From Gordonia terrae (lineage in GTDB: Bacteria; Actinomycetota; Actinomycetes; Mycobacteriales; Mycobacteriaceae): DNA of 64,000 bases. The notes beneath the pieces are model-generated. The model did no database searches. It worked only from the letters and a program-made list of their open reading frames with translations, and had not been told where the DNA came from. The stretch covers positions 5,208,001-5,272,000 of the forward strand of contig NZ_CP016594.1 in the NCBI RefSeq assembly GCF_001698225.1, given 5' to 3'. Below are positions 1-64,000 of this stretch, in pieces; the first letter of the stretch is position 1, and each line of letters starts with the position of its first letter. A program made the position numbers and the translations under genes.

Positions 1-383
1 GGGTCGAGGGCCTCCGCGGGCGGGATGTAGGTGCTGCCGACGCTCGGGGCGCCACCGGTCTGGATGGCCTTGCCGCCGGAGTCGGCGACCGTGATCAGGC
101 CGTTGTTGTTGACGACGAGTTTGTCGATGCCGAACTGCGCGCGCTGATCCCGAAGTTGATCGACGATAGAGTTCGGCACTCCCGGTGACTGCCGGTCGGC
201 GGGGGTCACCTCGACGGCCACGCCCTGGGCCGCGCTGTCGAAGATGTCGTTGAACGCCTTCGAGATGGACCCGGTGAACACCATCGACCCGGCCACGAAG
301 GAAGTGCCGAGGACGATCGAGAAGAGCGTCAGGAAGAGTCGGAGCTTGTGCGCGCGGAGGTTTCGGAGCGAAACCCTGCGCAT
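1..383 (-). CDS. ABC transporter permease, MacB/FtsX type (5' part; runs off the window)
   Basis: Only the first 127 codons are present. Reading the minus strand from an ATG at 383 gives a start rich in Arg and Leu (MRRVSLRNLRAHKLRLF), then one hydrophobic helix (about residues 17-40, LTLFSIVLGTSFVAGSMVF) and the beginning of a periplasmic-type loop. This is the usual opening of FtsX/MacB permeases, with one N-terminal TM before a large extracytoplasmic domain. It starts 21 nt after the stop of the ATPase gene, so the two form an operon and probably one exporter of lipids, peptides or lipoproteins. No good Shine-Dalgarno is visible; a GTG one codon upstream is an alternative start. Family certain, substrate unknown. 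Confidence 0.85.
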   Translation of the reverse strand, partial: MRRVSLRNLRAHKLRLFLTLFSIVLGTSFVAGSMVFTGSISKAFNDIFDSAAQGVAVEVTPADRQSPGVPNSIVDQLRDQRAQFGIDKLVVNNNGLITVADSGGKAIQTGGAPSVGSTYIPPAEALD

Positions 384-404
384 CACCGAGGAGGAGGCCA
401 CGGC

Positions 405-1220
405 TCAGTGCGCTCTGGCGGTGTCGGGCGCAGGCACGTTGTCCAGGTTCTTCATGACCTCGAAGACGTCGTCGGCGGAGGGCCGCGAGAGCTCCTGCAC
501 GATCTGGCCGTCGGCCAGGAACACCACGCGGTCGGCATACGACGCGGCGCGCGGATCGTGGGTCACGATGACGACGGTCTGCTTGAACTCGTCGGTCGCC
601 GCCCGCAGGATCGACAGCACCTCGCCGGAGGACCGGGAATCCAGGTTGCCCGTCGGCTCGTCGCCGAAGATGATCGACGGCTTGCCGATCAGCGCGCGGG
701 CACACGCCACACGCTGTTGCTGACCACCCGACAACTCACTCGGAAGATGTCCCAGCCGGTCGGTGATACCCAACCGGGCCACCACGGCGTCGAACCATTC
801 GGTGTCGACGGTCCGGCCGGCGATGTCGACCGGCAGCGTGATGTTCTCCTTCGCCGTCAGTGTCGGCACGAGGTTGAACGCCTGGAAGACGAAGCCGATG
901 CGGTCGCGACGCAGCATCGTCATCGCCTTGTCCGACAGCGCGGTGAGATCGGTGTCGCCGATGAACACCTTGCCGTCGCTCGCGACGTCGAGGCCGGCGA
1001 GGCAGTGCATCAGGGTGGATTTGCCCGACCCCGACGGCCCCATGATGGCGGTGAACTCGCCCTCTCGGAACGAAATCGAGACACTCTTCAGGGCTTCGAC
1101 GGCGGTGTCGCCGACGCCGTACCGCTTGGAAAGGTTGTCGGCTCCGGCAGCCACCGCATGCTTGGGCGCCCCGAAATCATCGCCACCGTCGTCTCGAGCG
1201 GCCACATCAGTCGTCGTCAT
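405..1220 (-). CDS. ABC transporter ATP-binding protein (MacB/LolD-like)
   Basis: The 271-residue protein has all ATPase landmarks: Walker A GPSGSGKST at 61-69, the Q-loop region QAFNLVPTLTAKEN, signature LSGGQQQRVACARAL, Walker B IIFGDEPTGNLD and H-loop VIVTHDPRAASYADRV. The EPTGNLDS wording is typical of the MacB/LolD/FtsE branch, whose partners are FtsX-like permeases, and such a permease begins just downstream on the same strand. It would energise that permease from the cytoplasmic face. The N-terminal 25 residues (many Asp and Ala) precede the conserved domain and an internal start is possible. No substrate can be inferred. Confidence 0.93.
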   Translation of the reverse strand: MTTTDVAARDDGGDDFGAPKHAVAAGADNLSKRYGVGDTAVEALKSVSISFREGEFTAIMGPSGSGKSTLMHCLAGLDVASDGKVFIGDTDLTALSDKAMTMLRRDRIGFVFQAFNLVPTLTAKENITLPVDIAGRTVDTEWFDAVVARLGITDRLGHLPSELSGGQQQRVACARALIGKPSIIFGDEPTGNLDSRSSGEVLSILRAATDEFKQTVVIVTHDPRAASYADRVVFLADGQIVQELSRPSADDVFEVMKNLDNVPAPDTARAH

Positions 1221-1302
1221 GCCATCAACCGTGCCAAATCCTGCGCCGGTTGGCCATCAGGTATCACCCTGACCCCACCCTGAGGGCCAGTGACCTTGGG
1301 CA

Positions 1303-2319
1303 CTACTTCGGGATCTGGACCTCGAAGGAGTGCACCCGGTTGGGCGATCCGACGTTGTCCGACACCACGAGGAGGGTGCGGGTGCGGGTCTTGGCGAACG
1401 GGTTGTCGGGGTGCCAGTTGCCCCAGGCCAGACCGGACATGTTGCCGGTGAGCAGACGCGGGGTCGCGACCGTGGAGAAGATCCGACGCTTGGTCATCGC
1501 CTTCTCGCGCCCGCTCAGCTTCTTCTTGTTCGTCACCGAGGTGGCACCCCGGGTCGTCGTCCAGAAGATGTTCGCGAGGTTGCCCGGCCCGCGTTCGAGC
1601 ACGAGGAAATCGGTCGAGTTGACGGCGAGCACGTCGGCGGCCACCTTGTTGGCGTCGGTGCGGTAGACGAACTCGCGATTGCTCTTGCCGAAGGTCAGCA
1701 GGCGGGCCGACCGCGCGGCGTCCTGCCGGAGTCCGCCGGCCGTGAGGACGCTGACCTGCCCCTGGGGCCCGACGGCCGCGCCGGTCAGCCCGCGCTGGCC
1801 GGCCAGACCCGACTTCGGCGACGGGCGCCATGCCGACGGGAGGGGGAGGTCGCGGATGACCTGCCCGATGGGGCCGATCTGCCGAACGAACTGGTTGTTG
1901 CCGCCGCTGACCACGGTGTAACCCCCGGCCGACTGCCGGATGCCCTCGAACTGGGCCTGGCCGGGCAGCAGCGGGAGGAACCACGGGCCGAGGACGGTGC
2001 CGCCGCCGTTGATCCGCGGTTGCCCGACGAACGACGCGTTGACCGATGTGTAGCCGATCGAGACGGTGAAGAAGCGCGCAGGCAGCACGTCTTCGGCGAT
2101 CAGCACGTAGCTGCCGTTACCGGTCCGGTCGATTCCGGAGATCCGGTTCACGGTGGGGAGGCCGTCGCCGATCGTCGTCGAATCGGTGAAGAACGCCGAC
2201 ACACCCGCCCCGGAAGGCGGTGTCGCCGAAGCCGGTTGGACTGCGATCGGGGAGGCCAGACCCAACACGCAGGCACCGGCTATCGAGGCGCCCCACACAC
2301 GTAACTTCATGAGGGGCAC
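1303..2319 (-). CDS. Predicted secreted protein of unknown function
   Basis: The protein starts with a typical Sec signal peptide (basic KLR, hydrophobic GASIAGACVLGLA, cleavage probably after QPASA near residue 32). The mature part of about 305 residues is beta-rich and repetitive in style, with segments such as GNGSYVLIAEDVLPARFF, TVVSGGNNQFVRQIG and FLVLERGPGNLANIFW that suggest a beta-propeller-like or cell-surface fold. I do not recognise a named family. Two starts are possible: GTG at 2319, preceded at 4 nt by GAGG, and ATG at 2310 without a close ribosome site; I used the first. It stands alone between the ABC exporter operon and pckG. Confidence 0.75.
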   Translation of the reverse strand: MPLMKLRVWGASIAGACVLGLASPIAVQPASATPPSGAGVSAFFTDSTTIGDGLPTVNRISGIDRTGNGSYVLIAEDVLPARFFTVSIGYTSVNASFVGQPRINGGGTVLGPWFLPLLPGQAQFEGIRQSAGGYTVVSGGNNQFVRQIGPIGQVIRDLPLPSAWRPSPKSGLAGQRGLTGAAVGPQGQVSVLTAGGLRQDAARSARLLTFGKSNREFVYRTDANKVAADVLAVNSTDFLVLERGPGNLANIFWTTTRGATSVTNKKKLSGREKAMTKRRIFSTVATPRLLTGNMSGLAWGNWHPDNPFAKTRTRTLLVVSDNVGSPNRVHSFEVQIPK

Positions 2320-2380
2320 GATACCTCAACCGTCACTTCTGACCCATCTGTTCATTCGGCCTCGGACTGCAGGGCGGGTG

Positions 2381-4207
2381 TCAGGCCAGGCGCTGCTTCA
2401 GACCGTCCAGCTCGTCACGCAGTGAACTCGGCAGCTTCTCGCCGACGAAGTCGAAGAGCTCCTCGATCGACGGGATCTCCTCGCGCCACTCCTCGGGCTT
2501 GAAGGCGAGCGCCTCGGCGACGTCCTCGGCCGGCACGTCGAGGCCGCTGACGTCGATCGACTCGGGCTTCGCGACGATGCCGATGGGGGTCTCGATGCCC
2601 TCGGCCTCACCTTCGATGCGCTCGATGATCCACTTCAGCACGCGGCTGTTCTCGCCGAATCCGGGCCACAGGAAGCGCTTGTCGTCGCCGCGGCGGAACC
2701 AGTTGACGTAGAAGACCTTCGGCAGCTTGGACTCGTCGGCGTTCTTGCCGATGTTCACCCAGTGCTGCAGGTAGTCGCCGACGTGGTAGCCCATGAACGG
2801 CAGCATCGCCATCGGGTCGCGGCGTACCGTGCCGACCTTGCCCTCGGCGGCGGCCGTCTGCTCGGAGCCGACGGTGGCGCCCATGAAGACACCGGTCTGC
2901 CAATCGCGGGCCTCGGTCACCAGGGGCACGGTGGTCTTGCGACGGCCACCGAACAGGATCGCCGAGATCGGCACGCCCTTCGGGTCATCCCACTCGTCGG
3001 CCAGCGACGGGCACTGCGAGATCGGGGTGCAGTAGCGCGAATTGGGATGCGCGGCCTTGTGATCGGACTCCGGGGTCCAGTCGTTGCCGAGCCAGTCGGT
3101 GAGGTGCGCCGGCGCCTCGCCGTCGATGTCCTCCCACCAGATGTCGCCGTCGTCCGTGCGAGCAACGTTGGTGTACAACGTGTTTCCGGCTTCGATGGTC
3201 TTCATCGCGTTGGGGTTGGAGTCGTAGCTGGTGCCGGGGGCGACGCCGAAGAAACCGAACTCCGGGTTGATGGCGTAGAGGCGGCCGTCGTCGCCGAAGC
3301 GCATCCAGGCGATGTCGTCGCCGACGGTCTCGGCCTTCCAGCCGGGGATGGTCGGCTGCAGCATCGCGAGGTTGGTCTTGCCGCAGGCGCTCGGGAACGC
3401 CGCGGCGATGTAGTAGACCTTGTTCGCCGGGCTGGTCAGCTTGAGGATCAGCATGTGCTCGGCCATCCAGCCCTCGTCACGGGCGATGACCGAGGCGATG
3501 CGCAGTGCGTAGCACTTCTTGCCGAGCAGTGCGTTGCCGCCGTACCCCGAACCGAACGACCAGATCTCGCGGGTCTCCGGGAAGTGGGTGATGTACTTCT
3601 CGGTGTTGCAGGGCCACGGGACGTCGGCCTGGCCGGGCTCGAGCGGCGCGCCGACCGAGTGCAGCGCCTTCACGAAGAAGCCGTCCTCACCCAGGATCTC
3701 CAGGACGCGGGGCCCGACGCGGGTCATGATCTTCATCGACAGCACGACGTACTCGGAGTCGGTGAGCTCGACCCCGAGCTTGGGGTCGTCGGAGTCCAGG
3801 GGGCCCATGCAGAACGGGATGACGAACATCGTGCGACCGCGCATGCTGCCGCGGTAGAGCTCGGTCATCGTGGAGCGCATCTCGGCGGGGTCGACCCAGT
3901 TGTTGGTGGGGCCGGCGTCCTCTTCGGCCTCCGAGCAGATGTAGGTCCGCGACTCCACGCGAGCCACGTCGGCGGGATCGGAGCTGGCGAGGAACGAGTT
4001 CGGCTTCTTCTCCTCGTTCAGCTTGACCAGGGTGCCGGCCTTCACGAGGTCTGCCGTCAGGCGCTCCCACTCCTCGTCGCTGCCGTCCGACCACACCACC
4101 CGGTCGGGCTGGGTCAGCTCGGCGACCTCGGCCACCCAGGCCAGCAGTCCCGCGTGCTTCGTCGGAGCGCTACTCGGGTCCAGTCCGGGAATGGTGGCTG
4201 CGGTCAT
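2381..4207 (-). CDS. pckG: Phosphoenolpyruvate carboxykinase (GTP)
   Basis: Converts oxaloacetate plus GTP to PEP, CO2 and GDP, the entry step of gluconeogenesis in the cytoplasm. The protein is 608 residues, matching the roughly 606 of mycobacterial enzymes. The GTP-type kinase loop [13 protein letters not shown] is present with the hyper-reactive Cys at 275, as are [13 protein letters not shown], the [15 protein letters not shown] guanine-site region and [14 protein letters not shown]. The ATG at 4207 was chosen because GGAGG lies about 9 nt upstream and the protein then begins [10 protein letters not shown] as in relatives; reading upstream adds a non-conserved 26-residue tail. Its position next to the two GTPase-like genes and trmB matches the Rv0211 locus. 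Confidence 0.97.
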
Positions 4208-4228
4208 CGTTGGGGCCTCCTCCGAGGT

Positions 4229-4251
4229 GGTGGCCGTTTGGAATGGCCACC
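4229..4251 (-). promoter_or_regulatory. Inverted repeat in the pckG leader
   Basis: Seven-nt arms GGTGGCC and GGCCACC flank a 9-nt spacer, just upstream of the pckG ribosome site and 22 nt before its ATG. It could be a repressor site or a leader hairpin controlling a gene that is carbon-source regulated in other bacteria. No known motif is recognised. Confidence 0.3.
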
Positions 4252-4421
4252 TGTCAGGTCGTCTCGTCGTCCAGGATACGTACACCGAACAGGCGCTAGG
4301 TCACGGGGTTCGCGAGGTGCGGTCTACGCCACACCTGGGCAACAGATGACCAAAGTCCCTGGTGATCGCACGCGCTCCGGTCTCGGCGCGACGCGGACCG
4401 GTTCGAGGCGCGAGTCACCGG

Positions 4422-4829
4422 TCAGCCGATCCGTCCCGAACCGCCGGAGATCCACTCGCCGGTGTCCGGGTCGAGCACCGCGGAACGGAACTCGCCGTCC
4501 GCACCGATCTCGGTGATCTTGTCGACCTGCCCATCCCGATCGCTGTCCGTGTACACGGTAAACCCGTCGGGACCGTTGCGGGCGAGGGAGTCGTTGATCC
4601 CATCATTGTCGGTGTCGACCTCGGCGGGCCCGAGATCCCAGATCCGGCCGTCGTCGTGCATCCACAGATGGTCGTCGAGGTCATCGGCCGCGGGTGACTC
4701 GTGCAGCGCGGCCACCGACTCGACAGATCGGGTGTCGTCAGCGGCCCCCACCTCACCGAACAGGGAGGACTCGTCCGGACGATCCGGTTCCGGGGCGTCG
4801 TCGGGGAACATCGGGTCCATCGGGATCAC
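4422..4829 (-). CDS. Small acidic protein with Asp-rich repeat (DUF6802-like)
   Basis: About 135 residues, no signal peptide or TM. The N-terminus is acidic and variable; from about residue 48 it has WMHDDGRIWDLG followed by DTDNDGINDSL and DSDRDGQVDKI, two DxDxDG loops that resemble calcium-binding thrombospondin type-3 or dockerin-like loops, then DPDTGEWISGG. This arrangement recalls the DUF6802-type proteins of mycolata. The GTG at 4829 overlaps the stop of the preceding gene as GTGA and has GGAAA about 5 nt upstream, arguing for translational coupling; ATG at 4820 is the alternative. Function unknown; co-expression with the GTPase-like pair is likely. Confidence 0.7.
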   Translation of the reverse strand: MIPMDPMFPDDAPEPDRPDESSLFGEVGAADDTRSVESVAALHESPAADDLDDHLWMHDDGRIWDLGPAEVDTDNDGINDSLARNGPDGFTVYTDSDRDGQVDKITEIGADGEFRSAVLDPDTGEWISGGSGRIG

Positions 4830-6397
4830 TGCTTTCCGTCGTCGTGGCCGGCTCGGGCGGCCGTGACCGGTCCGTCGTCCGGCCGTCGGTGCTCTGGGCG
4901 CTCGGGAGTTGTGGGGTCCTCGGATTCTCGTCCCGGATCGGATTCTCGTCCCGGATCGTCGCCTCGGGCGGGGGACGCCCACAGCCGTTCGGAGCGCGCC
5001 GCGAGGTCGCGGCGAACGGACTCGGCTCGCTCGCGCCGGACCCGGGCCGCACGGACCTCGACCCCGCTGCGCAGCCTCCGGATCTCCTCGTCGAGCCGCG
5101 CGATCTCCGCCGACACCTCACGGCTGCGGCGTTCGTGGGCTCGGGCGATCTGCCCGGCGATCCGGGTCTCGGCCGCGGTGACGCGCAGGGCCAGCTGGTG
5201 ATCGAGCGTCGCCCGCGCCTCGGCGAGGAACTCGGTGGCCCGCGCCGCCCGCTCGGAACGGTTCACCGCGGTCCGCCGGACGCGGATCACCCACGCCGCG
5301 ACCGCCACGCCCAGGAGCAGGGCGAGCGGCATGCTGATCCACTGCAGTGTCTGGACCGACGCCATCGGTGCCACGACGAGGCGTCCGACACCGAGACCGG
5401 TCGACGCGCCGATGACGACGAGCAGCGCGTCTTCGGCGCCCGCGCGTCGCACCCGGGTACTCGGCCGCCCGGTGTCGAGGTCCACCGCGGGCCACGGCTC
5501 GTCCGGCGTCGGCTCGGCGTCCAGACCCACCAGCGCGGTCGCCCGCACGGCGTCGACGCGCTCGTCGGCACGCTGACGGATGCGGTCGGCAAGGGCTGCC
5601 CACCCGCTGCGGATCCAGGTGTCGTACTCGATGTCGGCGCTCGGAGCTCGGTCGGCGGCGGTGGCCGACAGATCCCGCACCGCGGCCATGAGCTCCGCCG
5701 ACGACTGGGACCGGACACGGGACAGGCCCGCGCGGACGGCCGCCAATCGATCCGTACGCCCCCGATCGCGGGTGGCGACCAGCCGCCGGCGGGTGGCCAG
5801 GAGGCCATCGGCGTCGGCCTGCGCGGACGCCAGGTCGTCGACGTCGGTCCCACCGGACCGGAGAAGATGCTCGACCGCGCCCAAGCCCGCCGCCGTGCGT
5901 GCGCGCTCGCCGCGGAGCGCATCCGGCGCAAGGGTCACCTCGCGTACCCACTCCACGAGGGCCTCGACGCCCGACTCGTCCACTGCACCCCCGAGGGCCG
6001 CGACCGCGGACACCCCGAACAGCGGCAGCGTCGCGAACGGGTCGAGCGCGGCTCGGTGAGCACGCACGGTCCGCGGCCACTCCCAGAACGCGTCGATCTT
6101 GGTGCACACGATCGCGACCGTGCCCACCTGCGCACGCACCTGCTCCACGAGAAGTCGCTCCTCGTCCCCGACCGCCGACGACGGGTCCACGACCACGAGG
6201 GCGGCACCGGCCGGGGCCGCACCCCTGGTGGCGCGGGCGACGATGTCGAGATCCGGGGCCAACGCGCGACAGGCCTCGACCAGCGTGCGGACACCGACCC
6301 CGTCGGTGCCGACGACCAGCACGCCGGAGCCGGTTCCGACGCGGTCGGCGTCGAACCCGGTCAGCTCGCGTGCGGCGTCCAGTGCGGTGTCGGTCAT
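4826..6397 (-). CDS. GTPase-like membrane-associated protein with degenerate P-loop (Rv0210-position)
   Basis: The 523-residue protein begins with a G-domain-like region: GTDGVGVRT at 30-38 in place of a P-loop (no Lys), VVVDPSS near 68-74 where the DxxG switch would be, and an intact base-recognition motif TKID at 99-102. Two hydrophobic helices follow (about residues 325-365), then a long charged coiled coil (REVSAEIARLDEEIRRLRSG) and an Arg/Glu/Pro tail. The layout resembles dynamin-like or Era-like GTPases bound to membrane, but the missing Lys argues against normal GTP hydrolysis. It overlaps its upstream partner by ATGA and the downstream gene by GTGA. Position and strand correspond to Rv0210 of M. 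tuberculosis. Confidence 0.75.
   Translation of the reverse strand: MTDTALDAARELTGFDADRVGTGSGVLVVGTDGVGVRTLVEACRALAPDLDIVARATRGAAPAGAALVVVDPSSAVGDEERLLVEQVRAQVGTVAIVCTKIDAFWEWPRTVRAHRAALDPFATLPLFGVSAVAALGGAVDESGVEALVEWVREVTLAPDALRGERARTAAGLGAVEHLLRSGGTDVDDLASAQADADGLLATRRRLVATRDRGRTDRLAAVRAGLSRVRSQSSAELMAAVRDLSATAADRAPSADIEYDTWIRSGWAALADRIRQRADERVDAVRATALVGLDAEPTPDEPWPAVDLDTGRPSTRVRRAGAEDALLVVIGASTGLGVGRLVVAPMASVQTLQWISMPLALLLGVAVAAWVIRVRRTAVNRSERAARATEFLAEARATLDHQLALRVTAAETRIAGQIARAHERRSREVSAEIARLDEEIRRLRSGVEVRAARVRRERAESVRRDLAARSERLWASPARGDDPGRESDPGRESEDPTTPERPEHRRPDDGPVTAARAGHDDGKQ
4922..4957. repeat. Two-copy 18-nt tandem repeat inside the 4826-6397 gene
   Basis: The unit GATTCTCGTCCCGGATCG occurs twice back to back. 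It encodes a duplicated SDPGRE hexapeptide in the disordered tail of the GTPase-like protein. In-frame copy-number change would be tolerated. Confidence 0.8.
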
Positions 6398-7272
6398 GGT
6401 GCGGCACCTGCCCCCGCGAGGAGTCGTTCGGCCCCGGCGCGGTCGAAGCCGGACGCGGCCGCCTCCTCCAGTCGGTTGCGCAGCTCGACTTCGCGCCAGT
6501 GCCGGATGCGTGCGACACGCTCCCTGATCGGTCCCGCCAGATCGGGCACCCCGGAGGCACTCTGCAACGCCCGGCTCAGGTCGGTCGCGGTGGCGGCGAC
6601 GGGCGCGCCGGACTGGATGAGGGCGAGCGCGGTGTCGATGCCGTAGGCGTCGATCCGGCGCAGCAGTCCCTGCCGCAGGAGCCGTTCGTCCGAGCCCGGG
6701 CGCCCGACCAGGAACCGGCCCGCCATGGACGGCATCCCGACACCCGCGGCCGCCATCGTCGTCAGCGCTGCGAACTCACCGTCGTCGAGGTCGGCGCAGG
6801 CCAGCAGCTGCGAGACGGGGTGCACCGGCGTGCCGAGGGACGTGGCGCACGTCGACGCGACCGCGACCGCGGAGTCCCAGTCGCCGTGGGTGTCGGCCTT
6901 GCCGAGCACCACCAGGACGCGATCGGACGGAAGTGAGGAGAACAGTTCGTGGTCGGCCTGCCGGGGCAACCCGGCCAGGACCAGGAGCCACAGATCGGCG
7001 TCGGCGGCTTCCTGCGCGTCCTCGCCGGGTCCGATCACACTGAGCGACAGTCGTTCTCGAAGCGCACGGACCATGGTGTCGCGCCCGGTCCCGGGCCGGC
7101 CGACCACCCGGGCGTGCAGCGGACGGAGGAACCGGCGGCCCGCGACGGTCAGGATCGGTGCCAGCGGCGAGCTCGGCTCGACGAGGTCGGTGAGACGCCC
7201 CTGCTCGGCCGCGAGCGACAATTCGTCCCCGCCGCGCACATCGCGCCACCCTCGGTTCACCGGTGCCCCCAC
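6394..7272 (-). CDS. GTPase-like protein with degenerate P-loop (Rv0209-position)
   Basis: The 292-residue protein has a G-domain outline: GRPGTGRDT at 58-66 where GxxxxGK[ST] would be (Lys replaced by Arg), a strand LWLLVLAGLP, and GKAD at 124-127 as the base-recognition motif. No TM helix. The C-terminal half is helical (LARALQSASGVPDLAGPIRERV-like). The GTG at 7272 was chosen because GAGGAG lies 6 nt upstream; reading further adds non-conserved sequence. Its stop overlaps the next gene's ATG as ATGA, so the pair is translationally coupled and probably forms a hetero-complex. It is divergent from trmB, as Rv0209 is. Confidence 0.75.
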   Translation of the reverse strand: MGAPVNRGWRDVRGGDELSLAAEQGRLTDLVEPSSPLAPILTVAGRRFLRPLHARVVGRPGTGRDTMVRALRERLSLSVIGPGEDAQEAADADLWLLVLAGLPRQADHELFSSLPSDRVLVVLGKADTHGDWDSAVAVASTCATSLGTPVHPVSQLLACADLDDGEFAALTTMAAAGVGMPSMAGRFLVGRPGSDERLLRQGLLRRIDAYGIDTALALIQSGAPVAATATDLSRALQSASGVPDLAGPIRERVARIRHWREVELRNRLEEAAASGFDRAGAERLLAGAGAAP

Positions 7273-7506
7273 CGCAGCCTCCTCGTCATCGGCCCCCTGC
7301 GCGTCACGCCACCGTCCACGCGCACCGACGACCTCCGGGCCATCAGTGCACGTGAACCGCGGCACGGCCGAGACTAATCGGGATCCGCGCCGACGGCGGA
7401 GCCACCTCCACACCCCCGCCAGAGGCGGATCCGGCCCACGCCCGAGCCGGCTCGGATGGCCGTGACCGCGGCCGCAATCCGCCCGCGACTTCGTCGAGAC
7501 GGCGCC

Positions 7507-8298
7507 ATGCGCAACCATGGACGCGTGAACAACAGCCCCGACAGGTCCCGGTTGTACCCCCGCGTGACGAGCTTTCGCTTCCGCCGCGGCACCTTGACGA
7601 CCGGTCAGCAGCGCAACTGGGAGACGCTGTGGCCGGTTCTGGGCCGCGACCTCGAGATCGGGCCGGAGCGGGTGCCCGAGCCGCAACTCGACCTGACCGA
7701 CCTGTTCGGGCGCGACGCCCCGAAGGTCCTCGAGATCGGCAGCGGGACCGGCATCTCGACCGCGGCGATGGCCGAGGCGGAGCCCGACGTCGACGTCCTG
7801 GCCGTCGAGGTCTACAAGCCGGGCCTGGCCCAGCTGCTCGGTCTCGTCGACCGCAACGGGCTCACCAACGTGCGCCTGATCCGCGGCGACGCCGCCATCG
7901 TCCTCACCGAACTCATCCCGCCGTCGAGCCTCACCGGTGTCCGGCTCTTCTTTCCCGATCCCTGGCCCAAATCGCGTCACCACAAGCGGCGCTTCGTCCA
8001 GACCGGCACACTGGAGCTGATCGCCGACCGTCTCATCCCGGGCGGAGTGCTCCACATCGCGACCGATCACGCGGGTTACGCCGAGTGGATCGCGGAGGCG
8101 CTCGCCACCCAGGACGCCGATCGTCCGCACGTCGTCCAGCTGACCCGCGAGTCGCCGATCCTGCTGGAACGGCCGACGACGAAGTTCGAAGGACGCGCCG
8201 AGCGCGACGGCCGCTACGTCAGCGAGTTCGTGTACACGCGGCCCACCCCGCCGGCCACCTCGACCGGCGACACCCCGACGGGAGCCCGCCATGAGTGA
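7507..8298 (+). CDS. trmB: tRNA (guanine-N7-)-methyltransferase
   Basis: Methylates N7 of G46 in the tRNA variable loop using S-adenosylmethionine. The 263-residue protein has the Rossmann SAM loop VLEIGSGTGISTAAMA, the acidic ribose-binding strand VDVLAVEVYKPGL and the TrmB hallmark FFPDPWPKSRHHKRRF, followed by GGVLHIATDH. The N-terminal RLYPRVTSFRFRRGTLT segment is the usual lead-in. The start is uncertain: ATG at 7507 leaves a short tail before that segment; an in-frame ATG at 7456 and a GTG at 7525 also exist, none with a strong ribosome site. It overlaps the NYN gene by 8 nt, and the pair matches Rv0208c-Rv0207c. Confidence 0.95.
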   Translation: MRNHGRVNNSPDRSRLYPRVTSFRFRRGTLTTGQQRNWETLWPVLGRDLEIGPERVPEPQLDLTDLFGRDAPKVLEIGSGTGISTAAMAEAEPDVDVLAVEVYKPGLAQLLGLVDRNGLTNVRLIRGDAAIVLTELIPPSSLTGVRLFFPDPWPKSRHHKRRFVQTGTLELIADRLIPGGVLHIATDHAGYAEWIAEALATQDADRPHVVQLTRESPILLERPTTKFEGRAERDGRYVSEFVYTRPTPPATSTGDTPTGARHE

Positions 8299-8962
8299 CC
8301 ACAGCCCGACCGGTTTCGCCGACACCATCGCCGGCCAGACCGGGACGCGCCGCATGCTGCTGGTGTGGGACGCGCCCAACATGGACATGGGTCTCGGTGC
8401 ACTGCTCGGCGGGCGTCCGACCGCCGCACACCGCCCCCGATTCGACGCTCTCGGCCGGTGGTTGCTGCAACGGACCGCAGATGTGTCCGCTCTCACCGAC
8501 GGCGGCGGCGCGGTCGAGCCGGAGGCCACCGTCTTCACCAACATCGCCCCTGGTAGCGCCGACGTTGTCCGGCCGTGGGTCGACGCGCTCCGAAATGTCG
8601 GTTTCGCCGTCTTCGCCAAGCCGAAGCTGTCCGACGACAGCGACGTCGACTCCGACATGCTCGACCACATCGAACTTCGCAGGCACACTGTGGGACTAGC
8701 CGGCGTGATCGTGGCGTCCGCCGACGGCCAGGCATTCCGCGAACCACTGCTCGACGTGGTCGGCGACGGCGTGCCCGTCACCGTCATCGGATTCCGTGAG
8801 CACGCCAGCTGGGCACTGAGCACCGAAGAGCTGGAGTTCATCGATCTCGAGGACATCCCCGGTGTGTTCCGCGAGCCGCTGCCACGCATCGGCCTGGACT
8901 CCCTGCCCGACGAGGGTGCGTGGCTCACGCCCTTCCGTCCGCTCAGCGCGCTGCTGCGCTGA
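8291..8962 (+). CDS. NYN domain protein (Rv0207c-like, putative nuclease)
   Basis: The 223-residue soluble protein has a PIN-like NYN fold: LLVWDAPNMDMGL near residues 22-34 supplies the first acidic cluster, DSDVDSDMLDHIEL around 115-128 the second, and VIVASADGQAFREPL the third (normally SxDxDF). NYN proteins are metal-dependent RNases that act in tRNA or RNA processing, consistent with co-translation with trmB (8-nt overlap). The third motif reads ADGQAF where SGDSDF is usual, so activity is not assured. It sits immediately upstream of mmpL3, the same order as Rv0207c-Rv0206c, and its role there is unknown. Confidence 0.85.
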   Translation: MSDHSPTGFADTIAGQTGTRRMLLVWDAPNMDMGLGALLGGRPTAAHRPRFDALGRWLLQRTADVSALTDGGGAVEPEATVFTNIAPGSADVVRPWVDALRNVGFAVFAKPKLSDDSDVDSDMLDHIELRRHTVGLAGVIVASADGQAFREPLLDVVGDGVPVTVIGFREHASWALSTEELEFIDLEDIPGVFREPLPRIGLDSLPDEGAWLTPFRPLSALLR

Positions 8963-9083
8963 CCTGCGGCGTCGTCGTTCGCGGGTGTCACCGGACGGCT
9001 GTCGGCGACCCGTGGTCGGGCGCCGGCGTGGGGACGCCCGCGGGTGATCCGAGGCCGACGCCTCAGGGATCACTCAGGCAACA

Positions 9084-9111
9084 CTGTCAGGATCTTTCGG
9101 GAAACTGACAG
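9084..9111. promoter_or_regulatory. Inverted repeat upstream of mmpL3
   Basis: CTGTCAG and CTGACAG are separated by 14 nt, about 75 nt before the mmpL3 start in the 223-nt gap after the NYN gene. It may be an operator or a leader hairpin. Nothing else recognisable was seen in this gap apart from AAAGGA before the mmpL3 GTG. Confidence 0.35.
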
Positions 9112-9185
9112 AATCGCCACCGGCGCTCCGCAACGGCGGACGACCAGAGTGCCCGACTCGTCGTCGTACACGAAAGGACATCAGC

Positions 9186-12100
9186 GTGTTCCGGTTCATC
9201 GGCACATTCGTCTATCGAATGCGCTTCCTCGTCATCGCGGTGATGATCGCGATGATGGCCGGACTCGGACTGTACGGTCTCGATCTCGGCAAGCACCTCA
9301 GCCAGAGCGGATGGTTCGACCCGACGTCGGAGTCCGACACCGGTGCGCGGTACGCCGACCAGGCGCTGGGACGCGACCACACCTCCGACGTCATCCTGAT
9401 GATCACGCCGCCCGAGGGCACCCGCGTCGACGACAAGGCCTTCGGGACCAAGGTGGAGACGTTCGTCGAGGACCTGATCGCGACCCATCCCGACATCGTC
9501 GGTCGCGCCGATCCGGGCCTGTACGACCCGTTCCTCGTCCAGCCCGCCCAGAACACGCTGCAGGACCGGCTGTTCACCGAGGACGGCCGACACGCCTTCA
9601 TCAGCATCGGCGTCGCCGGCAACGACGACACGACGGTCCTGAACAACTACAAGACCATCGAACCGTTCTTCGACGACATTCCCGAACGTTTCGATCTACC
9701 CGGTACGACCTTCGAGCTCGCCGGCCTGCAACCGGTCGCCGGTTCGATGGCCGAGGGCATGGACAAGGACATCCATCGGGCCGAGGTGCTCGCGCTACCG
9801 CTGGTGGCGATCATGCTGTTCTTCGTGTTCGGCGGCGTCGTCGCCGCCTGCCTCCCCGTCCTCATCGGCGGTCTGACGATCGCCGGTTCGCTGGGCATCA
9901 TGAAGATCCTGGCGCTCACCACCGAGCTGAACATCTTCGCGCAGTCGGTGGTCACGCTGATCGGCCTCGGCATCGCGATCGACTACGGCCTGTTCATCGT
10001 GTCGCGTTTCCGCGAGGAACTCGGTGAGGGGTATTCGACGAAGGCCGCGGTCCGAAGAACCGTGATGACCGCCGGCCAGACGGTGGTCTTCTCCGCGACG
10101 ATCATCGTCGCCGCCCTGGCGTGTCTGCTGATCATGCCGCAGGGCTTCCTCAAGTCCGTCGCCTACGGCGCGATCGCCTCGGTGTCCCTCGCCGCGATCC
10201 TGTCGATCACGGTCCTCCCGGCGATCCTGGGCATCCTCGGGCCCCGCGTGAACATGCTGTCGATCAGCACGATCATGAAGTACACCGCGGTGCCGCTGGC
10301 CCGCCGCTTCTCCGGCGACGAACGTGCCGCGGCGATCGAGAGCCGGTTCAGCGGCCGCATGAAGACCAGCCAGGAGGTCGAGAACGGCTTCTGGGGACGC
10401 CTCGCGACCTGGGTGATGAAGCACCCGGTCCGGACCGCCGTCCCGACCGTGCTCCTGTTGCTCGCGCTGATCATCCCGTTCGGCAGCATCCAGTTCGGCG
10501 GTATCAGCGAGAAGTTCCTGCCGCCGGACAACCCCAACCGTGTCGCGCAGGAGAAGTTCGACGAGTACTTCCCGCAGGAGCGGACCGAGGCCATCAAGCT
10601 CGTCATCGTCTACGACGAGTCGAGCCAGGCCGACCAGAACAAGCTCGACGCGATCGCCAAACGCGCCGACGAGGTCCCCGGCTTCACCAACAAGTTCAGC
10701 GACGCCGACAAGTCCGACTTCGGCTCCTTCGACGCCGAGCGGTATCCGAACGTGGGCGTGTACCAGGTGTCTGCGGGTCTTCAGGACCGGAACACCGCAG
10801 CCCAGGCGATCGAGCAGTTGCGCGCGATCGACACCGAGGGTCTCACCATGTACGTGTCGGGCACCCCGGCACTCACGCAGGACTCCATCGACGCCCTCAT
10901 GCAGCGACTTCCGTTGATGGCGGTCATGCTCGTCCTGATCACCGGCTTGCTGATGTTCCTGCAGTTCGGCTCGATCGTGCTGCCCATCAAGGCCGCACTC
11001 ATGACGGCCCTTGGCCTCGGTGCCACGCTCGGCATCCTCACCTGGATCTTCGTCGACGGCCACGGCGCCGAACTGGCCAACTTCACCCCGGGCCCGCTGT
11101 TCGCCGCCGTGCTGGTGCTGATCATCGCCATCGTGTTCGGCCTCTCGACCGACTACGAGGTGTTCCTGCTCTCCCGAATGGTCGAGGCCAGACAGAAGGG
11201 CGCGAGCACGACCGAGGCGATCCGCAGCGGCACCGCGCACACCGGCGGCATCATCACCGCGGCCGCCGCGATCCTCGTCGTCGTCACCGGCGCGTTCAGC
11301 CTGTCCGAGATCGTGATGATGAAGTACATCGCGTTCGGCATGATCGCCGCGCTGATCCTCGACGCCACGGTCATCCGCATGCTGCTCGTGCCGTCCGTGA
11401 TGAAGTTGCTCGGCGACGACTGCTGGTGGGCACCGCGATGGATGCGAGTGGTCCAGCGCAAGATCGGTCTCGGCGAGACCGTTCTCGACGACGAACCCGA
11501 CGAGCAGCGCGACGCCGGTGCGGGCGCCCGTCCGATGAGCGCGGGCACCGTGGTGGCCGAGGCCCCGACCTCGGTGATGGCTGCGGCGCGCAGGCAACCG
11601 GTCCCGGCGGGCGCCGTCCCCGGCCGGGGTCGGGCACCGGCCGGCACCAGTCGGTCCGCCGCACCGGCCCGGCCGGCTCCGGACCGACCGCTCGGCACCG
11701 CCCGCCCCGGACCGGTACCGGGCCCCCAGGGCGCCCCGGTGGGTCCGCCGACGACCACGGGACGCCCGAACCCCGGGCCGACCCCGCCGCGCACCCCACC
11801 GCCCCGAGTCGGGCCGGCCCCCACGCCCACGGCCCCGAATCCCGAACCGGCCGAACGCCGTCCCGCGACGCCGTATCGCCGCTCCGCGCTGTCGAAGAGC
11901 GATCGTCCCGACACCGGCGGCTGGAGTTTGGGCGAGGGCGGAATCCGACTCGGTGACGCCGCACCCAGGTCGACGAACGGCGGCCGTCCGACGGTCACTC
12001 CCCCGTCGGGCCCGTCACGGGTGCCGGAGACCGGTGGGCGGCCGAACCCGACCCCGCCCCCGGGCCCGGTCCGCCCGAACCCGGAGCCGACCGGACAGCG

Positions 12101-12431
12101 GTCGCCCCTCGGCCGCCGACCGGCCCTCGACGAGACCGGTCGCCGCCCGCTCGCGGCGTCGGTGAGTCCGGAGACCGCGACCCCCTCGTCGCGTGGGCGT
12201 CGCAGCAACGGTCCGTCGCCGATGGAGCGCGGCCTCAGTGCCGACGCCACCCCGGCGGCCGCCCCGCGACCTGACACCGGTCCCGCCTCGGGTGAACAGG
12301 ATCGCCCGGCGAACGAGTCGACGCGGCGTCGTCGCCCCCGCACGGACCGGCACGCACGGTCCGACGAGACCGGTGACGACGGTCAGATCAGCGTCCAGGA
12401 GCTGCTGAAGCGGAGTCGCTCGCAGAAGTGA
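9186..12431 (+). CDS. mmpL3: MmpL3-type RND transporter, trehalose monomycolate flippase
   Basis: Exports trehalose monomycolate across the inner membrane for mycomembrane assembly; essential in mycobacteria. The 1081-residue protein has two RND halves: a porter loop after TM1, TM2-6 with GLGIAIDYGLF (Asp266-Tyr267), a second loop, and TM8-12 with FGLSTDYEVF (Asp656-Tyr657). These two Asp-Tyr pairs correspond to the proton relay that SQ109-type inhibitors block in M. smegmatis. About 330 residues of Pro/Arg/Gly-rich, presumably disordered tail follow, ending in GQISVQELLKRS; M. tuberculosis MmpL3 is 944 residues, so this tail is longer. GTG start with AAAGGA upstream. Flanking genes match the mycobacterial mmpL3 locus. 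Confidence 0.97.
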   Translation: MFRFIGTFVYRMRFLVIAVMIAMMAGLGLYGLDLGKHLSQSGWFDPTSESDTGARYADQALGRDHTSDVILMITPPEGTRVDDKAFGTKVETFVEDLIATHPDIVGRADPGLYDPFLVQPAQNTLQDRLFTEDGRHAFISIGVAGNDDTTVLNNYKTIEPFFDDIPERFDLPGTTFELAGLQPVAGSMAEGMDKDIHRAEVLALPLVAIMLFFVFGGVVAACLPVLIGGLTIAGSLGIMKILALTTELNIFAQSVVTLIGLGIAIDYGLFIVSRFREELGEGYSTKAAVRRTVMTAGQTVVFSATIIVAALACLLIMPQGFLKSVAYGAIASVSLAAILSITVLPAILGILGPRVNMLSISTIMKYTAVPLARRFSGDERAAAIESRFSGRMKTSQEVENGFWGRLATWVMKHPVRTAVPTVLLLLALIIPFGSIQFGGISEKFLPPDNPNRVAQEKFDEYFPQERTEAIKLVIVYDESSQADQNKLDAIAKRADEVPGFTNKFSDADKSDFGSFDAERYPNVGVYQVSAGLQDRNTAAQAIEQLRAIDTEGLTMYVSGTPALTQDSIDALMQRLPLMAVMLVLITGLLMFLQFGSIVLPIKAALMTALGLGATLGILTWIFVDGHGAELANFTPGPLFAAVLVLIIAIVFGLSTDYEVFLLSRMVEARQKGASTTEAIRSGTAHTGGIITAAAAILVVVTGAFSLSEIVMMKYIAFGMIAALILDATVIRMLLVPSVMKLLGDDCWWAPRWMRVVQRKIGLGETVLDDEPDEQRDAGAGARPMSAGTVVAEAPTSVMAAARRQPVPAGAVPGRGRAPAGTSRSAAPARPAPDRPLGTARPGPVPGPQGAPVGPPTTTGRPNPGPTPPRTPPPRVGPAPTPTAPNPEPAERRPATPYRRSALSKSDRPDTGGWSLGEGGIRLGDAAPRSTNGGRPTVTPPSGPSRVPETGGRPNPTPPPGPVRPNPEPTGQRSPLGRRPALDETGRRPLAASVSPETATPSSRGRRSNGPSPMERGLSADATPAAAPRPDTGPASGEQDRPANESTRRRRPRTDRHARSDETGDDGQISVQELLKRSRSQK

Positions 12432-12474
12432 CCGTTCGGTCGAATAGCGTTGGTACGGAACCGAACAGAGTGAT

Positions 12475-12512
12475 CACGGCCTCGAGGGAGTTCACTCCTC
12501 CTCGAGGCCGTG
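12475..12512. terminator. Bidirectional terminator between mmpL3 and the response regulator
   Basis: Perfect 13-nt arms CACGGCCTCGAGG and CCTCGAGGCCGTG with a 12-nt loop. The right arm is made of the last codons of the response-regulator gene. No U-tract is present. It separates two convergent genes. Confidence 0.6.
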
Positions 12513-13169
12513 TTCGATGACGTAGCGGGTCAGTTCCACCCGGTTGCCGAGCTGGAGTTTGCGGAGGGTTGCCTGGACGTGGTTCTCGACCGTTCGGTGA
12601 CTGAGGTCGAGGCGCCGCGCGATCTGCTTGGCGCTCAATCCTTTTGCGACCAGACGCAACACCTCGGTCTCGCGCTCGGTGAGCACGGGCGCCGCGGGCG
12701 CGGCGTCGGGCTGCTGCGACATGCGCCGGTACTCGCCAAGCACCAGCCCCGCGAGCCCCGGCGTGAAGACCGCCTGGCCGTCGGCGGTGGCGCGCACCGC
12801 CGCCACCAGCTCTTCCCGGGACGACGACTTCACCAGATAGCCACTGGCCCCGGCCTTCACGGCTTCGAGCACGTCGTCGCGCTCGCCGGAGGCCGACAAG
12901 ACGAGGATGCGAGTGTGGGGCGAGACCGCGAGGACCGCGGCCGTCGCCTCGGTGCCGGTGCCATCGGGTAGTTGCATGTCCATCAGCACGACGTCGGGCG
13001 TGACGGCGGCCGCACGCCGGCCCGCGCTGCCCACACCGTCGGCGGTGGCGACGACGTCGAATCCCTCGTCGGCGAGATCACGGGCCACCGCCTCCCGCCA
13101 GATCGGATGGTCGTCGACGACCATGATCCGCAGCGGCGCCTGCTCTCCGTCACTCCGGCCTGCACTCAT
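12492..13169 (-). CDS. NarL/FixJ-family response regulator
   Basis: The 225-residue protein has a receiver domain (IMVVDDHPIWREAV with the acidic pair, VVLMDMQLPDGTGTEA with the phospho-acceptor Asp, ILVLSASG with the switch Ser, and GYLVKSS with the conserved Lys) and a LuxR-type C-terminal HTH (LTERETEVLRLVAKGLSAKQIA, then VENHVQATLRKL). It binds DNA when phosphorylated by the kinase just upstream, whose stop region it overlaps by 4 nt. The ATG at 13169 has GAGGGGAG about 8 nt upstream. The target is unknown; its kinase and the AI-2E permease share the transcript. Confidence 0.93.
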   Translation of the reverse strand: MSAGRSDGEQAPLRIMVVDDHPIWREAVARDLADEGFDVVATADGVGSAGRRAAAVTPDVVLMDMQLPDGTGTEATAAVLAVSPHTRILVLSASGERDDVLEAVKAGASGYLVKSSSREELVAAVRATADGQAVFTPGLAGLVLGEYRRMSQQPDAAPAAPVLTERETEVLRLVAKGLSAKQIARRLDLSHRTVENHVQATLRKLQLGNRVELTRYVIEHGLEEE

Positions 13170-14401
13170 CCCGTTGCTCCCCTCGACCTTCCGCTCTCGT
13201 CCCGCGGGACCGTGAACTCCCACTCCGTGCCCGCACCCGTTTCGGTGTCGAGTCGCGCTGTGCCGCCGAGGGATTCGATCCGCCCGACGATCGACTTCGA
13301 CACCCCGACGCGTCCCTGCGCGACCGCCTCGGCGAGCCTGCCGTCCGGGATGCCGATCCCGTCGTCGCGCACACTCACCACCACATCCGATCCCAGATCC
13401 TCCACCAGGATGTACGCGCGCGCACCGGGACCGGCGTGATTGACCACGTTGTCGAGTGCGTTGACGACCGCCGCACGGATCTCGGCACCCCGATGCGCCG
13501 GGATCATCACCGGGTCGGCGGGAGCGCTGACCGACACCCGGCCGTCGCCGAAGACGCGGAGGGCGGCGGCCAGATCGACGCTGCGTTGCGCGTCGGGGTC
13601 GCTTGCGACAGGGTCGTCGGTGTCCGAGATCAGTCGACGCAGCGCACGCTCCTGCTCCGCCGCGAGCGTGGCCAGTTCGTCTGTCGGACCGCCGATCTCG
13701 CGACCGCGTCGAGCGATCAGCGCCAGGACCTGGAGGACACCGTCGTGAACCTCGCGCGAGAGCCGCTCGCGTTCCTCGGCGGCTGCCGCGATACGCGCGG
13801 CCCGCGACAGCTGCTCCTGGACCCGGCGGGCGTTCGCGGCCGCGAGTCCGACCGCCATGCCGGTCGCGACGATGACGATGATCGTGGCGTTGCGCCCGAA
13901 GTCGAGGTTGAGTTCGCCCTTGACGAAGGTACTGGTGCCGCCGACGATCAGACCAGCCACGATCCCGCCGACCGGGCCGGTGAGGATCGCGACCGAGATG
14001 ACGGCGTTGGTGGCCCACAGGGTGGTGGGCCAGGTCTGGTTGTGCCACGCCCAGTCCGCGCCGGCGACATACGACGTCGACAGCATCAGCGCGCAGACGA
14101 CGACCACCTCGGCGCCGACCCACACCCGGTTGCGCGCGAACCCGACGAAGTAGCCGATCCCGCTGACCAGCGTCCACGCGGACAGCAGACCGAAGAGCAC
14201 CCAGGCGACGCCGCTGCGGTCGAGGTCGGGGTTGACGGCGATCTGGAAGCCGAGCGCATACAGGTACGACAGCAACCGGAAGATCTGCGCACCCCGCCAC
14301 AGTGGGCCGACCGGATCGTGGTCGACGACCCGTGCCGGTCGGGCCGGTTCGCGCGTCCGGTCCGGCTCGGTGGCCGCACCCGGCAGCGGCCGGCGGGTCA
14401 C
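13166..14401 (-). CDS. MacS-type sensor histidine kinase
   Basis: A 411-residue membrane kinase. Residues about 35-190 hold five or six hydrophobic helices (LLSYLYALGFQIAV, VLFGLLSAWTLVSGIGYF, VVVVCALMLSTSYVAG, AVISVAILTGPVGGIVAG, IIVIVATGMAVGLAA). A HisKA_3 dimerisation helix follows with the phospho-acceptor in RERLSREVHDGVLQVLALI, then the HATPase domain (NALDNVVNHA, VRDDGIGIPDGRL, GVGVSKSIV-like). This arrangement matches MacS kinases of corynebacteria. GTG at 14401 overlaps the permease stop as GTGA. It would sense an envelope or membrane signal and pass phosphate to the response regulator encoded downstream. Confidence 0.9.
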   Translation of the reverse strand: MTRRPLPGAATEPDRTREPARPARVVDHDPVGPLWRGAQIFRLLSYLYALGFQIAVNPDLDRSGVAWVLFGLLSAWTLVSGIGYFVGFARNRVWVGAEVVVVCALMLSTSYVAGADWAWHNQTWPTTLWATNAVISVAILTGPVGGIVAGLIVGGTSTFVKGELNLDFGRNATIIVIVATGMAVGLAAANARRVQEQLSRAARIAAAAEERERLSREVHDGVLQVLALIARRGREIGGPTDELATLAAEQERALRRLISDTDDPVASDPDAQRSVDLAAALRVFGDGRVSVSAPADPVMIPAHRGAEIRAAVVNALDNVVNHAGPGARAYILVEDLGSDVVVSVRDDGIGIPDGRLAEAVAQGRVGVSKSIVGRIESLGGTARLDTETGAGTEWEFTVPRDESGRSRGATG

Positions 14402-15741
14402 GTCGCGCCGCCCCCGTCGCGGTCGGGTCCCTCCCGGTCCGGCCCGGTCTTCTCGCTCCGGGTGAGACCCGGCTCGGAATCCGCCTGGTCGCCTGGTTCG
14501 GCGTCCCGGCGCGAGTCGGTGCTCGACACCTCCTGCGCGAGCGTCTCGGCCGCTGCGTCGGGATCGTCGGTGTCCCAGACCGGCGGATCCGGCTCGGCGA
14601 CGACCCCCGGGCGTCGGTCGTCGTGGGCGCCGTCGGCCTCGCTCCCCTTCAGACGCCGGATCGCGGTGTTGAAGAACGCGATCAGGGGCACGGCGAGCAG
14701 GCCACCGATGATGCCGGCCGACACGAGTCCGGCCGCGATGCCGAGCACGACCGCGACCGGGTGCAACCGCACCGACCGGCCGAGCAGGAACGGCTGCAGC
14801 ACATGACTTTCGAGTTGCATGACGCCGACGACGATGGCGAGGGCGACGACTGCCGCGATCCAGCCCTGGGTCACCAGGGCCACCAGCACCGCCAGGGTGC
14901 CGGTGACCAGGGCGCCGACGATCGGGATGAACGCGCCCAGGAAGACCAGTGACGCCAACGGGAGCGCCAGGGGTACTTGCAGGATCGCGAGTCCGATGCC
15001 GATGCCGCAGGCGTCGACGAAGGCCACCGCGACCGTCGCCCGGACATAGCCGACGAGGGTGCCGAACCCGGCGATACCCGCCTCCCACACCCGATTCCGG
15101 TTGGTCTGCGGGATCAGCTTGACGGAGAACTGCCAGATCTGGCCCCCGCCGTAGAGGAAGAAGATCAGCAGGAACAACGTCAGAAGTGCACCGGTGATGA
15201 TCTCGCTCGCCGTGGTGGCCGTGGCCAGCGCGCCGCTGGTGACGCGGTCCTGGTTGTGCTGGATGAAGTCGAGGGTGTCGGTGCCGAAGTTGCGCACCTG
15301 GTCCCGGTCGAGCCCCAGGGGCCCGTTGATGAGCCATTCCCTGGTCTTCTCGACGGTCACCCGAACCTGCTCGGCGAGTTCGGGGACGCCGTCGATGAAC
15401 TCGCGGACCACGAACGTCATGACCGCCGCGAGCAACCCGATCGCCAGGACGAGGTTGACGATCACCGCAAGCGACCGCGGCAACCCACGCCGGTCGAGTG
15501 CATCGACTCCGGGGACCAGCATGGCCGCGATCAGGATGGCGAGGGCGACCGGGACGAGGACCTCTTCGAACTCCCGGAAGACCCTGGTGGCGACGTATCC
15601 CGCCGCGACCAGGAGCAGCAACCGCCACGCCCATTCCGCCGCCGCCCGTACCTGAGGGTGCACCTTGGCCCGGTCGATGGACGCAAGGTCGCGGACATCG
15701 CGCGGCCGCTCGGCTCGTTCGGCTTCGGTCACGACAGTCAC
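14398..15741 (-). CDS. AI-2E family permease (Rv0205-like)
   Basis: A 447-residue polytopic membrane protein of the AI-2E/PerM/TqsA superfamily: paired N-terminal helices (LLLLVAAGYVATRVF and VPVALAILIAAMLVPGV), an amphipathic loop with LINGPLGLDRDQV, and the family segment LGAFIPIVGALVTGTLAVLVALV plus VMQLESHVLQPFLLGRSVRLHPVAV. The C-terminal 90 residues are Asp/Glu/Pro-rich and cytoplasmic. Members export small molecules or act as Na+/H+ antiporters; the substrate is not evident. It is the first gene of a three-gene unit with the kinase and regulator. Start GTG at 15741 lacks a visible ribosome site; GTG at 15732 is an alternative. Confidence 0.9.
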   Translation of the reverse strand: MTVVTEAERAERPRDVRDLASIDRAKVHPQVRAAAEWAWRLLLLVAAGYVATRVFREFEEVLVPVALAILIAAMLVPGVDALDRRGLPRSLAVIVNLVLAIGLLAAVMTFVVREFIDGVPELAEQVRVTVEKTREWLINGPLGLDRDQVRNFGTDTLDFIQHNQDRVTSGALATATTASEIITGALLTLFLLIFFLYGGGQIWQFSVKLIPQTNRNRVWEAGIAGFGTLVGYVRATVAVAFVDACGIGIGLAILQVPLALPLASLVFLGAFIPIVGALVTGTLAVLVALVTQGWIAAVVALAIVVGVMQLESHVLQPFLLGRSVRLHPVAVVLGIAAGLVSAGIIGGLLAVPLIAFFNTAIRRLKGSEADGAHDDRRPGVVAEPDPPVWDTDDPDAAAETLAQEVSSTDSRRDAEPGDQADSEPGLTRSEKTGPDREGPDRDGGGAT

Positions 15742-15809
15742 ACTAGACAGTGCAGGTGGCCGACGGGGGTCGTCATCGACACCGGGCCCCCTACCCTAGG
15801 GTGGCACGT

Positions 15810-17078
15810 ATGTCGTCGGAGGATGTTGGCTCGCCGGGGGGCGCGGCAGCCCCGGCCACCCGTCCTCGGTTCTGGTGGGTGCGTTGGGTCCTGCTCGCCG
15901 TCGTCCTCGTCATCCTCGCCGTCGAAGTCGTCCTCATCTGGCCCGAGCTCAAGGGCGCCTGGTTCCGCATCGGCGAGATCCAGTGGCACTGGGTGGCGGC
16001 CTGTCTGGTCGCCGCGATGCTGTCGATGGACAGCTTCGCGCAGGTCCAGCGCGCGCTCTTGCGGTCCGCGGGCCTGCGCGTCACGCAGTGGAAGTCACTG
16101 TCGGTCATCCTGGCGGCCAACTCGCTGAGCCAGACGATGCCGGGCGGCCAGGTGCTCGCCCCGGCGTTCACCTACCGCGAGACCCGTAAGTGGGGTGCGA
16201 CGCCGGTCATCGCGTCGTGGCAGGTCGTGATGTCGGGTCTGCTCGCCGGTATCGGTCTCGCCGTCCTCGGATTCGGCGGCGCCCTGCTGGCCGGCGCGAA
16301 GACCAGCCCGTTCTCGGTCGTCTTCTCCGTCGCCGGGTTCCTCGCGGTCGCGGTGGTGCTGCAATATCTGGCCAGCCACCCGGAGTCGTTGAAGAGCACC
16401 GGGATTCGTGTCCTCGGCTGGGTGAATCAGCTCCGCAACAAGCCGGAGGACCACGGGACCGAGCGCCTCTTCGAGACCCTCGAACAGCTCCGGGCGGTGC
16501 AACTCACCAAGCGCGACACCTCGGTGGCCTTCGGCTGGAGCCTGTTCAACTGGGTCGCCGACGTGGCCTGCCTGATGTTCGCCTGCTGGGCGGTCGACGC
16601 ACACCCGAGCATCTCGGGCCTGATGGTCGCCTACGCGGCGGGCAAGGCCGTCGGTTCGGCGATCCCCCTGCTGCCGGGCGGTATCGGTGTCGTCGACGCG
16701 GTGCTGGTGCCCGCACTCACCAGCGCCGGGATGCCCGCGGCCGACGCGATCACCGCGGTCCTCATCTACCGTCTGATCAGCTACGTCATCGTCTCGGCGA
16801 TCGGCTGGGTGGTCATCGGCCTGATGTTCCGCAACCGCATCAAGCGCGACGACACGTTCATCGACGAGGTGGAGCGCGACGCCGAGGTTCTCGAACGCGC
16901 GGCCGACGAGCCGTCGCCGACGATGCCCGACAGCCCCGCCCGTCCCGACCTCCCGCCTTCCGACGGCATCGGCCCCGACACCACGGGCAGGTCGCCCGCC
17001 GACGAGCCCGACGGCCGGTTTCCCGGGGACTCCGGCCGAACGTCCGACACCGATCCGCCGTCGGACCCGGTACGGTAG
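15810..17078 (+). CDS. YbhN/UPF0104-family integral membrane protein (LPG synthase TM-like, Rv0204c-like)
   Basis: The 422-residue protein has about eight TM helices and the signature of the lysylphosphatidylglycerol-synthase TM domain: LAANSLSQTMPGGQVLAPAF near residue 110 and LPGGIGVVDAVLVPAL near residue 290. It lacks the C-terminal aminoacyl-transfer domain, so it is a flippase-like or lipid-handling membrane protein, not a synthase. The C-terminal 80 residues are Pro/Asp-rich and cytoplasmic. ATG at 15810 follows AGGGTGG. It is divergent from the AI-2E gene, and the next membrane gene begins 6 nt after its stop. Confidence 0.88.
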   Translation: MSSEDVGSPGGAAAPATRPRFWWVRWVLLAVVLVILAVEVVLIWPELKGAWFRIGEIQWHWVAACLVAAMLSMDSFAQVQRALLRSAGLRVTQWKSLSVILAANSLSQTMPGGQVLAPAFTYRETRKWGATPVIASWQVVMSGLLAGIGLAVLGFGGALLAGAKTSPFSVVFSVAGFLAVAVVLQYLASHPESLKSTGIRVLGWVNQLRNKPEDHGTERLFETLEQLRAVQLTKRDTSVAFGWSLFNWVADVACLMFACWAVDAHPSISGLMVAYAAGKAVGSAIPLLPGGIGVVDAVLVPALTSAGMPAADAITAVLIYRLISYVIVSAIGWVVIGLMFRNRIKRDDTFIDEVERDAEVLERAADEPSPTMPDSPARPDLPPSDGIGPDTTGRSPADEPDGRFPGDSGRTSDTDPPSDPVR

Positions 17079-17084
17079 TCCACC

Positions 17085-17549
17085 ATGCTGAGCTCGAAGA
17101 CGGATCGGGGCTCCGACACGGCGGAGACGGGGACCTCGCCTGCGCGCGGAACGGCGACCGCTCCCGTCGCAGCCCTGTTCGACGCCGTGGCGATCGCGGT
17201 CTTCGTCCTGATCGGCCGGGCCAGCCACGAAGAGGGGTATGTGCTGACCTCGGTGCTGCACACGCTGTGGCCGTTCCTGGCCGGCTGCGCGGCCGGTTGG
17301 TCGATCACCTACGTCTATGCGCACGTGCGGTCGAGCGATTTCTTCGGGCACGACTACCGTCCGGACCGGGTCGTCCCGGTCGGCCTCGTCGTCTGGTTCT
17401 GCACGGTGACCGTCGCGATGATCCTGCGGTTCATCCTCAGCCAGGGGGTGGCGGTCAGTTTCGTGATCGTCGCGGCCGTGGTGCTCGCCGCCTTCCTGCT
17501 CGGCTGGCGAGCCGTCTTCGCCGTGCTGGGTCGGCGCGCCGCCGCCTGA
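17085..17549 (+). CDS. DUF3054 family membrane protein
   Basis: A 154-residue protein with four predicted TM helices: AALFDAVAIAVFVLIGRASH, TLWPFLAGCAAGWSITYVYA, VGLVVWFCTVTVAMILRFIL and VSFVIVAAVVLAAFLLGWRA. The RASHEEG segment after helix 1 and the WP pair in helix 2 are features of the DUF3054 family, which is of unknown function and common in actinobacteria. It follows the YbhN-like gene by 6 nt, so the two are probably co-transcribed. Confidence 0.88.
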   Translation: MLSSKTDRGSDTAETGTSPARGTATAPVAALFDAVAIAVFVLIGRASHEEGYVLTSVLHTLWPFLAGCAAGWSITYVYAHVRSSDFFGHDYRPDRVVPVGLVVWFCTVTVAMILRFILSQGVAVSFVIVAAVVLAAFLLGWRAVFAVLGRRAAA

Positions 17550-17572
17550 CCGACCCCTGACCTGGCGGGGAG

Positions 17573-19210
17573 CTACTTGATCGTGAAGTACTTCTGCGCG
17601 ACCTGGAGCGCGGCGGTTCCCGACTTCGGTCCCTCGGTGTAGATCACGACGACCTGGCCGCCCTGCAGACCCACGAACCATCCCGGCCCCTCCGGACCGT
17701 TGGTGCCCACCAGGGCGCGCAGTCCCGGGGCCCGGGTCAGGTCACTGGCATCACCGGTGGCGGCCGTCGAGGTCATCGCCTGGAGAACCGGCCGGACGAC
17801 GGCCGGGTCGAGGCCGCCGAGGTCGCCTCCGGAGACCTTCGTGGGCACGTTCTTCAGTACGAACGGCGGTACCGAGGACGTCTGGCCGGCGGCGCTGCGC
17901 GCCATGGCGACACCGAAGGCGGCCATGTTCGTCATCGACATCATGCTCTGACCGGGCCGGAAGTCGATGGTCGCGATACCGGGACGATCCGGGGTGGGAA
18001 CGCTTGCGCCCGGCACCGTGAACTGGACGCCGAGCCCGAGCCGATCGAGGAGTTCGTCGCCGCGCTCGTGCTGCGGCCCCGCAGCTCGCCCGATCGCGTC
18101 GAAGACCGGGTTGAGCGTCGTACCGACCGGATACGGGCGGTCGATGTCGACACCGCTGTCGATCGCGTACGAGTTCTGCGCCATCCCGAGGATCGCGCCG
18201 GTCTGCGCGTCGAGGGTCAGGATGGTCGCCGGCTGGCCCACCTCGACGGCCGCATCGCCCAGGGTCAGCTGGATGCCCTGATCGACGGTCGTCGGCACGT
18301 CCGGCCCGGGCGGACCCTGCTCGCCCGCCAGTTTGCGGGGTGCCGCCCCCGGACCCAGCATCTCGACCTGCCACCCGGCGGTGGCATCGCGGATGGCCTG
18401 CCAGTAGTTGGTCAGTCCGTCCTCGAGGGGCGAGGAGAGCCGCCGGTCGGCCATCACGAGCTGGTCGGACCGATTGACCGTGACGCCGGGTACGCGCCGC
18501 GGGTCACCCGCGAGGACCTCCATGTCGGAGTCACGCAGTCCGACCGCGGTGATCGCCTTGCCGGGGGTCGCGTCGAGCTTCTCGCGGATCACCTGCCCGG
18601 TGATCATCGGGGCGATGGGTGCGATCACCCCGGCCAGCGCCCGCACCGAGGCGTTCAGATCGGCGGTGCGGGTGGGGTCGAGGACGATCTCGTTGACCGG
18701 CTGGGCGTACATGAAGACCTTGCCGGAACGGCTGCGCACGGTCGGCGCCGGCTTCGCATCGGTGCGGATCTCGCGGAGGGTGCCACCGGCGGTGAGACCG
18801 GCATGCAGGATCGCGGGGTCCCAGGTGACCTTCCAGCCCGATGAGAGTTTGCGCGCGGTGCCGCCGCTGGTCGACTCGTACTCGCGGCCCTTGTCCCAGT
18901 TCCAGGTGGTGGTGACCGAGAACGTGGCCGTCCCGTCGCTGTATTCGACGGGGTTCTCGACGTCGACGTCGACCCGCTGAGCGGACATCTGTTTCAAAGT
19001 GGTGGTGAGACTGTCACCGGCCTGTCCCGGCGCGGTGGTGAACGTCGCGGCCCCGCCGGCGTCCTGTCGGCTCAGTGCGGCGGCGAATGCATCGATGGCG
19101 GCAGCGGCACCCGTGTCCGACGAACCGGCGAATCCACAGGAACTCACCATGACCGCGCACGTGACCGCGGCGCAAGCGGCTGACGTCGCGCGCTTGACCC
19201 AGATCTTCAT
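17573..19210 (-). CDS. Penicillin-binding-protein-like lipoprotein, catalytic motifs missing
   Basis: A 545-residue lipoprotein: signal peptide ending in VSSC with lipid Cys25, an NTF2-like MecA-N domain (about 38-150), a dimerisation-type domain (about 160-300) and a transpeptidase-like domain from about 335. It resembles the Rv2864c type of class B PBP, but the active-site SxxK is replaced by TTLN at 364-367, the SxN segment is missing, and the KTG motif reads GTNG at 502-505. It is therefore probably a non-enzymatic paralogue that binds glycan or partner proteins in the periplasm. ATG at 19210 is chosen because it gives the signal peptide. Convergent with the DUF3054 gene. Confidence 0.85.
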   Translation of the reverse strand: MKIWVKRATSAACAAVTCAVMVSSCGFAGSSDTGAAAAIDAFAAALSRQDAGGAATFTTAPGQAGDSLTTTLKQMSAQRVDVDVENPVEYSDGTATFSVTTTWNWDKGREYESTSGGTARKLSSGWKVTWDPAILHAGLTAGGTLREIRTDAKPAPTVRSRSGKVFMYAQPVNEIVLDPTRTADLNASVRALAGVIAPIAPMITGQVIREKLDATPGKAITAVGLRDSDMEVLAGDPRRVPGVTVNRSDQLVMADRRLSSPLEDGLTNYWQAIRDATAGWQVEMLGPGAAPRKLAGEQGPPGPDVPTTVDQGIQLTLGDAAVEVGQPATILTLDAQTGAILGMAQNSYAIDSGVDIDRPYPVGTTLNPVFDAIGRAAGPQHERGDELLDRLGLGVQFTVPGASVPTPDRPGIATIDFRPGQSMMSMTNMAAFGVAMARSAAGQTSSVPPFVLKNVPTKVSGGDLGGLDPAVVRPVLQAMTSTAATGDASDLTRAPGLRALVGTNGPEGPGWFVGLQGGQVVVIYTEGPKSGTAALQVAQKYFTIK

Positions 19211-19413
19211 GACACCAATTTTCACTCGTGTAACACTCGAAATCGACGCCGCGAGCTTCCATTCGGGGATCAAGCCGGTCACGAACTCATCTCGTCGCCG
19301 GGACCTTTGACACTTCGCGAACGTGCGAGATCGTCGTCCGGCTTCGGCATCGACACCGCCGGACCCGGTCGTCCCCGACCGTCCTCAGCTTGCCGGACTG
19401 CGACAATGAATAC

Positions 19414-20157
19414 ATGGTTTTCACCGTGTTCCGCAGTGACGATCGTGCCGTCACCGCCACCGACTGGCTGACCTCGCGGCACTGCTTCTCGTTCGGCGAC
19501 AACTACGACCCGTCGAACACCCATTTCGGCGCATTGCTGGCGGTCAACGACGAGGTCGTCGCGCCGGGCGCGGGCTTCGACCTGCACTCCCATCAGGAGA
19601 GCGAGATCGTGACCTGGGTGGTCTCGGGGACGCTGGTCCACCGCGACTCGGCGGGGCACTCCGGGGTCCTCTACCCCGGCCTGGTCCAACGGATGAGCGC
19701 AGGTACCGGGGTTGAGCACTCCGAGCGCAACGACGCCTGGCCCGATCTCGCCGGTTCCGGCAGCGATCCCGTCCGGTACGTCCAGATGTGGTTGATGCCC
19801 GACCGCCACGGCCTCGCTCCCTCGTATGAGCAGGCCGACGTCCGCGAGCGTCTCGCCGCCGGTGGTCTCGTACCGATCGCGTCCGGCGACCCGGGCCGCA
19901 ACCCGGCGATCTCCGTCGCCAACTCGGGCGCCACCCTGTACGCGGCACGACTTCGATCCGGCGAGACCGTCGAGGCACCCGGTTGCCGGTTCACCCATCT
20001 GTTCGTCGTGGACGGACAGGTCGGCATCGACGAGATCGGTGTACTCGATCCGGGCGACGCCGTGCGGGGCGCCGACACAGAGCCGTTCTCGATCACCGCC
20101 CACACCGACGCCGAGGTGCTGGTGTGGTCGATGGCTGCCGGGTTGGGCGGTGGCTAG
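19414..20157 (+). CDS. Pirin family protein
   Basis: A 247-residue bicupin. The first barrel keeps the likely metal ligands in FDLHSHQESEIVTW and the later HSERND segment; the second barrel (FTHLFVVDGQVGIDEIG) lacks ligands, as is normal for pirins. Bacterial pirins are quercetinase-like or redox-responsive iron proteins; which applies cannot be told. ATG at 19414 was preferred over an upstream TTG. It is divergent from the PBP-like gene across about 200 nt that hold no other recognisable feature. Confidence 0.88.
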   Translation: MVFTVFRSDDRAVTATDWLTSRHCFSFGDNYDPSNTHFGALLAVNDEVVAPGAGFDLHSHQESEIVTWVVSGTLVHRDSAGHSGVLYPGLVQRMSAGTGVEHSERNDAWPDLAGSGSDPVRYVQMWLMPDRHGLAPSYEQADVRERLAAGGLVPIASGDPGRNPAISVANSGATLYAARLRSGETVEAPGCRFTHLFVVDGQVGIDEIGVLDPGDAVRGADTEPFSITAHTDAEVLVWSMAAGLGGG

Positions 20158-20167
20158 CGCCGGCTGA

Positions 20168-21091
20168 TCAGCTCGACCCGACGCCGAGCCGGCGCGCCAT
20201 CTGCGCGTACCCCTCCCACACCGAGTGATATCGCGGCTGCCATCCACCGGCTGACCGAAACCGCTTGTTGGACACCCGGAGCGATCGGGTCAGCGACGTG
20301 GTGCGCTCGCCGAGCAGCAGTGCAGCACGACCGGGTCCGGTCACCACAGGATGCCTGCCGACCGCGCCGGCCAGGGCAGCCGTGTGGTTCCGCTTGGTGA
20401 CCGGTAGATCGTCGACGATGTTGTAGGTGCCGGAATCGACGTGGAGCGCAGACACCACGGCTGCGGCGGCATCGGCGAGATGGATCGAGGAGACGTAGGC
20501 ATCGGGACGGCCCGCCCGGAAGCCGACCCGACGCCGCGCGAGCGACATCAGTTGTTCGCTGTGAGCGGCGCCGGCACCGTAGAACAGTCCGAACCGGAGC
20601 ACGACGCCGGCGCCACCGGAATCGGTGAAGCGATGGGCCGACGCCTCGGCGGCATGATTGCCGGTCGCGATCGGATAGTGATCGACGGGCGATTCCTCGT
20701 CGATCCAACGGTCCCCGGAATCGGTGTACACCATGACAACCGACTCCTGCAGCACTCGCGGCACGCCGGCGGCGATGGCCGCATCGACCACCGCTGCCGA
20801 GCCCTCCCGTCGGATGCGGTGGCAGTCCGTCCAGGCCGACAGTCGGACGAACGAGGCCGTGCCCGGGAGCGCCGAGGCGAGATTGACCACCGCGGCGCAG
20901 TGGTCGAAGCTCTCGGCGAGGCCGTCACGATCGAACAACGACACCCGAACCGGGGTGGCGCCGTGAGCACGCAATGCGGACGCGGCGGCATCCGTTCGCG
21001 CGAGGGCACGCACGTCGTGTCCGGCGGCGATCATTGCGGGCACCGCGTATCCCCCGATGGCCCCCGTACCGCCGGTCACGAATACCCGCAT
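20168..21091 (-). CDS. NAD(P)-dependent epimerase/dehydratase-like protein
   Basis: A 307-residue extended-SDR protein. The Rossmann fingerprint TGGTGAIGGYAVPAM begins at residue 6, followed by LASALPGTASF, VYTDSGDRWIDEESP and the substrate-region RFGLFYGAGA. The usual YxxxK pair is not obvious (HYPIATGNHAAE stands there), so it is an atypical SDR that may act as a reductase on small molecules or as an NmrA-like regulator. It ends 11 nt from the pirin stop (convergent). Its start follows the strong palindrome at 21114-21150. Confidence 0.82.
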   Translation of the reverse strand: MRVFVTGGTGAIGGYAVPAMIAAGHDVRALARTDAAASALRAHGATPVRVSLFDRDGLAESFDHCAAVVNLASALPGTASFVRLSAWTDCHRIRREGSAAVVDAAIAAGVPRVLQESVVMVYTDSGDRWIDEESPVDHYPIATGNHAAEASAHRFTDSGGAGVVLRFGLFYGAGAAHSEQLMSLARRRVGFRAGRPDAYVSSIHLADAAAAVVSALHVDSGTYNIVDDLPVTKRNHTAALAGAVGRHPVVTGPGRAALLLGERTTSLTRSLRVSNKRFRSAGGWQPRYHSVWEGYAQMARRLGVGSS

Positions 21092-21113
21092 GCGCGAAAG
21101 TCTCCCGGATCAG

Positions 21114-21150
21114 GTTGCGTTTTGTCCCGGTTACCGGGACAAAACGCAAC
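21114..21150. terminator. Perfect 17-nt inverted repeat
   Basis: Arms GTTGCGTTTTGTCCCGG and CCGGGACAAAACGCAAC are separated by TTA. It lies between the fatty-acid-hydroxylase-like gene (ending at 21168) and the start of the SDR gene, both on the minus strand, so a terminator for the former is likely; an operator for the latter is possible. No U-tract follows. Confidence 0.6.
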
Positions 21151-21167
21151 GTGATGGACTTCTCCGG

Positions 21168-21887
21168 TCAGTCCGCTGTCCGCGAGAGCGCGTGCAGATC
21201 CTTTGCCGTGGGCGACTTCTCGACCGTCTCCGGGTCGGGGTAGGTGTGCAACAACCGGTCGGCGGTCCCGGCCGTCGTGACCGCGAACCAGTAGTGCTCG
21301 TTGCGATAGTGGTGAAAGCGGTGATTCCGCCACAACCGGCGATAGTATGCGTGGCGCGGCCGGTAGTCGGAGTGGATCAGATAGTGCGTCCATTCGTAGA
21401 CCAGTCCGATCGCCGCGAGCGTCACCATGAACGTGAGACCCCGTTCTGCACTGGCGAATACGACGAGCCCCACCGCGACAGCCGCGAGGACGACCGTGAC
21501 CAGCACCTGCCACGGAATGAACACCAGCGGGATGTTCCGAGGGTTCGCGTGATGTTCCCGATGCTTCCGCGCGACCAGGGGATCGATGGTGATGGGACCC
21601 CACCGCTTCGGCCGCCAGTGCAACACGAAGACGTGGATCAGCCATTCCGCCAGCGGGAAGCTCGCGATCATCACGACCGGGACCACCAGGTCGGCAAAAC
21701 CCCAGCCGCCCAACCGTATCCGCGCCGCGAACGAGATCACGAGGAAAGCGGTGATCATCCAGGGCGACGGGTGTCGCAGGAACTCGGTGAATGCGTCCCG
21801 CAGGGTCGTCGACCTGCGTGACCGCATGCGCCGTTCTTCGGCCGCCACCTGGCGGCGGGCTCTGGCATCGATGTCGTCGGCAGACAT
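21168..21887 (-). CDS. Fatty acid hydroxylase superfamily protein
   Basis: A 239-residue membrane di-iron protein with four TM segments and the His clusters of the sterol desaturase/fatty acid hydroxylase family: EWLIHVFVLHW, ARKHREHHANP, EWTHYLIHSDY and NHRFHHYRNEHYWFAV. It would hydroxylate a fatty acyl or carotenoid-type substrate with O2. Its ATG overlaps the stop of the GntR regulator by one nt (TGATG), so expression should follow that regulator and its operator at 22668. The strong palindrome 18 nt past the stop probably ends the transcript. Confidence 0.9.
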   Translation of the reverse strand: MSADDIDARARRQVAAEERRMRSRRSTTLRDAFTEFLRHPSPWMITAFLVISFAARIRLGGWGFADLVVPVVMIASFPLAEWLIHVFVLHWRPKRWGPITIDPLVARKHREHHANPRNIPLVFIPWQVLVTVVLAAVAVGLVVFASAERGLTFMVTLAAIGLVYEWTHYLIHSDYRPRHAYYRRLWRNHRFHHYRNEHYWFAVTTAGTADRLLHTYPDPETVEKSPTAKDLHALSRTAD

Positions 21888-22630
21888 CAGCTCTCCTCTC
21901 CGGGAACGGATTCGGCGTCTTCGAGCGCCCGGCAGAGGTCGAGTAGGGACGCTGTCGCGGGAGCGAGTAGTTCACGAGCGGCGGTCGCCGCGCGTTCGGG
22001 ATCGTGTGTACCGATCGCATCGACGACCGCTCGATAGCCCTCGATGTTCCCCACCTCCGGCTCCAGCATCGATGCGAGCGCGGGAACCGCAGGCTCGTAC
22101 GCGGCGCGGAGCGAGTTGTACATGAGACGGAAGGCGATGGAGTCGGCCGCGTCGACGACCGTGCTCCAGAATTCGAGTGCGACGACCTGGTGGGCGACCG
22201 GGTCCGGTTCGACGGCGACGTCGGCGAGCACCAACGACAGCCTCTCGATGTGGTCGCTTGTCGCCCGCTTCGCGGCGAGACCCGCGACGTCCGGCCCCAC
22301 CGCCGCGCGCGCCTCGACGATCGAGCGCGCAACGCTCGGCACAAGCGCACCGCCCCGGATGAGCAAGCGCGGCAACAGATCGAGACCGCCCGTGCGTGCG
22401 ATGTCCTGGACCCGTGCGCCATCGCCCTGGCGGATGGAGACCAGGCCTGCGGCTGCCACCCGCTTCAACGCTTCCCGCACGGTGGGCCGCGACACACCGA
22501 GGATGCGCGCCAACTCGCGTTCGCTGGGCAGAGCCTCACCCGCCGGCAGATCACCGGACAGGACACCTTCGACGATCTGGTCGAAGACGATCTCGGGCGC
22601 GCTCTGCTGGGACACGGGCTCGAACGGCAT
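21887..22630 (-). CDS. GntR family regulator, FadR subfamily
   Basis: A 247-residue regulator: an N-terminal winged helix (LPSERELARILGVSRPTVREALKRVAAAGLVSIRQG at residues ~30-65 in parts) and an all-helical FCD-like effector domain with candidate metal or ligand residues (EARAAVGPDVAGLAA, ALEFWSTVVDAADS, AIGTHDPERAA). FadR-type proteins respond to fatty acyl or organic acid ligands. The start ATG at 22630 gives a normal N-terminus. A perfect TGGTCAGACCA site lies 38 nt upstream, pointing to autoregulation, and the coupled downstream fatty acid hydroxylase is the obvious target. Confidence 0.9.
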   Translation of the reverse strand: MPFEPVSQQSAPEIVFDQIVEGVLSGDLPAGEALPSERELARILGVSRPTVREALKRVAAAGLVSIRQGDGARVQDIARTGGLDLLPRLLIRGGALVPSVARSIVEARAAVGPDVAGLAAKRATSDHIERLSLVLADVAVEPDPVAHQVVALEFWSTVVDAADSIAFRLMYNSLRAAYEPAVPALASMLEPEVGNIEGYRAVVDAIGTHDPERAATAARELLAPATASLLDLCRALEDAESVPGEES

Positions 22631-22667
22631 GCGCCGACCGTAGACCGCCGCAGGCCTGGTGGTCAAG

Positions 22668-22678
22668 TGGTCAGACCA
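22668..22678. promoter_or_regulatory. FadR-type GntR operator
   Basis: TGGTCAGACCA is a perfect 11-nt palindrome around one centre base and fits the FadR-subfamily consensus TNGTNNNACNA. It lies between the divergent GntR gene (start 22630) and PPOX gene (start 22729), so it may control both. Confidence 0.65.
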
Positions 22679-22728
22679 ATTCCCCGGCGGTCATGGAATG
22701 ATCGGCCGCCGCGCGGGTTGTACCGACC

Positions 22729-23175
22729 ATGAGCGACACCACTGCGATCTCCTCGGACACCCTCGGCACCGACGACCTCGAGTTCCTGGCCCGCCCCCTC
22801 CTCGGCTTCTTCTCGACGGCCACCGGCCCGACTCCCCCGCAGCCCCGCCCCGTCTGGTTCGAGGCGACGCCAGAGGGTGAGGTCCAGCTCTTCACCGGCC
22901 CCGATTCGCTCAAGGTCCGCCGACTCGCCTCCGACCCGCGGGCCTCGATCGTGGTCGCCACACCGGCCGACGAGCGCGAACGCTGGATCGCCATAGCCGG
23001 TCCGGCGCGGGTCGAGACCGACGGCGACGCCGCACGCGACCTCGCGACCCGACTCGCCGAGCGCTACTGGGACCTCGACGACCCCACCCGCGCCCAGGAT
23101 CTCGCCGAGATCCTCGCCGATGACTGGGTGCGGATCGTCATCCGGCCGGACAGGATCCGGCGACTGAGCTTCTGA
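22729..23175 (+). CDS. PPOX-class (pyridoxamine 5'-phosphate oxidase-like) FMN/F420-binding protein
   Basis: A 148-residue split-barrel protein. GFFSTATGPTPPQPRPVWF, LFTGPDSLKVRRLASDPRASIVV and the GPARVETDGD strand are the usual flavin or F420-binding features. Actinobacterial members are often F420-dependent reductases or heme/biliverdin-binding proteins; the exact cofactor cannot be assigned. It is divergent from the GntR regulator and shares its operator region, so it may be part of that regulon. Convergent with the disulfide reductase gene, with a GC-rich hairpin in the 41-nt gap. Confidence 0.85.
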   Translation: MSDTTAISSDTLGTDDLEFLARPLLGFFSTATGPTPPQPRPVWFEATPEGEVQLFTGPDSLKVRRLASDPRASIVVATPADERERWIAIAGPARVETDGDAARDLATRLAERYWDLDDPTRAQDLAEILADDWVRIVIRPDRIRRLSF

Positions 23176-23216
23176 CCCGCGGATCGGGCCCCGGCCTCAG
23201 CCCACCGGGCCGCGGT

Positions 23217-24671
23217 TCATCGCAGCTGATCGAGCAGCCGCAGCCACACCTCACTGATCGTCGGATACGACGGGACCGCGTGCCACAGCCGCGACAGCGG
23301 GACCTCACCGACGATCGCCACGGTCGCCGAATGCACGAGTTCCGCTGTCTGCGGCCCCACGAACGTCGCCCCCACGAGGATGTCGCGGCTCGCGTCGACG
23401 ACGAGACGGGCGTGGCCCGAGTACTCCGGATCGGTCAGATACGACCCCGCGACCGAGATGTCCCCGTCGGCGATCCGCACGTCGACCCCGGCGTCCTTCG
23501 CCTGTCTCTCGGTCAGGCCGACCGCTGCGATCTCCGGCCGGGTGAACACCACCTGCGGAACCGCGCCATGGTCCGAGGCCGCGGCGAACCGTGGGCCGTC
23601 CAGGCCGCGGCCCTCCGCGCGCGCGGCGATCACGTCGCCGGCCACCCGCGCCTGGTACTTGCCCATGTGCGTCAACGCATTACGGCCGTTCACATCTCCC
23701 ACCGCGTAGAGCCACGGATGGTCCGCCACCGTCAGGTGGTCGTCGACGCGGAGCGGGCCGCCCGCCTCGAGACCCACCGACTCGAGACCCAGATCCCGCG
23801 TCGCGGGCGAGCGTCCCGCGGCCACCAGGATCTCGTCGACGACGATCCTGCCGGCCCCGTCCCCGGCAAGGTGGACGGTCGCGGGCCCGCCGTGGATGCG
23901 TCCGTAGCCCGTGGCGGCGACGTCGGGCCGATCGACGGACTCGATCGTCGTGCCGAACCGGATGTCGACGCCGCGACGGGTGAACGACTCCGCGATCAGC
24001 TGCGGGACGAACGACTCCATCTTGGGTAGTAGCCGGTCGCCCCGGATGGCCATCACGACCTCACGCACCCCGAGATCGAGCAACCAGGTCACCGCCTCGC
24101 AGGCCACCACGCCGCCGCCGAGGACCAGGACGCGATCCGGTACGTCGACGAGATTCGTCGCGTCGCGGGACGTCCAGGGGAGCGCGTCCGCCAGACCCGG
24201 CGTCGGCGGGATCGACGCCGTGCTGCCGGTTGCGACGACCACTGCCTCGCGCGCCGTCAACACCGTGTCACCGACGGTCACCTGGCGCTCCCCCGAGATC
24301 CGCCCGTGTCCGCGGATCACGTCGATACCCGCACCTTCCGCCCACCGCACCTGACCGGCGTCGTCGTGCGTGGCACCGGGTCCCTCGCGACGCCCGGTCA
24401 CGGTGTCGCGCCACCCGAGGACGCCGGCGGCGTCGGGCAGTTCCCCGCTCACACGTTCACGCGCGCCCGCCAGGGCACGAGCCTCCTCGAGCGCCGACCC
24501 CGGACCCAGCAGCGCCTTGCTCGGCATACACGCCCAGTACGAGCACTCACCGCCCATGAGTTCGTGCTCGATGACGGCAGCGGTTCGATCACTGCCCCGG
24601 ATCGCGTAGTCGGCGACGTTCTCGCCCACCGGACCGCCACCGATCACGACGACGTCGAAGGTTGCATCCAT
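23217..24671 (-). CDS. FAD-dependent pyridine nucleotide-disulfide oxidoreductase
   Basis: A 484-residue class I flavin disulfide reductase. It has the FAD fingerprint VVVIGGGPVGENVA at 8-21, the redox pair in GGECSYWACMPSKAL (two Cys four residues apart), the NAD(P) fingerprint VLVLGGGVVACEA, the second FAD motif LYAVGDVNGR and a dimerisation domain with HAVPSYPTISE carrying the base His. It resembles mercuric reductase and lipoamide dehydrogenase paralogues without an N-terminal metal-binding domain. The natural substrate is unknown. ATG at 24671 gives a normal N-terminus. The gene stands alone. Confidence 0.9.
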   Translation of the reverse strand: MDATFDVVVIGGGPVGENVADYAIRGSDRTAAVIEHELMGGECSYWACMPSKALLGPGSALEEARALAGARERVSGELPDAAGVLGWRDTVTGRREGPGATHDDAGQVRWAEGAGIDVIRGHGRISGERQVTVGDTVLTAREAVVVATGSTASIPPTPGLADALPWTSRDATNLVDVPDRVLVLGGGVVACEAVTWLLDLGVREVVMAIRGDRLLPKMESFVPQLIAESFTRRGVDIRFGTTIESVDRPDVAATGYGRIHGGPATVHLAGDGAGRIVVDEILVAAGRSPATRDLGLESVGLEAGGPLRVDDHLTVADHPWLYAVGDVNGRNALTHMGKYQARVAGDVIAARAEGRGLDGPRFAAASDHGAVPQVVFTRPEIAAVGLTERQAKDAGVDVRIADGDISVAGSYLTDPEYSGHARLVVDASRDILVGATFVGPQTAELVHSATVAIVGEVPLSRLWHAVPSYPTISEVWLRLLDQLR

Positions 24672-24852
24672 GGGTTCAGCGTAGGTGGGTTTCGCCTCCG
24701 CGGTCGGCGAGTGCGCACGTTCCGAGGAGAGCGGTGCGCGACTCCTGGGAGTCGCTCTGAGACGCTGCGCGGGAGGCACCGAGTGGACAGAAGCGCCGTT
24801 GCCGTTCTCGAGCCGGCGCTCGATCCCCCGCTGGTTGAGCCGGCACCGAGCG

Positions 24853-24897
24853 AAGCCGCCGGGCCGAGCAAGCGACGAAGGAGCGCGTCGAGGTCGA
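24853..24897. repeat. 45-nt dispersed repeat, copy A
   Basis: Identical over 45 nt to 53598-53642, where it sits inside a long cruciform. The core contains GCCGGGCCGAGCAAGCGACG followed by AAGGAGCGCGTCGAGGTCGA. A third intergenic element at 28254-28362 shares the same architecture but not this core. Confidence 0.8.
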
Positions 24898-25085
24898 GGC
24901 GCCGAGTCGAAGCCACTCGGTGACCCGACGCCGCTGAATGACCCCGACGAGCGTTGCGCCCCAGCCACGGCGGGTTGCGGATGCGGCCCGGGAGAGTTCT
25001 CAGACCTCCGCTCCACTGAGGACACAACACATTTCCCCCGAACGGACATGGATGTGACTGGAGTGCACCCCGGTCGACGGGGGTT

Positions 25086-25148
25086 GCACAGTCAAAGCCA
25101 ATGAACGCACAGTCGACGAAAACCACTGCACAGTCGATGAATTCGTAT
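25086..25148. repeat. Three-unit array of a 21-bp-period motif
   Basis: Units start at 25086, 25107 and 25128; each begins GCACAGTC, continued by GACGA in the best copy, then about 8 variable bases. The exact 21-nt spacing puts each site on the same DNA face. A second array with the same period and motif is at 32385-32447. Confidence 0.7.
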
Positions 25149-25174
25149 TTCGGGCCTGTGGAAACTCCTCGTAA

Positions 25175-25190
25175 TCGAACGCATGTTCCG
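25175..25190. promoter_or_regulatory. LexA (SOS) box
   Basis: TCGAACGCATGTTCCG matches the actinobacterial LexA consensus TCGAAC-N4-GTTCGA at 10 of 12 conserved positions. It lies 13 nt before the ATG at 25204 and overlaps an earlier ATG, which favours the later start. Confidence 0.6.
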
Positions 25191-25203
25191 GTACCTTGGA
25201 GTC

Positions 25204-26445
25204 ATGCCAGAGCTAGCCACTCTCCTCGATCGACTCATCGAGACCACCCCACCCGCCGACGACCGAACAGGCAGAGAAACTCTCGACGCCCTCGACACGT
25301 GGCGCCTGATCCGAAACCTTGCCGATCATCAGATCGTCGCGCACGCAGCACAACTCGACGACCTCGGCGTAGCACAGAAAGCCGGTAGCACCACCAAGAA
25401 GTTACTGATCGAGAGCGGCCACGCACCCGCCGCCGCCCACCGCACCATGCGAAGTGTCGATGCTCTGCCCATTTTGCCGGCGCTGTCCCGTCATGCCGCC
25501 GACGGGCGACTGTCCAGCGAAATCGTCGACGCCATTGTTCGCGGCATGAACCAGATCGAGAAGTGCTGCGCCGAATGTATTTCCGACGACGATCGCTCAC
25601 GGTGCGAGATCGAACTCATCGCGCAAGCGCTCTCGGGCGCGACTCCGACAAAAGTACTCAAGCACGCCCGGGCCATCGCCAACACACTCGCCGGCGCCGC
25701 TGACAGCGGGATCATCCCAGCGGCCGACGATGCGAGCCTGAACGCGGTCAACGCACGCACCACCGATGACGGCCGCGTCGAGGTGCGCGCCGACCTCACC
25801 CAGGTGGTCGGTGAGAAGTTCATGGCGATGATCGACGAACGGTCCTGTCCGCGGCCCGAACCCGACGGCGCCGAGGACCGGCGCACCGCCGAGCAACGCC
25901 GCGCCGACGCTTTCGAGTTGATCCTCGACCAAGCCGCGATCGGCGCTACCCTCGACACCGTTGGTTCCCCGCGCACCCAACTGATGTTGACCATTCCCGC
26001 GACCGGAGACCTGGCGACGCTGCCGTGGACCGGATCGGTCAGCCAAGCGACCGCCAAAGAGGTGTCGTGCGACGGCTCGCTGACCGAGATCATTCTCGAC
26101 AGTCAGGGCGTACCGCTGCAGATGGGTCACACCCACCGGTTGTATCCGGCACACTTACGCAAGGCGGTCATCGTCCGCGACGCGTGTTGCGTCAAATGTG
26201 GTGCGCCGCCGTCCCATACGCAGGTGCATCACATCAGGCCGTGGGCCGACGGCGGTCCCACCGACCTCGACAACGGGTGTCTGCTGTGCCAGCGCTGCCA
26301 CACCCAGGTCCACCACCACGGCTGGGACATCGTCATGGGTTTCGACCGACACCCCTGGCTCGTGCCACCCGCGACCATGGACCCACGCCGCCGACCGTTG
26401 CCCGCCTACAACCGACGCACTATGCGACTCGACGACGCCGCCTGA
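25204..26445 (+). CDS. 13E12-family protein: DUF222 plus HNH endonuclease domain
   Basis: A 413-residue protein with the helical DUF222 domain (about 10-300) and a C-terminal HNH nuclease: CVKCG with Cys329 and Cys332, QVHHIRPWADGG with His342-His343, DLDNGCLLCQRCH and the final HHHGW. Such proteins are abundant in mycolata and have been linked to 13E12 repeats; several are in the M. tuberculosis SOS regulon, which fits the LexA box just upstream. The ATG at 25204 is chosen because the ATG at 25183 lies inside that box. TTGGAG lies very close upstream. The biological role is unresolved; mobile intervening elements or DNA damage response are the usual suggestions. Confidence 0.88.
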   Translation: MPELATLLDRLIETTPPADDRTGRETLDALDTWRLIRNLADHQIVAHAAQLDDLGVAQKAGSTTKKLLIESGHAPAAAHRTMRSVDALPILPALSRHAADGRLSSEIVDAIVRGMNQIEKCCAECISDDDRSRCEIELIAQALSGATPTKVLKHARAIANTLAGAADSGIIPAADDASLNAVNARTTDDGRVEVRADLTQVVGEKFMAMIDERSCPRPEPDGAEDRRTAEQRRADAFELILDQAAIGATLDTVGSPRTQLMLTIPATGDLATLPWTGSVSQATAKEVSCDGSLTEIILDSQGVPLQMGHTHRLYPAHLRKAVIVRDACCVKCGAPPSHTQVHHIRPWADGGPTDLDNGCLLCQRCHTQVHHHGWDIVMGFDRHPWLVPPATMDPRRRPLPAYNRRTMRLDDAA

Positions 26446-26650
26446 ACAGCCACCTGACCGACACCCCGATCGCACCCTTTCGCGCAGCACCTTCCGCACC
26501 CGACTCATGCCCGGGACTGCATGTGTTCCTTGACAACTCCACAGTGATTTCACTCGACACTGCCGTCCCGGGGTGACCGGGCGACGCATGTTCGGGAGAA
26601 CCGCAGACCCACTGGCCCCGCCCTGCCCCCGAGGAAGGGAGTATCAGATT

Positions 26651-26665
26651 AACGGTGTAAGTGGC
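26651..26665. repeat. Left terminal inverted repeat of the IS
   Basis: AACGGTGTAAGTGGC, exact complement of 28031-28045. It lies 9 nt beyond the transposase stop. Confidence 0.9.
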
Positions 26666-26673
26666 GTTTTCGG

Positions 26674-27990
26674 TTAGTTGTCCTCGCTGGCCGGCATGCG
26701 GTCGGCGAAGGTGATGGCGAATGCGTTGAGTGCTGGTTTCCACCGCATTGTCCATCGTTTCTGTCCGGTGCCGGTCGGGTCGAGCGACCGGGTCACCAGG
26801 TACAGGCACTTTAGCGCCGATTGCTCGTTCGGGAAATGCCCACGAGCCCGCACTGCGCGCCGGTAGCGGACGTTGAGTGACTCGATCGCATTTGTCGAGC
26901 AGATCACCTTACGGACCTCGATGTCGTAGTCGAGAAACGGTATGAATTCTTGCCATGCGTTGCGCCACAACCGGATAGCTGCCGGGTACCGGTGCCCCCA
27001 CTCGGCGTCGAACGCATCCAGCGCCTCGGCCGCGGCTGCAGCGGTGGGGGCGGTGTAGATCGGTTTGATCGCCTTGGCGATAGCATCGCGGTGCTGGCGG
27101 CCGGCATAGCGGAATGTGCCCCGGATCAGATGGATGACACACGTCTGCACCACCGTGTCGGGAAAGACCGCCCCGACCGATTGCGGCAGGCCTTTTAGCC
27201 CGTCGCAGACGAGGAAGAAGATGTCGGCTACACCCCGGTTCTTCAGCTCGGTAAGCACCGCCAGCCAGTACTTTGCCGACTCACCATCGCCTTCACCTGC
27301 CCACATCCCGAGCACGTCACGATGCCCGGCCAGATCCACCCCGATCGCGGCGTAGATCGGCCGGGGCCCTACCTGCCCATCGCGGATTTTGACATGGATG
27401 GCGTCGATGAACACCGCGGCGTAGACGCGTTCGAGCGGACGGGCATGCCAGGTGGCCATCTCTTCGAGCACCCGGTCGGTGATCCGGCTGATCGTGTCTT
27501 TGGAGACCGCAGCACCGTAGATGTCGGCGAAATGGGCGCTGATTTCACCGGTGGTGAGCCCACGGGCATACAGCGACAGCACCACCTCATCCACATCAGT
27601 CAAGCGGCGTTGGCGCTTCTTCACGATCTGCGGCTCGAAGGTGCCCGCCCGGTCCCGGGGGACATCGATCTCGACCTGCCCACACGCATCAGTCAGCACG
27701 GTCTTCGACCGAGACCCGTTGCGCGAGTTGCCACTCCCACGACCACGCTGGTCGTGCTTGTCGTAACCGAGATGCTCAGACATCTCTTCATCGAGCGCCG
27801 TCTCGAGCACCGTTTTGGTCATCGCTTTGAGCAACCCATCCGGACCGGTCAGGCGGACCCCGGCCTCCCGGGCCTGGCGGACCAGCTCGCGGGCTACCTC
27901 AAGTTCATCGACGCTGCGGTCCGCAGGCACCTCGACGATCCCGTCATCGTGTTCATCAGATGGCTCCACAGCCACCAGAGTGTCGGTCAT
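26674..27990 (-). CDS. IS256-family transposase (mutator type)
   Basis: A 438-residue DDE transposase. The N-terminal domain carries DEEMSEHLGYDKHD and the NSRNGSRSKTV motif typical of the family; the catalytic triad is Asp196 (VFIDAIHVKIRDG), Asp263 (LVCDGLKGLP) and Glu370 (STNAIESLN), with the CVIHLIR motif (Cys284, His287) between. No frameshift or stop, so the element may be active. ATG at 27990 has GGAAGG about 8 nt upstream. Its lower GC and different codon style set it apart from its neighbours. Confidence 0.95.
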   Translation of the reverse strand: MTDTLVAVEPSDEHDDGIVEVPADRSVDELEVARELVRQAREAGVRLTGPDGLLKAMTKTVLETALDEEMSEHLGYDKHDQRGRGSGNSRNGSRSKTVLTDACGQVEIDVPRDRAGTFEPQIVKKRQRRLTDVDEVVLSLYARGLTTGEISAHFADIYGAAVSKDTISRITDRVLEEMATWHARPLERVYAAVFIDAIHVKIRDGQVGPRPIYAAIGVDLAGHRDVLGMWAGEGDGESAKYWLAVLTELKNRGVADIFFLVCDGLKGLPQSVGAVFPDTVVQTCVIHLIRGTFRYAGRQHRDAIAKAIKPIYTAPTAAAAAEALDAFDAEWGHRYPAAIRLWRNAWQEFIPFLDYDIEVRKVICSTNAIESLNVRYRRAVRARGHFPNEQSALKCLYLVTRSLDPTGTGQKRWTMRWKPALNAFAITFADRMPASEDN

Positions 27991-28030
27991 GATGCGACCT
28001 TCCTGCCCCCGACACACCGAGGGCGGTAAG

Positions 28031-28045
28031 GCCACTTACACCGTT
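28031..28045. repeat. Right terminal inverted repeat of the IS
   Basis: GCCACTTACACCGTT, the exact complement of the left end, 40 nt before the transposase start. Confidence 0.9.
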
Positions 28046-28146
28046 CTCACGACAGTCCCCCGAGGAACGCCCGGGGCTTGCGGAGGGCGCGTCAGCCCCC
28101 GCTCCCTAACCCGAAAGAGCCAGAGGGCGTTGGGCCGGCGACCGGC

Positions 28147-28202
28147 AGACTTCAACTCGACCGGCAGACTTCGATCGACGTCTAGGAGTCGAGTTGAAGT
28201 CT
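28147..28202. repeat. Intergenic palindrome, TTCAACTCGAC type
   Basis: Perfect 15-nt arms AGACTTCAACTCGAC and GTCGAGTTGAAGTCT with a 26-nt middle that contains another copy of CCGGCAGACTTCGATCG. A related palindrome is at 61515-61576. Either a terminator or a dispersed repeat. Confidence 0.6.
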
Positions 28203-28253
28203 GTCAGTCACAATTGGGGCGCCCCGAGCTTGCAGAGAGCACGACCAACCCCC

Positions 28254-28362
28254 CTCCCTGAGCTGAGGAGCGCCCGGAGCTTGCGGAGGGCGCGTCACGA
28301 AGGGTCTGCCACGCATCTCAGCAGGACCCTTCGTGACGCTCGCAAGCTCGCTCCTCAGGGAG
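28254..28362. repeat. Nested inverted-repeat intergenic element, copy B
   Basis: Outer arms CTCCCTGAG (28254-28262) and CTCAGGGAG (28354-28362) enclose inner 15-nt arms GCGTCACGAAGGGTC (28292-28306) and its complement (28325-28339). The same plan, with ACGAAGGG inner and CTCCCTGAG outer arms, occurs at 53575-53715. The 426-nt gap between the IS and the peptidase gene holds only this, the 28147 palindrome and GC-rich repeats. Confidence 0.65.
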
Positions 28363-28471
28363 CGGGGGTCGGGCTCGAGGCCGTCACGAAGGTCTCGCCC
28401 GGCAACGACCAGGGACTCTCCGATTTCGCCCACGGCGGAGGCGGCTGACGAATGGACGATCCGGTGACAGG

Positions 28472-30469
28472 ATGGAGCGCGTGACTGCATCGAATACCGA
28501 CCTCAGCTCCGGACTCGACCTCGAGTGGGTCGACGATTCCGTCCGCGTCCAGGACGACTTGTTCGCTCACGTCAACGGCAAGTGGCTCGAGTCGCACGTC
28601 ATCCCCGACGACCGTTCCGTCGACGGCGCCTTCCACGTGCTGCGCGACAACTCCGAGGAGAACGTGCGCGACATCATCACCGACTGCGCCTCGTCGAACC
28701 CGGAGAGCGGTTCCGACGAGCAGAAGATCGGCGACCTGTACGCGTCGTTCATGGACACCGACCACATCGAGGCCCTCGGGATCGGCCCGATCACGGGCGA
28801 ACTGGAGAAGATCGCGGCCATCGACTCGCTCGAGGCGCTCGCCCGGCGGATCGGACGGTTACAGCGCCACGGCACCGGTGGCCTCATCGGTTACTACGTC
28901 GACACGGATGCGAAGCAGTCCGACCGATACCTCGTGCACCTGACGCAATCCGGTCTCGGACTTCCCGACGAGTCCTACTACCGGGAGGACAAGCACGCCG
29001 AGACCAGGACGGCGTACGTCGCGCACGTCGAGCGCATGTTCAAGCTCGCCGGATTCGACGCCGCCGCCGCCCGGGCCGCGACGGTCCTCGACCTCGAGAC
29101 GGCCATCGCCGCTCAGCACTGGGATGTGGTCCGGCGCCGCGATGCCGAGCTCACGTACAACCTCATGTCGCTCGACGAGTTGAGCACCACCGCAGACGGT
29201 TTCCCGTTTTCGGAGTGGTTCGGCGGCCTGGGCACCAGCGGTGACGCGACCTTCGCCGAGGTCGTCGTCGCGCAGCCGTCGTTCCTGTCGGGCGTCGCCG
29301 GCCTCCTCACGGATCGCCCCCTCGACGAGTGGAAGACCTGGCTGACCTGGCGGCTCGTGCATTCGGCCGCGTCGTACCTGTCCGCACCGTTCGTCGACGA
29401 GAACTTCGACTTCTACGGTCGGATCCTGACCGGCGCGGAGGCCAACCGCGACCGGTGGAAGCGGGGCGTCGGGTTCGTCGAGGCCGCGATGGGATTCGCG
29501 GTCGGCAAACTCTATGTGGCCAAGCATTTCCCGCCCGAGGCCAAGGCACGGATGGACGAGCTGATCGCCAACCTGGTCGAGGCCTACCGCCGCAACATCT
29601 CCGACCTGCCGTGGATGACCCCGGCGACCCGGGAGAAGGCGCTGGTCAAGCTCGGCAAGTTCACCCCCAAGATCGGCTACCCGGCCAAGTGGCGCGACTA
29701 CAGCTCGTTGAGCGTCGACCGCGGCGACCTCATCGGGAACGTCGCCCGGTCCGCGTCGTTCGAGCAGGACCGCGAGTTCGCCAAGATCGGCTCACCGGTC
29801 GACCACGACGAATGGTTCATGACCCCGCAGACGGTCAACGCCTACTACAACCCCGGCATGAACGAGATCGTGTTCCCGGCCGCGATCCTGCAGCCGCCTT
29901 TCTTCGACCCCGACGCCGACAACGCGGTCAACTATGGCGGCATCGGCGCGGTCATCGGTCACGAGATCGGGCACGGATTCGACGATCAGGGCGCGAAGTA
30001 CGACGGTGACGGCAACCTCGTCGACTGGTGGACCGACACCGACCGCACCGAGTTCTCCTCCCGGACACGCAAACTCATCGACCAATACGGTGAGTTCACC
30101 CCGACCGGACTCGATCCCGAGCACAAGGTCAACGGCGACTTCACCATCGGTGAGAACATCGGTGACCTCGGCGGATTGTCGATCGGACTCGTCGCGTACC
30201 AGATCGCGAACGAGGCAAGCGGGGCCGAACCGCCGATCATCGACGGCCTGACCGGAACACAGCGCGTGTTCTACAGCTGGGCGCAGATCTGGCGGACCAA
30301 GACCCGAGATGCCGAAGCCATCCGGCGCCTCTCGATCGACCCGCACTCGCCGCCGGAGTTCCGATGCAACGGCGTCGTCCGCAACATGGACGCGTTCTAC
30401 GACGCCTTCGACGTCGAGCCCGGGGACTCGCTGTACCTGGACCCCGCCGAACGCGTGCGGATCTGGTGA
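28472..30469 (+). CDS. zmp1: M13 family zinc metallopeptidase (neprilysin/Zmp1-like)
   Basis: A 665-residue peptidase close in length to M. tuberculosis Zmp1 (Rv0198c, 663 residues). It has the zinc motif HEIGH at 497-501, the downstream ligand Glu561 and helper Asp565 in ENIGDLGG, the substrate strand NAYYNPGMNEIVFPA and a C-terminal RIW in place of the usual CxxW. No signal peptide is visible, as in Zmp1. It cleaves small peptides; in pathogens Zmp1 affects host interaction, a role not implied here. ATG at 28472 or GTG at 28481 (GGAG 3 nt upstream) could be the start. Its TGA overlaps the start of the channel gene. Confidence 0.95.
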   Translation: MERVTASNTDLSSGLDLEWVDDSVRVQDDLFAHVNGKWLESHVIPDDRSVDGAFHVLRDNSEENVRDIITDCASSNPESGSDEQKIGDLYASFMDTDHIEALGIGPITGELEKIAAIDSLEALARRIGRLQRHGTGGLIGYYVDTDAKQSDRYLVHLTQSGLGLPDESYYREDKHAETRTAYVAHVERMFKLAGFDAAAARAATVLDLETAIAAQHWDVVRRRDAELTYNLMSLDELSTTADGFPFSEWFGGLGTSGDATFAEVVVAQPSFLSGVAGLLTDRPLDEWKTWLTWRLVHSAASYLSAPFVDENFDFYGRILTGAEANRDRWKRGVGFVEAAMGFAVGKLYVAKHFPPEAKARMDELIANLVEAYRRNISDLPWMTPATREKALVKLGKFTPKIGYPAKWRDYSSLSVDRGDLIGNVARSASFEQDREFAKIGSPVDHDEWFMTPQTVNAYYNPGMNEIVFPAAILQPPFFDPDADNAVNYGGIGAVIGHEIGHGFDDQGAKYDGDGNLVDWWTDTDRTEFSSRTRKLIDQYGEFTPTGLDPEHKVNGDFTIGENIGDLGGLSIGLVAYQIANEASGAEPPIIDGLTGTQRVFYSWAQIWRTKTRDAEAIRRLSIDPHSPPEFRCNGVVRNMDAFYDAFDVEPGDSLYLDPAERVRIW

Positions 30470-31035
30470 ACGACGTGCCCGGCGGACCCGGTCCGCGCGA
30501 CGAGGGTCCGCCGGGTACGGCCGCATCACTGGGTCTGGTCCGGGGACGCGAACTCACGGTCGCCCTGCTGCGACCTATCGGAGCCGCTGTCGTCCTGCTC
30601 GCCGGGTATTTCCTGCTGCCCATCGACAAAGAGAGCGACCTGAACTATCTCGGGCTGGTCGTCGGGGCCGCGTTGCTGATCGCGTTCTGTGTCTGGGAGG
30701 TCCGCAAGTTCGCCGGTTCCGACCGACCCGTCGCGACCGCGATGGAGATGCTGGTGGCGCTGGCCGGGTTCTACATCGTCGCATTCGCGACGACGTATTT
30801 CCTGTTCTCCGAGTACGATCCCGGCAGTTTCAACGAGTCGCTCACCCGGGTCGACGCGCTGTACTTCTGCCTCACCGTGTTCACCACGACGGGTTTCGGC
30901 GACATCGCGCCGGATTCGCAAGGTGCGCGCGTCGCGGTGTCGATCCAGATGGCGAGCACCCTGCTGCTCCTCGGCCTGGGAGTGCGCTTCCTCAATCTGC
31001 TGGTGAACCAGCGACGCCAGGCCACCGGACGGTGA
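30466..31035 (+). CDS. Potassium channel family protein
   Basis: A 189-residue membrane protein with four hydrophobic helices (LLRPIGAAVVLLAGYFLL, LGLVVGAALLIAFCVW, MLVALAGFYIVAFATTYFLF, IQMASTLLLLGLGVRFLNLL) and, before the last one, the re-entrant pore LYFCLTVFTTTGFGDIAP. TTTGFGD is a variant of the K+ filter TVGYGD. No RCK or nucleotide-binding domain follows. The GTG start overlaps the peptidase stop as GTGA, so translation is coupled to an M13 peptidase, an unusual pairing. A hairpin straddles its stop. Confidence 0.85.
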   Translation: MNDVPGGPGPRDEGPPGTAASLGLVRGRELTVALLRPIGAAVVLLAGYFLLPIDKESDLNYLGLVVGAALLIAFCVWEVRKFAGSDRPVATAMEMLVALAGFYIVAFATTYFLFSEYDPGSFNESLTRVDALYFCLTVFTTTGFGDIAPDSQGARVAVSIQMASTLLLLGLGVRFLNLLVNQRRQATGR

Positions 31036-31045
31036 CCTGGCGTCG
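31012..31045. terminator. Hairpin at the end of the channel gene
   Basis: Ten-nt arms CGACGCCAGG and CCTGGCGTCG with a 14-nt loop, overlapping the channel stop codon and located between convergent genes. No U-tract. Confidence 0.5.
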
Positions 31046-31059
31046 TTGAACAGTCAGGC

Positions 31060-32187
31060 TCAGTAGTCGTCGTCGCCGTAGACGATCATGCCGCGGATGT
31101 TGTTGCCCGCCAGCATGTCGTCGTACGCCTCGTTGATCTGATCGAGACGGTAGGTCTGGGTCACCAGATCGTCGAGATTGAGCTTGCCGGCGCGGTATTC
31201 GTTGAGCAGCGCCGGAACCTGGGTACGGGGGCTCGCGCCACCGAAGATCGCGCCCTGCACGCGCTTCTGCATGAGGGTGAGGTCGAAGAGGTTCATCTGG
31301 GCGTCCATCGACTGGAAATTGCCCATACCGACCACGACGACCTGTCCCGCCTTGCCCGTCAGTGCGAGGGCCGGGGCGATCATCGAGCCGTCGATCTCAC
31401 CGACCGTCAGGATGGTGGTGTTGGCCATCTTGCCCCAGGTGATGTCGCCGATCGCCTCGAGCGCCTCCTCCATCGACGAGAAGGTGTGTGTGGCACCGAG
31501 CTTCTCGGCCATCTGCAGCTTGAACGGCACAGGGTCGACGGCGATGACGTTACGCGCGCCGGCCGCCGCCGCTCCCTGCACCGAGTTGATGCCCACGCCA
31601 CCGATGCCCACGATGACGACGGTGTCGCCGGCGTGGGTTCCGCCGATCTCGACAGCCGACCCCCATCCGGTGGCGACACCACAGCCGAGCAGCGCGGCTG
31701 CCTGGAGGGGGATGTCGTCTTCGATCTTGACCAGGGACGCCTGGTTGACGGTGATGTAGGGCGCGAACGTACCGAGCATGCACATCTGCACCAGGGGCAC
31801 CCCGTCGTGCGTGTACGCGCGGTTGGTGTCGTCGGCGATGGACAAACCGGTCAGCAGGCGCGCACCCTCGTCGCAGATGTTCTGCTGGCCGCGCGAGCAC
31901 GGCTCACACGTGCCGCAGGCGGGGATGAACGCGGTGACGACGTGATCGCCTTCTTTGAGGCGGGTGACGCCTGGACCCACCTTGGTCACGACACCGGCAC
32001 CCTCGTGACCGCCGAGTACCGGCATCGGCGCCGGGCTGTCGCCGGTTCGCAGGTGGTGATCCGAGTGGCACAGACCCGAGCTGACGAGTTTGACCTGGAC
32101 TTCACCCGCGACCGGATCGCCGAGCTCGAACTCCTCGATCTTCCACTCTTCGCCCGGATTGCGCAGAACTGCACCTTTGGTCTTCAT
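31060..32187 (-). CDS. NDMA-dependent (mycofactocin-type) zinc alcohol dehydrogenase
   Basis: A 375-residue medium-chain dehydrogenase. It shows the catalytic zinc ligands (SSGLCHSDHH, GGHEGAGVV, and LLGCGVATG), the structural zinc loop ACGTCEPCSRGQQNIC and the NAD fold VVIVGIGGVGINSVQGA. It is closest in style to the NDMA-dependent alcohol dehydrogenases of actinobacteria, whose NADH is tightly bound and re-oxidised through mycofactocin rather than by exchange. Likely substrates are short alcohols. The gene diverges from the R2-like oxidase across 404 nt that contain a 21-bp motif array. No mycofactocin genes are in the window. Confidence 0.9.
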   Translation of the reverse strand: MKTKGAVLRNPGEEWKIEEFELGDPVAGEVQVKLVSSGLCHSDHHLRTGDSPAPMPVLGGHEGAGVVTKVGPGVTRLKEGDHVVTAFIPACGTCEPCSRGQQNICDEGARLLTGLSIADDTNRAYTHDGVPLVQMCMLGTFAPYITVNQASLVKIEDDIPLQAAALLGCGVATGWGSAVEIGGTHAGDTVVIVGIGGVGINSVQGAAAAGARNVIAVDPVPFKLQMAEKLGATHTFSSMEEALEAIGDITWGKMANTTILTVGEIDGSMIAPALALTGKAGQVVVVGMGNFQSMDAQMNLFDLTLMQKRVQGAIFGGASPRTQVPALLNEYRAGKLNLDDLVTQTYRLDQINEAYDDMLAGNNIRGMIVYGDDDY

Positions 32188-32591
32188 TCGTGCTCCTCGC
32201 TCGTGCTACCCCGACTCGGGGCGTCAGATATCGCCGCCTGCTTATGCGACGTAGATCACATGGTGGTCCACTGCCGACACTCTCGCAGGCGTTTCACTCG
32301 ATCCATGGCACAGGATTGGGGGTGACGTTCCAGCCTCCCGATCCGGCGGGGCGACAGACGTCACCGGCGACCTCGGGTACGGCTGCCCAGTCGACGACGA
32401 AAGCCGCACGGTCGACGATCTGACCCGCACAGTCGACGACGCCGGGTTCGACGGCGGCGGCACGGACGGTCGACCCGCTCACACCGGAAAACCCTTCCGG
32501 GGCAGCAGAGTTGACCGATTTCGCGTCTCCGGATCGAGGAAGGGGTTAGCGTCGGAGTATTCCGATTCCGAAGTGTCTGGCTGGTGATCTC
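32188..32591. other. Divergent intergenic region (404 nt)
   Basis: Lies between the alcohol dehydrogenase and R2lox genes. No gene is supported. It contains the 21-bp-period array at 32385-32447 and presumably both promoters, which I could not place confidently. Confidence 0.6.
32385..32447. repeat. Second three-unit array of the 21-bp-period motif
   Basis: Units start at 32385, 32406 and 32427 with GCCCAGTCGACGA, GCACGGTCGACGA and GCACAGTCGACGA, each followed by 8 variable bases. The GTCGAC cores are at 32390, 32411 and 32432, exactly 21 nt apart. Confidence 0.75.
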
Positions 32592-33548
32592 ATGACTCTC
32601 ATCGAACACAAGGCGGAGGGCCGGCAGGACTTCTCCTCGTTGCGGCAGGGCGGTCTCAACTGGGACTCGTTTCCGTTGCGGCTCTTCGTGAAAGGCAACG
32701 CCCGGTTCTGGGACCCGGCAGCCATCGACTTCTCCCAGGACGCACAGGACTGGGTCGAGCTCACCGACGAGCAGCGCCGGAGCGCCACCTACCTGGTGAG
32801 TCAGTTCATCGCGGGCGAGGAAGCGGTGACCCAGGACATCCAGCCGTTCATGAAGGCGATGGCGACCGAGGGCCGCTTCGGCGACGAGATGTATCTGTCG
32901 CAGTTCTGCTTCGAGGAGGCCAAACACACCCAGGTGTTCCGGCGATGGATGGACGCCGTCGGCCTCACCGGCGACCTCCAGGGCTTCGTCAGTGCGAATC
33001 CCTACTATCACCAGTTGTTCTACGAGGAGTTGCCGGCGTCGCTGCGCGTCCTCGACCACGACCCCTCGCCGCGGAACCAGATCCGCGCCAGCGTCACCTA
33101 CAACCACGTGATCGAGGGCAGCCTGGCGCTCACCGGCTACCACGCCTGGCAGAAGGTGTGCACGAGGTACGGGATCTTCCCCGGGATGCAGAAGCTCATC
33201 CGGTTCATCGGCGACGACGAGCGCCGGCACATGGCGTGGGGAACGTTCACTTGTCGGCGGCACGTCGCGGCCGACGACACACTGTGGGATGCCGTCGGCG
33301 AACGCATGAACGAACTGCTGCCACTCGCACTCGGCATGATCGAGTGGGTCAACCAGCAGTTCGAGGTCCAGCCCTTCGGGCTCGACAACGACGAGTTCCT
33401 GGCCTACGCCGCCGACCGCGCCCAGCGCCGGCTCTCGGCGATCGAGTCCGCCCGGGGACGTCCGGTCGCCGAGATCGACCTCGACTACTCCCCCGAGGTG
33501 CTCGAAGACGAGTTCGGCGAGGACGATGCCGTCCGCCTGCAGAGGTGA
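32592..33548 (+). CDS. R2-like ligand-binding oxidase (R2lox, Rv0233-like)
   Basis: A 318-residue ferritin-like protein related to ribonucleotide reductase R2 but of the Mn/Fe R2lox group. All six metal ligands are present: Glu76, Glu109, His112, Glu175, Glu210 and His213. Val79 and Tyr170 occupy the places of Val71 and Tyr162, which form an ether cross-link in the M. tuberculosis protein (constant offset of 8). The natural reaction is unknown; the family binds a long-chain fatty acid and activates O2. It follows a gap with a motif array and is divergent from the alcohol dehydrogenase. Confidence 0.93.
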
Positions 33549-33555
33549 CGGTCCC

Positions 33556-34170
33556 TCACCGCTGGTCGAGGTCGATGACGTCCCGGCTGCGCGAACCCAC
33601 TAGCCGCCGGTCGTGGCTCACCAGGAGCAGTCCTGCGCCGTCGGCGACGAGGTCGTCGAGCAGCGAGGCCACGGCGCGCGCGGCGACCGGGTCCAGCATC
33701 GCGGTCGGTTCGTCGCACAGCACGACCCGCGGCTGTTGCACCACGAGCCTGCCGAGACACGCTCGCTGGAGTTGACCGTCGCTCACCTGTGACGGGTAGC
33801 GGTCGAGCAGCGCCGGGTCGAGCCCGACGCGGGTCGCGGCACGTTCGACGTCACAGTCGCGTCTCGCGATCGCCGCGGGTTCGGCAACGATCCGGCGCAA
33901 CGTCCATCGCGGGTTGGTGACGAGGCGCGGATGCTGGGCGAGGAGGGCGATGTCGCCGGGGCGACGCCCGCCCGGCCACGCGACTCTTCCGGCAGCCGGC
34001 GCGGCGAACCCCGCGAGGACGCGCAGCAGCGTCGTCTTGCCGCTCCCCGACCGCCCGACCACTCCGGTGACCGTTCCGGCGCCGACACCGACGTCGAGGC
34101 CCTCGAACACGACCGTATCGCCGAAGTGAGCGCTCAACCCCGTACCGACGAGCAGGTCACCGACGGTCAC
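33556..34170 (-). CDS. ABC transporter ATP-binding protein (DppF/NikE-like)
   Basis: A 204-residue short ATPase with Walker A GRSGSGKTT, signature-like VSDGQLQRACLGRLV (Ser-Asp-Gly-Gln where LSGGQ is usual), Walker B VVLCDEPTAMLD and LLVSHD. It lacks the C-terminal oligopeptide extension, as NikE-type subunits do. It is the last gene of the importer operon and its GTG overlaps the preceding stop as GTGA. It would pair with the other ATPase to power peptide or metal-chelate import. Confidence 0.9.
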   Translation of the reverse strand: MTVGDLLVGTGLSAHFGDTVVFEGLDVGVGAGTVTGVVGRSGSGKTTLLRVLAGFAAPAAGRVAWPGGRRPGDIALLAQHPRLVTNPRWTLRRIVAEPAAIARRDCDVERAATRVGLDPALLDRYPSQVSDGQLQRACLGRLVVQQPRVVLCDEPTAMLDPVAARAVASLLDDLVADGAGLLLVSHDRRLVGSRSRDVIDLDQR

Positions 34171-34931
34171 GGCACTCTTTCGAAGAACCCGGCGACATAG
34201 GCGTCGTCGGAGGCAACGATCTCATCGAGCCGACGATGATCGACGATCCGTCCCGCGCGCATGACCGCCACCGAATCGCACCCGCGCCGCATCGTCTCGA
34301 CGTCGTGGGTGATCACGAGCACCGCCGCGCCGGCACTCGCGGCTTCGGCGAGGAGCTCCCAGATGTCGGCTGCGAGTTCGGCGTCGAGCGCCGAGGTCGG
34401 CTCGTCGGCGACGATCGTGTCCGGATCACCGGCCAGGGCTGCGGCGATCGCGGCGCGCTGCGCCATCCCGCCGGACAGCTCGTGCGGATACAACCGGAGT
34501 GCGGCGGGGTCGAGGTGCACGCGTCGGCACAGCTCGACGGCATCCCGGGACCCGTCGAGAATGCCGATCACCTCGTCCAGCTGCGCGCCGACACTGCGCA
34601 CAGGCGTGAACGAGGTCGACGCCGACTGGGGAATGGAGCCGATGCGGCGCCCGCGAAGTCCTCGCCACCGGCGGTCCGCGCCGGCGAGTTCACGATCGGT
34701 GAACACCTCGCCGCCGATCCGCAGTCGACCCGTCGGCACGGACCCCGGCGGGAGCAGACCGGACAGGACCGACGCGACCATCGACTTGCCGCAGCCGGAC
34801 TCACCCACCAGTGCGGTCATCGACCCGGCCGGCAAGGGCAGCGTCACGTCGTCGAGCACTCGGACTGCTGCCCGGTTCCACCGATTCCGGGCCACGATCT
34901 CCACCGTCACCCCGTCGAGTCCGGCGCTCAC
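34167..34931 (-). CDS. ABC transporter ATP-binding protein (DppD/NikD-like)
   Basis: A 254-residue ATPase with Walker A GESGCGKSM, signature LSGGMAQRAAIAAAL, Walker B IVADEPTSALD and VLVITHDVETM. The GKSM wording and the loop RIGSIPQSASTSFTPV are typical of the dipeptide/nickel subfamily. GTG at 34931 overlaps the upstream permease stop as GTGA; longer readings upstream have no ribosome site. It forms a pair with the next ATPase. Confidence 0.92.
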   Translation of the reverse strand: MSAGLDGVTVEIVARNRWNRAAVRVLDDVTLPLPAGSMTALVGESGCGKSMVASVLSGLLPPGSVPTGRLRIGGEVFTDRELAGADRRWRGLRGRRIGSIPQSASTSFTPVRSVGAQLDEVIGILDGSRDAVELCRRVHLDPAALRLYPHELSGGMAQRAAIAAALAGDPDTIVADEPTSALDAELAADIWELLAEAASAGAAVLVITHDVETMRRGCDSVAVMRAGRIVDHRRLDEIVASDDAYVAGFFERVP

Positions 34932-35797
34932 CGCCACACCTCGCCGGCGGGCGGCGTCGTGGCACGACGCAGCGACGACGCCGCGGCCGCACATGCGAGC
35001 GCGGTGACCATCAGGGCGACGCCGGGCACGACCAGCGTCCACCACGCGCCGGTGAGGATGTCACCGCGCGCCTGCCCGAGCAGCGTGCCGAGACTCGCGG
35101 CATCCGGGGAGAGCCCGACACCCAGGAACGACAGCGTCGTCTCGTGCCAGACCGCGTGCGGCAGCAACACGGTCATCGCCACCAGCACCTGCCCGCTCAC
35201 CGCGGGCAGCAGATGACGGACGGCGACGAAGGTGCGGGACGCACCGGCCAAGCGGGCGGATTCGACCCACCCCGACGACGTCGCCTCGAGCAGTTCGGCG
35301 CGCACCACCCGCGCGACGGACGGCCAGTGGGTCAGCGCGATCGACGCGATGATCGCGACCGGCTCACCGCGCCACATCGCGGCGATGACCACTCCGACGA
35401 CGAGGTGCGGCAAGGCGTTGACCCCGTCGACGACGCGCATCACCACCGCGTCGAACCACCCGCCCATCGTCACCGCACCGATTCCGACGAGGACGCCGAG
35501 GGCCGTCGCCAGGACCGCGCACGCCGCGGCGATGAGCAGCGAGATCCGCAGTCCGGCAGCAGTTCTGACACCGAGGTCGTACCCCGAGTGGTCGGTCCCG
35601 AGTGCCGCCCCGGAACCCGGAGGCAGCAGTGAACGCGCGAAGTCGGCGGTCTGTTCGCCTGCGAGAACGGGCCACCCGACCGCCATGACGACCATGACCG
35701 TCAGCACGACCCACGGTGTGACGAGGGCGGCGCGGTGACCGATCGCGGCCCGACGGCTCACGACCCCGACGCCCGTCGTGTCACCGATGGTCGTCAT
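34928..35797 (-). CDS. ABC transporter permease (DppC/NikC-like)
   Basis: A 289-residue permease with one N-terminal TM (PWVVLTVMVVMAVGWPVLAG), the LGTDHSGYDLGVRTAAGLRI segment that is diagnostic of DppC/NikC proteins, four to five further TM helices and the EAA loop ESARLAGASRTFVAVRHLLP that docks on the ATPases. ATG at 35797 overlaps the stop of the first permease as ATGA. It makes the channel with the preceding permease. Confidence 0.92.
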   Translation of the reverse strand: MTTIGDTTGVGVVSRRAAIGHRAALVTPWVVLTVMVVMAVGWPVLAGEQTADFARSLLPPGSGAALGTDHSGYDLGVRTAAGLRISLLIAAACAVLATALGVLVGIGAVTMGGWFDAVVMRVVDGVNALPHLVVGVVIAAMWRGEPVAIIASIALTHWPSVARVVRAELLEATSSGWVESARLAGASRTFVAVRHLLPAVSGQVLVAMTVLLPHAVWHETTLSFLGVGLSPDAASLGTLLGQARGDILTGAWWTLVVPGVALMVTALACAAAASSLRRATTPPAGEVWR

Positions 35798-36879
35798 GCG
35801 GTCAGTCCGATCCGCGGATCGATCCACACGGCCGCCGCATCGGACAGGGCCGACCCGAGCAGCACGAGGACGGCCGATCCGACCGCGAGCGCGGCCAGCA
35901 ACGAGAAATCCAGTGCCACGGCCGAATCCACGAGCGCCGCGGCGAGGCCGGGCCAGCCGAAGACGGTCTCGACGATGGCGGCGCCGGCGATGATCTCGGG
36001 CAGGCGGGTGCCGAGGAGCGCGAGGGTGGGCAGTACCGACACCGGCACCACGTGCCCGCGCAGGAGCGCCCACCCGTCGACACCGCGGGCCCGGGCGGCC
36101 CGGACCGCATCGGAGGCGGTTGCGTCGACGACGGCCGCGCGCATGGTCAGCAGCAACCACGGGACCATCGACACGGTCAGGGCCAGGTACGGCAACACGG
36201 CGTGGGTGAGCAGACCGTCGAGGGAGTAGTCGTCGCCGGGGCGTCGAGCACCGGAGGTCGGAAACCACCCCAGCGTCACCGCGAAGATGCTGACCAGCAC
36301 CAGTGACACCACGAAGGGCGGGGTCGCGGCCAGCATGGCCGCCAACGCCGTACACGCCCGGTCGACCAGCCTGCCCCGCCGCATACCGATGACGGCCCCT
36401 CCGACGACGGCGAGCAACGCAGCGGAGATCAATGCAGCCGTCGACATGCCGAGGGTGAACGGAAGTCGTTGCGAGATCACTTCGTCGACCGCGCGGCCCT
36501 GGGTCGAGGACCAACCCAGATCACCGTGGAGCAGCGCACCCCACCAGTTCCACCAGGCGCTCAGCCAGTACTGGTCCACGTCATAGGCGGCCGCGGTCGC
36601 CGCCCGCTGGGCGGGGGTGGCCGACTGGTAATTGTCGCCGAGATGAGCGGTGAGCGGGTCGAACGGCGACGCGGCGGCGACGGCGAAGATCCCGAGCGAC
36701 ACCAGGATCGTCGTCGGAATCATCAGGAGGACGCGCCGGAGCAGGAGTCGTCCGGCTCGCCGAGTGCGCGGGTCCGGCCGCCTCGTGCGCCGGCGCCGCG
36801 GTTGCCGCCTGTCGGTCCGATCGTCGGCGTCGGTGCCGGCCGGCCGGATCGACCGCACCGACGAGGCGAGGGAGGTCAT
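35794..36879 (-). CDS. ABC transporter permease (DppB/NikB-like)
   Basis: A 361-residue permease. A basic, Arg-rich N-terminal extension of about 45 residues precedes TM1 (LLRRVLLMIPTTILVSLGIFAV); a periplasmic segment with LGDNYQSATPAQR follows, then five TM helices and the EAA-type loop RAARARGVDGWALLRGHVVP. This is the DppB/NikB layout. ATG at 36879 overlaps the binding-protein stop as ATGA. The basic tail is longer than usual for the family. Confidence 0.92.
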   Translation of the reverse strand: MTSLASSVRSIRPAGTDADDRTDRRQPRRRRTRRPDPRTRRAGRLLLRRVLLMIPTTILVSLGIFAVAAASPFDPLTAHLGDNYQSATPAQRAATAAAYDVDQYWLSAWWNWWGALLHGDLGWSSTQGRAVDEVISQRLPFTLGMSTAALISAALLAVVGGAVIGMRRGRLVDRACTALAAMLAATPPFVVSLVLVSIFAVTLGWFPTSGARRPGDDYSLDGLLTHAVLPYLALTVSMVPWLLLTMRAAVVDATASDAVRAARARGVDGWALLRGHVVPVSVLPTLALLGTRLPEIIAGAAIVETVFGWPGLAAALVDSAVALDFSLLAALAVGSAVLVLLGSALSDAAAVWIDPRIGLTA

Positions 36880-38504
36880 GAGATCGGTTGCCACGACGGC
36901 ACGTTCCACCACGGGCCCCAGGTGACGCCGTGCGAATGCGGTTCGAGGATCGGGTCGTCGTGCCGCCAACCCTCGCCCCGAGAGGCGTAGGTGTGGTGCA
37001 GGAACGCCAGGAAGACGTACGACGGCGCAGCCGCGTAGATCTGCTGGATGCGCTGATACCGCTGGTCATTCGCCGGCCCGGGCGCGCTCGCACGTGCCTC
37101 GTCGAGAAGGGCGTCGAGCCCGGGGGCGGTGAGATCGCCCGGGTTGGAGTACGGCGACGAGTTCGCGACGCGCGTGTGCAGGGTGTCGTACACCTGCGAG
37201 TCGATGCTGTACGGCGTCGCGCCGCCACCCAGAAGCACCGCTGCCGAGGTCAATTCGGAATCGATCTCGTCCCAGCTGGTGCCGCGGGTGAGGACCTCGA
37301 CACCGATCCGTTTCATCGACGCGGCGAACGCCACCGCCAGATCACGGCGAAGAGTGTCCTCGGCGTTGTAGAGGAGGGCGAACGACGCCCGGTCGGCCCC
37401 GCGGGCCCGGATACCGTCGGCAGCCGTCCGCCATCCGGCGGCGTCGAGTGTCGCCCGTGCACGATCGGCGTCGAAGCCGAACTGCGCCTGCTCGTCGTAG
37501 ACGTCAGCCCCGTATACCGAGGCGATCGGCGTGCTGGCGGGTTCACCGTCGCCGGTCAGCACGTCGTCGACGACGGCCTGCCGGTCGACGCCGAGGTTCA
37601 TCGCGAGGCGAGCGGCCGGATCGGCGGTGAACGGGTTCGTGCTCGGCAGTGAGATGCCGCGCCAGTCAGCGGATTTCACCGACACCACGTCGATGCCGTC
37701 ACGCCCGTCCAGGCTCTCGGCGAGCCTCGGTGGCAGGTTCGCACCGTCGATCTCACCGGCCGCGATCCGTTGCGCGCGGGTGTTGTCGTCGGGAACGTGG
37801 GTGTAGACGATGCGTTGTACCGCCGGCTGATTTCCCCAATAGTTCTCGCGCGCAACGAGAACGGCCTGGTCCGGCTCGAGCGAATCGAGCCGGTAGGCCC
37901 CGGTGCCCACGGGCTCGGTGTTCAGGGACCACTCCGCCGCCGGCGCATCCTCCACCCGCTCGGCGGGCACGACACCCACGAGCAGGTACGGCGACGGGTC
38001 CGCATCGGTGTTCATCCGAACGGTCACCGCCCCGGGCCCGTCGGCCTCGACCGAGACGATCGGCGCGAAGTCGGTCGAGATCTGCGACGCAACCCGTGGA
38101 TCGACGACGGCCCGGTAGGTCGCGACGACGTCGGCGGCGTCGAAGGCGGTGCCGTCGGAGAACGTGACGCCACTCTTGAGCGGAACCCGCCACGTCCGCG
38201 GCGCAACACGCTCGGGGCGGGACGCAGCGAGCGCCGGGACGAGGTCCGGAACGCGGTCGTCGCCGTCGGCGGCCGGGATGAGGAGGCCGTCGTAGATGGG
38301 CGAGACGCCGAGCTGTGCATAACCGAGCATCGGGTTGAAGTCACCGAGGTCCTGTCCCTCGCCGAGGACGATCTGGTCGGTCGCCGTTGCCTGATCCGAC
38401 ACCGAGCAACCCGCGAGGGCGACCATCGCGAGAAGAACGGCGGCTCCGACCGTGGCGACTCCGCGAACAGCCGACGATCCCTCAACACGTGTGTGCACAG
38501 ACAT
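36876..38504 (-). CDS. ABC transporter substrate-binding lipoprotein (NikA/DppA/OppA family)
   Basis: A 542-residue family-5 solute-binding protein: signal peptide with lipobox LAGC (lipid Cys33), then GEGQDLGDFNPMLGYAQLG, the hallmark segment RTWRVPLKSGVTFSDGTAFDAADV and the C-terminal DPILEPHSHGVTWGPWWN. It binds a peptide or a nickel/cobalt chelate outside the cell. First gene of a five-gene operon whose every junction overlaps by 4 nt. An adjacent divergent ArsR-type regulator with a His-rich tail supports a metal substrate. ATG at 38504 gives the proper signal peptide. Confidence 0.92.
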   Translation of the reverse strand: MSVHTRVEGSSAVRGVATVGAAVLLAMVALAGCSVSDQATATDQIVLGEGQDLGDFNPMLGYAQLGVSPIYDGLLIPAADGDDRVPDLVPALAASRPERVAPRTWRVPLKSGVTFSDGTAFDAADVVATYRAVVDPRVASQISTDFAPIVSVEADGPGAVTVRMNTDADPSPYLLVGVVPAERVEDAPAAEWSLNTEPVGTGAYRLDSLEPDQAVLVARENYWGNQPAVQRIVYTHVPDDNTRAQRIAAGEIDGANLPPRLAESLDGRDGIDVVSVKSADWRGISLPSTNPFTADPAARLAMNLGVDRQAVVDDVLTGDGEPASTPIASVYGADVYDEQAQFGFDADRARATLDAAGWRTAADGIRARGADRASFALLYNAEDTLRRDLAVAFAASMKRIGVEVLTRGTSWDEIDSELTSAAVLLGGGATPYSIDSQVYDTLHTRVANSSPYSNPGDLTAPGLDALLDEARASAPGPANDQRYQRIQQIYAAAPSYVFLAFLHHTYASRGEGWRHDDPILEPHSHGVTWGPWWNVPSWQPIS

Positions 38505-38524
38505 ATGTTCTCTCAGACACACAT
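38501..38524. promoter_or_regulatory. Candidate ArsR operator
   Basis: ACATATGT and a second ACACACAT half-site lie 8 nt apart at the start of the binding-protein gene, in the 87-nt divergent gap shared with the ArsR gene. The A/T-rich character stands out in this GC-rich DNA. Assignment is tentative. Confidence 0.3.
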
Positions 38525-38591
38525 TTGCCGCCACCGGGGCCGTGAGGAACGATCAGCTGGTGTCCATCGACGAAGTGACGAGGAGGGGCCG

Positions 38592-38954
38592 GTGACCGAC
38601 TTCGACCCACACTCATTTCACGCGGACTCGTTCGACGCGGACTCCTGGGCCGCACGTTTCATGCTCCTGAGCGACCCCAACCGCCTCCGACTCGTCGCGG
38701 AGATGCACGCGCGGCCGGGTTCCACGGTCGCCGAACTGGCCACCCGTATCGGCATCACCGAGAACGCCGCCTCCCAGTCGATCCGCAAGCTGCGCGACCA
38801 GGGGTGGGTCCGTTCGGAGAAGGTCGGCCGGATGGTCCACTACGAGGTCGTCGGCGACGCGATAGTGCATCGCATCCTGCACGACATCATCGGGGTCGGG
38901 CACCTCACCTCCGCAGATCGGTCGGATCACGCCCACCCGGTGACAACGGATTAG
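38592..38954 (+). CDS. ArsR/SmtB-family metal-type repressor
   Basis: A 120-residue winged-helix protein: AARFMLLSDPNRLRLVAEM, AELATRIGITENAASQSIRKLRDQG as the recognition helix region, and a beta wing RSEKVGRMVHYEVV. The N-terminus has two His (DPHSFHADSF) and the C-terminal helix reads HRILHDIIGVGHLT then DHAHP, a His/Asp pattern like the alpha-5 and tail metal sites of the Ni/Co sensors NmtR and KmtR. It is divergent from a NikA/DppA-type importer, so nickel or cobalt-dependent repression of uptake is a reasonable inference. GTG at 38592 follows AGGAGG at a good distance. Confidence 0.85.
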   Translation: MTDFDPHSFHADSFDADSWAARFMLLSDPNRLRLVAEMHARPGSTVAELATRIGITENAASQSIRKLRDQGWVRSEKVGRMVHYEVVGDAIVHRILHDIIGVGHLTSADRSDHAHPVTTD

Positions 38955-38965
38955 AACACGTTCTA
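38952..38965. promoter_or_regulatory. KstR-type operator
   Basis: TAGAACACGTTCTA fits the KstR consensus TNNAACNNGTTNNA exactly and is palindromic except for the two central bases. It ends 11 nt before the GTG start of the HsaD-like hydrolase. KstR represses cholesterol catabolism genes in mycolata. Confidence 0.65.
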
Positions 38966-38976
38966 GTCTGGTCGAC

Positions 38977-39834
38977 GTGGATGTCACCTTCGATGCGACC
39001 AAACGGGAACTGACGACCGATCAGGGCACACTGCGCTATCACGAGGCCGGCGACGCCGACGCACCGCCGCTGATCCTCTTGCACGGATCCGGGCCCGGCG
39101 TGACCGGCTGGCGCAACTACCGCGGGAACCTCGGGCGCTTCGCGCAGACACACCACTGCTTCGTCATCGAGTTCCCTGGCTTCGGGGTGAGCGACGCCGT
39201 CGAGGGCCACCCGGTTCTCACGGCCGGCGGCTCGGTTCTCCGGTTCATGGATGCACTCGGCATCGACAAGGCCGCGATGATCGGCAACTCGATGGGTGGG
39301 GTCGTCGGCGTCAACCTGGCGATCAAGAAGCCCGAGCGCGTCGAGAAGCTAGTCACCATCGGCGGTGTCGGCCCGAATGTGTTCAGCCCCAGCCCCAGTG
39401 AGGGCCTGCGCCTCCTCCAGGAGTTCACCGACGCCCCGGACAAGGACAAGCTGGTCCGCTGGCTCACGTCGATGGTCTTCGACCGCTCGTTGGTGACCGA
39501 GGAACTCATCGAGGAACGGTGGCAGGCCGCCATCAACCCAGACGCGCAGAAGACGGCGCAGATGATGTACAGCTCAGCGGCTTTCGAGATGCAGCAGCAA
39601 TTCATGGCCGCGTCGGACAACCCGCCGTACTGGGCGTCGATGCACAAGGTCGCCTGCCCGACGCTGCTGACCTGGGGCCGCGACGATCGAGTCAGCCCAC
39701 CCGACATGGCGATGGTCCCGATGCGCCTCATCCCCGACGCGGAGCTGCACATCTTCCCGAAGTGCGGGCACTGGGTGATGATCGAGGCCAAAGCCGCCTT
39801 CGAGGCGACGGTGGGGGCCTTCCTCGCGCGATGA
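38977..39834 (+). CDS. Alpha/beta hydrolase, meta-cleavage product hydrolase (HsaD/BphD/MhpC-like)
   Basis: A 285-residue C-C bond hydrolase. Catalytic Ser105 is in GNSMGG, Asp236 in WGRDDRVSP and His265 in KCGHWVMIE; the oxyanion region LLHGSGPGVTGW and the lid segment are family-typical. These enzymes split 2-hydroxy-6-oxo-dienoates produced by extradiol dioxygenases, and such a dioxygenase is encoded at 44126. A KstR-type palindrome directly upstream suggests control by the steroid repressor or a related one. GTG start at 38977 has no clear ribosome site, so the mRNA may be nearly leaderless. The MarR gene follows by 18 nt. Confidence 0.9.
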   Translation: MDVTFDATKRELTTDQGTLRYHEAGDADAPPLILLHGSGPGVTGWRNYRGNLGRFAQTHHCFVIEFPGFGVSDAVEGHPVLTAGGSVLRFMDALGIDKAAMIGNSMGGVVGVNLAIKKPERVEKLVTIGGVGPNVFSPSPSEGLRLLQEFTDAPDKDKLVRWLTSMVFDRSLVTEELIEERWQAAINPDAQKTAQMMYSSAAFEMQQQFMAASDNPPYWASMHKVACPTLLTWGRDDRVSPPDMAMVPMRLIPDAELHIFPKCGHWVMIEAKAAFEATVGAFLAR

Positions 39835-39852
39835 TCCACTAACCTCGCCACC

Positions 39853-40392
39853 ATGGATGGTGTCGACGTCATCGTGTCCCACTGGGCCGTCGCCCGGCCC
39901 GAGCTCGACGTCTCGGCGCTCAAGGTGTTCGGCCGGCTCCACCGCAGCTTCCTCGTCTACAAGGCGCGTATCGCCTCGACCTTCGACGAGCACAACATCA
40001 CCGACTCCGGCTTCGACGTCCTCGCGTGTCTGCGCCGAGCCGTCCCCGACCATCGCCTGACGGCAGGCGAACTCGCCGAGCAGACACTTGTCACCACCGG
40101 CGGTCTGTCCCTGCGCGTCAGACGCCTCGAGGACGCCGGATTCGTCACGCGCACCCGAGATCGGGCCGACGCACGAGTGGTCTACGTCGAGCTGACCCCC
40201 GAGGGCGCCGCACTCGTCGACCGCATCGCCGACGAGCACTTCGCGAAGCTCCGCGTGATGCTCGCCGAACTCTCCGAGGACGAGGCAGCCGACCTCGCCC
40301 GGCTCCTGGGCGCGCTCGAGCACTCCGCTCGTTTCGCGGTTCTCGGCGATGGCCTCGATCCCGGCGAAGCGGACCCCATCGCCGCGGTCTGA
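39853..40392 (+). CDS. MarR family transcriptional regulator
   Basis: A 179-residue MarR protein: dimerisation helices at both ends, the winged helix with LTAGELAEQTLVTTGGLSLRVRRLEDAG and wing TRTRDRADARVVYVELTPEG. MarR members of this kind bind aromatic or CoA-linked ligands and release a palindromic operator. Two near-identical palindromes lie 130-170 nt downstream in the promoter of the catabolic operon, which makes it the likely controller of that operon. It probably shares a transcript with the HsaD-like hydrolase. Confidence 0.92.
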   Translation: MDGVDVIVSHWAVARPELDVSALKVFGRLHRSFLVYKARIASTFDEHNITDSGFDVLACLRRAVPDHRLTAGELAEQTLVTTGGLSLRVRRLEDAGFVTRTRDRADARVVYVELTPEGAALVDRIADEHFAKLRVMLAELSEDEAADLARLLGALEHSARFAVLGDGLDPGEADPIAAV

Positions 40393-40523
40393 CGCTGCGA
40401 TCGAAACTTTTTCCGCGGCGTCGGTGATGGCCGACACACCGTGTGTGACCTGCATCTCTTCCATTTCGGACGCGTAAATCCCACGTAACGAGGTCCTGTA
40501 GTGGGGTTCTTCGCGGTTGACCT

Positions 40524-40535
40524 CTTAGCGCTAAG
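40524..40535. promoter_or_regulatory. Operator O1 (perfect palindrome), probable MarR site
   Basis: CTTAGCGCTAAG is a perfect 12-nt palindrome directly upstream of the candidate -35 element. A near copy is found 25 nt further on. Confidence 0.6.
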
Positions 40536-40537
40536 GC

Positions 40538-40566
40538 TTTACAACTGTCTTAGCGCAAAGATATTT
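40538..40566 (+). promoter_or_regulatory. Candidate promoter of the catabolic operon
   Basis: TTTACA at 40538-40543 and ATATTT at 40561-40566 are 17 nt apart, a good sigma-70-type layout 37 nt before the aldehyde dehydrogenase ATG. The region is distinctly A/T-rich. Operator O1 flanks it and O2 fills the spacer. Confidence 0.55.
40549..40560. promoter_or_regulatory. Operator O2, probable MarR site
   Basis: CTTAGCGCAAAG matches O1 at 11 of 12 positions. It lies between the candidate -35 and -10, so a bound repressor would block RNA polymerase. Confidence 0.55.
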
Positions 40567-40602
40567 GGTTCGCCCTCGGCCATCACCTCCGAACGGATTC
40601 AC

Positions 40603-42123
40603 ATGACCCTCGTGACGAGCACCTCCACCCATCCCGGGATCGACGCCCGCGATCTCGACGACCGCATCTACGTCGGCGGGCACTGGGAGGTCGGCGCCGG
40701 AAACCTGATCGAGTCCGTGAACCCGGCGACGGGTCAGGTCTTCGCGACCCTGCACGGGGCCACTCCCGCCGACGTCGACACCGCGGTCCGCACCGGGCTC
40801 CGCGCCGCCCACGAGAGCGGCTGGGCGAGTGCGCTTCCCCACGAGCGCGCGGCAGTCCTGCACCGGATCGGCGACGGTATCGACGCTGCGCGAGATCGCA
40901 TCGCGCGGCTGCAGACCCTCGACACCGGCAAGACCCTCGGCGAGACATCGGCTTTGGCGGCGAGTGCGGCGAACACCTTCCGGTACATGGCGGCTGCGGC
41001 GGAGACCTCCGACGGCACGCTCACGACCCCGCGCGGCCCGTGGCTCACGATGTCCACGCACCGCCCGATGGGTGTCGTCGGTGCCATCACCCCGTGGAAC
41101 TCGCCGATCGCCTCCGACGCGCAGAAGTTGGCCCCCGCGCTGGCCGCGGGCAACGCGGTGGTCAGCAAGCCGCCGGTGTGGGCGCCCTGGGTGACCTTGC
41201 TCCTGGCCCGCATCTGCGAAGAGGCCGGCCTGCCCCGCGGTGTCCTGTCCGTCCTCCCGGGCCCGGGACGGACCGTCGGCGAGGCCCTGGTCCGCCACCC
41301 CGACGTCGCGAAGGTGACCTTCACCGGCGGGACGAGCACCGGGCGTCACCTCGGCCGGATCGCCGCCGACAAGCTCATGCCGATCACCCTGGAGCTGGGC
41401 GGCAAGTCACCGACCATCGTCTTCGCCGACGCCGACCTCGAACGCGCCGTACAGGGCGTGCTGTACGGGATCTTCTCCTCCAGCGGCCAGAGCTGCATCG
41501 CCGGTTCACGAGTGTTCGTGCAGCGCAGCGTGTTCGATGCTTTCACGGACGATCTGGTGGGACGCGCCGGCCGGTTGCGGATGGGTCCCGGTACCAATCC
41601 GGACACCGACGTCGCCCCGATGATCTCGGCCGCGCACCGCGACTCGGTGGCCGACACGGTAGCCCGAGCGGTGGCCGACGGTGCCCGAGTGCGTTGCGGT
41701 GGCGCGGTTCCCGTCGACGGTGCGTTGGCCGACGGCTGGTACTACCCGCCGACCGTACTGACCGGCGTCGCCAACACCGACCGGATCAGCCAGGAGGAGA
41801 TCTTCGGGCCGGTCGCGGTGGTCATCCCGTTCGACGACGAGGCCGACGTCATCGCGCAGGCCAACGACACCGTCTACGGCCTGGCCTGCGGCGTGTGGAC
41901 CGAGGACTACCGGCGTGCGCTGCGGATCGGTGACGCCGTGGACGCCGGAACCGTCTGGGTCAACACCTACAAGCAGTTCTCCATCTCGACCCCGTTCACC
42001 GGACTCCGCGACAGCGGACTGGGCACCGAGAAGGGCCGTGAGGCGATCCGCCAGTACTCCGACCAGAAGAGCATCTACCTCGACCGCAGCGACGAGCCGA
42101 TCGCGTGGGGTCGCCAGCCGTGA
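40603..42123 (+). CDS. NAD-dependent aldehyde dehydrogenase (semialdehyde type)
   Basis: A 506-residue ALDH with catalytic Cys298 in SSGQSCIAGSR, general-base Glu264 in LELGGKSP, the NAD fold VVGAITPWNSPI and FTGGTSTGRHL, and a final STPFTGLRDSG. It resembles enzymes that oxidise hydroxymuconic, aminomuconic or betaine-type aldehydes. First gene of the catabolic operon; ATG at 40603 was preferred because a longer reading would translate the operators. A role in oxidising a ring-cleavage semialdehyde fits the extradiol dioxygenase in the same operon. Confidence 0.93.
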   Translation: MTLVTSTSTHPGIDARDLDDRIYVGGHWEVGAGNLIESVNPATGQVFATLHGATPADVDTAVRTGLRAAHESGWASALPHERAAVLHRIGDGIDAARDRIARLQTLDTGKTLGETSALAASAANTFRYMAAAAETSDGTLTTPRGPWLTMSTHRPMGVVGAITPWNSPIASDAQKLAPALAAGNAVVSKPPVWAPWVTLLLARICEEAGLPRGVLSVLPGPGRTVGEALVRHPDVAKVTFTGGTSTGRHLGRIAADKLMPITLELGGKSPTIVFADADLERAVQGVLYGIFSSSGQSCIAGSRVFVQRSVFDAFTDDLVGRAGRLRMGPGTNPDTDVAPMISAAHRDSVADTVARAVADGARVRCGGAVPVDGALADGWYYPPTVLTGVANTDRISQEEIFGPVAVVIPFDDEADVIAQANDTVYGLACGVWTEDYRRALRIGDAVDAGTVWVNTYKQFSISTPFTGLRDSGLGTEKGREAIRQYSDQKSIYLDRSDEPIAWGRQP

Positions 42124-42170
42124 CCGGCCGGACCGTGCACGCGCCCACTTCGACGAAAGGAACCACATCC

Positions 42171-42554
42171 ATGACCACAACTGCCGCAACCGACTTCGCC
42201 GCAGAAGACCAGAACACCGCGCACCCGTACAGTCCCGCATTCGCCGTCGCCGGTTTCGGCTTCGTCTCCGGCGCACTGTCGGTGGATGAGAACGGGGTTG
42301 CCGTACCGGGTGTCGACGCCGCCCTCGACGCGGCGATGGCCCGGCTCGGCGAGCGCCTGGCCACGATCGACATGACCCTCGCCGATGTCGTCAAGACCAC
42401 CTACTTCGTCACCGACGTCTCGCTGCGCGATGCCGCGAACCGGCACTACGAGAGCGTCTTCGCCACGCCTCGCCCGGCCCGGTCGTTCGTCGAGGTCGCC
42501 GCGCTGCCCTACGGCGCGACCGTCGAGATCGAAGCCATCGCCCACACGTCCTGA
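42171..42554 (+). CDS. RidA family protein (first of two)
   Basis: A 127-residue RidA/YjgF protein with the FVSGALSVDENG strand, the LADVVKTTYFVTD helix-strand, PARSFVEVAALP containing the Arg that holds the substrate carboxylate, and VEIEAIA with the conserved Glu. RidA proteins deaminate enamines/imines; a branch of the family are 2-aminomuconate deaminases in aromatic degradation. AAAGGA precedes the ATG at 42171. Its place right after the aldehyde dehydrogenase suits such a role. Confidence 0.9.
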   Translation: MTTTAATDFAAEDQNTAHPYSPAFAVAGFGFVSGALSVDENGVAVPGVDAALDAAMARLGERLATIDMTLADVVKTTYFVTDVSLRDAANRHYESVFATPRPARSFVEVAALPYGATVEIEAIAHTS

Positions 42555-42607
42555 CCGAGCGTCCGGCACCGACCGAATCCACCAGAACACCGAGAGGACC
42601 AACCATC

Positions 42608-43126
42608 ATGACCGCACCAGAGAAGACCATTGCCGATCTCGAGCAGCAGATCGACTCCTGCATCGCCAGCCGCGAGACCCGGCACGAGGACTGGGACACA
42701 CTGGGTTTCCAGGCCGCCGCCGGCGGCGACCGCTTCAAGCGTGCCCAGATCCGCTACATCGGCTCGGGCGCCACCGGCAACCACGAGAACGACAGCCGGA
42801 CTCTTCCGTCGGATCACTTCACGTTCTCCAACATGCGCCTGCCCGCCGGTGCCGTCGGTCCCGAGCACACCCACCACGACGTCGAAGAGGTGTTCTTCGT
42901 CCTCGAGGGCGAGCTCGAGGTCGCCGTCCACGACGTGGAGGACGGCACCAAGAAGGCCGTTCGTCGCCTCGGCTACCGCGACCTGATCCGCGTGCCCGCA
43001 GGCGTCCCCCGCAGCCTCGCCAACGTCGGCGACACCGACGCGCTGTTCTGCGTGATCATCGGCGCCGAGAAGCCGCAGCTGCCCACCTATCCGCCGAGCT
43101 CGGAGATGTTCGGCGTCACCCGCTGA
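42608..43126 (+). CDS. Cupin domain protein
   Basis: A 172-residue single cupin. Motif 1 is HTHHDVEEVFFVLEGELEV with metal-binding His/His/Glu and motif 2 is VPAGVPRSLANVGDTDALF, where the second-motif His is missing (Pro-Arg). It may be a ring-modifying isomerase or dioxygenase, or a non-catalytic binder. The N-terminal 60 residues have no match I recognise. It is part of the operon, 53 nt after the first RidA gene. Confidence 0.88.
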   Translation: MTAPEKTIADLEQQIDSCIASRETRHEDWDTLGFQAAAGGDRFKRAQIRYIGSGATGNHENDSRTLPSDHFTFSNMRLPAGAVGPEHTHHDVEEVFFVLEGELEVAVHDVEDGTKKAVRRLGYRDLIRVPAGVPRSLANVGDTDALFCVIIGAEKPQLPTYPPSSEMFGVTR

Positions 43127-43165
43127 ACCTCGCTCCACCCGAACCGAACCCGAGAGGTGTCCACC

Positions 43166-44116
43166 ATGTCCGCAGACACGACGAGAGTCCTTCGCGTGCA
43201 CCAGAAGACCTGGGAGGCCGACGGCGTCACGAGCATCACCCTCGTGGATCCGTCCGGCGCCGAACTCCCGCGCTGGGAACCGGGATCGCATGTCGCGCTT
43301 CGTCTGCCGGACGGACTCGTTCGGGAGTACTCGCTGTGCTCGGCGCCGGAGGACACGTCACGATGGACCGTGGCCGTCCTCCGGGCCGAGAAGTCACGCG
43401 GCGGTAGCAGCTACGTGCACGATCGGCTGTCCATCGGCGCCGAGATCGAGGTCGACGGCCCGCGCAATGCCTTCTCGATCGACCCCGACGCCGCGCACCA
43501 CATCCTCATCGCCGGCGGCGTCGGTATCACCCCCATCGTCGCGATGATGCGCCGGCTGGAGTCCGAGGGCCGATCGTGGCAGATGCTCTACGCGGGCCGG
43601 TCCCGACGGTCGATGGCCTTCGTCGACGAGGTGTCCGCGCACTCGACGTCCGTCATCCACGCCGACGACGAGCGAGGCGGGTTGCCCGATCTGCCTGCGC
43701 TGTTCGCGGGAGCGCCATCCGGGTCGGTGGCGTACTGCTGCGGCCCGGCCGCCCTCCTCGACGCCGTTGCCGGCATCATCCCGCCGGAGATCTCGCTGCG
43801 CAGCGAACGTTTCGCCGCACCCGTCGTGGAGGTGGACCCCGGCGGGGACACCGCGTTCGACGTCGTTCTCGACCGCACCGGACAGCGGATCGCGGTACCG
43901 GCCGAGAAGTCCGTGCTCGACGCCCTGGCCGACGCCGGCGTCGACGTGCCCAGCTCCTGCACGGAGGGCATCTGCGGCACCTGCGAGATCGGGGTCGTCA
44001 AGGGCGATCTCGACCACCGCGACTTCGTGCTCACCGACACCGAACATGCGAGCGGTCAGACGATGCTTCCCTGCGTCTCGCGTTGCCGCTCAGCCGAACT
44101 CGTACTCGACCTCTAG
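43166..44116 (+). CDS. Oxygenase reductase component (VanB/phthalate dioxygenase reductase type)
   Basis: A 316-residue three-domain reductase: FMN-binding barrel (about 10-105, REYSLCSAPED), NAD domain (about 110-220, HHILIAGGVGITPIVAMM, then VAYCCGPAALLDAV) and C-terminal plant-type [2Fe-2S] ferredoxin with Cys265, Cys270, Cys273 and Cys303. It passes electrons from NADH to a Rieske oxygenase, here surely the product of 49980-51086. GAGAGG lies 8 nt before the ATG. No separate ferredoxin is encoded, as expected for a two-component class IA/VanAB system. Confidence 0.94.
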   Translation: MSADTTRVLRVHQKTWEADGVTSITLVDPSGAELPRWEPGSHVALRLPDGLVREYSLCSAPEDTSRWTVAVLRAEKSRGGSSYVHDRLSIGAEIEVDGPRNAFSIDPDAAHHILIAGGVGITPIVAMMRRLESEGRSWQMLYAGRSRRSMAFVDEVSAHSTSVIHADDERGGLPDLPALFAGAPSGSVAYCCGPAALLDAVAGIIPPEISLRSERFAAPVVEVDPGGDTAFDVVLDRTGQRIAVPAEKSVLDALADAGVDVPSSCTEGICGTCEIGVVKGDLDHRDFVLTDTEHASGQTMLPCVSRCRSAELVLDL

Positions 44117-44125
44117 GGGAATCCC

Positions 44126-45124
44126 GTGCTCTACTCCCAGCTTCCCGTCCTCACCGAGCAACCGGTGTGCCGTCTGCGCAGCCTGCGCTCGGTCACCCTG
44201 AGCGTGCCCGATCCCCTGGCCTCCCGGGACTTCTATCACGAGGTGTGGGGTCTGACCACCGTCGAGGAGGACGGTGACCGGTTCTGGCTGCGCGCCACCG
44301 GCACCGAACACCATGTCCTCGATCTCCGCCCCGGTGACGCGAATGCCCTGGGTGGCTTCAGCTTCGCACTGGGGACGCCGCGGGAGGTCGACGATGCCGC
44401 CCGCGCACTCGAGCGGATCGGCGTGCCGCTGCTCCGTGAACCCGGACCGCTCGACGACGCCGGGGGCGGATACGGCCTGGCCCTCGTCGACCCGGAGGGG
44501 CGCACCGTCGAATTGTCGGCGGACGTGCACGCGGTGTCGTCGCAGGAGCCCGCGGGGCGTCGTGCCATCCCGCGCAAGATCGCGCACGTCGTCCTGAACA
44601 CCACCGACATCGAGCGGATCACGGCGTTCTACACCCAGGTCCTCGGGATGCGGGTGTCGGACTGGTCCGAGCGCCAGATGTCGTTCCTGCGCTGCAACTC
44701 CGAACATCACGTCATCGCGCTGAATCAGGCGCCCTGGCCGGCCCTGAACCACGTCGCCTACGAGATGACCTCCATCGACCACTTCATGCGCGGCATCGGC
44801 AACCTGCGCTCCCACGGGATCAGCCCGCAGTGGGGACCGGGCCGCCACGGTCCCGGCGACAACACCTTCTCGTACTTCACCGATCCGGCGGGTCTGGTCT
44901 GCGAGTACACCTCCGAGGTCGCCCAGATCGACGAAGACGCCTGGCTGTGCCGGACCTGGCGCCGCACACCCGAACTGTCCGATCAGTGGGGTACCGCGGG
45001 CCCGCCGACGACCACCGTCCGCTCGGCCATGGCCGGCATCCCCGACCACGGCGCGAGCTCCCTGGTGACCCCGAGCGACCCGGACTACTTCATCCATCTG
45101 CCCCAGACGGTGGGCGTGGCATGA
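44126..45124 (+). CDS. Type I extradiol ring-cleavage dioxygenase (two-domain VOC)
   Basis: A 332-residue VOC protein with two tandem modules. The second carries the iron triad His154 (KIAHVVLN), His209 (LNHVAYEM) and Glu260 (VCEYTSE), spacings like BphC-type enzymes. It opens a catechol-like ring next to the hydroxyls. GTG at 44126 is preceded by AGGGGA at 6 nt, and the stop overlaps the next hydrolase ATG as ATGA, so cleavage and product hydrolysis are translationally coupled. The catecholic substrate cannot be identified from sequence. Confidence 0.93.
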   Translation: MLYSQLPVLTEQPVCRLRSLRSVTLSVPDPLASRDFYHEVWGLTTVEEDGDRFWLRATGTEHHVLDLRPGDANALGGFSFALGTPREVDDAARALERIGVPLLREPGPLDDAGGGYGLALVDPEGRTVELSADVHAVSSQEPAGRRAIPRKIAHVVLNTTDIERITAFYTQVLGMRVSDWSERQMSFLRCNSEHHVIALNQAPWPALNHVAYEMTSIDHFMRGIGNLRSHGISPQWGPGRHGPGDNTFSYFTDPAGLVCEYTSEVAQIDEDAWLCRTWRRTPELSDQWGTAGPPTTTVRSAMAGIPDHGASSLVTPSDPDYFIHLPQTVGVA

Positions 45125-45921
45125 CCACCACCGTCACCGTGCTCGACCGCGTGCACGTCGTCGCGCACCCGTCGAGCCGCGAGATCCGGAGCCGGCACAG
45201 CGTGGTGCTGCTCCACGGGATCGGCGGCGGCGCCACGTCGTGTAGCCCACTGGCCGCACGGCTGGCCGCCGCCGGTCTCGACTGCTGGTGCCCCGACGCC
45301 CCCGGTTACGGGCGCTCGGCCGATCCCCGGCCGGGCATCGGCCCCGTCGAGGAGATGGCCGAACTGATCGAAGCGCTCGTTCCGGGCGAGCCGGTCGTAC
45401 TCCTCGGCACGTCCTGGGGCGGTGTGATCGCCATGGATCTGGCGCTGCACCGGCCCGATCTCGTCGCCGCGCTCGTCATCGCCGACAGCACCCGCGGTTC
45501 CGGGGTCACCGCCGAGCGGGCCGCGGGCATGCTCGCCCGCATCCCCGACCTCGTCGACCGGGGTGCCGCCGCAGTCGCTGCCGACCGCGCCGACGCGCTC
45601 ACGGCACCCGACTGCGACCCGGCGGTCACCGCCGAGGTCCGCGCCACCATGGCGGAGGTCCGCGAGCCCGGCTTCGCCGCCGCAGCCCGGTATATGGCCA
45701 CGACCGATCTCGGACCCGACCTCGCCCGACTCGCCCGCCCGGCCCTCGTTCTCGTCGGTGAGCGCGACACCATCACCGGCGTCGACGAATCACGACTCCT
45801 CGCCGACCAGATCCCCGGCGCGCAGCTGCGGATCGTCCCCGATGCCGGCCACGCCGCGATCCAGGAACAACCCGACGTCGTCGCCGGCCACGTCCTGGAC
45901 TTCGTCGGGATGCTGTCATGA
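45121..45921 (+). CDS. Alpha/beta hydrolase (ring-cleavage product hydrolase candidate)
   Basis: A 266-residue alpha/beta hydrolase with nucleophile Ser98 in GTSWGG, oxyanion segment LLHGIGGGATSCS, acid in VGERDTITG and base His in DAGHAAIQE. Start codon overlaps the dioxygenase stop (ATGA) and its own stop overlaps the SDR start, so it is the closest partner of the extradiol dioxygenase. It differs clearly from the HsaD-like hydrolase at 38977, so the two may act on different intermediates. Confidence 0.9.
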   Translation: MTTTVTVLDRVHVVAHPSSREIRSRHSVVLLHGIGGGATSCSPLAARLAAAGLDCWCPDAPGYGRSADPRPGIGPVEEMAELIEALVPGEPVVLLGTSWGGVIAMDLALHRPDLVAALVIADSTRGSGVTAERAAGMLARIPDLVDRGAAAVAADRADALTAPDCDPAVTAEVRATMAEVREPGFAAAARYMATTDLGPDLARLARPALVLVGERDTITGVDESRLLADQIPGAQLRIVPDAGHAAIQEQPDVVAGHVLDFVGMLS

Positions 45922-46661
45922 GCGCCGGGACGATGGTGGTGACCGGCGGCGGCCGCGGACTCGGTCGTGCCATCGCCGAACGTCTCGGCGCCGACGGGCA
46001 CCGACTGGCGATCGCCGAACGGGATCCGGAGACCGCGTTCGCGGCCGAGGCCGCATTGCGCGACGCCGGTCACGACGCCCGCGCGATCGTCACCGACATC
46101 GCCGACGTCGACGCCGTCCGCGCACTCGCCGACCGTCTCGACGCTGACGGCGATCACGTGATCGGCCTCGTCAACAACGCGGCGATCGCCGACGGCGTGG
46201 GCGGCGCGACGTTCTTCGAGCTCGCCGACGACGAGTTCGGGCGGCTGACCGACGTCAACGTCCGCGGCACCTGGTCGGTCACGAAGTACCTGTGGCCGTT
46301 GCTGTCCCGCTCGCGGGGCGCCGTGGTCAACATCGCCTCCGATGTCGCGATGTACGGGTCGCCGCGACTCGTGCACTACGTGTCGTCCAAGGCGGCGGTC
46401 ATCGGGATGACGCGCTCGATGGCCCGCGATGCCGGGCCGCACGGAGTTCGCGTGAATGCCGTTGCGCCGGGCCTGATCCGGGTCGAGGCCACCGAAGGCG
46501 TTCCCGAAGACCGGTACCGCACCTACGCCGCAGGGCGTGCACTCGACCGCGAACAGACCCCGCAGGACGTCGCCGGAGTGGTCCGCTTCCTACTGTCCGA
46601 GGACGCCGCCTTCGTCACCGGTCAGACCATCGTCGTCGACGGCGGATTCATCTTCCGCTGA
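45918..46661 (+). CDS. Short-chain dehydrogenase/reductase
   Basis: A 247-residue classical SDR: TGGGRGLGRAIAE cofactor motif, NNAAIADG, catalytic Ser in IVNIASDVAMYG-like segment and active YVSSK, then PGLIRVEAT. It should oxidise an alcohol or a dihydrodiol in the pathway using NAD(P). ATG at 45918 overlaps the hydrolase stop as ATGA. Followed by a C-rich stretch before the second SDR. Confidence 0.92.
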   Translation: MSAGTMVVTGGGRGLGRAIAERLGADGHRLAIAERDPETAFAAEAALRDAGHDARAIVTDIADVDAVRALADRLDADGDHVIGLVNNAAIADGVGGATFFELADDEFGRLTDVNVRGTWSVTKYLWPLLSRSRGAVVNIASDVAMYGSPRLVHYVSSKAAVIGMTRSMARDAGPHGVRVNAVAPGLIRVEATEGVPEDRYRTYAAGRALDREQTPQDVAGVVRFLLSEDAAFVTGQTIVVDGGFIFR

Positions 46662-46681
46662 GCGACGCATCCACTTCGACT

Positions 46682-46724
46682 CCAGCCCCCAGCCCCCAAC
46701 CCCCAGCCCCACCGAACACCAGCC
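46682..46724. repeat. C-rich low-complexity stretch
   Basis: Imperfect repeats of AGCCCCCA and ACCCCCAG fill the spacer between the two SDR genes, ahead of the ribosome site GAGGAG of the second. May affect coupling; likely slippage-prone. Confidence 0.6.
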
Positions 46725-46737
46725 CCGAGGAGTACCC

Positions 46738-47517
46738 ATGGACCTGCAGCTCGCCGGTCGCCGAGTGTTGATCACCGGCGCGAGCTCCGGGATCGGCCTC
46801 GCCACCGCCCGGTTGCTCGCCGAGGAAGGCGCCCGCCTGGCGCTCTGTGCCCGTGACGAGGACCGTCTTCGTTCCGCGACAGCCGATCTCGCCGCGATCA
46901 CCGACGTGGTCACCGCGTCATGCGATGTCACCAGCCGCGCGTCCGTCGATGCCTTCGTCGCCACCGCCGTCGACCGGCTCGGTGGTCTCGACGGCGTGGT
47001 CTGCAACGCGGGGCGGTCGCTCATGCGCACCCTCGACGAGACCACCGACGAGGAGATCCGCGACGAGTTCGACCTGAAGATCTTCGGTGCGCTGCACGTC
47101 ATACGCGCCACCCGCGCCGCGCTCGCGGCGTCGGACCGCGGTGCCGTGGTGATCGTCAACGCCATCCTGTCCCGGCAACCCGAAACCCGCCTGGCCGTCA
47201 CGTCGGCGGCCCGGGCGGGCCTGCTGAACCTGTCGAGCTCGCTCGCCGAGGAGCTCGCGACCGACGGGACACGGGTCAACTCGGTGCTGCTCGGCCTCAT
47301 CGACACCGGACAGTGGCAGCGCCGGTTCGTCGAGAGCGGCGCCGACGACTTCGCGGCCTGGAGTGCCGAGATCGCCGACGACCGGGGAATCGCACTGGGC
47401 CGCTTCGGTTCCGCCGACGAACTCGCATTTCCCATCACCACCCTGCTCTCGCCGCGGAACAGCTACACGACCGGCGCCACGCTCGAGGTCGGCGGCGGGG
47501 TGCACCGCTATGTCTGA
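46738..47517 (+). CDS. SDR-fold protein lacking the catalytic Tyr-Lys pair
   Basis: A 259-residue SDR with an intact cofactor motif TGASSGIGLATAR and CNAGRS, but the active-site YxxxK is replaced by TxxxR in LAVTSAARAGLLNL. The rest (VNSVLLGLIDTGQW, GATLEVGGGV) is family-typical. It may use another residue set, act as a reductase with shifted chemistry, or be a structural partner of the first SDR. ATG at 46738 has GAGGAG 6 nt upstream. Confidence 0.88.
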   Translation: MDLQLAGRRVLITGASSGIGLATARLLAEEGARLALCARDEDRLRSATADLAAITDVVTASCDVTSRASVDAFVATAVDRLGGLDGVVCNAGRSLMRTLDETTDEEIRDEFDLKIFGALHVIRATRAALAASDRGAVVIVNAILSRQPETRLAVTSAARAGLLNLSSSLAEELATDGTRVNSVLLGLIDTGQWQRRFVESGADDFAAWSAEIADDRGIALGRFGSADELAFPITTLLSPRNSYTTGATLEVGGGVHRYV

Positions 47518-47565
47518 CCCCGGCAGAGCCCGACCAACCCAGCCCAGCAACAGGAGAACCAGCCG

Positions 47566-49290
47566 ATGACCGAACACACCGGAAGCCGCCGCCGACCGAC
47601 CGGCGGTGACGTCCTCGTCGATGTGCTCCGCCGGCACGGCGTCACCACCGTCTTCGGGGTCATCAGCATCCACAACCTCCCGCTTGTCGAAGCCGTCGAC
47701 CGCGAACTCGACTTCGTCGAGATGCGGCACGAGGCGGCCGCGGTCAACGCCGCCGACGGATTCGCCCGCGCGTCCGGCGGTCTCGGCGTTGCGCTGACCA
47801 GTACCGGTACCGGAGCAGGTAACGCTGCCGGTTCGATGGTGGAGGCCCTGACCGCGGGCAGTCGCGTCCTGCACATCACCGGCCAGATCGAGAGCGAGTT
47901 CCTCGCCCCCGGGCGTCCGGCCGCGAGTCGCGGTGTCATCCATGAGTTCCCGGGTCAGCCGCAGATGCTCGACGCGATCTCGGCGTACTCCACGACCATC
48001 ACCGAGGCCAAGGACGTCGAGGCCGAACTCGAGTCCGCGATCGCGCATGTCCTCGCCGCACCCACGGGACCGGCCAGCGTCGAATGGCCCACGGACCTCC
48101 AGTATCTCGCCTCCCCGGACGCCCAGCGACCGGCGCCGTCGGTCACGGTGACGACGCCCGTCGCCGACGCGGAGTCCGTCGCCCGCGCCGCCGATCTGCT
48201 CCGCACCGCCGAGCGGCCCCTGCTGTGGCTGGGCGGCGGTGCGGCCGGCGCCGGTGAGCAGATCGCCGAGTTCGCTCGATTCCTCGGCGCGGGCATCGTC
48301 ACCAGCAACTCCGGGCGCGGAATCGTCGCCGAGGACGTCCCCCTCGTCATCGGCAACTTCGCGACCACCCCCGCGGTGCGGGCACTGCTCGACGACGCCG
48401 ACGTGCTCCTCGCCGTCGGTACCCATTTCCGATCGAACGAGACCGCGTCCTACTCGCTCTCACTGCCGGAGAACATCATCCAGATCGACGTCGAACCCAC
48501 GACGATCGGCCGCGTCTACCCGGCCACGGTCGGGCTCGTCGGAGACGCCGCACCGACGATCACTGCTCTGCTGGCCGAGCTGGACGCGGTCGCGACCGCC
48601 GACGAGTGGCCGCGCCGCGTGTCCGCCGTGCGCGAGGAGGTCCGCGCCGATCTCACGACCTACATCGGTGGCTACGCCGAGATTTGCACGGCGATCCGCG
48701 ATGCGCTACCGCGTCGATCGGTGATCGCCCGCGACGTGACGATCCCGTCGAGCCAGTGGGGCAACCGCCTGCTGCCGATCTACGAGCGCGGCACCAACGT
48801 CTTCCCCCTCGGCGGCGGGATCGGGCAGGGACTCGCGATGGGGATCGGTGCGGCGCACGCCCGGCCCGACGCCCCGACCCTCGTCGTCGCCGGCGACGGC
48901 GGACTCGCCGTCCACCTCGGCGAGCTCGCCTCCCTGGCCGGGTCAGGTGCGCACGTCATCGTGCTGGTGTTCAACGACGGCGGGTACGGGGTACTGCGGA
49001 ACATGCAGCAGAAGAACGGTTTCCGACGCTCCAGCGTCGACCTGCACACGCCGCGCTTCGACCTGCTCGCGGCAGCGATGGACATCCCCTACCGGCTCGT
49101 GCGCGGCCCGGGCGTCATCGCCGACGCCCTCGAGGCCGCGGTCAACCGCGGCGGCCCGTCGTTCATCGAGGTGGATGTCGAGGCGGTCGACCCCGCCCCC
49201 GGGCCGTTCGTCCCGCCGGTGCACGTCCCGTCTGAACTCGATTCCTCTGGGCTCAATTCCTCTGGGCTCGATTTCTCTGGGGCCCACTGA
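47566..49290 (+). CDS. Thiamine diphosphate-dependent enzyme (acetolactate synthase/benzoylformate decarboxylase superfamily)
   Basis: A 574-residue three-domain ThDP protein: PYR domain with catalytic Glu56 (RHEAAAVNAADGFAR), central domain with LLWLGGGAAGAGEQIAEF, and PP domain with the Mg/ThDP motif starting GDGG at 443-446 and the Asn about 27 residues later (VFNDGGYG). It should decarboxylate or carboligate a 2-keto acid of the pathway. The FAD-binding pattern of true acetolactate synthases is unclear. The C-terminus ends in a 15-nt tandem repeat. Its stop overlaps the next start (TGATG). Confidence 0.9.
   Translation: MTEHTGSRRRPTGGDVLVDVLRRHGVTTVFGVISIHNLPLVEAVDRELDFVEMRHEAAAVNAADGFARASGGLGVALTSTGTGAGNAAGSMVEALTAGSRVLHITGQIESEFLAPGRPAASRGVIHEFPGQPQMLDAISAYSTTITEAKDVEAELESAIAHVLAAPTGPASVEWPTDLQYLASPDAQRPAPSVTVTTPVADAESVARAADLLRTAERPLLWLGGGAAGAGEQIAEFARFLGAGIVTSNSGRGIVAEDVPLVIGNFATTPAVRALLDDADVLLAVGTHFRSNETASYSLSLPENIIQIDVEPTTIGRVYPATVGLVGDAAPTITALLAELDAVATADEWPRRVSAVREEVRADLTTYIGGYAEICTAIRDALPRRSVIARDVTIPSSQWGNRLLPIYERGTNVFPLGGGIGQGLAMGIGAAHARPDAPTLVVAGDGGLAVHLGELASLAGSGAHVIVLVFNDGGYGVLRNMQQKNGFRRSSVDLHTPRFDLLAAAMDIPYRLVRGPGVIADALEAAVNRGGPSFIEVDVEAVDPAPGPFVPPVHVPSELDSSGLNSSGLDFSGAH
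49237..49281. repeat. 15-nt tandem repeat at the end of the ThDP gene
   Basis: Three copies of CTCGATTCCTCTGGG with one or two changes encode LDSSG, LNSSG and LDFSG just before the stop. The A/T-rich unit contrasts with its surroundings and can vary without a frameshift. Confidence 0.85.
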
Positions 49291-49748
49291 TGACCGCCCC
49301 GGCCCTCTGGTGGGACGACGACATCGCGACGCGAGTGCGCTCGGGTGACCAGGCCCACGTCTTCGCCTCCGGCACCGACGTCGCCGACGCGATCGCCCTG
49401 GCCGTCGAGAACCCCGTCCTCGTGCTGAGCCTGATCCTGGCCGAGCCCGCGCCGCTCACCGCAGAGACAACGAATCTGCTCCCGTCCGTTCGGGTTCCGA
49501 CCCTGGTTCTCGCGTCGGCGCCGGACGCCGACACCGATCTCGATGCGGCGCAGACGCTCGCCGGCGACATCGACAACGGCGTCTTCGTCGTCCTCGACGG
49601 CGCGCCCGTCCCCGCGCACACCGAATGCCGGGAGTCCTTCGAGGAGTGGACCGTCTCGTTCGTCGCGATCGCCGAGGGCCTCGCCGCCCGTGACGGCCGC
49701 CTCCTCGCCCAGCCCACACCACTCATCGACGAAGGAGTACTCCGATGA
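49290..49748 (+). CDS. Hypothetical protein, alpha/beta-hydrolase C-terminal-like fragment
   Basis: A 152-residue protein. Residues about 60-125 (VRVPTLVLASAPDADTDLDAAQTLAGDI then VVLDGAPVPAHTECRESFEEW) read like the last third of an alpha/beta hydrolase, with the acid strand and a His near the end, but the nucleophile half is missing. The first 55 residues (WWDDDIATRVRSGDQAHV) match nothing I know. It is translationally coupled on both sides (TGATG before, ATGA after), so it is a real operon gene. It may be a small subunit or accessory protein. Confidence 0.7.
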   Translation: MTAPALWWDDDIATRVRSGDQAHVFASGTDVADAIALAVENPVLVLSLILAEPAPLTAETTNLLPSVRVPTLVLASAPDADTDLDAAQTLAGDIDNGVFVVLDGAPVPAHTECRESFEEWTVSFVAIAEGLAARDGRLLAQPTPLIDEGVLR

Positions 49749-49978
49749 TGACTCGCCCAGCCCGCGAGCCCTACCTCGAGACACACCAGACCCATCCGGA
49801 GCCGCTGACACCGTATGAGCTCAAGCTCGCCGGGTCCGTCACCGAGATCTTCACCGCCGGGGCAACGACTCTCGATGAGGTCACCGACGGCCTGAACGCC
49901 CTCGGCCTCCACGGACCCGACGGTGGTCCGTGGACCGCCGAGACCTTCCGCGCCGAGATGCGCAGATTGGGGAAATGA
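49745..49978 (+). CDS. Small recombinase-like helix-turn-helix domain protein
   Basis: A 77-residue protein: LTPYELKLAGSVTEIFTAGATTLDEVTDGLNALGLHGPDG and WTAETFRAEMRRLG resemble the C-terminal recombinase-type HTH that helps specify site choice. Proteins of this kind are often found next to Rieske oxygenase genes and are probably not recombinases; a subunit or adaptor role is likely. ATGA overlap with the preceding gene and a 1-nt gap to the oxygenase gene support co-expression. Confidence 0.75.
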   Translation: MMTRPAREPYLETHQTHPEPLTPYELKLAGSVTEIFTAGATTLDEVTDGLNALGLHGPDGGPWTAETFRAEMRRLGK

Positions 49979-49979
49979 C

Positions 49980-51086
49980 ATGACCACCACACAGCCCACC
50001 CCCGGCACCCGGTCCGCAACCCGCGAACGTCCCGCGCGACGCACACCGACCTACGCCGTCGGTACCCGTCGTCACCTCGACGCCGACGAGATCGCGGCGA
50101 CGGGCCTCCGGGACCGCTGGTACCCGATCCTCCCGTCGCGCATGCTCGAGCCCGGCGCGATGGTCCCGGTCCGCCGACTCGAGGTCGACTGGGTGCTGTT
50201 CCGCGACGCCCAGGGTCGGGTCCGCATGCTGGAGGACCGGTGCCCGCACCGCAGCGCTCCGTTGTCGGTCGGCCAACACCTCGGCGACCGCATCGCCTGC
50301 GCGTACCACGGTGTCCAGGTCGACGGAGAGGGCACCGTCGTGTCGGTGCCGGGCATGCCGGGATGTGCCCTGGAGGGCCGGCGGGCGACGGTGTCGCTCG
50401 AGGTGGTCGAGGCGGCCGACACGATCTTCGCCTTCCTGCCGCTGACCGCGGATTCGGTGCCGACCCCGTTCGTGTTGCCCGACCGGCTGTCCGATCCCGA
50501 GGTGTCCTGGTTCGGCAACTTCGCCGAGTGGGCGGGCCCGTGGCGGTTCTACATGGACAACGTCCTCGATCCCATGCACGGCGCGTTTCTGCACCGCAAC
50601 TCCCATTCGATGTTCGGTGGCGACACCTCGGCTCGGTTCCGCATCCGGGAGACCGACCGCGGCTTCTTCTTCGAGAAGACCGACCAGCGCGGCGTGAACT
50701 TCGACTGGGTGGAGTTCGTGCGCGGATCGATGGACTACGTCGACCTCGAGATCCCGTACGGCCCCGGCGCCGGCCCCGGCGGTGTGTTCGGGATCGTCGG
50801 GATGAGCACGCCCATCGACCGGTCGACGTCGGCGATCTTCCATTGGCGCACCCGGCGGGTGAGCGGATGGGAACGTGAGACCTGGCGGTTCCTGTACCGG
50901 ACCACGCTGGAGGCCAAGCACTGGGAGGTCCTCGAACAGGACCGGCTCGTCTTGGAGGCGCTCGCCGGTGACGCCGACCGTGAGGAGCACCTGTACCAGC
51001 ACGATCTCGGGGTCTCCCGGATTCGACGGATCTATCGCGCCGACGCCGTCGCCCAGGCCGAGCAACTCGTCGCAGCGAACGCATGA
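49980..51086 (+). CDS. Rieske non-haem iron oxygenase, alpha subunit (VanA type)
   Basis: A 368-residue oxygenase. The Rieske [2Fe-2S] cluster is bound by Cys88, His90, Cys107 and His110 (CPHRSAPL and CAYHGVQ); the mononuclear iron by His200 and His205 in DPMHGAFLH with bridging Asp197. Length and layout match vanillate O-demethylase and related monomeric-type oxygenases, which remove methyl groups or hydroxylate aromatic acids. Electrons would come from the reductase at 43166. ATG at 49980 follows the HTH gene closely, and the stop overlaps the next gene. Confidence 0.95.
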   Translation: MTTTQPTPGTRSATRERPARRTPTYAVGTRRHLDADEIAATGLRDRWYPILPSRMLEPGAMVPVRRLEVDWVLFRDAQGRVRMLEDRCPHRSAPLSVGQHLGDRIACAYHGVQVDGEGTVVSVPGMPGCALEGRRATVSLEVVEAADTIFAFLPLTADSVPTPFVLPDRLSDPEVSWFGNFAEWAGPWRFYMDNVLDPMHGAFLHRNSHSMFGGDTSARFRIRETDRGFFFEKTDQRGVNFDWVEFVRGSMDYVDLEIPYGPGAGPGGVFGIVGMSTPIDRSTSAIFHWRTRRVSGWERETWRFLYRTTLEAKHWEVLEQDRLVLEALAGDADREEHLYQHDLGVSRIRRIYRADAVAQAEQLVAANA

Positions 51087-51418
51087 GCACCGACGGGTCG
51101 ATGCTGCTCACCGTGGTGCTGCGCCACGATCAGAGCCAGAACCTCGACCAGTTGCAGGGTCGGCTCGACGAGAACGACTGGTGGCACGGCTTTCCGCCCG
51201 AGGGATGCGAGGTCGTCTCCTGGGTCGTGGCCATGGGTATCGGTCAGATCGTCACCCTCCGCCTACCGGCGGACCGGCTGCCCGCGGTGAACGTCGAACT
51301 GGAACGCCGGGCGTGGGGCACCTTCGCCACCGACTTCTACCCGACGTACGACTTCCTGCCGGTCCGCGAACGACTGACGCGTGAGTCCGATGCGCGACGT
51401 TCGGCGGTGACCTCATGA
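51083..51418 (+). CDS. Small hypothetical protein of the catabolic operon
   Basis: A 111-residue protein, no TM or signal. The pattern LLTVVLRHDQSQNLDQLQGRLDENDWW, VVSWVVAMGIGQIVTLRLP and FYPTYDFLPVRERL suggests an alpha-beta sandwich of the dimeric ferredoxin-like barrel kind, as in muconolactone isomerase or EthD-like proteins. ATGA overlaps link it to the oxygenase before and the RidA gene after. Function unknown; possibly an isomerase of a ring-cleavage product. Confidence 0.75.
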   Translation: MSTDGSMLLTVVLRHDQSQNLDQLQGRLDENDWWHGFPPEGCEVVSWVVAMGIGQIVTLRLPADRLPAVNVELERRAWGTFATDFYPTYDFLPVRERLTRESDARRSAVTS

Positions 51419-51819
51419 CCCGGGTCGGACACCCCGACGTCGCGGAGCCGCCCCGTCGGGACATGTTCAGCAACGCCCGCGTCGTCGGCGACCAGTTCTT
51501 CCTCTCGGGGATGCACGCCGGCGGGCCGGACGGTCCGGTGGGTGGCGACGACTCCCACGCGCAGGCGGTCGAGACCTTCCGCCGCGTGCGCGCACTGACG
51601 GAGGCGTGCGGCGCTTCCGTCGACGACATCGTCGTGTTGCGCATCTACGTCACCGACATCGCCGACAAGGCAGCTGTCGGACGCGCCCGGAGCGCGGTTT
51701 TCTCCGGGGACTTCCCGTGTTCGACCCTCGTCGAGGTGTCGGCACTGGTCGAGCCGGGCCTCAGCGTCGAGGTCGAGGCACAGGGATTTCTCCCGAAGGC
51801 CGCGCCCGCGGCCGACTAG
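51415..51819 (+). CDS. RidA family protein (second of two)
   Basis: A 134-residue RidA-fold protein: FFLSGMHAGGPDG, DDIVVLRIYVTDIADKAAV and VEVEAQGF with the conserved Glu. The position of the substrate-binding Arg is taken by CSTLVEVSALV (Ser/Thr), so it is unlikely to be a normal imine deaminase and may catalyse an isomerisation or hydrolysis. It differs from the first RidA in the operon, which keeps the Arg. ATGA overlap with the preceding gene. Confidence 0.87.
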   Translation: MTRVGHPDVAEPPRRDMFSNARVVGDQFFLSGMHAGGPDGPVGGDDSHAQAVETFRRVRALTEACGASVDDIVVLRIYVTDIADKAAVGRARSAVFSGDFPCSTLVEVSALVEPGLSVEVEAQGFLPKAAPAAD

Positions 51820-51870
51820 AATCACTCGAACCGGCGTCAGCCACGCCGACTACACCCCGAGGACGCCATC

Positions 51871-53229
51871 GTGAGCGGACCAACTCTCAACTCCAGCCCG
51901 AACAACTCAGCACCGGCCGTCGACAGACCCAACTGGCCGGTCCTGATCCTCGCCTTCATCGCCGTCGTGCTCGACGGCTACGACACCATCGCCCTCGGCC
52001 TTTCAGTGCCGGCGCTCAAGGAGGACTGGGGTGTCCCCGCCTCCCACTTCACCCCCGCCCTGTCGCTGACCAGCCTCGGTGTCGCTCTGGGTTACATCGC
52101 GGTCGGCCGACTCACCGCACGGTTCGGCTGCCGCAAGGTCATCCTCGCCGCGGTCGTCGTGTTCACGATCGGCAGTCTGCTGACGGCATGGGCCGGCAAC
52201 ATCGTCGAGCTGAGCGCGCTGCGCCTGATCACCGGCTTCGGTCTCGGCGCGGTCATGCCGGCGGCCGTGGCGCAGGCAACTGCACTCAACCCCGCCCGGC
52301 ACCGGCAGTCGATCGCGGTGTTCGTCACGATGGGCATCTCGATGGGTGCGCTCATCGCCGGACTGCTGGGTACTCGGCTGGTGTCGGCATACGGCTGGCC
52401 GTCGGTGTTCGTCGCGGGCGCCATCGCCTCTGCGGCCCTGTTCCCCTTCCTCTGGATGTGGCTGCCCGACGAGCGCACGCTGACCGGTGTGACCCCGGGC
52501 TCGGAGGCCCGCCACCACGCGGCCGTGGCCCGGTTGTTCGACCCCGAGGTGCGCGGTCGGACCCTGCTGCTCTGGGGCTTCGCCTTCATGGTGTTCTCGG
52601 TCTTCTACATCTTCTCGTCCTGGCTGCCCACCCTCCTGACGAGTTACGGCTTCAGCACGGGTCTGGCACCACTCGGGTCGGCGGCACTGGGTGTCGGCAG
52701 CATCGTCGGTGCGGGTGTGCTGATCCTCGGCGCGACCCGATACCGGATGAGCTCGATCCTCGCCGGCACCACGGTGGCGGCCATCGTGTTCCTAATCCTG
52801 TCCGCGTTCCTCGGCGCCGACAAGGCGTTGCTGCTCTTGGTGTTCGGCGGCGTCGGGCTCGGACTGCAGGCCGGCATGATCGGGCAGGCCGCCGTGGCGG
52901 TGTCGATCTACCCGCAGGCCACCGCCGCGACGGGAGTCGGTTGGGCCTCCTCGATGGGTCGCCTCGGCTCGGTGGTCGGCCCGATCGTCGGCGGCGCCCT
53001 GATCGGACTCGGTCTGTCGACGAGCGCCATCGTGCTGATCGCGTGCGCCCCGGTCGCGGTGGCGCTTGCACTCGTCCTGCTGCTCCGCCGCACGGAATCG
53101 AAGGTGCCCGAAGATGCCGCCGCGACGGGACGGCTCGACGGTCCGGAAGCCGGGGACCGCACGACGGTCGGCGGACCGGCGATGACCAGCCAGACGATGA
53201 ACGGCCACGCGATCGGCGGGCAGGCCTGA
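51871..53229 (+). CDS. MFS transporter, aromatic acid:H+ symporter family (PcaK/BenK-like)
   Basis: A 452-residue transporter with 12 TM helices. TM1 carries VVLDGYDTIALGLSVP, the DGxD motif needed for aromatic acid uptake in PcaK; the loop 2-3 motif reads GRLTARFGCRKV, and the loop 8-9 and TM10-11 segments are typical. It should import the aromatic substrate of the pathway with protons. GTG start with GAGGA about 8 nt upstream. Last gene before a strong terminator. Its 60-residue tail is Asp/Glu/Thr-rich. Confidence 0.93.
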   Translation: MSGPTLNSSPNNSAPAVDRPNWPVLILAFIAVVLDGYDTIALGLSVPALKEDWGVPASHFTPALSLTSLGVALGYIAVGRLTARFGCRKVILAAVVVFTIGSLLTAWAGNIVELSALRLITGFGLGAVMPAAVAQATALNPARHRQSIAVFVTMGISMGALIAGLLGTRLVSAYGWPSVFVAGAIASAALFPFLWMWLPDERTLTGVTPGSEARHHAAVARLFDPEVRGRTLLLWGFAFMVFSVFYIFSSWLPTLLTSYGFSTGLAPLGSAALGVGSIVGAGVLILGATRYRMSSILAGTTVAAIVFLILSAFLGADKALLLLVFGGVGLGLQAGMIGQAAVAVSIYPQATAATGVGWASSMGRLGSVVGPIVGGALIGLGLSTSAIVLIACAPVAVALALVLLLRRTESKVPEDAAATGRLDGPEAGDRTTVGGPAMTSQTMNGHAIGGQA

Positions 53230-53244
53230 CGCGGCGAACCCATT

Positions 53245-53288
53245 CGACGAGCGGTGCACCGGGTATCACCCCGGTGCACCGCTCGTCG
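53245..53288 (+). terminator. Strong terminator of the catabolic operon
   Basis: Perfect 19-nt arms, CGACGAGCGGTGCACCGGG and its complement, with a 6-nt loop TATCAC. It lies 16 nt after the MFS stop. No U-tract. Confidence 0.75.
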
Positions 53289-53326
53289 TCCCACCCACGT
53301 CGTGACGGACCGGTCGCCGAACGCGA

Positions 53327-53500
53327 TCAGCACGCGCGCGACCACAGCAGATAACCGACCGCGAGCGCGAACACGCCGGGACCGAGACACACCAGGTGAT
53401 CGCGGGTCACCGCCTCGTCGAGGTCGGCATCGGAGAGTCCGGCACGCACCGCGTTCTCACGCAGGATCAGACCGGAACGATCAGTGGGTATCGGGATCAC
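53327..53500 (-). pseudogene. Fragment of an AbiEi-type antitoxin/DUF559-like protein
   Basis: A 57-codon minus-strand reading frame from GTG at 53500 gives DRSGLILRENAVRAGLSDAD, then LDEAVTRDHLVCLGPGVF. This is the N-terminal winged-helix pattern of AbiEi-type antitoxin and DUF559-like proteins, ending shortly after the conserved GPGVF, where about 150-250 more residues would be expected. It is therefore a remnant. The surrounding DNA is repeat-rich. A short stand-alone protein cannot be excluded. Confidence 0.4.
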
Positions 53501-54081
53501 GAACACTTGGACGCGCCCGGCGCCCGAACGGTTCCATCCCCCGCTCCCGTATCCGAAAGAACCACATAACTATTGCTCCCTGAGGTGCGAGGAGCGCAAG
53601 CCGCCGGGCCGAGCAAGCGACGAAGGAGCGCGTCGAGGTCGACGAGCCACGAAGGGCTCGGTGAGACGAGTTGCGACGACCCTTCGTGGCTCGCTTCGCT
53701 CGCACCTCAGGGAGCAGGGGTTGCGCTCGCTCCTCAGGGACCAGGAATCAACGCTCGTTATTCCGTTGCGCCCCACAGCACGACGCTGGCATAGTTCCCG
53801 TTCGGCACGAGGACCAGCAGACCGGAGCGGGATACCGCGAAGTGTTTCTGCGCGTCGGAATCCTCGTCCGCCTTCAGATGGCAAGGGATACCTCCCGAGC
53901 AGGTTCGAGTCCTGACACGGCACCGCTCCCGGGAGCACGGGCCCGGTCGGTTCTGCGGTCGTCGTCCGGGTCGTGCGCGACCCCGCGTCGCACCCCACCG
54001 GCCGGCCCGCCCGCGAGCGGTGTCGCCATCCGAATCGCCACACCCGACAAGCATTGCGACGCAACGGAAAGGAGGATCGCC
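53501..54081. other. Gene-poor repeat-bearing spacer (581 nt)
   Basis: No intact gene is supported. It holds the long cruciform at 53575-53715 with the 45-nt dispersed repeat. The last 20 nt carry GGAGG for the SPFH gene. Confidence 0.6.
53575..53715. repeat. Nested inverted-repeat intergenic element, copy C
   Basis: Outer perfect 17-nt arms GCTCCCTGAGGTGCGAG (53575-53591) and complement (53699-53715); inner 14-nt arms CGAGCCACGAAGGG (53643-53656) and complement (53680-53693). Between outer and inner left arms is the 45-nt sequence also found at 24853. It is a dispersed repeat able to form a cruciform or long RNA hairpin. Confidence 0.75.
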
Positions 54082-54756
54082 ATGCTGTTCCACAATCGAA
54101 TCACCGTCCCACCGGGCCACACCGTGCTGGCCTACCGGGGTAGCGAGGTCCAGACGCTCCCCACCGGTCGCCACCGCGTGCGGAAGCCGGACGCCACGCT
54201 CAGCGTCGACCTGCGAGAGCGCCTGATCCAGGTCTCGCCGCAGGAGATCCTCACCGCCGACTCGATGGCCGTCCGTATCTCGATGACGTTGCGCGCCCGC
54301 GTGATCGACGCAGTCGCCTTCGTCGAACGAGCCTCCGATCCGATCGGCGCGGTCTACCTGGCCGCCCAGATCGCGCTGCGTGAGGTCTGCGCCGGCGTCG
54401 AGTCGGACGACCTCGTGCGTCGCGGCGACTCCGTCGACGTCGAGCCGATCCGCGTCGCAGCGGCCCGGGCCGCGGGCACCGTGGGCATGGACGTTCTCGA
54501 AGTGGTCGTCCGCGACGTCATCGTCCCGGCCGAGGTCCGCAGTGCCGCACTCGAGGTCATCACCGCCAAGACACGCGGTCTGGCCAAGCTCGAGGCGGCT
54601 CGCGCCGAGACCGCCGCGCTGCGCGCGCTGGCCAACGCGGGCCGGTTGCTCGACGCCCACCCGGCGCTGGCGCAGCTGCGCCTCGTCGAGTCGGTGCCAT
54701 ACGGCGCCCGCGTCGTGCTCAGCGTCGGGGGCGCCGAGGCGCCGCCGGACGACTGA
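54082..54756 (+). CDS. SPFH/band-7 domain protein (slipin-like)
   Basis: A 224-residue protein made almost entirely of an SPFH domain: VLAYRGSEVQTLPTGRHRV, VSPQEILTADSMAVRISMTLRARV, ALREVCAGVESDDLV and the end segment VVVRDVIVPAEVRSAALEVITAKTRGLAKLEAARAE (in parts). No N-terminal TM anchor is visible, unlike most stomatins, so it may associate with membranes indirectly. These proteins scaffold membrane microdomains. A perfect GGAGG is 8 nt before the ATG. It is a single gene. Confidence 0.85.
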   Translation: MLFHNRITVPPGHTVLAYRGSEVQTLPTGRHRVRKPDATLSVDLRERLIQVSPQEILTADSMAVRISMTLRARVIDAVAFVERASDPIGAVYLAAQIALREVCAGVESDDLVRRGDSVDVEPIRVAAARAAGTVGMDVLEVVVRDVIVPAEVRSAALEVITAKTRGLAKLEAARAETAALRALANAGRLLDAHPALAQLRLVESVPYGARVVLSVGGAEAPPDD

Positions 54757-54757
54757 G

Positions 54758-54825
54758 CTCCCGCGGCCTCGTTTCCGTCCCGCTTATCCGATCCAGTCAG
54801 CGGGACGGAAACGGCGACGCGGGAG
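54758..54825. repeat. Intergenic inverted repeat with CGTTTCCGTCCCGC core
   Basis: Fifteen-nt arms CGTTTCCGTCCCGCT and complement (54770-54784, 54799-54813), enclosed by outer CTCCCGCG and CGCGGGAG. The core resembles the palindrome at 21114. Acts as a terminator or is a dispersed palindrome. Confidence 0.6.
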
Positions 54826-54853
54826 CGACATTGGTGGTCCGGAGAACACAAGA

Positions 54854-54882
54854 GCCCCGGCCGGAACGAATCCGGCCGGGGC
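54854..54882. terminator. Bidirectional terminator between the SPFH gene and fadB
   Basis: Eleven-nt GC arms GCCCCGGCCGG and CCGGCCGGGGC with a 7-nt loop, flanked by ACAA and TTGT. T-rich sequence follows on both strands. It ends both convergent transcripts. Confidence 0.8.
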
Positions 54883-54914
54883 CCTTGTTGTCTGCTGGTC
54901 ACCCAGCGAAAGCC

Positions 54915-57116
54915 CTACTTCGCAGCGAGGTTCTCGTTGGTCAGCTTGGTGACACCCTGCTCGGCCTTCTCGACCAGTGAGGCCGGCGGCTCGAAGTGCT
55001 TGCCGTACTTGCCGGCGAGGTCCTTGGCGCGCGCGACGAAGCCGGGCACGCCACCCTCGTAACCGTTGATGTACTGGATGACACCACCGGTCCACGCGGG
55101 GAAGCCGATGCCGAAGATCGAACCGATGTTGGCGTCCTCGACCGAGGTGAGCACACCTTCGTCGAAGCACTTGACGGTCTCGAGCGACTCGGCGAAGAGC
55201 ATACGCTCCTTCATGTCCTCGAGCGGGATCTCCGTGGTGCCCGACTTGAAGTGCTCACGCAGGCCCGGCCAGAGCTGGGTGCGCTTGCCGTTCTCGTCGT
55301 AGTCGTAGAAGCCCTTGCCGTCCTTCTTGGCAGTGCGACCGTTGTCGACCATCCAGTCGACGACGGCGTTCGAGCCGTGCTGCGGGAAGTCCTTGCCCTC
55401 GGCCTTGGCCGCTGCCTCGGTCTCCTTGCGGATCTTCTGCGGCAGGGTCAGGGTCAGCTCGTCCATGAGCTGCAGCGGCGCGGCCGGGTAGCCGGCCTGG
55501 GTGCCCGCGTGCTCGATGAACGCCGGCTCGACGCCCTCGCCGACGGCCGCGATGGCCTCGTTGACGAAGGTGCCGATGACGCGGCTGGTGAAGAAGCCAC
55601 GGCTGTCGTTGACGACGATCGGGGTCTTGCGGATCGCCAGCGTGTAGTCGATGACCTTGGCCAGCACGGCATCCGAGGTCTTCTCACCCTTGATGATCTC
55701 GACCAGCGGCATCTTGTCGACCGGCGAGAAGAAGTGGATTCCGATGAAGTCCTCGGACCGCTTCACACCCTCGGCGAGGATGGTGATCGGCAGGGTCGAG
55801 GTGTTGGAACCCAGGACGGCATCGGGCTCGACGATGTCCTCGATCTCCTGGAACACCTTGTGCTTGACCTCGACCGACTCGAAGGCGGCCTCGATGACGA
55901 GGTCGACACCCTTGAAGTCGGCGGCGTCGACGGTCGGGTGGATGCGGGCGAGGAGTGCGTCGCTCTTCTCCTGGGTGGTCTTGCCCTTGGCGAGAGCCTT
56001 CTCCTCGAGCTTCTCCGAGTACCCCTTGCCGCGCTTGGCAGCGTCGAGGTCGATGTCCTTGAGGACGACCTCGATGCCGGCCTTCGCCGACACGTAAGCG
56101 ATTGCCGCGCCCATCATTCCGGCGCCGATGACGCCGACCTTCTTGGCGGTGAACTTGTCGTAACCCTCGGGGCGCGAGCCGCCGCCGTTGATGTGCTGCA
56201 GGTCGAAGAAGAACGCCTTGATCATGTTCTGCGCGACCTGACCGGTGACCAGCGAGACGAAGTAGCGGGTCTCGATGATGTCCGCGGTGTCGACGTCGAC
56301 GTAGGCACCCTCGACCGCGGCGGCCAGGATGGCACGCGGCGCAGGCATATTGGCGCCCTTGATCTGCTTGCGCAGCAGGGCCGGCAGCGCCGGGAGGTTG
56401 GCCGCGAACGCCGGGTTGGTGGGAGCACCGCCCGGGATCTTGTAACCCTTGACGTCGAACGGCTGCTGGGCCTCGGGGTTCTCCTTGATCCAGGCCTTGG
56501 CGGCGGGGATCAGTTCCTCGATCGAGCCGACGACCTCGTTGACCAGGCCGGTCTCCTTGGCCTTGGTCGGGTTGAAGCGCTGACCCTGGAGCAGAACACC
56601 CATGAGGGCGTTCTGGATACCGAGCAGACGGACGGTACGCACGACGCCACCGCCGCCGGGCAGCAGGCCGAGGGTGGCCTCGGGCAGACCGATCTGAACA
56701 CCCTTGACGTCCGCGGCGATGCGGTAGTGGGTGTGCAGCGCGATCTCCAGGCCGCCACCGAGTGCGGCGCCGTTGATCGCGGCGACGACCGGCTTGCCCA
56801 GGGTCTCGAGCCGACGCAGCACCTTCTTCATGCCGTTGGTCGTCTCGGTGATCTGCGTGGCGATCTCCTCCTTGGAGACACCCGTGCGATCGCTGGTCAT
56901 GTCCTTCAGATCGCCACCGGCGAAGAAGGTCTTCTTCGCAGAGGTGAGCACGACACCGGAGATGTCGTCCTTCTCGGCCTCCAGGCGGTCGACGGTCGCG
57001 GCCATCGATTCCTGGTAGAGCGCGTTCATCGTGTTGGCGCCCTGGTTGGGGTCGTCCATGGTCAGGATGACGACGCCGTCGGCGTCCTTCTCCCAATTGA
57101 TCATGTTGTCACTCAT
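54915..57116 (-). CDS. fadB: Fatty acid oxidation multifunctional enzyme: enoyl-CoA hydratase / 3-hydroxyacyl-CoA dehydrogenase
   Basis: A 733-residue fusion close to Rv0860 (720 residues). Residues about 10-200 are a crotonase domain (oxyanion loops in SAKKTFFAGGDLKDM and AALGGGLEIALHTHY, with catalytic region PEATLGLLPGGGG); from about 330 the NAD domain with GVIGAGMMGAAIAY, then the C-terminal HADH domain with IGIHFFSPVDKMPLVEII and SRGFFTSRV. It hydrates and oxidises acyl-CoA in beta-oxidation. ATG at 57116 begins MSDNMINWEKD; a longer reading is not conserved. It is 46 nt after fadA, the FadA partner. Confidence 0.96.
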   Translation of the reverse strand: MSDNMINWEKDADGVVILTMDDPNQGANTMNALYQESMAATVDRLEAEKDDISGVVLTSAKKTFFAGGDLKDMTSDRTGVSKEEIATQITETTNGMKKVLRRLETLGKPVVAAINGAALGGGLEIALHTHYRIAADVKGVQIGLPEATLGLLPGGGGVVRTVRLLGIQNALMGVLLQGQRFNPTKAKETGLVNEVVGSIEELIPAAKAWIKENPEAQQPFDVKGYKIPGGAPTNPAFAANLPALPALLRKQIKGANMPAPRAILAAAVEGAYVDVDTADIIETRYFVSLVTGQVAQNMIKAFFFDLQHINGGGSRPEGYDKFTAKKVGVIGAGMMGAAIAYVSAKAGIEVVLKDIDLDAAKRGKGYSEKLEEKALAKGKTTQEKSDALLARIHPTVDAADFKGVDLVIEAAFESVEVKHKVFQEIEDIVEPDAVLGSNTSTLPITILAEGVKRSEDFIGIHFFSPVDKMPLVEIIKGEKTSDAVLAKVIDYTLAIRKTPIVVNDSRGFFTSRVIGTFVNEAIAAVGEGVEPAFIEHAGTQAGYPAAPLQLMDELTLTLPQKIRKETEAAAKAEGKDFPQHGSNAVVDWMVDNGRTAKKDGKGFYDYDENGKRTQLWPGLREHFKSGTTEIPLEDMKERMLFAESLETVKCFDEGVLTSVEDANIGSIFGIGFPAWTGGVIQYINGYEGGVPGFVARAKDLAGKYGKHFEPPASLVEKAEQGVTKLTNENLAAK

Positions 57117-57162
57117 GGTGATTCGCAGAGTTCTTTCTCGTGAAGTGGCAGGGCCGGGAGAG

Positions 57163-58374
57163 TCAGAGACGCTCGATGATGGTCGCGACGCCCATGCCGC
57201 CACCGATGCAGAGGGTGATCAGGCCGTAGCGGCCGCCGGTGCGCTCGAGCTCGTCGAGGCAGGTGCCGTAGATCATCGCGCCGGTTGCACCGAGCGGGTG
57301 ACCCATGGCGATCGCGCCACCGTTCACGTTGACCTTCTCGTGCGGGATCTTCAGGTCCTTCATCCACTTCATGACGACGGAGGCGAAGGCCTCGTTCAGC
57401 TCGAACACGTCGATGTCGTCGACGGTCAGGCCGGCCTTCTTCAGCGCCAGCTCGGTGGCCGGGGTGGGGCCGGTGAGCATGATGGTGGGCTCGGAGCCGA
57501 TCTCGGCGAAGGAGACGACGCGGGCACGCGGGGTGAGGCCGTTGCGCTTGCCTGCCTCTTCGCTGCCGATGAGCACGAGGCCCGATCCGTCGACGATGCC
57601 GGAGCTGTTACCACCGGTGTGGACGTGGTTGATCTTCTCGACGCTCGGGTACTTCTGCAGCGCGACGTCGTCGAAGCCGGCCATGTCGGCGAGGGCGGCG
57701 AAGGCGGCCTTCAGCTTGCCGAGGCTCTCGACGGTCGAGCCCGGGCGACGGTGCTCGTCGTGATCGAGGATCGTGACGCCGTTGATGTCCTTGACGGGCA
57801 CCACGGACTTGGTGAAGTAGCCGCTGTTCCAGGCCTTTTCAGCGCGAGCCTGCGACTCGGCGGCGTAGGCGTCGACGTCCTCGCGCGAGAAACCCTCGAT
57901 GGTGGCGATCAGGTCGGCGCCGATGCCCTGCGGGACGATGTAGTGGTCGTATGCGGTGGCCGGATCGGTGAAGAGTGCGCCACCGTCGCTGCCCATGGGG
58001 ACGCGCGACATCGACTCGACGCCACCGGCGAGAACCAGGTCGTCGAAGCCCGAGGCGACCTTGGCCGCGGCGAGGTTGGTGGCTTCCAGGCCCGAGGCGC
58101 AGAAGCGGTTGATCTGGGTGCCGGGGACGGTCTCGGGGAGACCGCTGTTGAGGGCGGCGGTGCGCGAGATGACCGCGCCCTGCTCGCCGACCGGGGAGAC
58201 GACACCGAGGATGACGTCGTTGACGTCGGCCGGATCGAGGCCGCCGTGACGCGACAGGACCTCGTTGATGAGACCGGAGACCAGGTCGACCGGCTTCACG
58301 CTGTGCAGCGAACCGCCGCGCTGCTTGCCACGAGGCGTACGGATCGCCTCGTAGATGAATGCTTGATCAGGCAC
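57163..58374 (-). CDS. fadA: Acetyl-CoA acyltransferase (3-ketoacyl-CoA thiolase)
   Basis: A 403-residue thiolase, matching Rv0859. The nucleophile Cys is in [10 protein letters not shown], the His in [10 protein letters not shown] and the second Cys in CIGGGMGVA. It cleaves 3-ketoacyl-CoA to acetyl-CoA and a shortened acyl-CoA and forms the trifunctional complex with FadB. GTG start with AAAGGA 8 nt upstream. The pair is divergent from a tandem TetR regulator, and AACCACTGGTT lies in the shared promoter. Confidence 0.96.
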
Positions 58375-58394
58375 GAAAGTGTTCCTTTCACACG

Positions 58395-58405
58395 AACCAC
58401 TGGTT
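58395..58405. promoter_or_regulatory. Candidate TetR operator in the fadA-TetR gap
   Basis: AACCACTGGTT is a perfect 11-nt palindrome about a centre C, 20 nt upstream of the fadA start, next to a further GGTTACCC. It suits control of fadBA by the adjacent TetR gene. Tentative. Confidence 0.35.
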
Positions 58406-58503
58406 GGTTACCCACCGAGGCTAACGCGGAATAACTTATTTGGCTATACCCGGTGGTCAAGAGGTCTGGCGTTCTGTCGAATGTGCGCTATGGTCTGTTC
58501 ACC

Positions 58504-59676
58504 ATGCCTGACCGGAAACCCACCTCTCGCACCCGGGGCGCCGACCGCAAACGACAGCTTGTCGACTCCGCGGCCGCGCTCTTCCTGCAGCGTGGGTATG
58601 CGCAGGTCTCGCTTGCCGACATCGCGCGCTCGGCCGGCGTCACCGCGCCGTCGGTGTACCGGCACTTCGACGACAAGCAGTCCCTGCTGGCGGCCGCGGT
58701 CCTGGCCGGTGTCGACGACCTCGAGTCCTGCACCGATCGGGCGCTCGCCGACGGCATCGACGCGAACTCGCTGATCTCGACGGTCTGCGACCTGGCCGTG
58801 CAGCGACCCCAGGCGGCGTCGTTGTGGCGATGGACCAGCAACTACCTCACCACCGAGCAGAACAAACTGGTCGCGGTTCGTACTCGCGAGGTGATCGGCC
58901 ACTGGGCGTCGGCGCTCGCGGCCCGTCGGACGGATCTCTCCGAGCGCGAGGCCGTGCAGTTGGCATGGGCCGTGTTGAGCGTGAGCGGCAGCCTCACCGT
59001 GCATCACACCCGCATGTCCGGCGCGCGTGCCCGCGACGAGATCGAGAAGCTCATCCGACGGATTCTCGCCCTGAGCCCCGCTGCGGCACCGCCCTTCGCG
59101 ACCTCGCCGACGGTCAGCTCCGTGCCGGGTTCGCGTCGCGACGAGATCCTCGACGCGGCAGCCGAACTGTTCGCCGACCGCGGGTACACCGACGTCGGCG
59201 TCGACGAGATCGGTGGAGCCGTCGGTATCGCGGGTCCCAGTGTCTACAAGCACTTCCCGTCGAAGCTCGCCATCCTCGTCGCGATCGGCCAGCGCAGCGG
59301 CGCCCGCCTGGAGGCCGGGGTGATGGCCGTGTACGGGGCGACGTCCGATCCTGCGAAACTCCTTGCCGGTCTGGTCGATTCCTACGTGGAGACCATCACC
59401 AGCACCCCCGACCTCTCCGTCAGCTTCAACAACTCCCCCGCACTCGCCGGTCAGGCCAGCGCCACCGACCTCGTCGACGTCCAGCGACGCTATGTGGCGC
59501 GCTGGGTGGATCTGCTGATGCAGGTCGACCCGGAGATCAAGCGCGATCAGGGCGCGATCGCCGTGCACGCGGCACTCTCGATCGTCAACGACGCCGTGCG
59601 CATGCGACGCGGCTCGGAGAGTCCGCAGTTCGCCGCGCGGATGGCCTACCTCATGAAGGGCGTGCTCGCGCTCTGA
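58504..59676 (+). CDS. Tandem TetR-family regulator (two TetR units in one chain)
   Basis: A 390-residue protein with two complete TetR units. The first HTH is at residues about 15-60 (VDSAAALFLQRGYAQVSLADIARSAGVTAPSVYRHF in parts) and the second at about 215-260 (LDAAAELFADRGYTDVGVDEIGGAVGIAGPSVYKHF in parts), each followed by a helical ligand domain of about 130 residues. A single chain can thus bind a palindrome. It is divergent from fadA and probably controls fadBA in response to acyl-CoA. Double-headed TetR proteins are known in mycolata but uncommon. Confidence 0.92.
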   Translation: MPDRKPTSRTRGADRKRQLVDSAAALFLQRGYAQVSLADIARSAGVTAPSVYRHFDDKQSLLAAAVLAGVDDLESCTDRALADGIDANSLISTVCDLAVQRPQAASLWRWTSNYLTTEQNKLVAVRTREVIGHWASALAARRTDLSEREAVQLAWAVLSVSGSLTVHHTRMSGARARDEIEKLIRRILALSPAAAPPFATSPTVSSVPGSRRDEILDAAAELFADRGYTDVGVDEIGGAVGIAGPSVYKHFPSKLAILVAIGQRSGARLEAGVMAVYGATSDPAKLLAGLVDSYVETITSTPDLSVSFNNSPALAGQASATDLVDVQRRYVARWVDLLMQVDPEIKRDQGAIAVHAALSIVNDAVRMRRGSESPQFAARMAYLMKGVLAL

Positions 59677-59771
59677 TCCGTACCGCCCCGTCTCACCACT
59701 CACCGCCGTACGCTTCAACCGAGTCATCTCACAAGACGAGCACTCGGCCCAACCGAAAGGCGATCTCTCCG

Positions 59772-60395
59772 ATGTCAGCGACGGCGGACGCGCGCGAGGA
59801 CAGCCCCCGGTCCAGGCGCTCGCAGATCCTCACCGTTGCGATCGAACAGTTCGGCCGTGCCGGCTACGAGCACACGAAATGGTCGTCCGTAGCCGAGCAG
59901 GTCGGCATCGGCCAGACCGCGCTCTACCACTATTTCGAGTCGAAGGCGCACTGCCTCATGACCATCATCCGACTCGAGCTCACGGACTCGATCGAGCGAT
60001 TCCACTCCGGCACAGCGGGTATCCCGGACCCGGCGGGGGCCCTCGGTTCCGCGCTGGACTCAGCCCTGCGCGGTTCGTCCAGCGACATGCTGCGGCGCCG
60101 GATCCTGCAGAACCATGCCGACATCCTGAGCACTCCTCGCCGGTCGCGACGAGAGGAAGCCGATCGTGTGAGATCGCAAGAGTTGGTCGCCGAGCTCGAA
60201 CAACACTGGGCGGATCTCCTCGAGCGCGGGATGGACGATGGACACTTCGTCCGTGGCGACCCGGTGATCGTCTCACGTCTCGTCCTCGGCATGCTGGGGA
60301 GCGCCTGGCGTTGGTACCTACCCGGTGGGCCGTTGTCACCGAACGACTTTGCCCGCGCGGTGTCGAACAGCGCGATCCGAATGGTGACCGCGTGA
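59772..60395 (+). CDS. TetR/AcrR family regulator
   Basis: A 207-residue single TetR protein: HTH ILTVAIEQFGRAGYEHTKW, SSVAEQVGIGQTALYHYFESK, then a ligand domain with ALDSALRGSSSDMLRRRIL and DRVRSQELVAELEQHW. The KWSSVAEQVGIGQTALYHYF wording recalls TetR proteins of fatty acid or steroid degradation loci. AAAGG lies about 11 nt before the ATG. It follows the tandem TetR gene by 95 nt and may be in the same transcript. Ligand unknown. Confidence 0.9.
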   Translation: MSATADAREDSPRSRRSQILTVAIEQFGRAGYEHTKWSSVAEQVGIGQTALYHYFESKAHCLMTIIRLELTDSIERFHSGTAGIPDPAGALGSALDSALRGSSSDMLRRRILQNHADILSTPRRSRREEADRVRSQELVAELEQHWADLLERGMDDGHFVRGDPVIVSRLVLGMLGSAWRWYLPGGPLSPNDFARAVSNSAIRMVTA

Positions 60396-60584
60396 CGACG
60401 CGAGTCGCCGCCCCTGGCGAAGAGCCCTCGGGACCCTGACACGTGCGCCGATCCAACACACTCGGCGGCCCCACGACACCGGGCTTGTCGTCGCGGCCGC
60501 GGCAGCACCGTCTGCGTGACAACGTCTCGACCTGACCCGTCTGCCGCTATGCTGAGCCGACGCCGGAGATGGGACTCGGATCGG

Positions 60585-61508
60585 ATGAACGACGCCTCGG
60601 AAGCGCGGGACCGCCCCCGCTACACTCGCGACGAACTGGTCGCCGAACTCGGACTGTCCGCTGACTTCGCCGAAAAGGCATGGAACGCCTTCGGTTTCGT
60701 TCGTCAACCGTCGTCGGACAAGGTCTTCTCCGATCGCGACCTCGCAGCGCTGCGGATGTTCGCATCGTCCTCGGCGGCAATGCCGGAGACCAGCCAGATC
60801 GCGATGGCCCGAGCCATCGGACAGACGATGTCCCGGCTGGCAGAGTGGGAAGCCGACCTGCTGCGTGACATCGTCGACGACCCCGCGGTGCCGTGGGACT
60901 TCGACCAGATGAGTCTCGCGCTCGGCCAGATCCAGCAACTCATCTGGCGTCGGCACATGGCGCAGGCGATCGAGCGTCACACCGATCACTCCGACGACGA
61001 GGAGATCGACCTGATCGTCGGCTTCGCCGACATCGTCGGTTATACAAGCCTTTCCCGGCGCATCGATCTGAATGACCTGGAGTCCTTGCTCGGCTCATTC
61101 GAGGACGACACCTTCGACGTGGTCGTTGATCATGGTGGGCGGGTCATCAAGACCCTCGGCGACGCGGTGATGTTCACCTTCGACGACGCCCCCGCCGCCG
61201 CGAGTGCAGCACTGGAGATCCATCAGCTCTCCACGGACGACAGTCTTCCGCCGTTGCGGGTCGGCATGGCGCGCGGTTCCGTCCTCGCCCGACTCGGAGA
61301 CGTCTTCGGCGAGCCGGTGAACATCGCCTCGCGCCTCGCCGGATCCGCCCGTCCCGGAACCACCCTCATCGACGACGCGATAGCCGACCAGCTCGGCGGT
61401 GACGACCGCTTCTACCTCAAATCGATACCGACACTACGCGTCCGGGGGTACAAGCACCTCAAGGCCCGCGTGCTCGCAGCCCACCGCGACGGGCCCATGA
61501 GCGACTGA
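60585..61508 (+). CDS. Class III adenylate/guanylate cyclase
   Basis: A 307-residue soluble protein. The N-terminal half (about 1-130) is helical with an HTH-like or regulatory fold (YTRDELVAELGLSADFAEK, ISQIAMARAIGQTMSR-like). The catalytic domain has metal Asp in GFADIVGYTSLS, the second metal Asp and substrate Lys in VIKTLGDAVMF, and the transition-state Asn/Arg in VNIASRLAGS. So it is probably active; Lys points to ATP, but the second substrate residue is ambiguous. Mycobacterial cyclases of this kind sense pH or fatty acids. Other starts are GTG 60516 and ATG 60549. Confidence 0.88.
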   Translation: MNDASEARDRPRYTRDELVAELGLSADFAEKAWNAFGFVRQPSSDKVFSDRDLAALRMFASSSAAMPETSQIAMARAIGQTMSRLAEWEADLLRDIVDDPAVPWDFDQMSLALGQIQQLIWRRHMAQAIERHTDHSDDEEIDLIVGFADIVGYTSLSRRIDLNDLESLLGSFEDDTFDVVVDHGGRVIKTLGDAVMFTFDDAPAAASAALEIHQLSTDDSLPPLRVGMARGSVLARLGDVFGEPVNIASRLAGSARPGTTLIDDAIADQLGGDDRFYLKSIPTLRVRGYKHLKARVLAAHRDGPMSD

Positions 61509-61514
61509 CCCACT

Positions 61515-61576
61515 GGCGAACCTCATTTCGACCCCTGGACTCCGATCGAAGTCCATCGGTCGAGTTGAGGTTCGCC
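61515..61576. repeat. Intergenic palindrome related to 28147-28202
   Basis: Arms GGCGAACCTCATTTCGAC and GTCGAGTTGAGGTTCGCC (16 of 18 paired) enclose a smaller stem GGACT/AGTCC around CGATCG. It lies 6 nt after the cyclase stop and can terminate it. The CTCAACTCGAC core is shared with the earlier palindrome. Confidence 0.55.
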
Positions 61577-61682
61577 GGTCGGAGCGACTCATTGCTGTGG
61601 ACGGTGGCGAGCTGTTTGCGCCCTGCCCGGCTATCGCCATCGTCGAACATTTATGGTGGTTCACGAAGTCAAAGGGGGAATT

Positions 61683-62078
61683 TTGTCGGGCTTGATCGTC
61701 GATCCAGCGGCTGTCGGGGCGTCAGCGACGGAGATCTCGAGATGCGCATCCCGTCTGATGGCGTTGGAGCTCACCTCCCATGCCGGACTGAACGGTACGA
61801 CAGCGACCTTCAGCCAGCTCGCCGGCCAGTTCCGCGGGGCTTCGAGCGACATGTCCGCGGTGGCGGCGGGTGCCGACGAAAGGATCGCATCCGCGCTGGC
61901 CAATGTGTCCGGCACGGTGTCCTCGTTCTCCGAACTGGTGCTCGGCGCCAAAGACACCACCGTCGAGACCGATCAGGCGAGTGCAAGCACCATCAAGGAC
62001 GCCACGGCGTATCCCGCACGGCAAGGGCAGCAGACAGATCATGTGGTCCCGCTGAGTATCCTGCTGTCGGTGCAATAG
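61683..62078 (+). CDS. EspC-like type VII secretion partner protein
   Basis: A 131-residue helical protein without Cys pairs or TM: LIVDPAAVGASATEISRCASRL, FSQLAGQFRGASSDMSAVAAGADERI and then a Ser/Thr/Asp-rich tail. It resembles DUF2580/EspC-like proteins, which are exported by or chaperone substrates for ESX systems. TTG at 61683 was chosen because GGGGG lies 6 nt upstream; ATG at 61653 gives ten more residues with no ribosome site. It is followed 3 nt later by the effector gene. Confidence 0.7.
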   Translation: MSGLIVDPAAVGASATEISRCASRLMALELTSHAGLNGTTATFSQLAGQFRGASSDMSAVAAGADERIASALANVSGTVSSFSELVLGAKDTTVETDQASASTIKDATAYPARQGQQTDHVVPLSILLSVQ

Positions 62079-62081
62079 GCC

Positions 62082-63251
62082 ATGCCGCCGAGCTACAACG
62101 ACGTCCTGTCCTGGAATCCCGACGTGATGACGTCGATCGCGAACGGGATCGTCCGCCTACAAGCACATCTGGAAGTCGAGGCCCCGAAGGCCGGAGATCC
62201 CGTCATCAACCTGACCCGAGCCCAGTGGACGGGGGTCGCACGTGGGCCCGCCGACGATCGCGCGGAGGGGATCACACGATGGATTCGCGGTGTTGCCGAT
62301 GAGTTCGGCGATCTCGCCTCGGTACTCACAAACGGACAGAGCAGCATCCGCGACGCGATGAAGGCTCTCGAGACCCGAACCACCCTTGCCGACTCCGACG
62401 GTTACATCCTCGACCGTGGAAGCCGCGAATACACGGTCAACTTCGATGAGTCTCGAGCCCCCGACGATGCGAAGTTCGACGCAGGGAAGGCTTTCGAACA
62501 CCACTCGGCTCTGCTCGGTCTCGGCACCGCCGCCGACAACGCCGTGACCGCAGCCCGCGACGGAATCAACTCCGCACTCGGTGAACTCGGCGGCATAACA
62601 CCCGCTGCGAATGCGGTCAACCGCGGGATCGTCGATGCGAACCTCGCTGCAAGTGATGCGACTGCGGTACGCAATGGCACGGCCACTCCGGAGCAGCGTG
62701 GGAGATTCCTTCGCGCGATGAACCTGACTCCGGAGCAATTGGAGAAGCTGAAGTCCGGGCAACCCATTGACGTCGATCCTTCAAGACTGGAGTACTTCAA
62801 GAACGCGTTGGGGCTCGCTCCAGGAAGCTCACTTGCCGGCCCGGCGGCAACAGCCGCAATCTCTGCGATTCAACGACGCGGCGAAGACATTGCAGCCGCC
62901 TACAGTCGGCCGCGACGGGCATTCGGCCAGGCGGGAATGACCCCTGCCGATGTCACGCGGATGAACTCGGTTGGTAAGGCGATGGCCAAGGGATCGTTTC
63001 TCTTGGGGTTGGGAGTCACCGGTTACGACGAGTACAGCAAGTACGCTCGCGGCGAACAGGATGGCGGAGATGCTACTGCCGCGGTCGCGGGCTCGGTCGG
63101 CGGCGGGATCATCGCAGGTGCTGCGGCCGGGGCGGTGGTCGGCACTTTCGCGGGTCCTGTCGGCACTGCGATCGGCGCCGGAATCGGGGCTGCGATCGGC
63201 AGCAAGGCCGGGGCAGATGCAGCGAAGGTTGTGAAAGGGTGGTTTGACTGA
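62082..63251 (+). CDS. Putative type VII secretion effector with C-terminal glycine zipper
   Basis: A 389-residue protein. The N-terminal 120 residues are helical with a WxG-like turn (RAQWTGVARGPADDRAEGI), as in LXG/WXG-type ESX substrates. A middle part of helices follows (about 130-290), and from about 330 a hydrophobic Gly/Ala region GGIIAGAAAGAVVGTFAG, then GTAIGAGIGAAIGSKAGADA, full of GxxxG repeats that can insert in membranes. By analogy with the S. aureus TspA toxin, which has such a zipper, a membrane-disrupting toxin is a plausible but unproven role. The gene is sandwiched between an EspC-like gene and a small membrane protein gene (TGATGA overlap). Confidence 0.7.
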   Translation: MPPSYNDVLSWNPDVMTSIANGIVRLQAHLEVEAPKAGDPVINLTRAQWTGVARGPADDRAEGITRWIRGVADEFGDLASVLTNGQSSIRDAMKALETRTTLADSDGYILDRGSREYTVNFDESRAPDDAKFDAGKAFEHHSALLGLGTAADNAVTAARDGINSALGELGGITPAANAVNRGIVDANLAASDATAVRNGTATPEQRGRFLRAMNLTPEQLEKLKSGQPIDVDPSRLEYFKNALGLAPGSSLAGPAATAAISAIQRRGEDIAAAYSRPRRAFGQAGMTPADVTRMNSVGKAMAKGSFLLGLGVTGYDEYSKYARGEQDGGDATAAVAGSVGGGIIAGAAAGAVVGTFAGPVGTAIGAGIGAAIGSKAGADAAKVVKGWFD

Positions 63252-63475
63252 TGACTGAGCCGTTGCGCCCCTCGGGCAAGAGGCAGCGCCCGAGGCAGCG
63301 CACACCGAATACGGAGGCGGCGTGGTGCCCCGACACCTCTATTCCGAATAAGAGACTATCCACGTGGCTGTCTGATAGCACAGTGAGCTATATGATCTGG
63401 ACTCCGCTCATATGCCTGCCATCCGGGGTTGCATTTGCTCTGGGATTGGTGGCCGGAGGTGCGTTGTCCAGTTGA
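63251..63475 (+). CDS. Small single-TM protein, immunity candidate
   Basis: A 74-residue protein: a basic, Pro/Arg-rich N-terminus, then one hydrophobic helix near the end (YMIWTPLICLPSGVAFALGL). Its ATG overlaps the effector stop, so translation is coupled. The position immediately after a probable membrane-active effector is that expected of an immunity protein. No family recognised. Confidence 0.55.
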   Translation: MTEPLRPSGKRQRPRQRTPNTEAAWCPDTSIPNKRLSTWLSDSTVSYMIWTPLICLPSGVAFALGLVAGGALSS

Positions 63476-63497
63476 TTCATTCAGCTCGAGGTGACTC

Positions 63498-64000
63498 GTG
63501 ATTTCCGCGATCGAATACGCAATCGTCAATCTAGGCAGCACGGCGATGCTTCGCGCTTCGACGCCGACGCTGGATTTTCTGCCGGCACCCGCCTGGTACG
63601 CCATGGATGCCGACGCCGCACACGAGGCCGACGCGAGTCGAGTACTCCTCCGTTCGGAAAGTCCGGTTCCAGAGTTCGTCTCGAACGTGGTTGTCCAGTA
63701 CTTCGACCTGGGCCCCGTCGACGTACTTCGATTGAGCACACTCGACACCACCCTGGACATCACAGCACTGCAAGACGCTACGGTACTGAACCACAGTGCG
63801 CACCGAGACGGCTATCTATGTGTGGACGACGGAAGCTACAGAGCCGAAGGCCGCGAATTGCGCCTTCGCCGATCACAGTTGGCCTACCGCGGATCGGACG
63901 GGCACTCGATGCTGTCCCTGTTCACGGGTACCGTCCCGATCGCCGATTGGGATCGGGTGAATAGCGAAATCACCGAGATGGAGGACCGTTGGCTGCGGAC
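63498..64000 (+). CDS. LpqN/LpqT-like protein without signal peptide (runs off the window)
   Basis: The frame is open from GTG at 63498 to the window end (167 codons). GAGG lies 6 nt upstream. The sequence TPTLDFLPAPAWYAMDADAA, VSNVVVQYFDLGPVDVLRL, DGYLCVDDGSYRAEGRELRL and SQLAYRGSDGHSMLSLFTGT has the strand pattern of the LpqN family, in which a C-terminal strand reads as a repeated YxGxD. There is no signal peptide or lipobox, which is unusual for LpqN. Likely a cytoplasmic partner of the upstream effector (immunity or chaperone). The other frames here are weaker. Confidence 0.6.
   Translation, partial: MISAIEYAIVNLGSTAMLRASTPTLDFLPAPAWYAMDADAAHEADASRVLLRSESPVPEFVSNVVVQYFDLGPVDVLRLSTLDTTLDITALQDATVLNHSAHRDGYLCVDDGSYRAEGRELRLRRSQLAYRGSDGHSMLSLFTGTVPIADWDRVNSEITEMEDRWLR

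Follow-up and report, generated by a model that had tools for sequence, protein, structure and literature searches.

A Gordonia terrae gene cluster with a possible role in oxidative kynurenate degradation by the quinoline pathway

Within the window, a 64,000-nucleotide stretch of DNA from the soil actinobacterium Gordonia terrae, 16 genes on the + strand (38977-53229) form one real cluster, which may degrade kynurenate (4-hydroxyquinoline-2-carboxylate) via the bacterial quinoline pathway. We give this reading, in which the substrate and all reactions are deduced from the genes, about an even chance of being right. Kynurenate is a tryptophan-derived, nitrogen-containing double-ring acid and a signalling compound in animals. 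Its oxidative route has, to our knowledge, been known as enzymology only, since the 1960s; the intermediates were reportedly described by Horibata, Hayaishi and Dagley in 1961-63, and kynurenate 7,8-dioxygenation, dihydrodiol dehydrogenation and 8,8a-cleavage of 7,8-dihydroxykynurenate are, as far as we know, EC entries without sequences. The order of its reactions (dihydroxylation, dihydrodiol oxidation, extradiol cleavage, reduction, α-keto-acid decarboxylation and aldehyde oxidation) is that of the cluster's enzyme families. We found no gene-level assignment of the pathway in the literature searched. Pseudomonads convert kynurenate to glutamate, alanine and organic acids, according to a review (PMC11354673), in which one of the early pathway papers is cited.

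The cluster opens with hydrolase 1 and a MarR-family gene, followed by 14 genes from the aldehyde dehydrogenase (ALDH) to the MFS importer (Table 1). An earlier note on this DNA had described about 15 same-strand genes, mostly overlapping by 1-4 nt. The shared strand stands, the count becomes 16 with the MarR gene that it did not list, and the overlaps were overstated, since only 5 of the 15 junctions overlap by 1-4 nt and gaps of 210 and about 230 nt exist. Pfam and NCBIfam scans recovered all the enzyme families it had named among the cluster proteins, and its strong terminal hairpin is borne out. A promoter scan of the interval between the MarR and ALDH genes returned one sigma-70-like site (mean of 0.6 in shuffles), at the same place as an operator-like pair that resembles MarR operators. 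Another 13 loci carry the identical pair with its spacing unchanged, and L037 and L038 have it with 1-2 mismatches in each site. Together, site and pair suggest that the main transcript likely starts at the ALDH gene and runs through 14 genes to the MFS gene, which leaves the hydrolase 1 and MarR genes upstream of it. The first of these looks accessory, because elsewhere among the fetched loci it is labelled only in the near-identical L026. For the 111-aa protein, Pfam and NCBIfam scans gave no family.

Table 1. Features of the cluster, with the number of related actinobacterial loci (of 79) holding each gene where counted; all functions marked as proposed are predictions.
Feature	Position	Strand	Evidence	Loci	Proposed role
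Alpha/beta hydrolase 1, HsaD-like	38977..39834	+	NCBIfam HsaD 270.9 bits, below cut-off 400
MarR-family regulator	39853..40392	+	Pfam MarR_2, MarR over cut-off	60/79 (MarR-like gene)
Operator-like pair CTTAGCGCTAAG / CTTAGCGCAAAG	40524..40560	+	starts 25 bp apart; flanks promoter-like site 40538-40565
Aldehyde dehydrogenase	40603..42123	+	PF00171 534.7 bits	75/79	proposed formylethyl-dihydroxypicolinate dehydrogenase
RidA 1	42171..42554	+	PF01042; imine-deaminase Arg	41/79	proposed iminosuccinate deaminase
Cupin	42608..43126	+	PF07883	77/79	proposed second ring-opening enzyme (speculative)
PDR/VanB-type reductase, C-terminal 2Fe-2S	43157..44116	+	Fer2, NAD_binding_1 over cut-off	72/79
Two-domain extradiol dioxygenase	44126..45124	+	PF00903; PDB 3b59 E 3.6e-68		proposed 7,8-dihydroxykynurenate 8,8a-dioxygenase
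Alpha/beta hydrolase 2	45121..45921	+	S98, D216, H244 in 86/86	78/79	proposed amide or C-C hydrolase
SDR 1, classical	45918..46661	+	S141, Y154, K158 in 76/76		proposed dihydrodiol dehydrogenase
SDR 2, divergent active site	46738..47517	+	NCBIfam PRK07062 311 bits, cut-off 266		proposed NAD(P)H-dependent reductase of cleavage product
ThDP enzyme, PRK07064 family	47566..49290	+	650 bits, cut-off 495	76/79	proposed alpha-keto-acid decarboxylase
152-aa alpha/beta-hydrolase-like half	49290..49748	+	lacks nucleophile part (alignment); weak PcaCD C-terminal match	49/79
Alpha-only Rieske oxygenase	49980..51086	+	Rieske, VanA_C over cut-off		proposed kynurenate 7,8-dioxygenase
111-aa protein	51083..51418	+	ferredoxin-like fold, model pLDDT 91.7	41/79
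RidA 2	51415..51819	+	PF01042; lacks deaminase Arg
Aromatic-acid/H+ symport-like MFS importer	51871..53229	+	MFS_1 over cut-off; TIGR00895 227 bits, below cut-off 418.6
Hairpin	53245-53288	+	perfect 19-bp stem 3' of last gene; -45 kcal/mol over 71 nt; no T-run

Relatives of the cluster are widespread. Across 79 named actinobacterial loci, a non-independent set picked for the similarity of their extradiol enzymes, each member of a six-gene core (extradiol, ThDP, ALDH, cupin, hydrolase and divergent SDR) occurs in 75-79, and all six occur together in 71. As a control, six neighbourhoods that hold a related extradiol enzyme (37-43% identical) but lie outside the cluster were searched by tblastn at 1e-5; none of the six matched the ThDP, aspartate dehydrogenase (AspDH), RidA or cupin references, and a fumarylacetoacetate-hydrolase-family gene is listed in four. 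Proteobacteria carry related gene sets on plasmids or chromids; the extradiol enzyme of most other proteobacterial sets (Caballeronia, Burkholderia, Cupriavidus, Klebsiella, Acinetobacter and Novosphingobium) is 27-34% identical to that of the window, so these sets may not share the exact substrate. The cluster had been called mixed and unfamiliar, which holds for named pathways but not for gene content. A point against the kynurenate reading is that no tryptophan 2,3-dioxygenase was found in the window's own genome (32 of 101 genomes match, none of the same genus), which means that kynurenate would need to be imported. Searches of the 79 loci, made with two actinobacterial references, and of four 40-kb Burkholderia/Cupriavidus stretches at 1e-8 gave none either; in a phylum sample, 8 genomes have an extradiol match and 6 of these also have the dioxygenase, never nearby.

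Enzyme families suited to the extradiol cleavage, α-keto-acid decarboxylation and aldehyde oxidation of the quinoline pathway are present. The extradiol dioxygenase (PF00903) has an intact 2-His-1-Glu triad, and the residues named in the earlier note are conserved in 86-87 of 87 aligned sequences (H154 in 87, H209 and E260 in 86, the non-matching row being a gap). Both an α-keto-acid decarboxylase and the aldehyde dehydrogenase to follow it are represented by family, with conserved residues: the ThDP enzyme is a single three-domain chain with E56 and GDG in 82/82 aligned sequences, and the ALDH keeps E264 and C298 in 80/80. SDR 2 carries T156 (82/85) and R160 (84/85) in place of the usual Tyr and Lys. 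In the cupin, the presumed ligands are H87, H89 and E93/E94, and Arg135 occurs where a fourth His is usual, these residues being found in 81-82 of 82 sequences. The alphaproteobacterial sets L021-L023 have a 315-aa cupin instead, 29-34% alike to that of the window. The missing usual ligand and these divergent cupins weigh against the kynurenate reading. Neither 2-hydroxypentadienoate hydratase nor 4-hydroxy-2-oxovalerate aldolase has a family member among the cluster's 16 proteins, and the ordinary meta-cleavage and hydrolysis route once suggested here thereby loses its footing; import, ring hydroxylation and meta-cleavage with a nitrogen-bearing intermediate, suggested alongside it, are supported.

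A ring-hydroxylating dioxygenase and a dihydrodiol dehydrogenase are likewise present at the family level, with catalytic residues kept. The Rieske Cys/His ligands are found in 80/80 aligned sequences, and D199, H202 and H207 in 79-80 of 80. The protein scores 32.2 against Pfam VanA_C (cut-off 23.5), and the cluster encodes the alpha-only VanA_C-type Rieske protein and VanB-type reductase expected of VanAB. However, the Rieske, VanB and SDR 1 genes are all present in 68 of the 79 loci, all absent from 6 and mixed in 5. Such joint gain and loss with an SDR fits dihydroxylation followed by dihydrodiol dehydrogenation, not O-demethylation, and leaves the VanAB O-demethylation proposed earlier unsupported. 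Five of the six loci without these genes have a NicC-like flavin hydroxylase, of the tropone 2-monooxygenase/6-hydroxynicotinate 3-monooxygenase group, which also occurs in Vibrio L024 (matched over 77% of its length). This exchange, seen in six partly related loci, is what one would expect if a phenol, for example xanthurenate, were converted there to the same catechol. In the window's genome no close flavin hydroxylase was found (best match 33%), which we count against the kynurenate reading. A molybdenum hydroxylase adjoins 18 of the 79 loci, although one of these has no more than a fragment of it, where the locus ends; its top PDB match is 4-hydroxybenzoyl-CoA reductase, with quinoline 2-oxidoreductase next. 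One is annotated in Caballeronia NK8, and 41-42% matches to its small subunit lie beside Cupriavidus clusters. This flanking enzyme fits conversion of quinaldate to kynurenate. Several N-heteroaromatics are substrates of NicC-like and molybdenum hydroxylases.

At the nitrogen end, RidA 1 has Arg104 in 42/42 aligned sequences, a position that we take to be the imino-acid carboxylate-binding Arg of the deaminating Rid subgroup, and RidA 2 has Ser there in 41/42, the remaining row being a gap. An AspDH homologue (related to the TM1643 aspartate dehydrogenase, E about 1e-27) occurs in 60 of the 79 loci, and the two RidA types in 41 and 40; 78 loci have AspDH or a RidA, and L097 has neither at the thresholds used. 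The window's genome has RidA, and a search for AspDH there found none; this and the case of L097 speak against the kynurenate reading. Because AspDH is the commonest nitrogen enzyme in relatives, iminosuccinate is a likelier intermediate than the aminomuconate that had been put forward. The AspDH homologue would best fit a substrate whose ring gives off a C4 imino diacid, as 4-oxo-pyridine-2-carboxylates do.

In the route that we propose, the MFS protein would import kynurenate, the Rieske oxygenase and VanB-type reductase would form the 7,8-cis-dihydrodiol, and SDR 1 would oxidise this to 7,8-dihydroxykynurenate. The extradiol enzyme would then open the benzene ring, leaving a pyridine with an α-keto-acid side chain, which SDR 2 may reduce, the ThDP enzyme would decarboxylate to an aldehyde, and the ALDH would oxidise to give 5-(2-carboxyethyl)-4,6-dihydroxypicolinate. 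Pyridine-ring opening and amide cleavage, yielding 2-oxoglutarate and iminosuccinate, could fall to the cupin, in an O2-dependent step, and to hydrolase 2; the SDR 2 and cupin roles are among the weakest assignments. RidA 1 would convert iminosuccinate to oxaloacetate and ammonia, and in relatives AspDH might instead reduce it to aspartate. Xanthurenate and quinaldate would be entries in other loci. All 12 proposed reactions balance.

We suggest, with somewhat less confidence than for kynurenate degradation by this cluster, that a fixed lower pathway (extradiol, SDR 2, ThDP, ALDH, cupin, hydrolase and RidA/AspDH) with exchangeable entries (Rieske/VanB/SDR 1 for kynurenate, the NicC-like hydroxylase for xanthurenate, the molybdenum hydroxylase for quinaldate) is the gene set for oxidative kynurenate/xanthurenate catabolism, spread over Actinomycetota and Pseudomonadota, including human-associated genera, with the cupin's second ring opening as new chemistry. 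If so, the three sequence-less activities would gain genes, kynurenate consumers could be recognised from genomes, the unassigned pyridine-ring opening would have candidate enzymes, and the AspDH and RidA genes within aromatic operons would have a reason. Abstracts describe kynurenate as an aryl hydrocarbon receptor ligand.

The module evidence marks a substrate class, not a single compound, and another fused N-heteroaromatic acid (another quinoline, an indole or a related carboxylate) might be degraded in a similar way, by dihydroxylation, an extradiol cleavage after which the heterocycle bears an α-keto acid, ThDP decarboxylation, an ALDH step and imine hydrolysis. We consider this unlikely, though a serious contender, as AspDH seems best suited to the release of a C4 imino diacid. 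The route of the earlier note, in which a monocyclic methoxy- or amino-aromatic acid undergoes VanAB O-demethylation, meta-cleavage and ordinary lower steps, perhaps via an aminomuconate, is distinctly improbable: the VanA_C match and the RidA-type enzymes known for aminomuconate speak for it, but the lack of hydratase and aldolase families among the 16 proteins, the SDR that accompanies the Rieske gene and that an O-demethylase does not need, and the prevalence of AspDH in relatives all tell against it.

Detoxification or signal quenching in place of growth would suit the signalling roles of kynurenate and xanthurenate and the patchy distribution (the 111-aa gene is in 10 of 101 sampled genomes, all of the window's genus); with importers and a route that looks complete to central metabolites, we think it very unlikely. 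We find it barely credible that the cluster serves a variant of lumichrome (riboflavin) degradation, with the ThDP enzyme directly decarboxylating a heterocyclic imino acid. As described in PMC12746152 and PMC12752717, the lum cluster likewise joins a ThDP decarboxylase, molybdenum hydroxylase, Rieske and extradiol enzymes for an N-heteroaromatic, but with a two-protein ThDP enzyme (LumK/LumL), a P450, pyrimidine-ring hydrolases, a four-component Rieske system and a pyrone intermediate, whereas among the 16 proteins here the ThDP enzyme is one chain of three domains, the Rieske protein is alpha-only, and no P450 or amidohydrolase family occurs.

Other known systems share parts of the cluster. 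The Variovorax auxin iad operon also combines a Rieske oxygenase, MarR control and a nitrogen heterocycle; it has large and small Rieske subunits, IadD and IadE, with reductase IadC (PMC10374108), unlike the cluster, whose 16 proteins include an extradiol enzyme and no Rieske beta-subunit family. Vanillate O-demethylase VanAB resembles the Rieske pair in its alpha-only VanA_C protein and VanB-type reductase, but here the pair is linked to an SDR, and in relatives a flavin hydroxylase seems to take its place. The canonical meta-cleavage clusters (hpa, bph, mhp and hsa) share a two-domain type I extradiol enzyme and an alpha/beta hydrolase, whereas the cluster has ThDP, ALDH and RidA or AspDH genes and no hydratase or aldolase. 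The 2-aminomuconate deaminase routes place a RidA-fold deaminase beside a ring-cleaving dioxygenase and differ in substrate logic and in the AspDH partner. The kynurenate quinoline pathway is known as enzymology, to which the second ring opening is our proposed addition; the end products of the route would be compatible with glutamate and alanine.

The cluster lies within a complete genome of 5.70 Mb, and its 16 genes run in the order hydrolase 1, MarR, ALDH, RidA 1, cupin, VanB-type reductase, extradiol dioxygenase, hydrolase 2, SDR1, SDR2, ThDP enzyme, 152-aa hydrolase half, alpha-only Rieske oxygenase, 111-aa protein, RidA 2 and an aromatic-acid-type MFS importer. Genes overlap by 1–4 nt at 5 of the 15 junctions, with gaps of 9–231 nt at the remaining ones. 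The nearest named locus is that of Gordonia sp. 'Campus', whose extradiol enzyme is 99% identical. The hydrolase half is perhaps a partner of hydrolase 2.

Features of the cluster and its flanks (window coordinates)
Feature	Position	Strand	Remarks
Oligopeptide-ABC-transporter-like set	about 34.2–38.5 kb	−	beside the ArsR-type-like frame; judged by eye
Reading frame, left flank	37770–38954		ArsR-type helix-turn-helix-like end; judged by eye
Cluster	38977–53229	+	16 genes
Operator-like site CTTAGCGCTAAG	40524		MarR–ALDH gap
Operator-like site CTTAGCGCAAAG	40549		MarR–ALDH gap
SDR2	46738–47517	+	
Alpha/beta-hydrolase-like half	49290–49748	+	152 aa; short gene; nucleophile part absent
Hairpin	53245–53288		perfect, 19 bp; end of cluster
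SPFH/band-7-like reading frame, right flank	about 53.9–54.76 kb		after the cluster; judged by eye

Among named genome contigs, the best 80 of 210 confirmed extradiol-alignment matches gave 79 distinct loci, all from Actinomycetota going by their titles. These loci were picked by extradiol similarity and are phylogenetically dependent, with the extradiol gene present in 79/79 by construction; by set thresholds, the other core genes occur in nearly as many (hydrolase 2 in 78, SDR2 77, cupin 77, ThDP 76, ALDH 75), and the complete six-gene core in 71. Of the genes that would prepare the substrate, Rieske is present in 72, VanB in 72, SDR1 in 71 and a flavin hydroxylase in 34. Lower counts were obtained for aspartate dehydrogenase (AspDH, 60), MarR (60), the hydrolase half (49), RidA 1 (41), the 111-aa gene (41), RidA 2 (40) and MFS (18). 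The 111-aa gene occurs in 10 of 101 sampled relative genomes, every one from the same genus as the window, so the cluster is patchily distributed. In the complete genome of Nocardioides sp. B-3 (L065), many cluster genes appear to be split into two frames, possibly through sequencing errors.

The gene content can be fitted to a route in which extradiol cleavage of a pyridine-fused catechol would leave an alpha-keto acid on the pyridine. This would account for the presence of a ThDP decarboxylase and an ALDH in place of the expected hydratase and aldolase; a family scan of the cluster's proteins found neither of the latter two. In kynurenate, the ring left after cleavage would include the nitrogen, the carboxylate-bearing C2, C3 and C4. 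Those atoms make up iminosuccinate, which would be a fitting substrate for RidA and AspDH. If a cupin-type enzyme dioxygenated the position beside the ring carbonyl, the remainder would become 2-oxoglutarate; a purely hydrolytic ring opening would instead give glutarate. All of the proposed reactions balance (12/12). Glutamate and alanine, reported as products in pseudomonads in passages of PMC11354673, would arise via transamination. The cupin has residues H87, H89 and E93/E94, with Arg135 where a fourth ligand is expected. In SDR2, Thr (82/85) and Arg (84/85) stand at the usual catalytic Tyr and Lys positions, and an ordinary alcohol dehydrogenase is therefore unlikely; reduction of a C=C bond is a guess.

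At the nitrogen end, 78 of the 79 loci carry AspDH, RidA 1 or RidA 2, and 77 carry AspDH or RidA 1; by the same thresholds, L097 has none of the three. The Nitratireductor AspDH scores above cut-off with three models for aspartate dehydrogenase, and the Streptomyces protein matches TM1643 (E about 1e-27). We did not find AspDH in the window's own genome, where RidA 1 must therefore suffice. The deaminase Arg is conserved in all 42 aligned RidA 1 sequences; of the 42 RidA 2 sequences, 41 have Ser at that position and the remaining one has a gap. As a control, we took six contexts of related extradiol enzymes (37–43% identical) from outside the cluster. At a cut-off of 1e-5, none matched the references for ThDP, AspDH, RidA or cupin, and in four of the six the listed genes include a member of the fumarylacetoacetate hydrolase family, which belongs to the usual lower route. 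They do show weak SDR, ALDH (33%) and flavin-hydroxylase (28–37%) matches.

Upstream of cleavage, the loci differ. By tblastn, 68 loci have Rieske, VanB and SDR1 together and 6 have none of the three; the other 5 are mixed (L050, truncated at a contig end; L056; L065, whose frames are broken; L080; L102). The flavin hydroxylase, which resembles tropone 2-monooxygenase and 6-hydroxynicotinate 3-monooxygenase, occurs in 5 of the 6 loci lacking all three, versus 27 of the 68 with all three; in those five it is 62–64% identical to that of Nitratireductor, and it is absent from the flanks of the sixth, L101. In the Vibrio set (L024), the match to the flavin hydroxylase spans 77% of its length, and there is no Rieske gene. 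A molybdenum hydroxylase flanks 18 of the 79 loci (in L061 at the edge only) and is annotated in the Caballeronia NK8 pNK84 cluster; its small subunit has 41–42% matches beside both Cupriavidus clusters, and its large subunit a 27% match in one. Taken together, the gene content is suggestive of exchangeable entries to one catechol, by dioxygenation and dihydrodiol oxidation (Rieske/VanB/SDR1) or by phenol hydroxylation (flavin hydroxylase), with the molybdenum hydroxylase perhaps hydroxylating the nitrogen heterocycle further upstream. The exchange reading is only suggestive, as the six loci are a small and related sample.

The operator-like pair surrounds the sole sigma-70-like site detected by a promoter scan of 38500–53800. 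An identical pair, its 25-bp spacing kept, precedes ALDH in 13 other loci (L026–L036, L039 and L060); L037 and L038 have 1–2 mismatches per site, and many further loci carry looser single copies. Given this conservation ahead of ALDH, the genes from ALDH to MFS are likely a MarR-controlled unit. Hydrolase 1 is labelled in no locus but L026 besides the window. Further motif copies near an ABC substrate-binding gene or flavin hydroxylase (L054, position 1637, exact; L068, position 2336, two mismatches) suggest a shared regulon.

We consider it probable that this is a real, widespread and conserved catabolic set for a nitrogen-bearing fused aromatic acid. With middling confidence, and judging from gene content, its substrate would most likely be kynurenate, with xanthurenate and quinaldate serving as entry points in relatives; another fused N-heteroaromatic acid is possible. 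The distribution of tryptophan 2,3-dioxygenase (TDO) gives the kynurenate reading no support. TDO is absent from the window's own genome, from all 79 loci and from four 40-kb betaproteobacterial stretches, and the 32 of 101 sampled genomes that match it include none of the same genus. Of 396 genomes sampled across the phylum, 8 match the extradiol enzyme at 1e-60, including three with at least 60% identity; TDO occurs in 6 of these 8 versus 84 of 396 overall, on separate contigs or more than 0.9 Mb from the extradiol match. Imported kynurenate is compatible with this pattern. Delftia acidovorans is a classical organism of the quinoline pathway. Searches of an open-access library showed no gene assignment for kynurenate catabolism.

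Related sets with AspDH occur on plasmid or chromid records of Nitratireductor, Pseudosulfitobacter, Paracoccus, Vibrio nigripulchritudo, Novosphingobium, Caballeronia, Acinetobacter baumannii, Klebsiella pneumoniae, Burkholderia and Cupriavidus. Some of these records come from human-associated bacteria (K. pneumoniae, L112; A. baumannii, L111), and the K. pneumoniae set adjoins tkt-epd-pgk-fbaA. Identity to the window's proteins is 38–42% for ThDP, 52–61% for ALDH and 38–45% for SDR2. For the extradiol enzymes, the figure is 41–44% in Nitratireductor, Pseudosulfitobacter, Paracoccus and Vibrio and drops to 27–34% in the other sets, so different substrates are possible there. In the first three genera, a 315-aa cupin, 29–34% alike, replaces the small cupin. 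By these comparisons, the proteobacterial sets are relatives, not copies, of the window's cluster.
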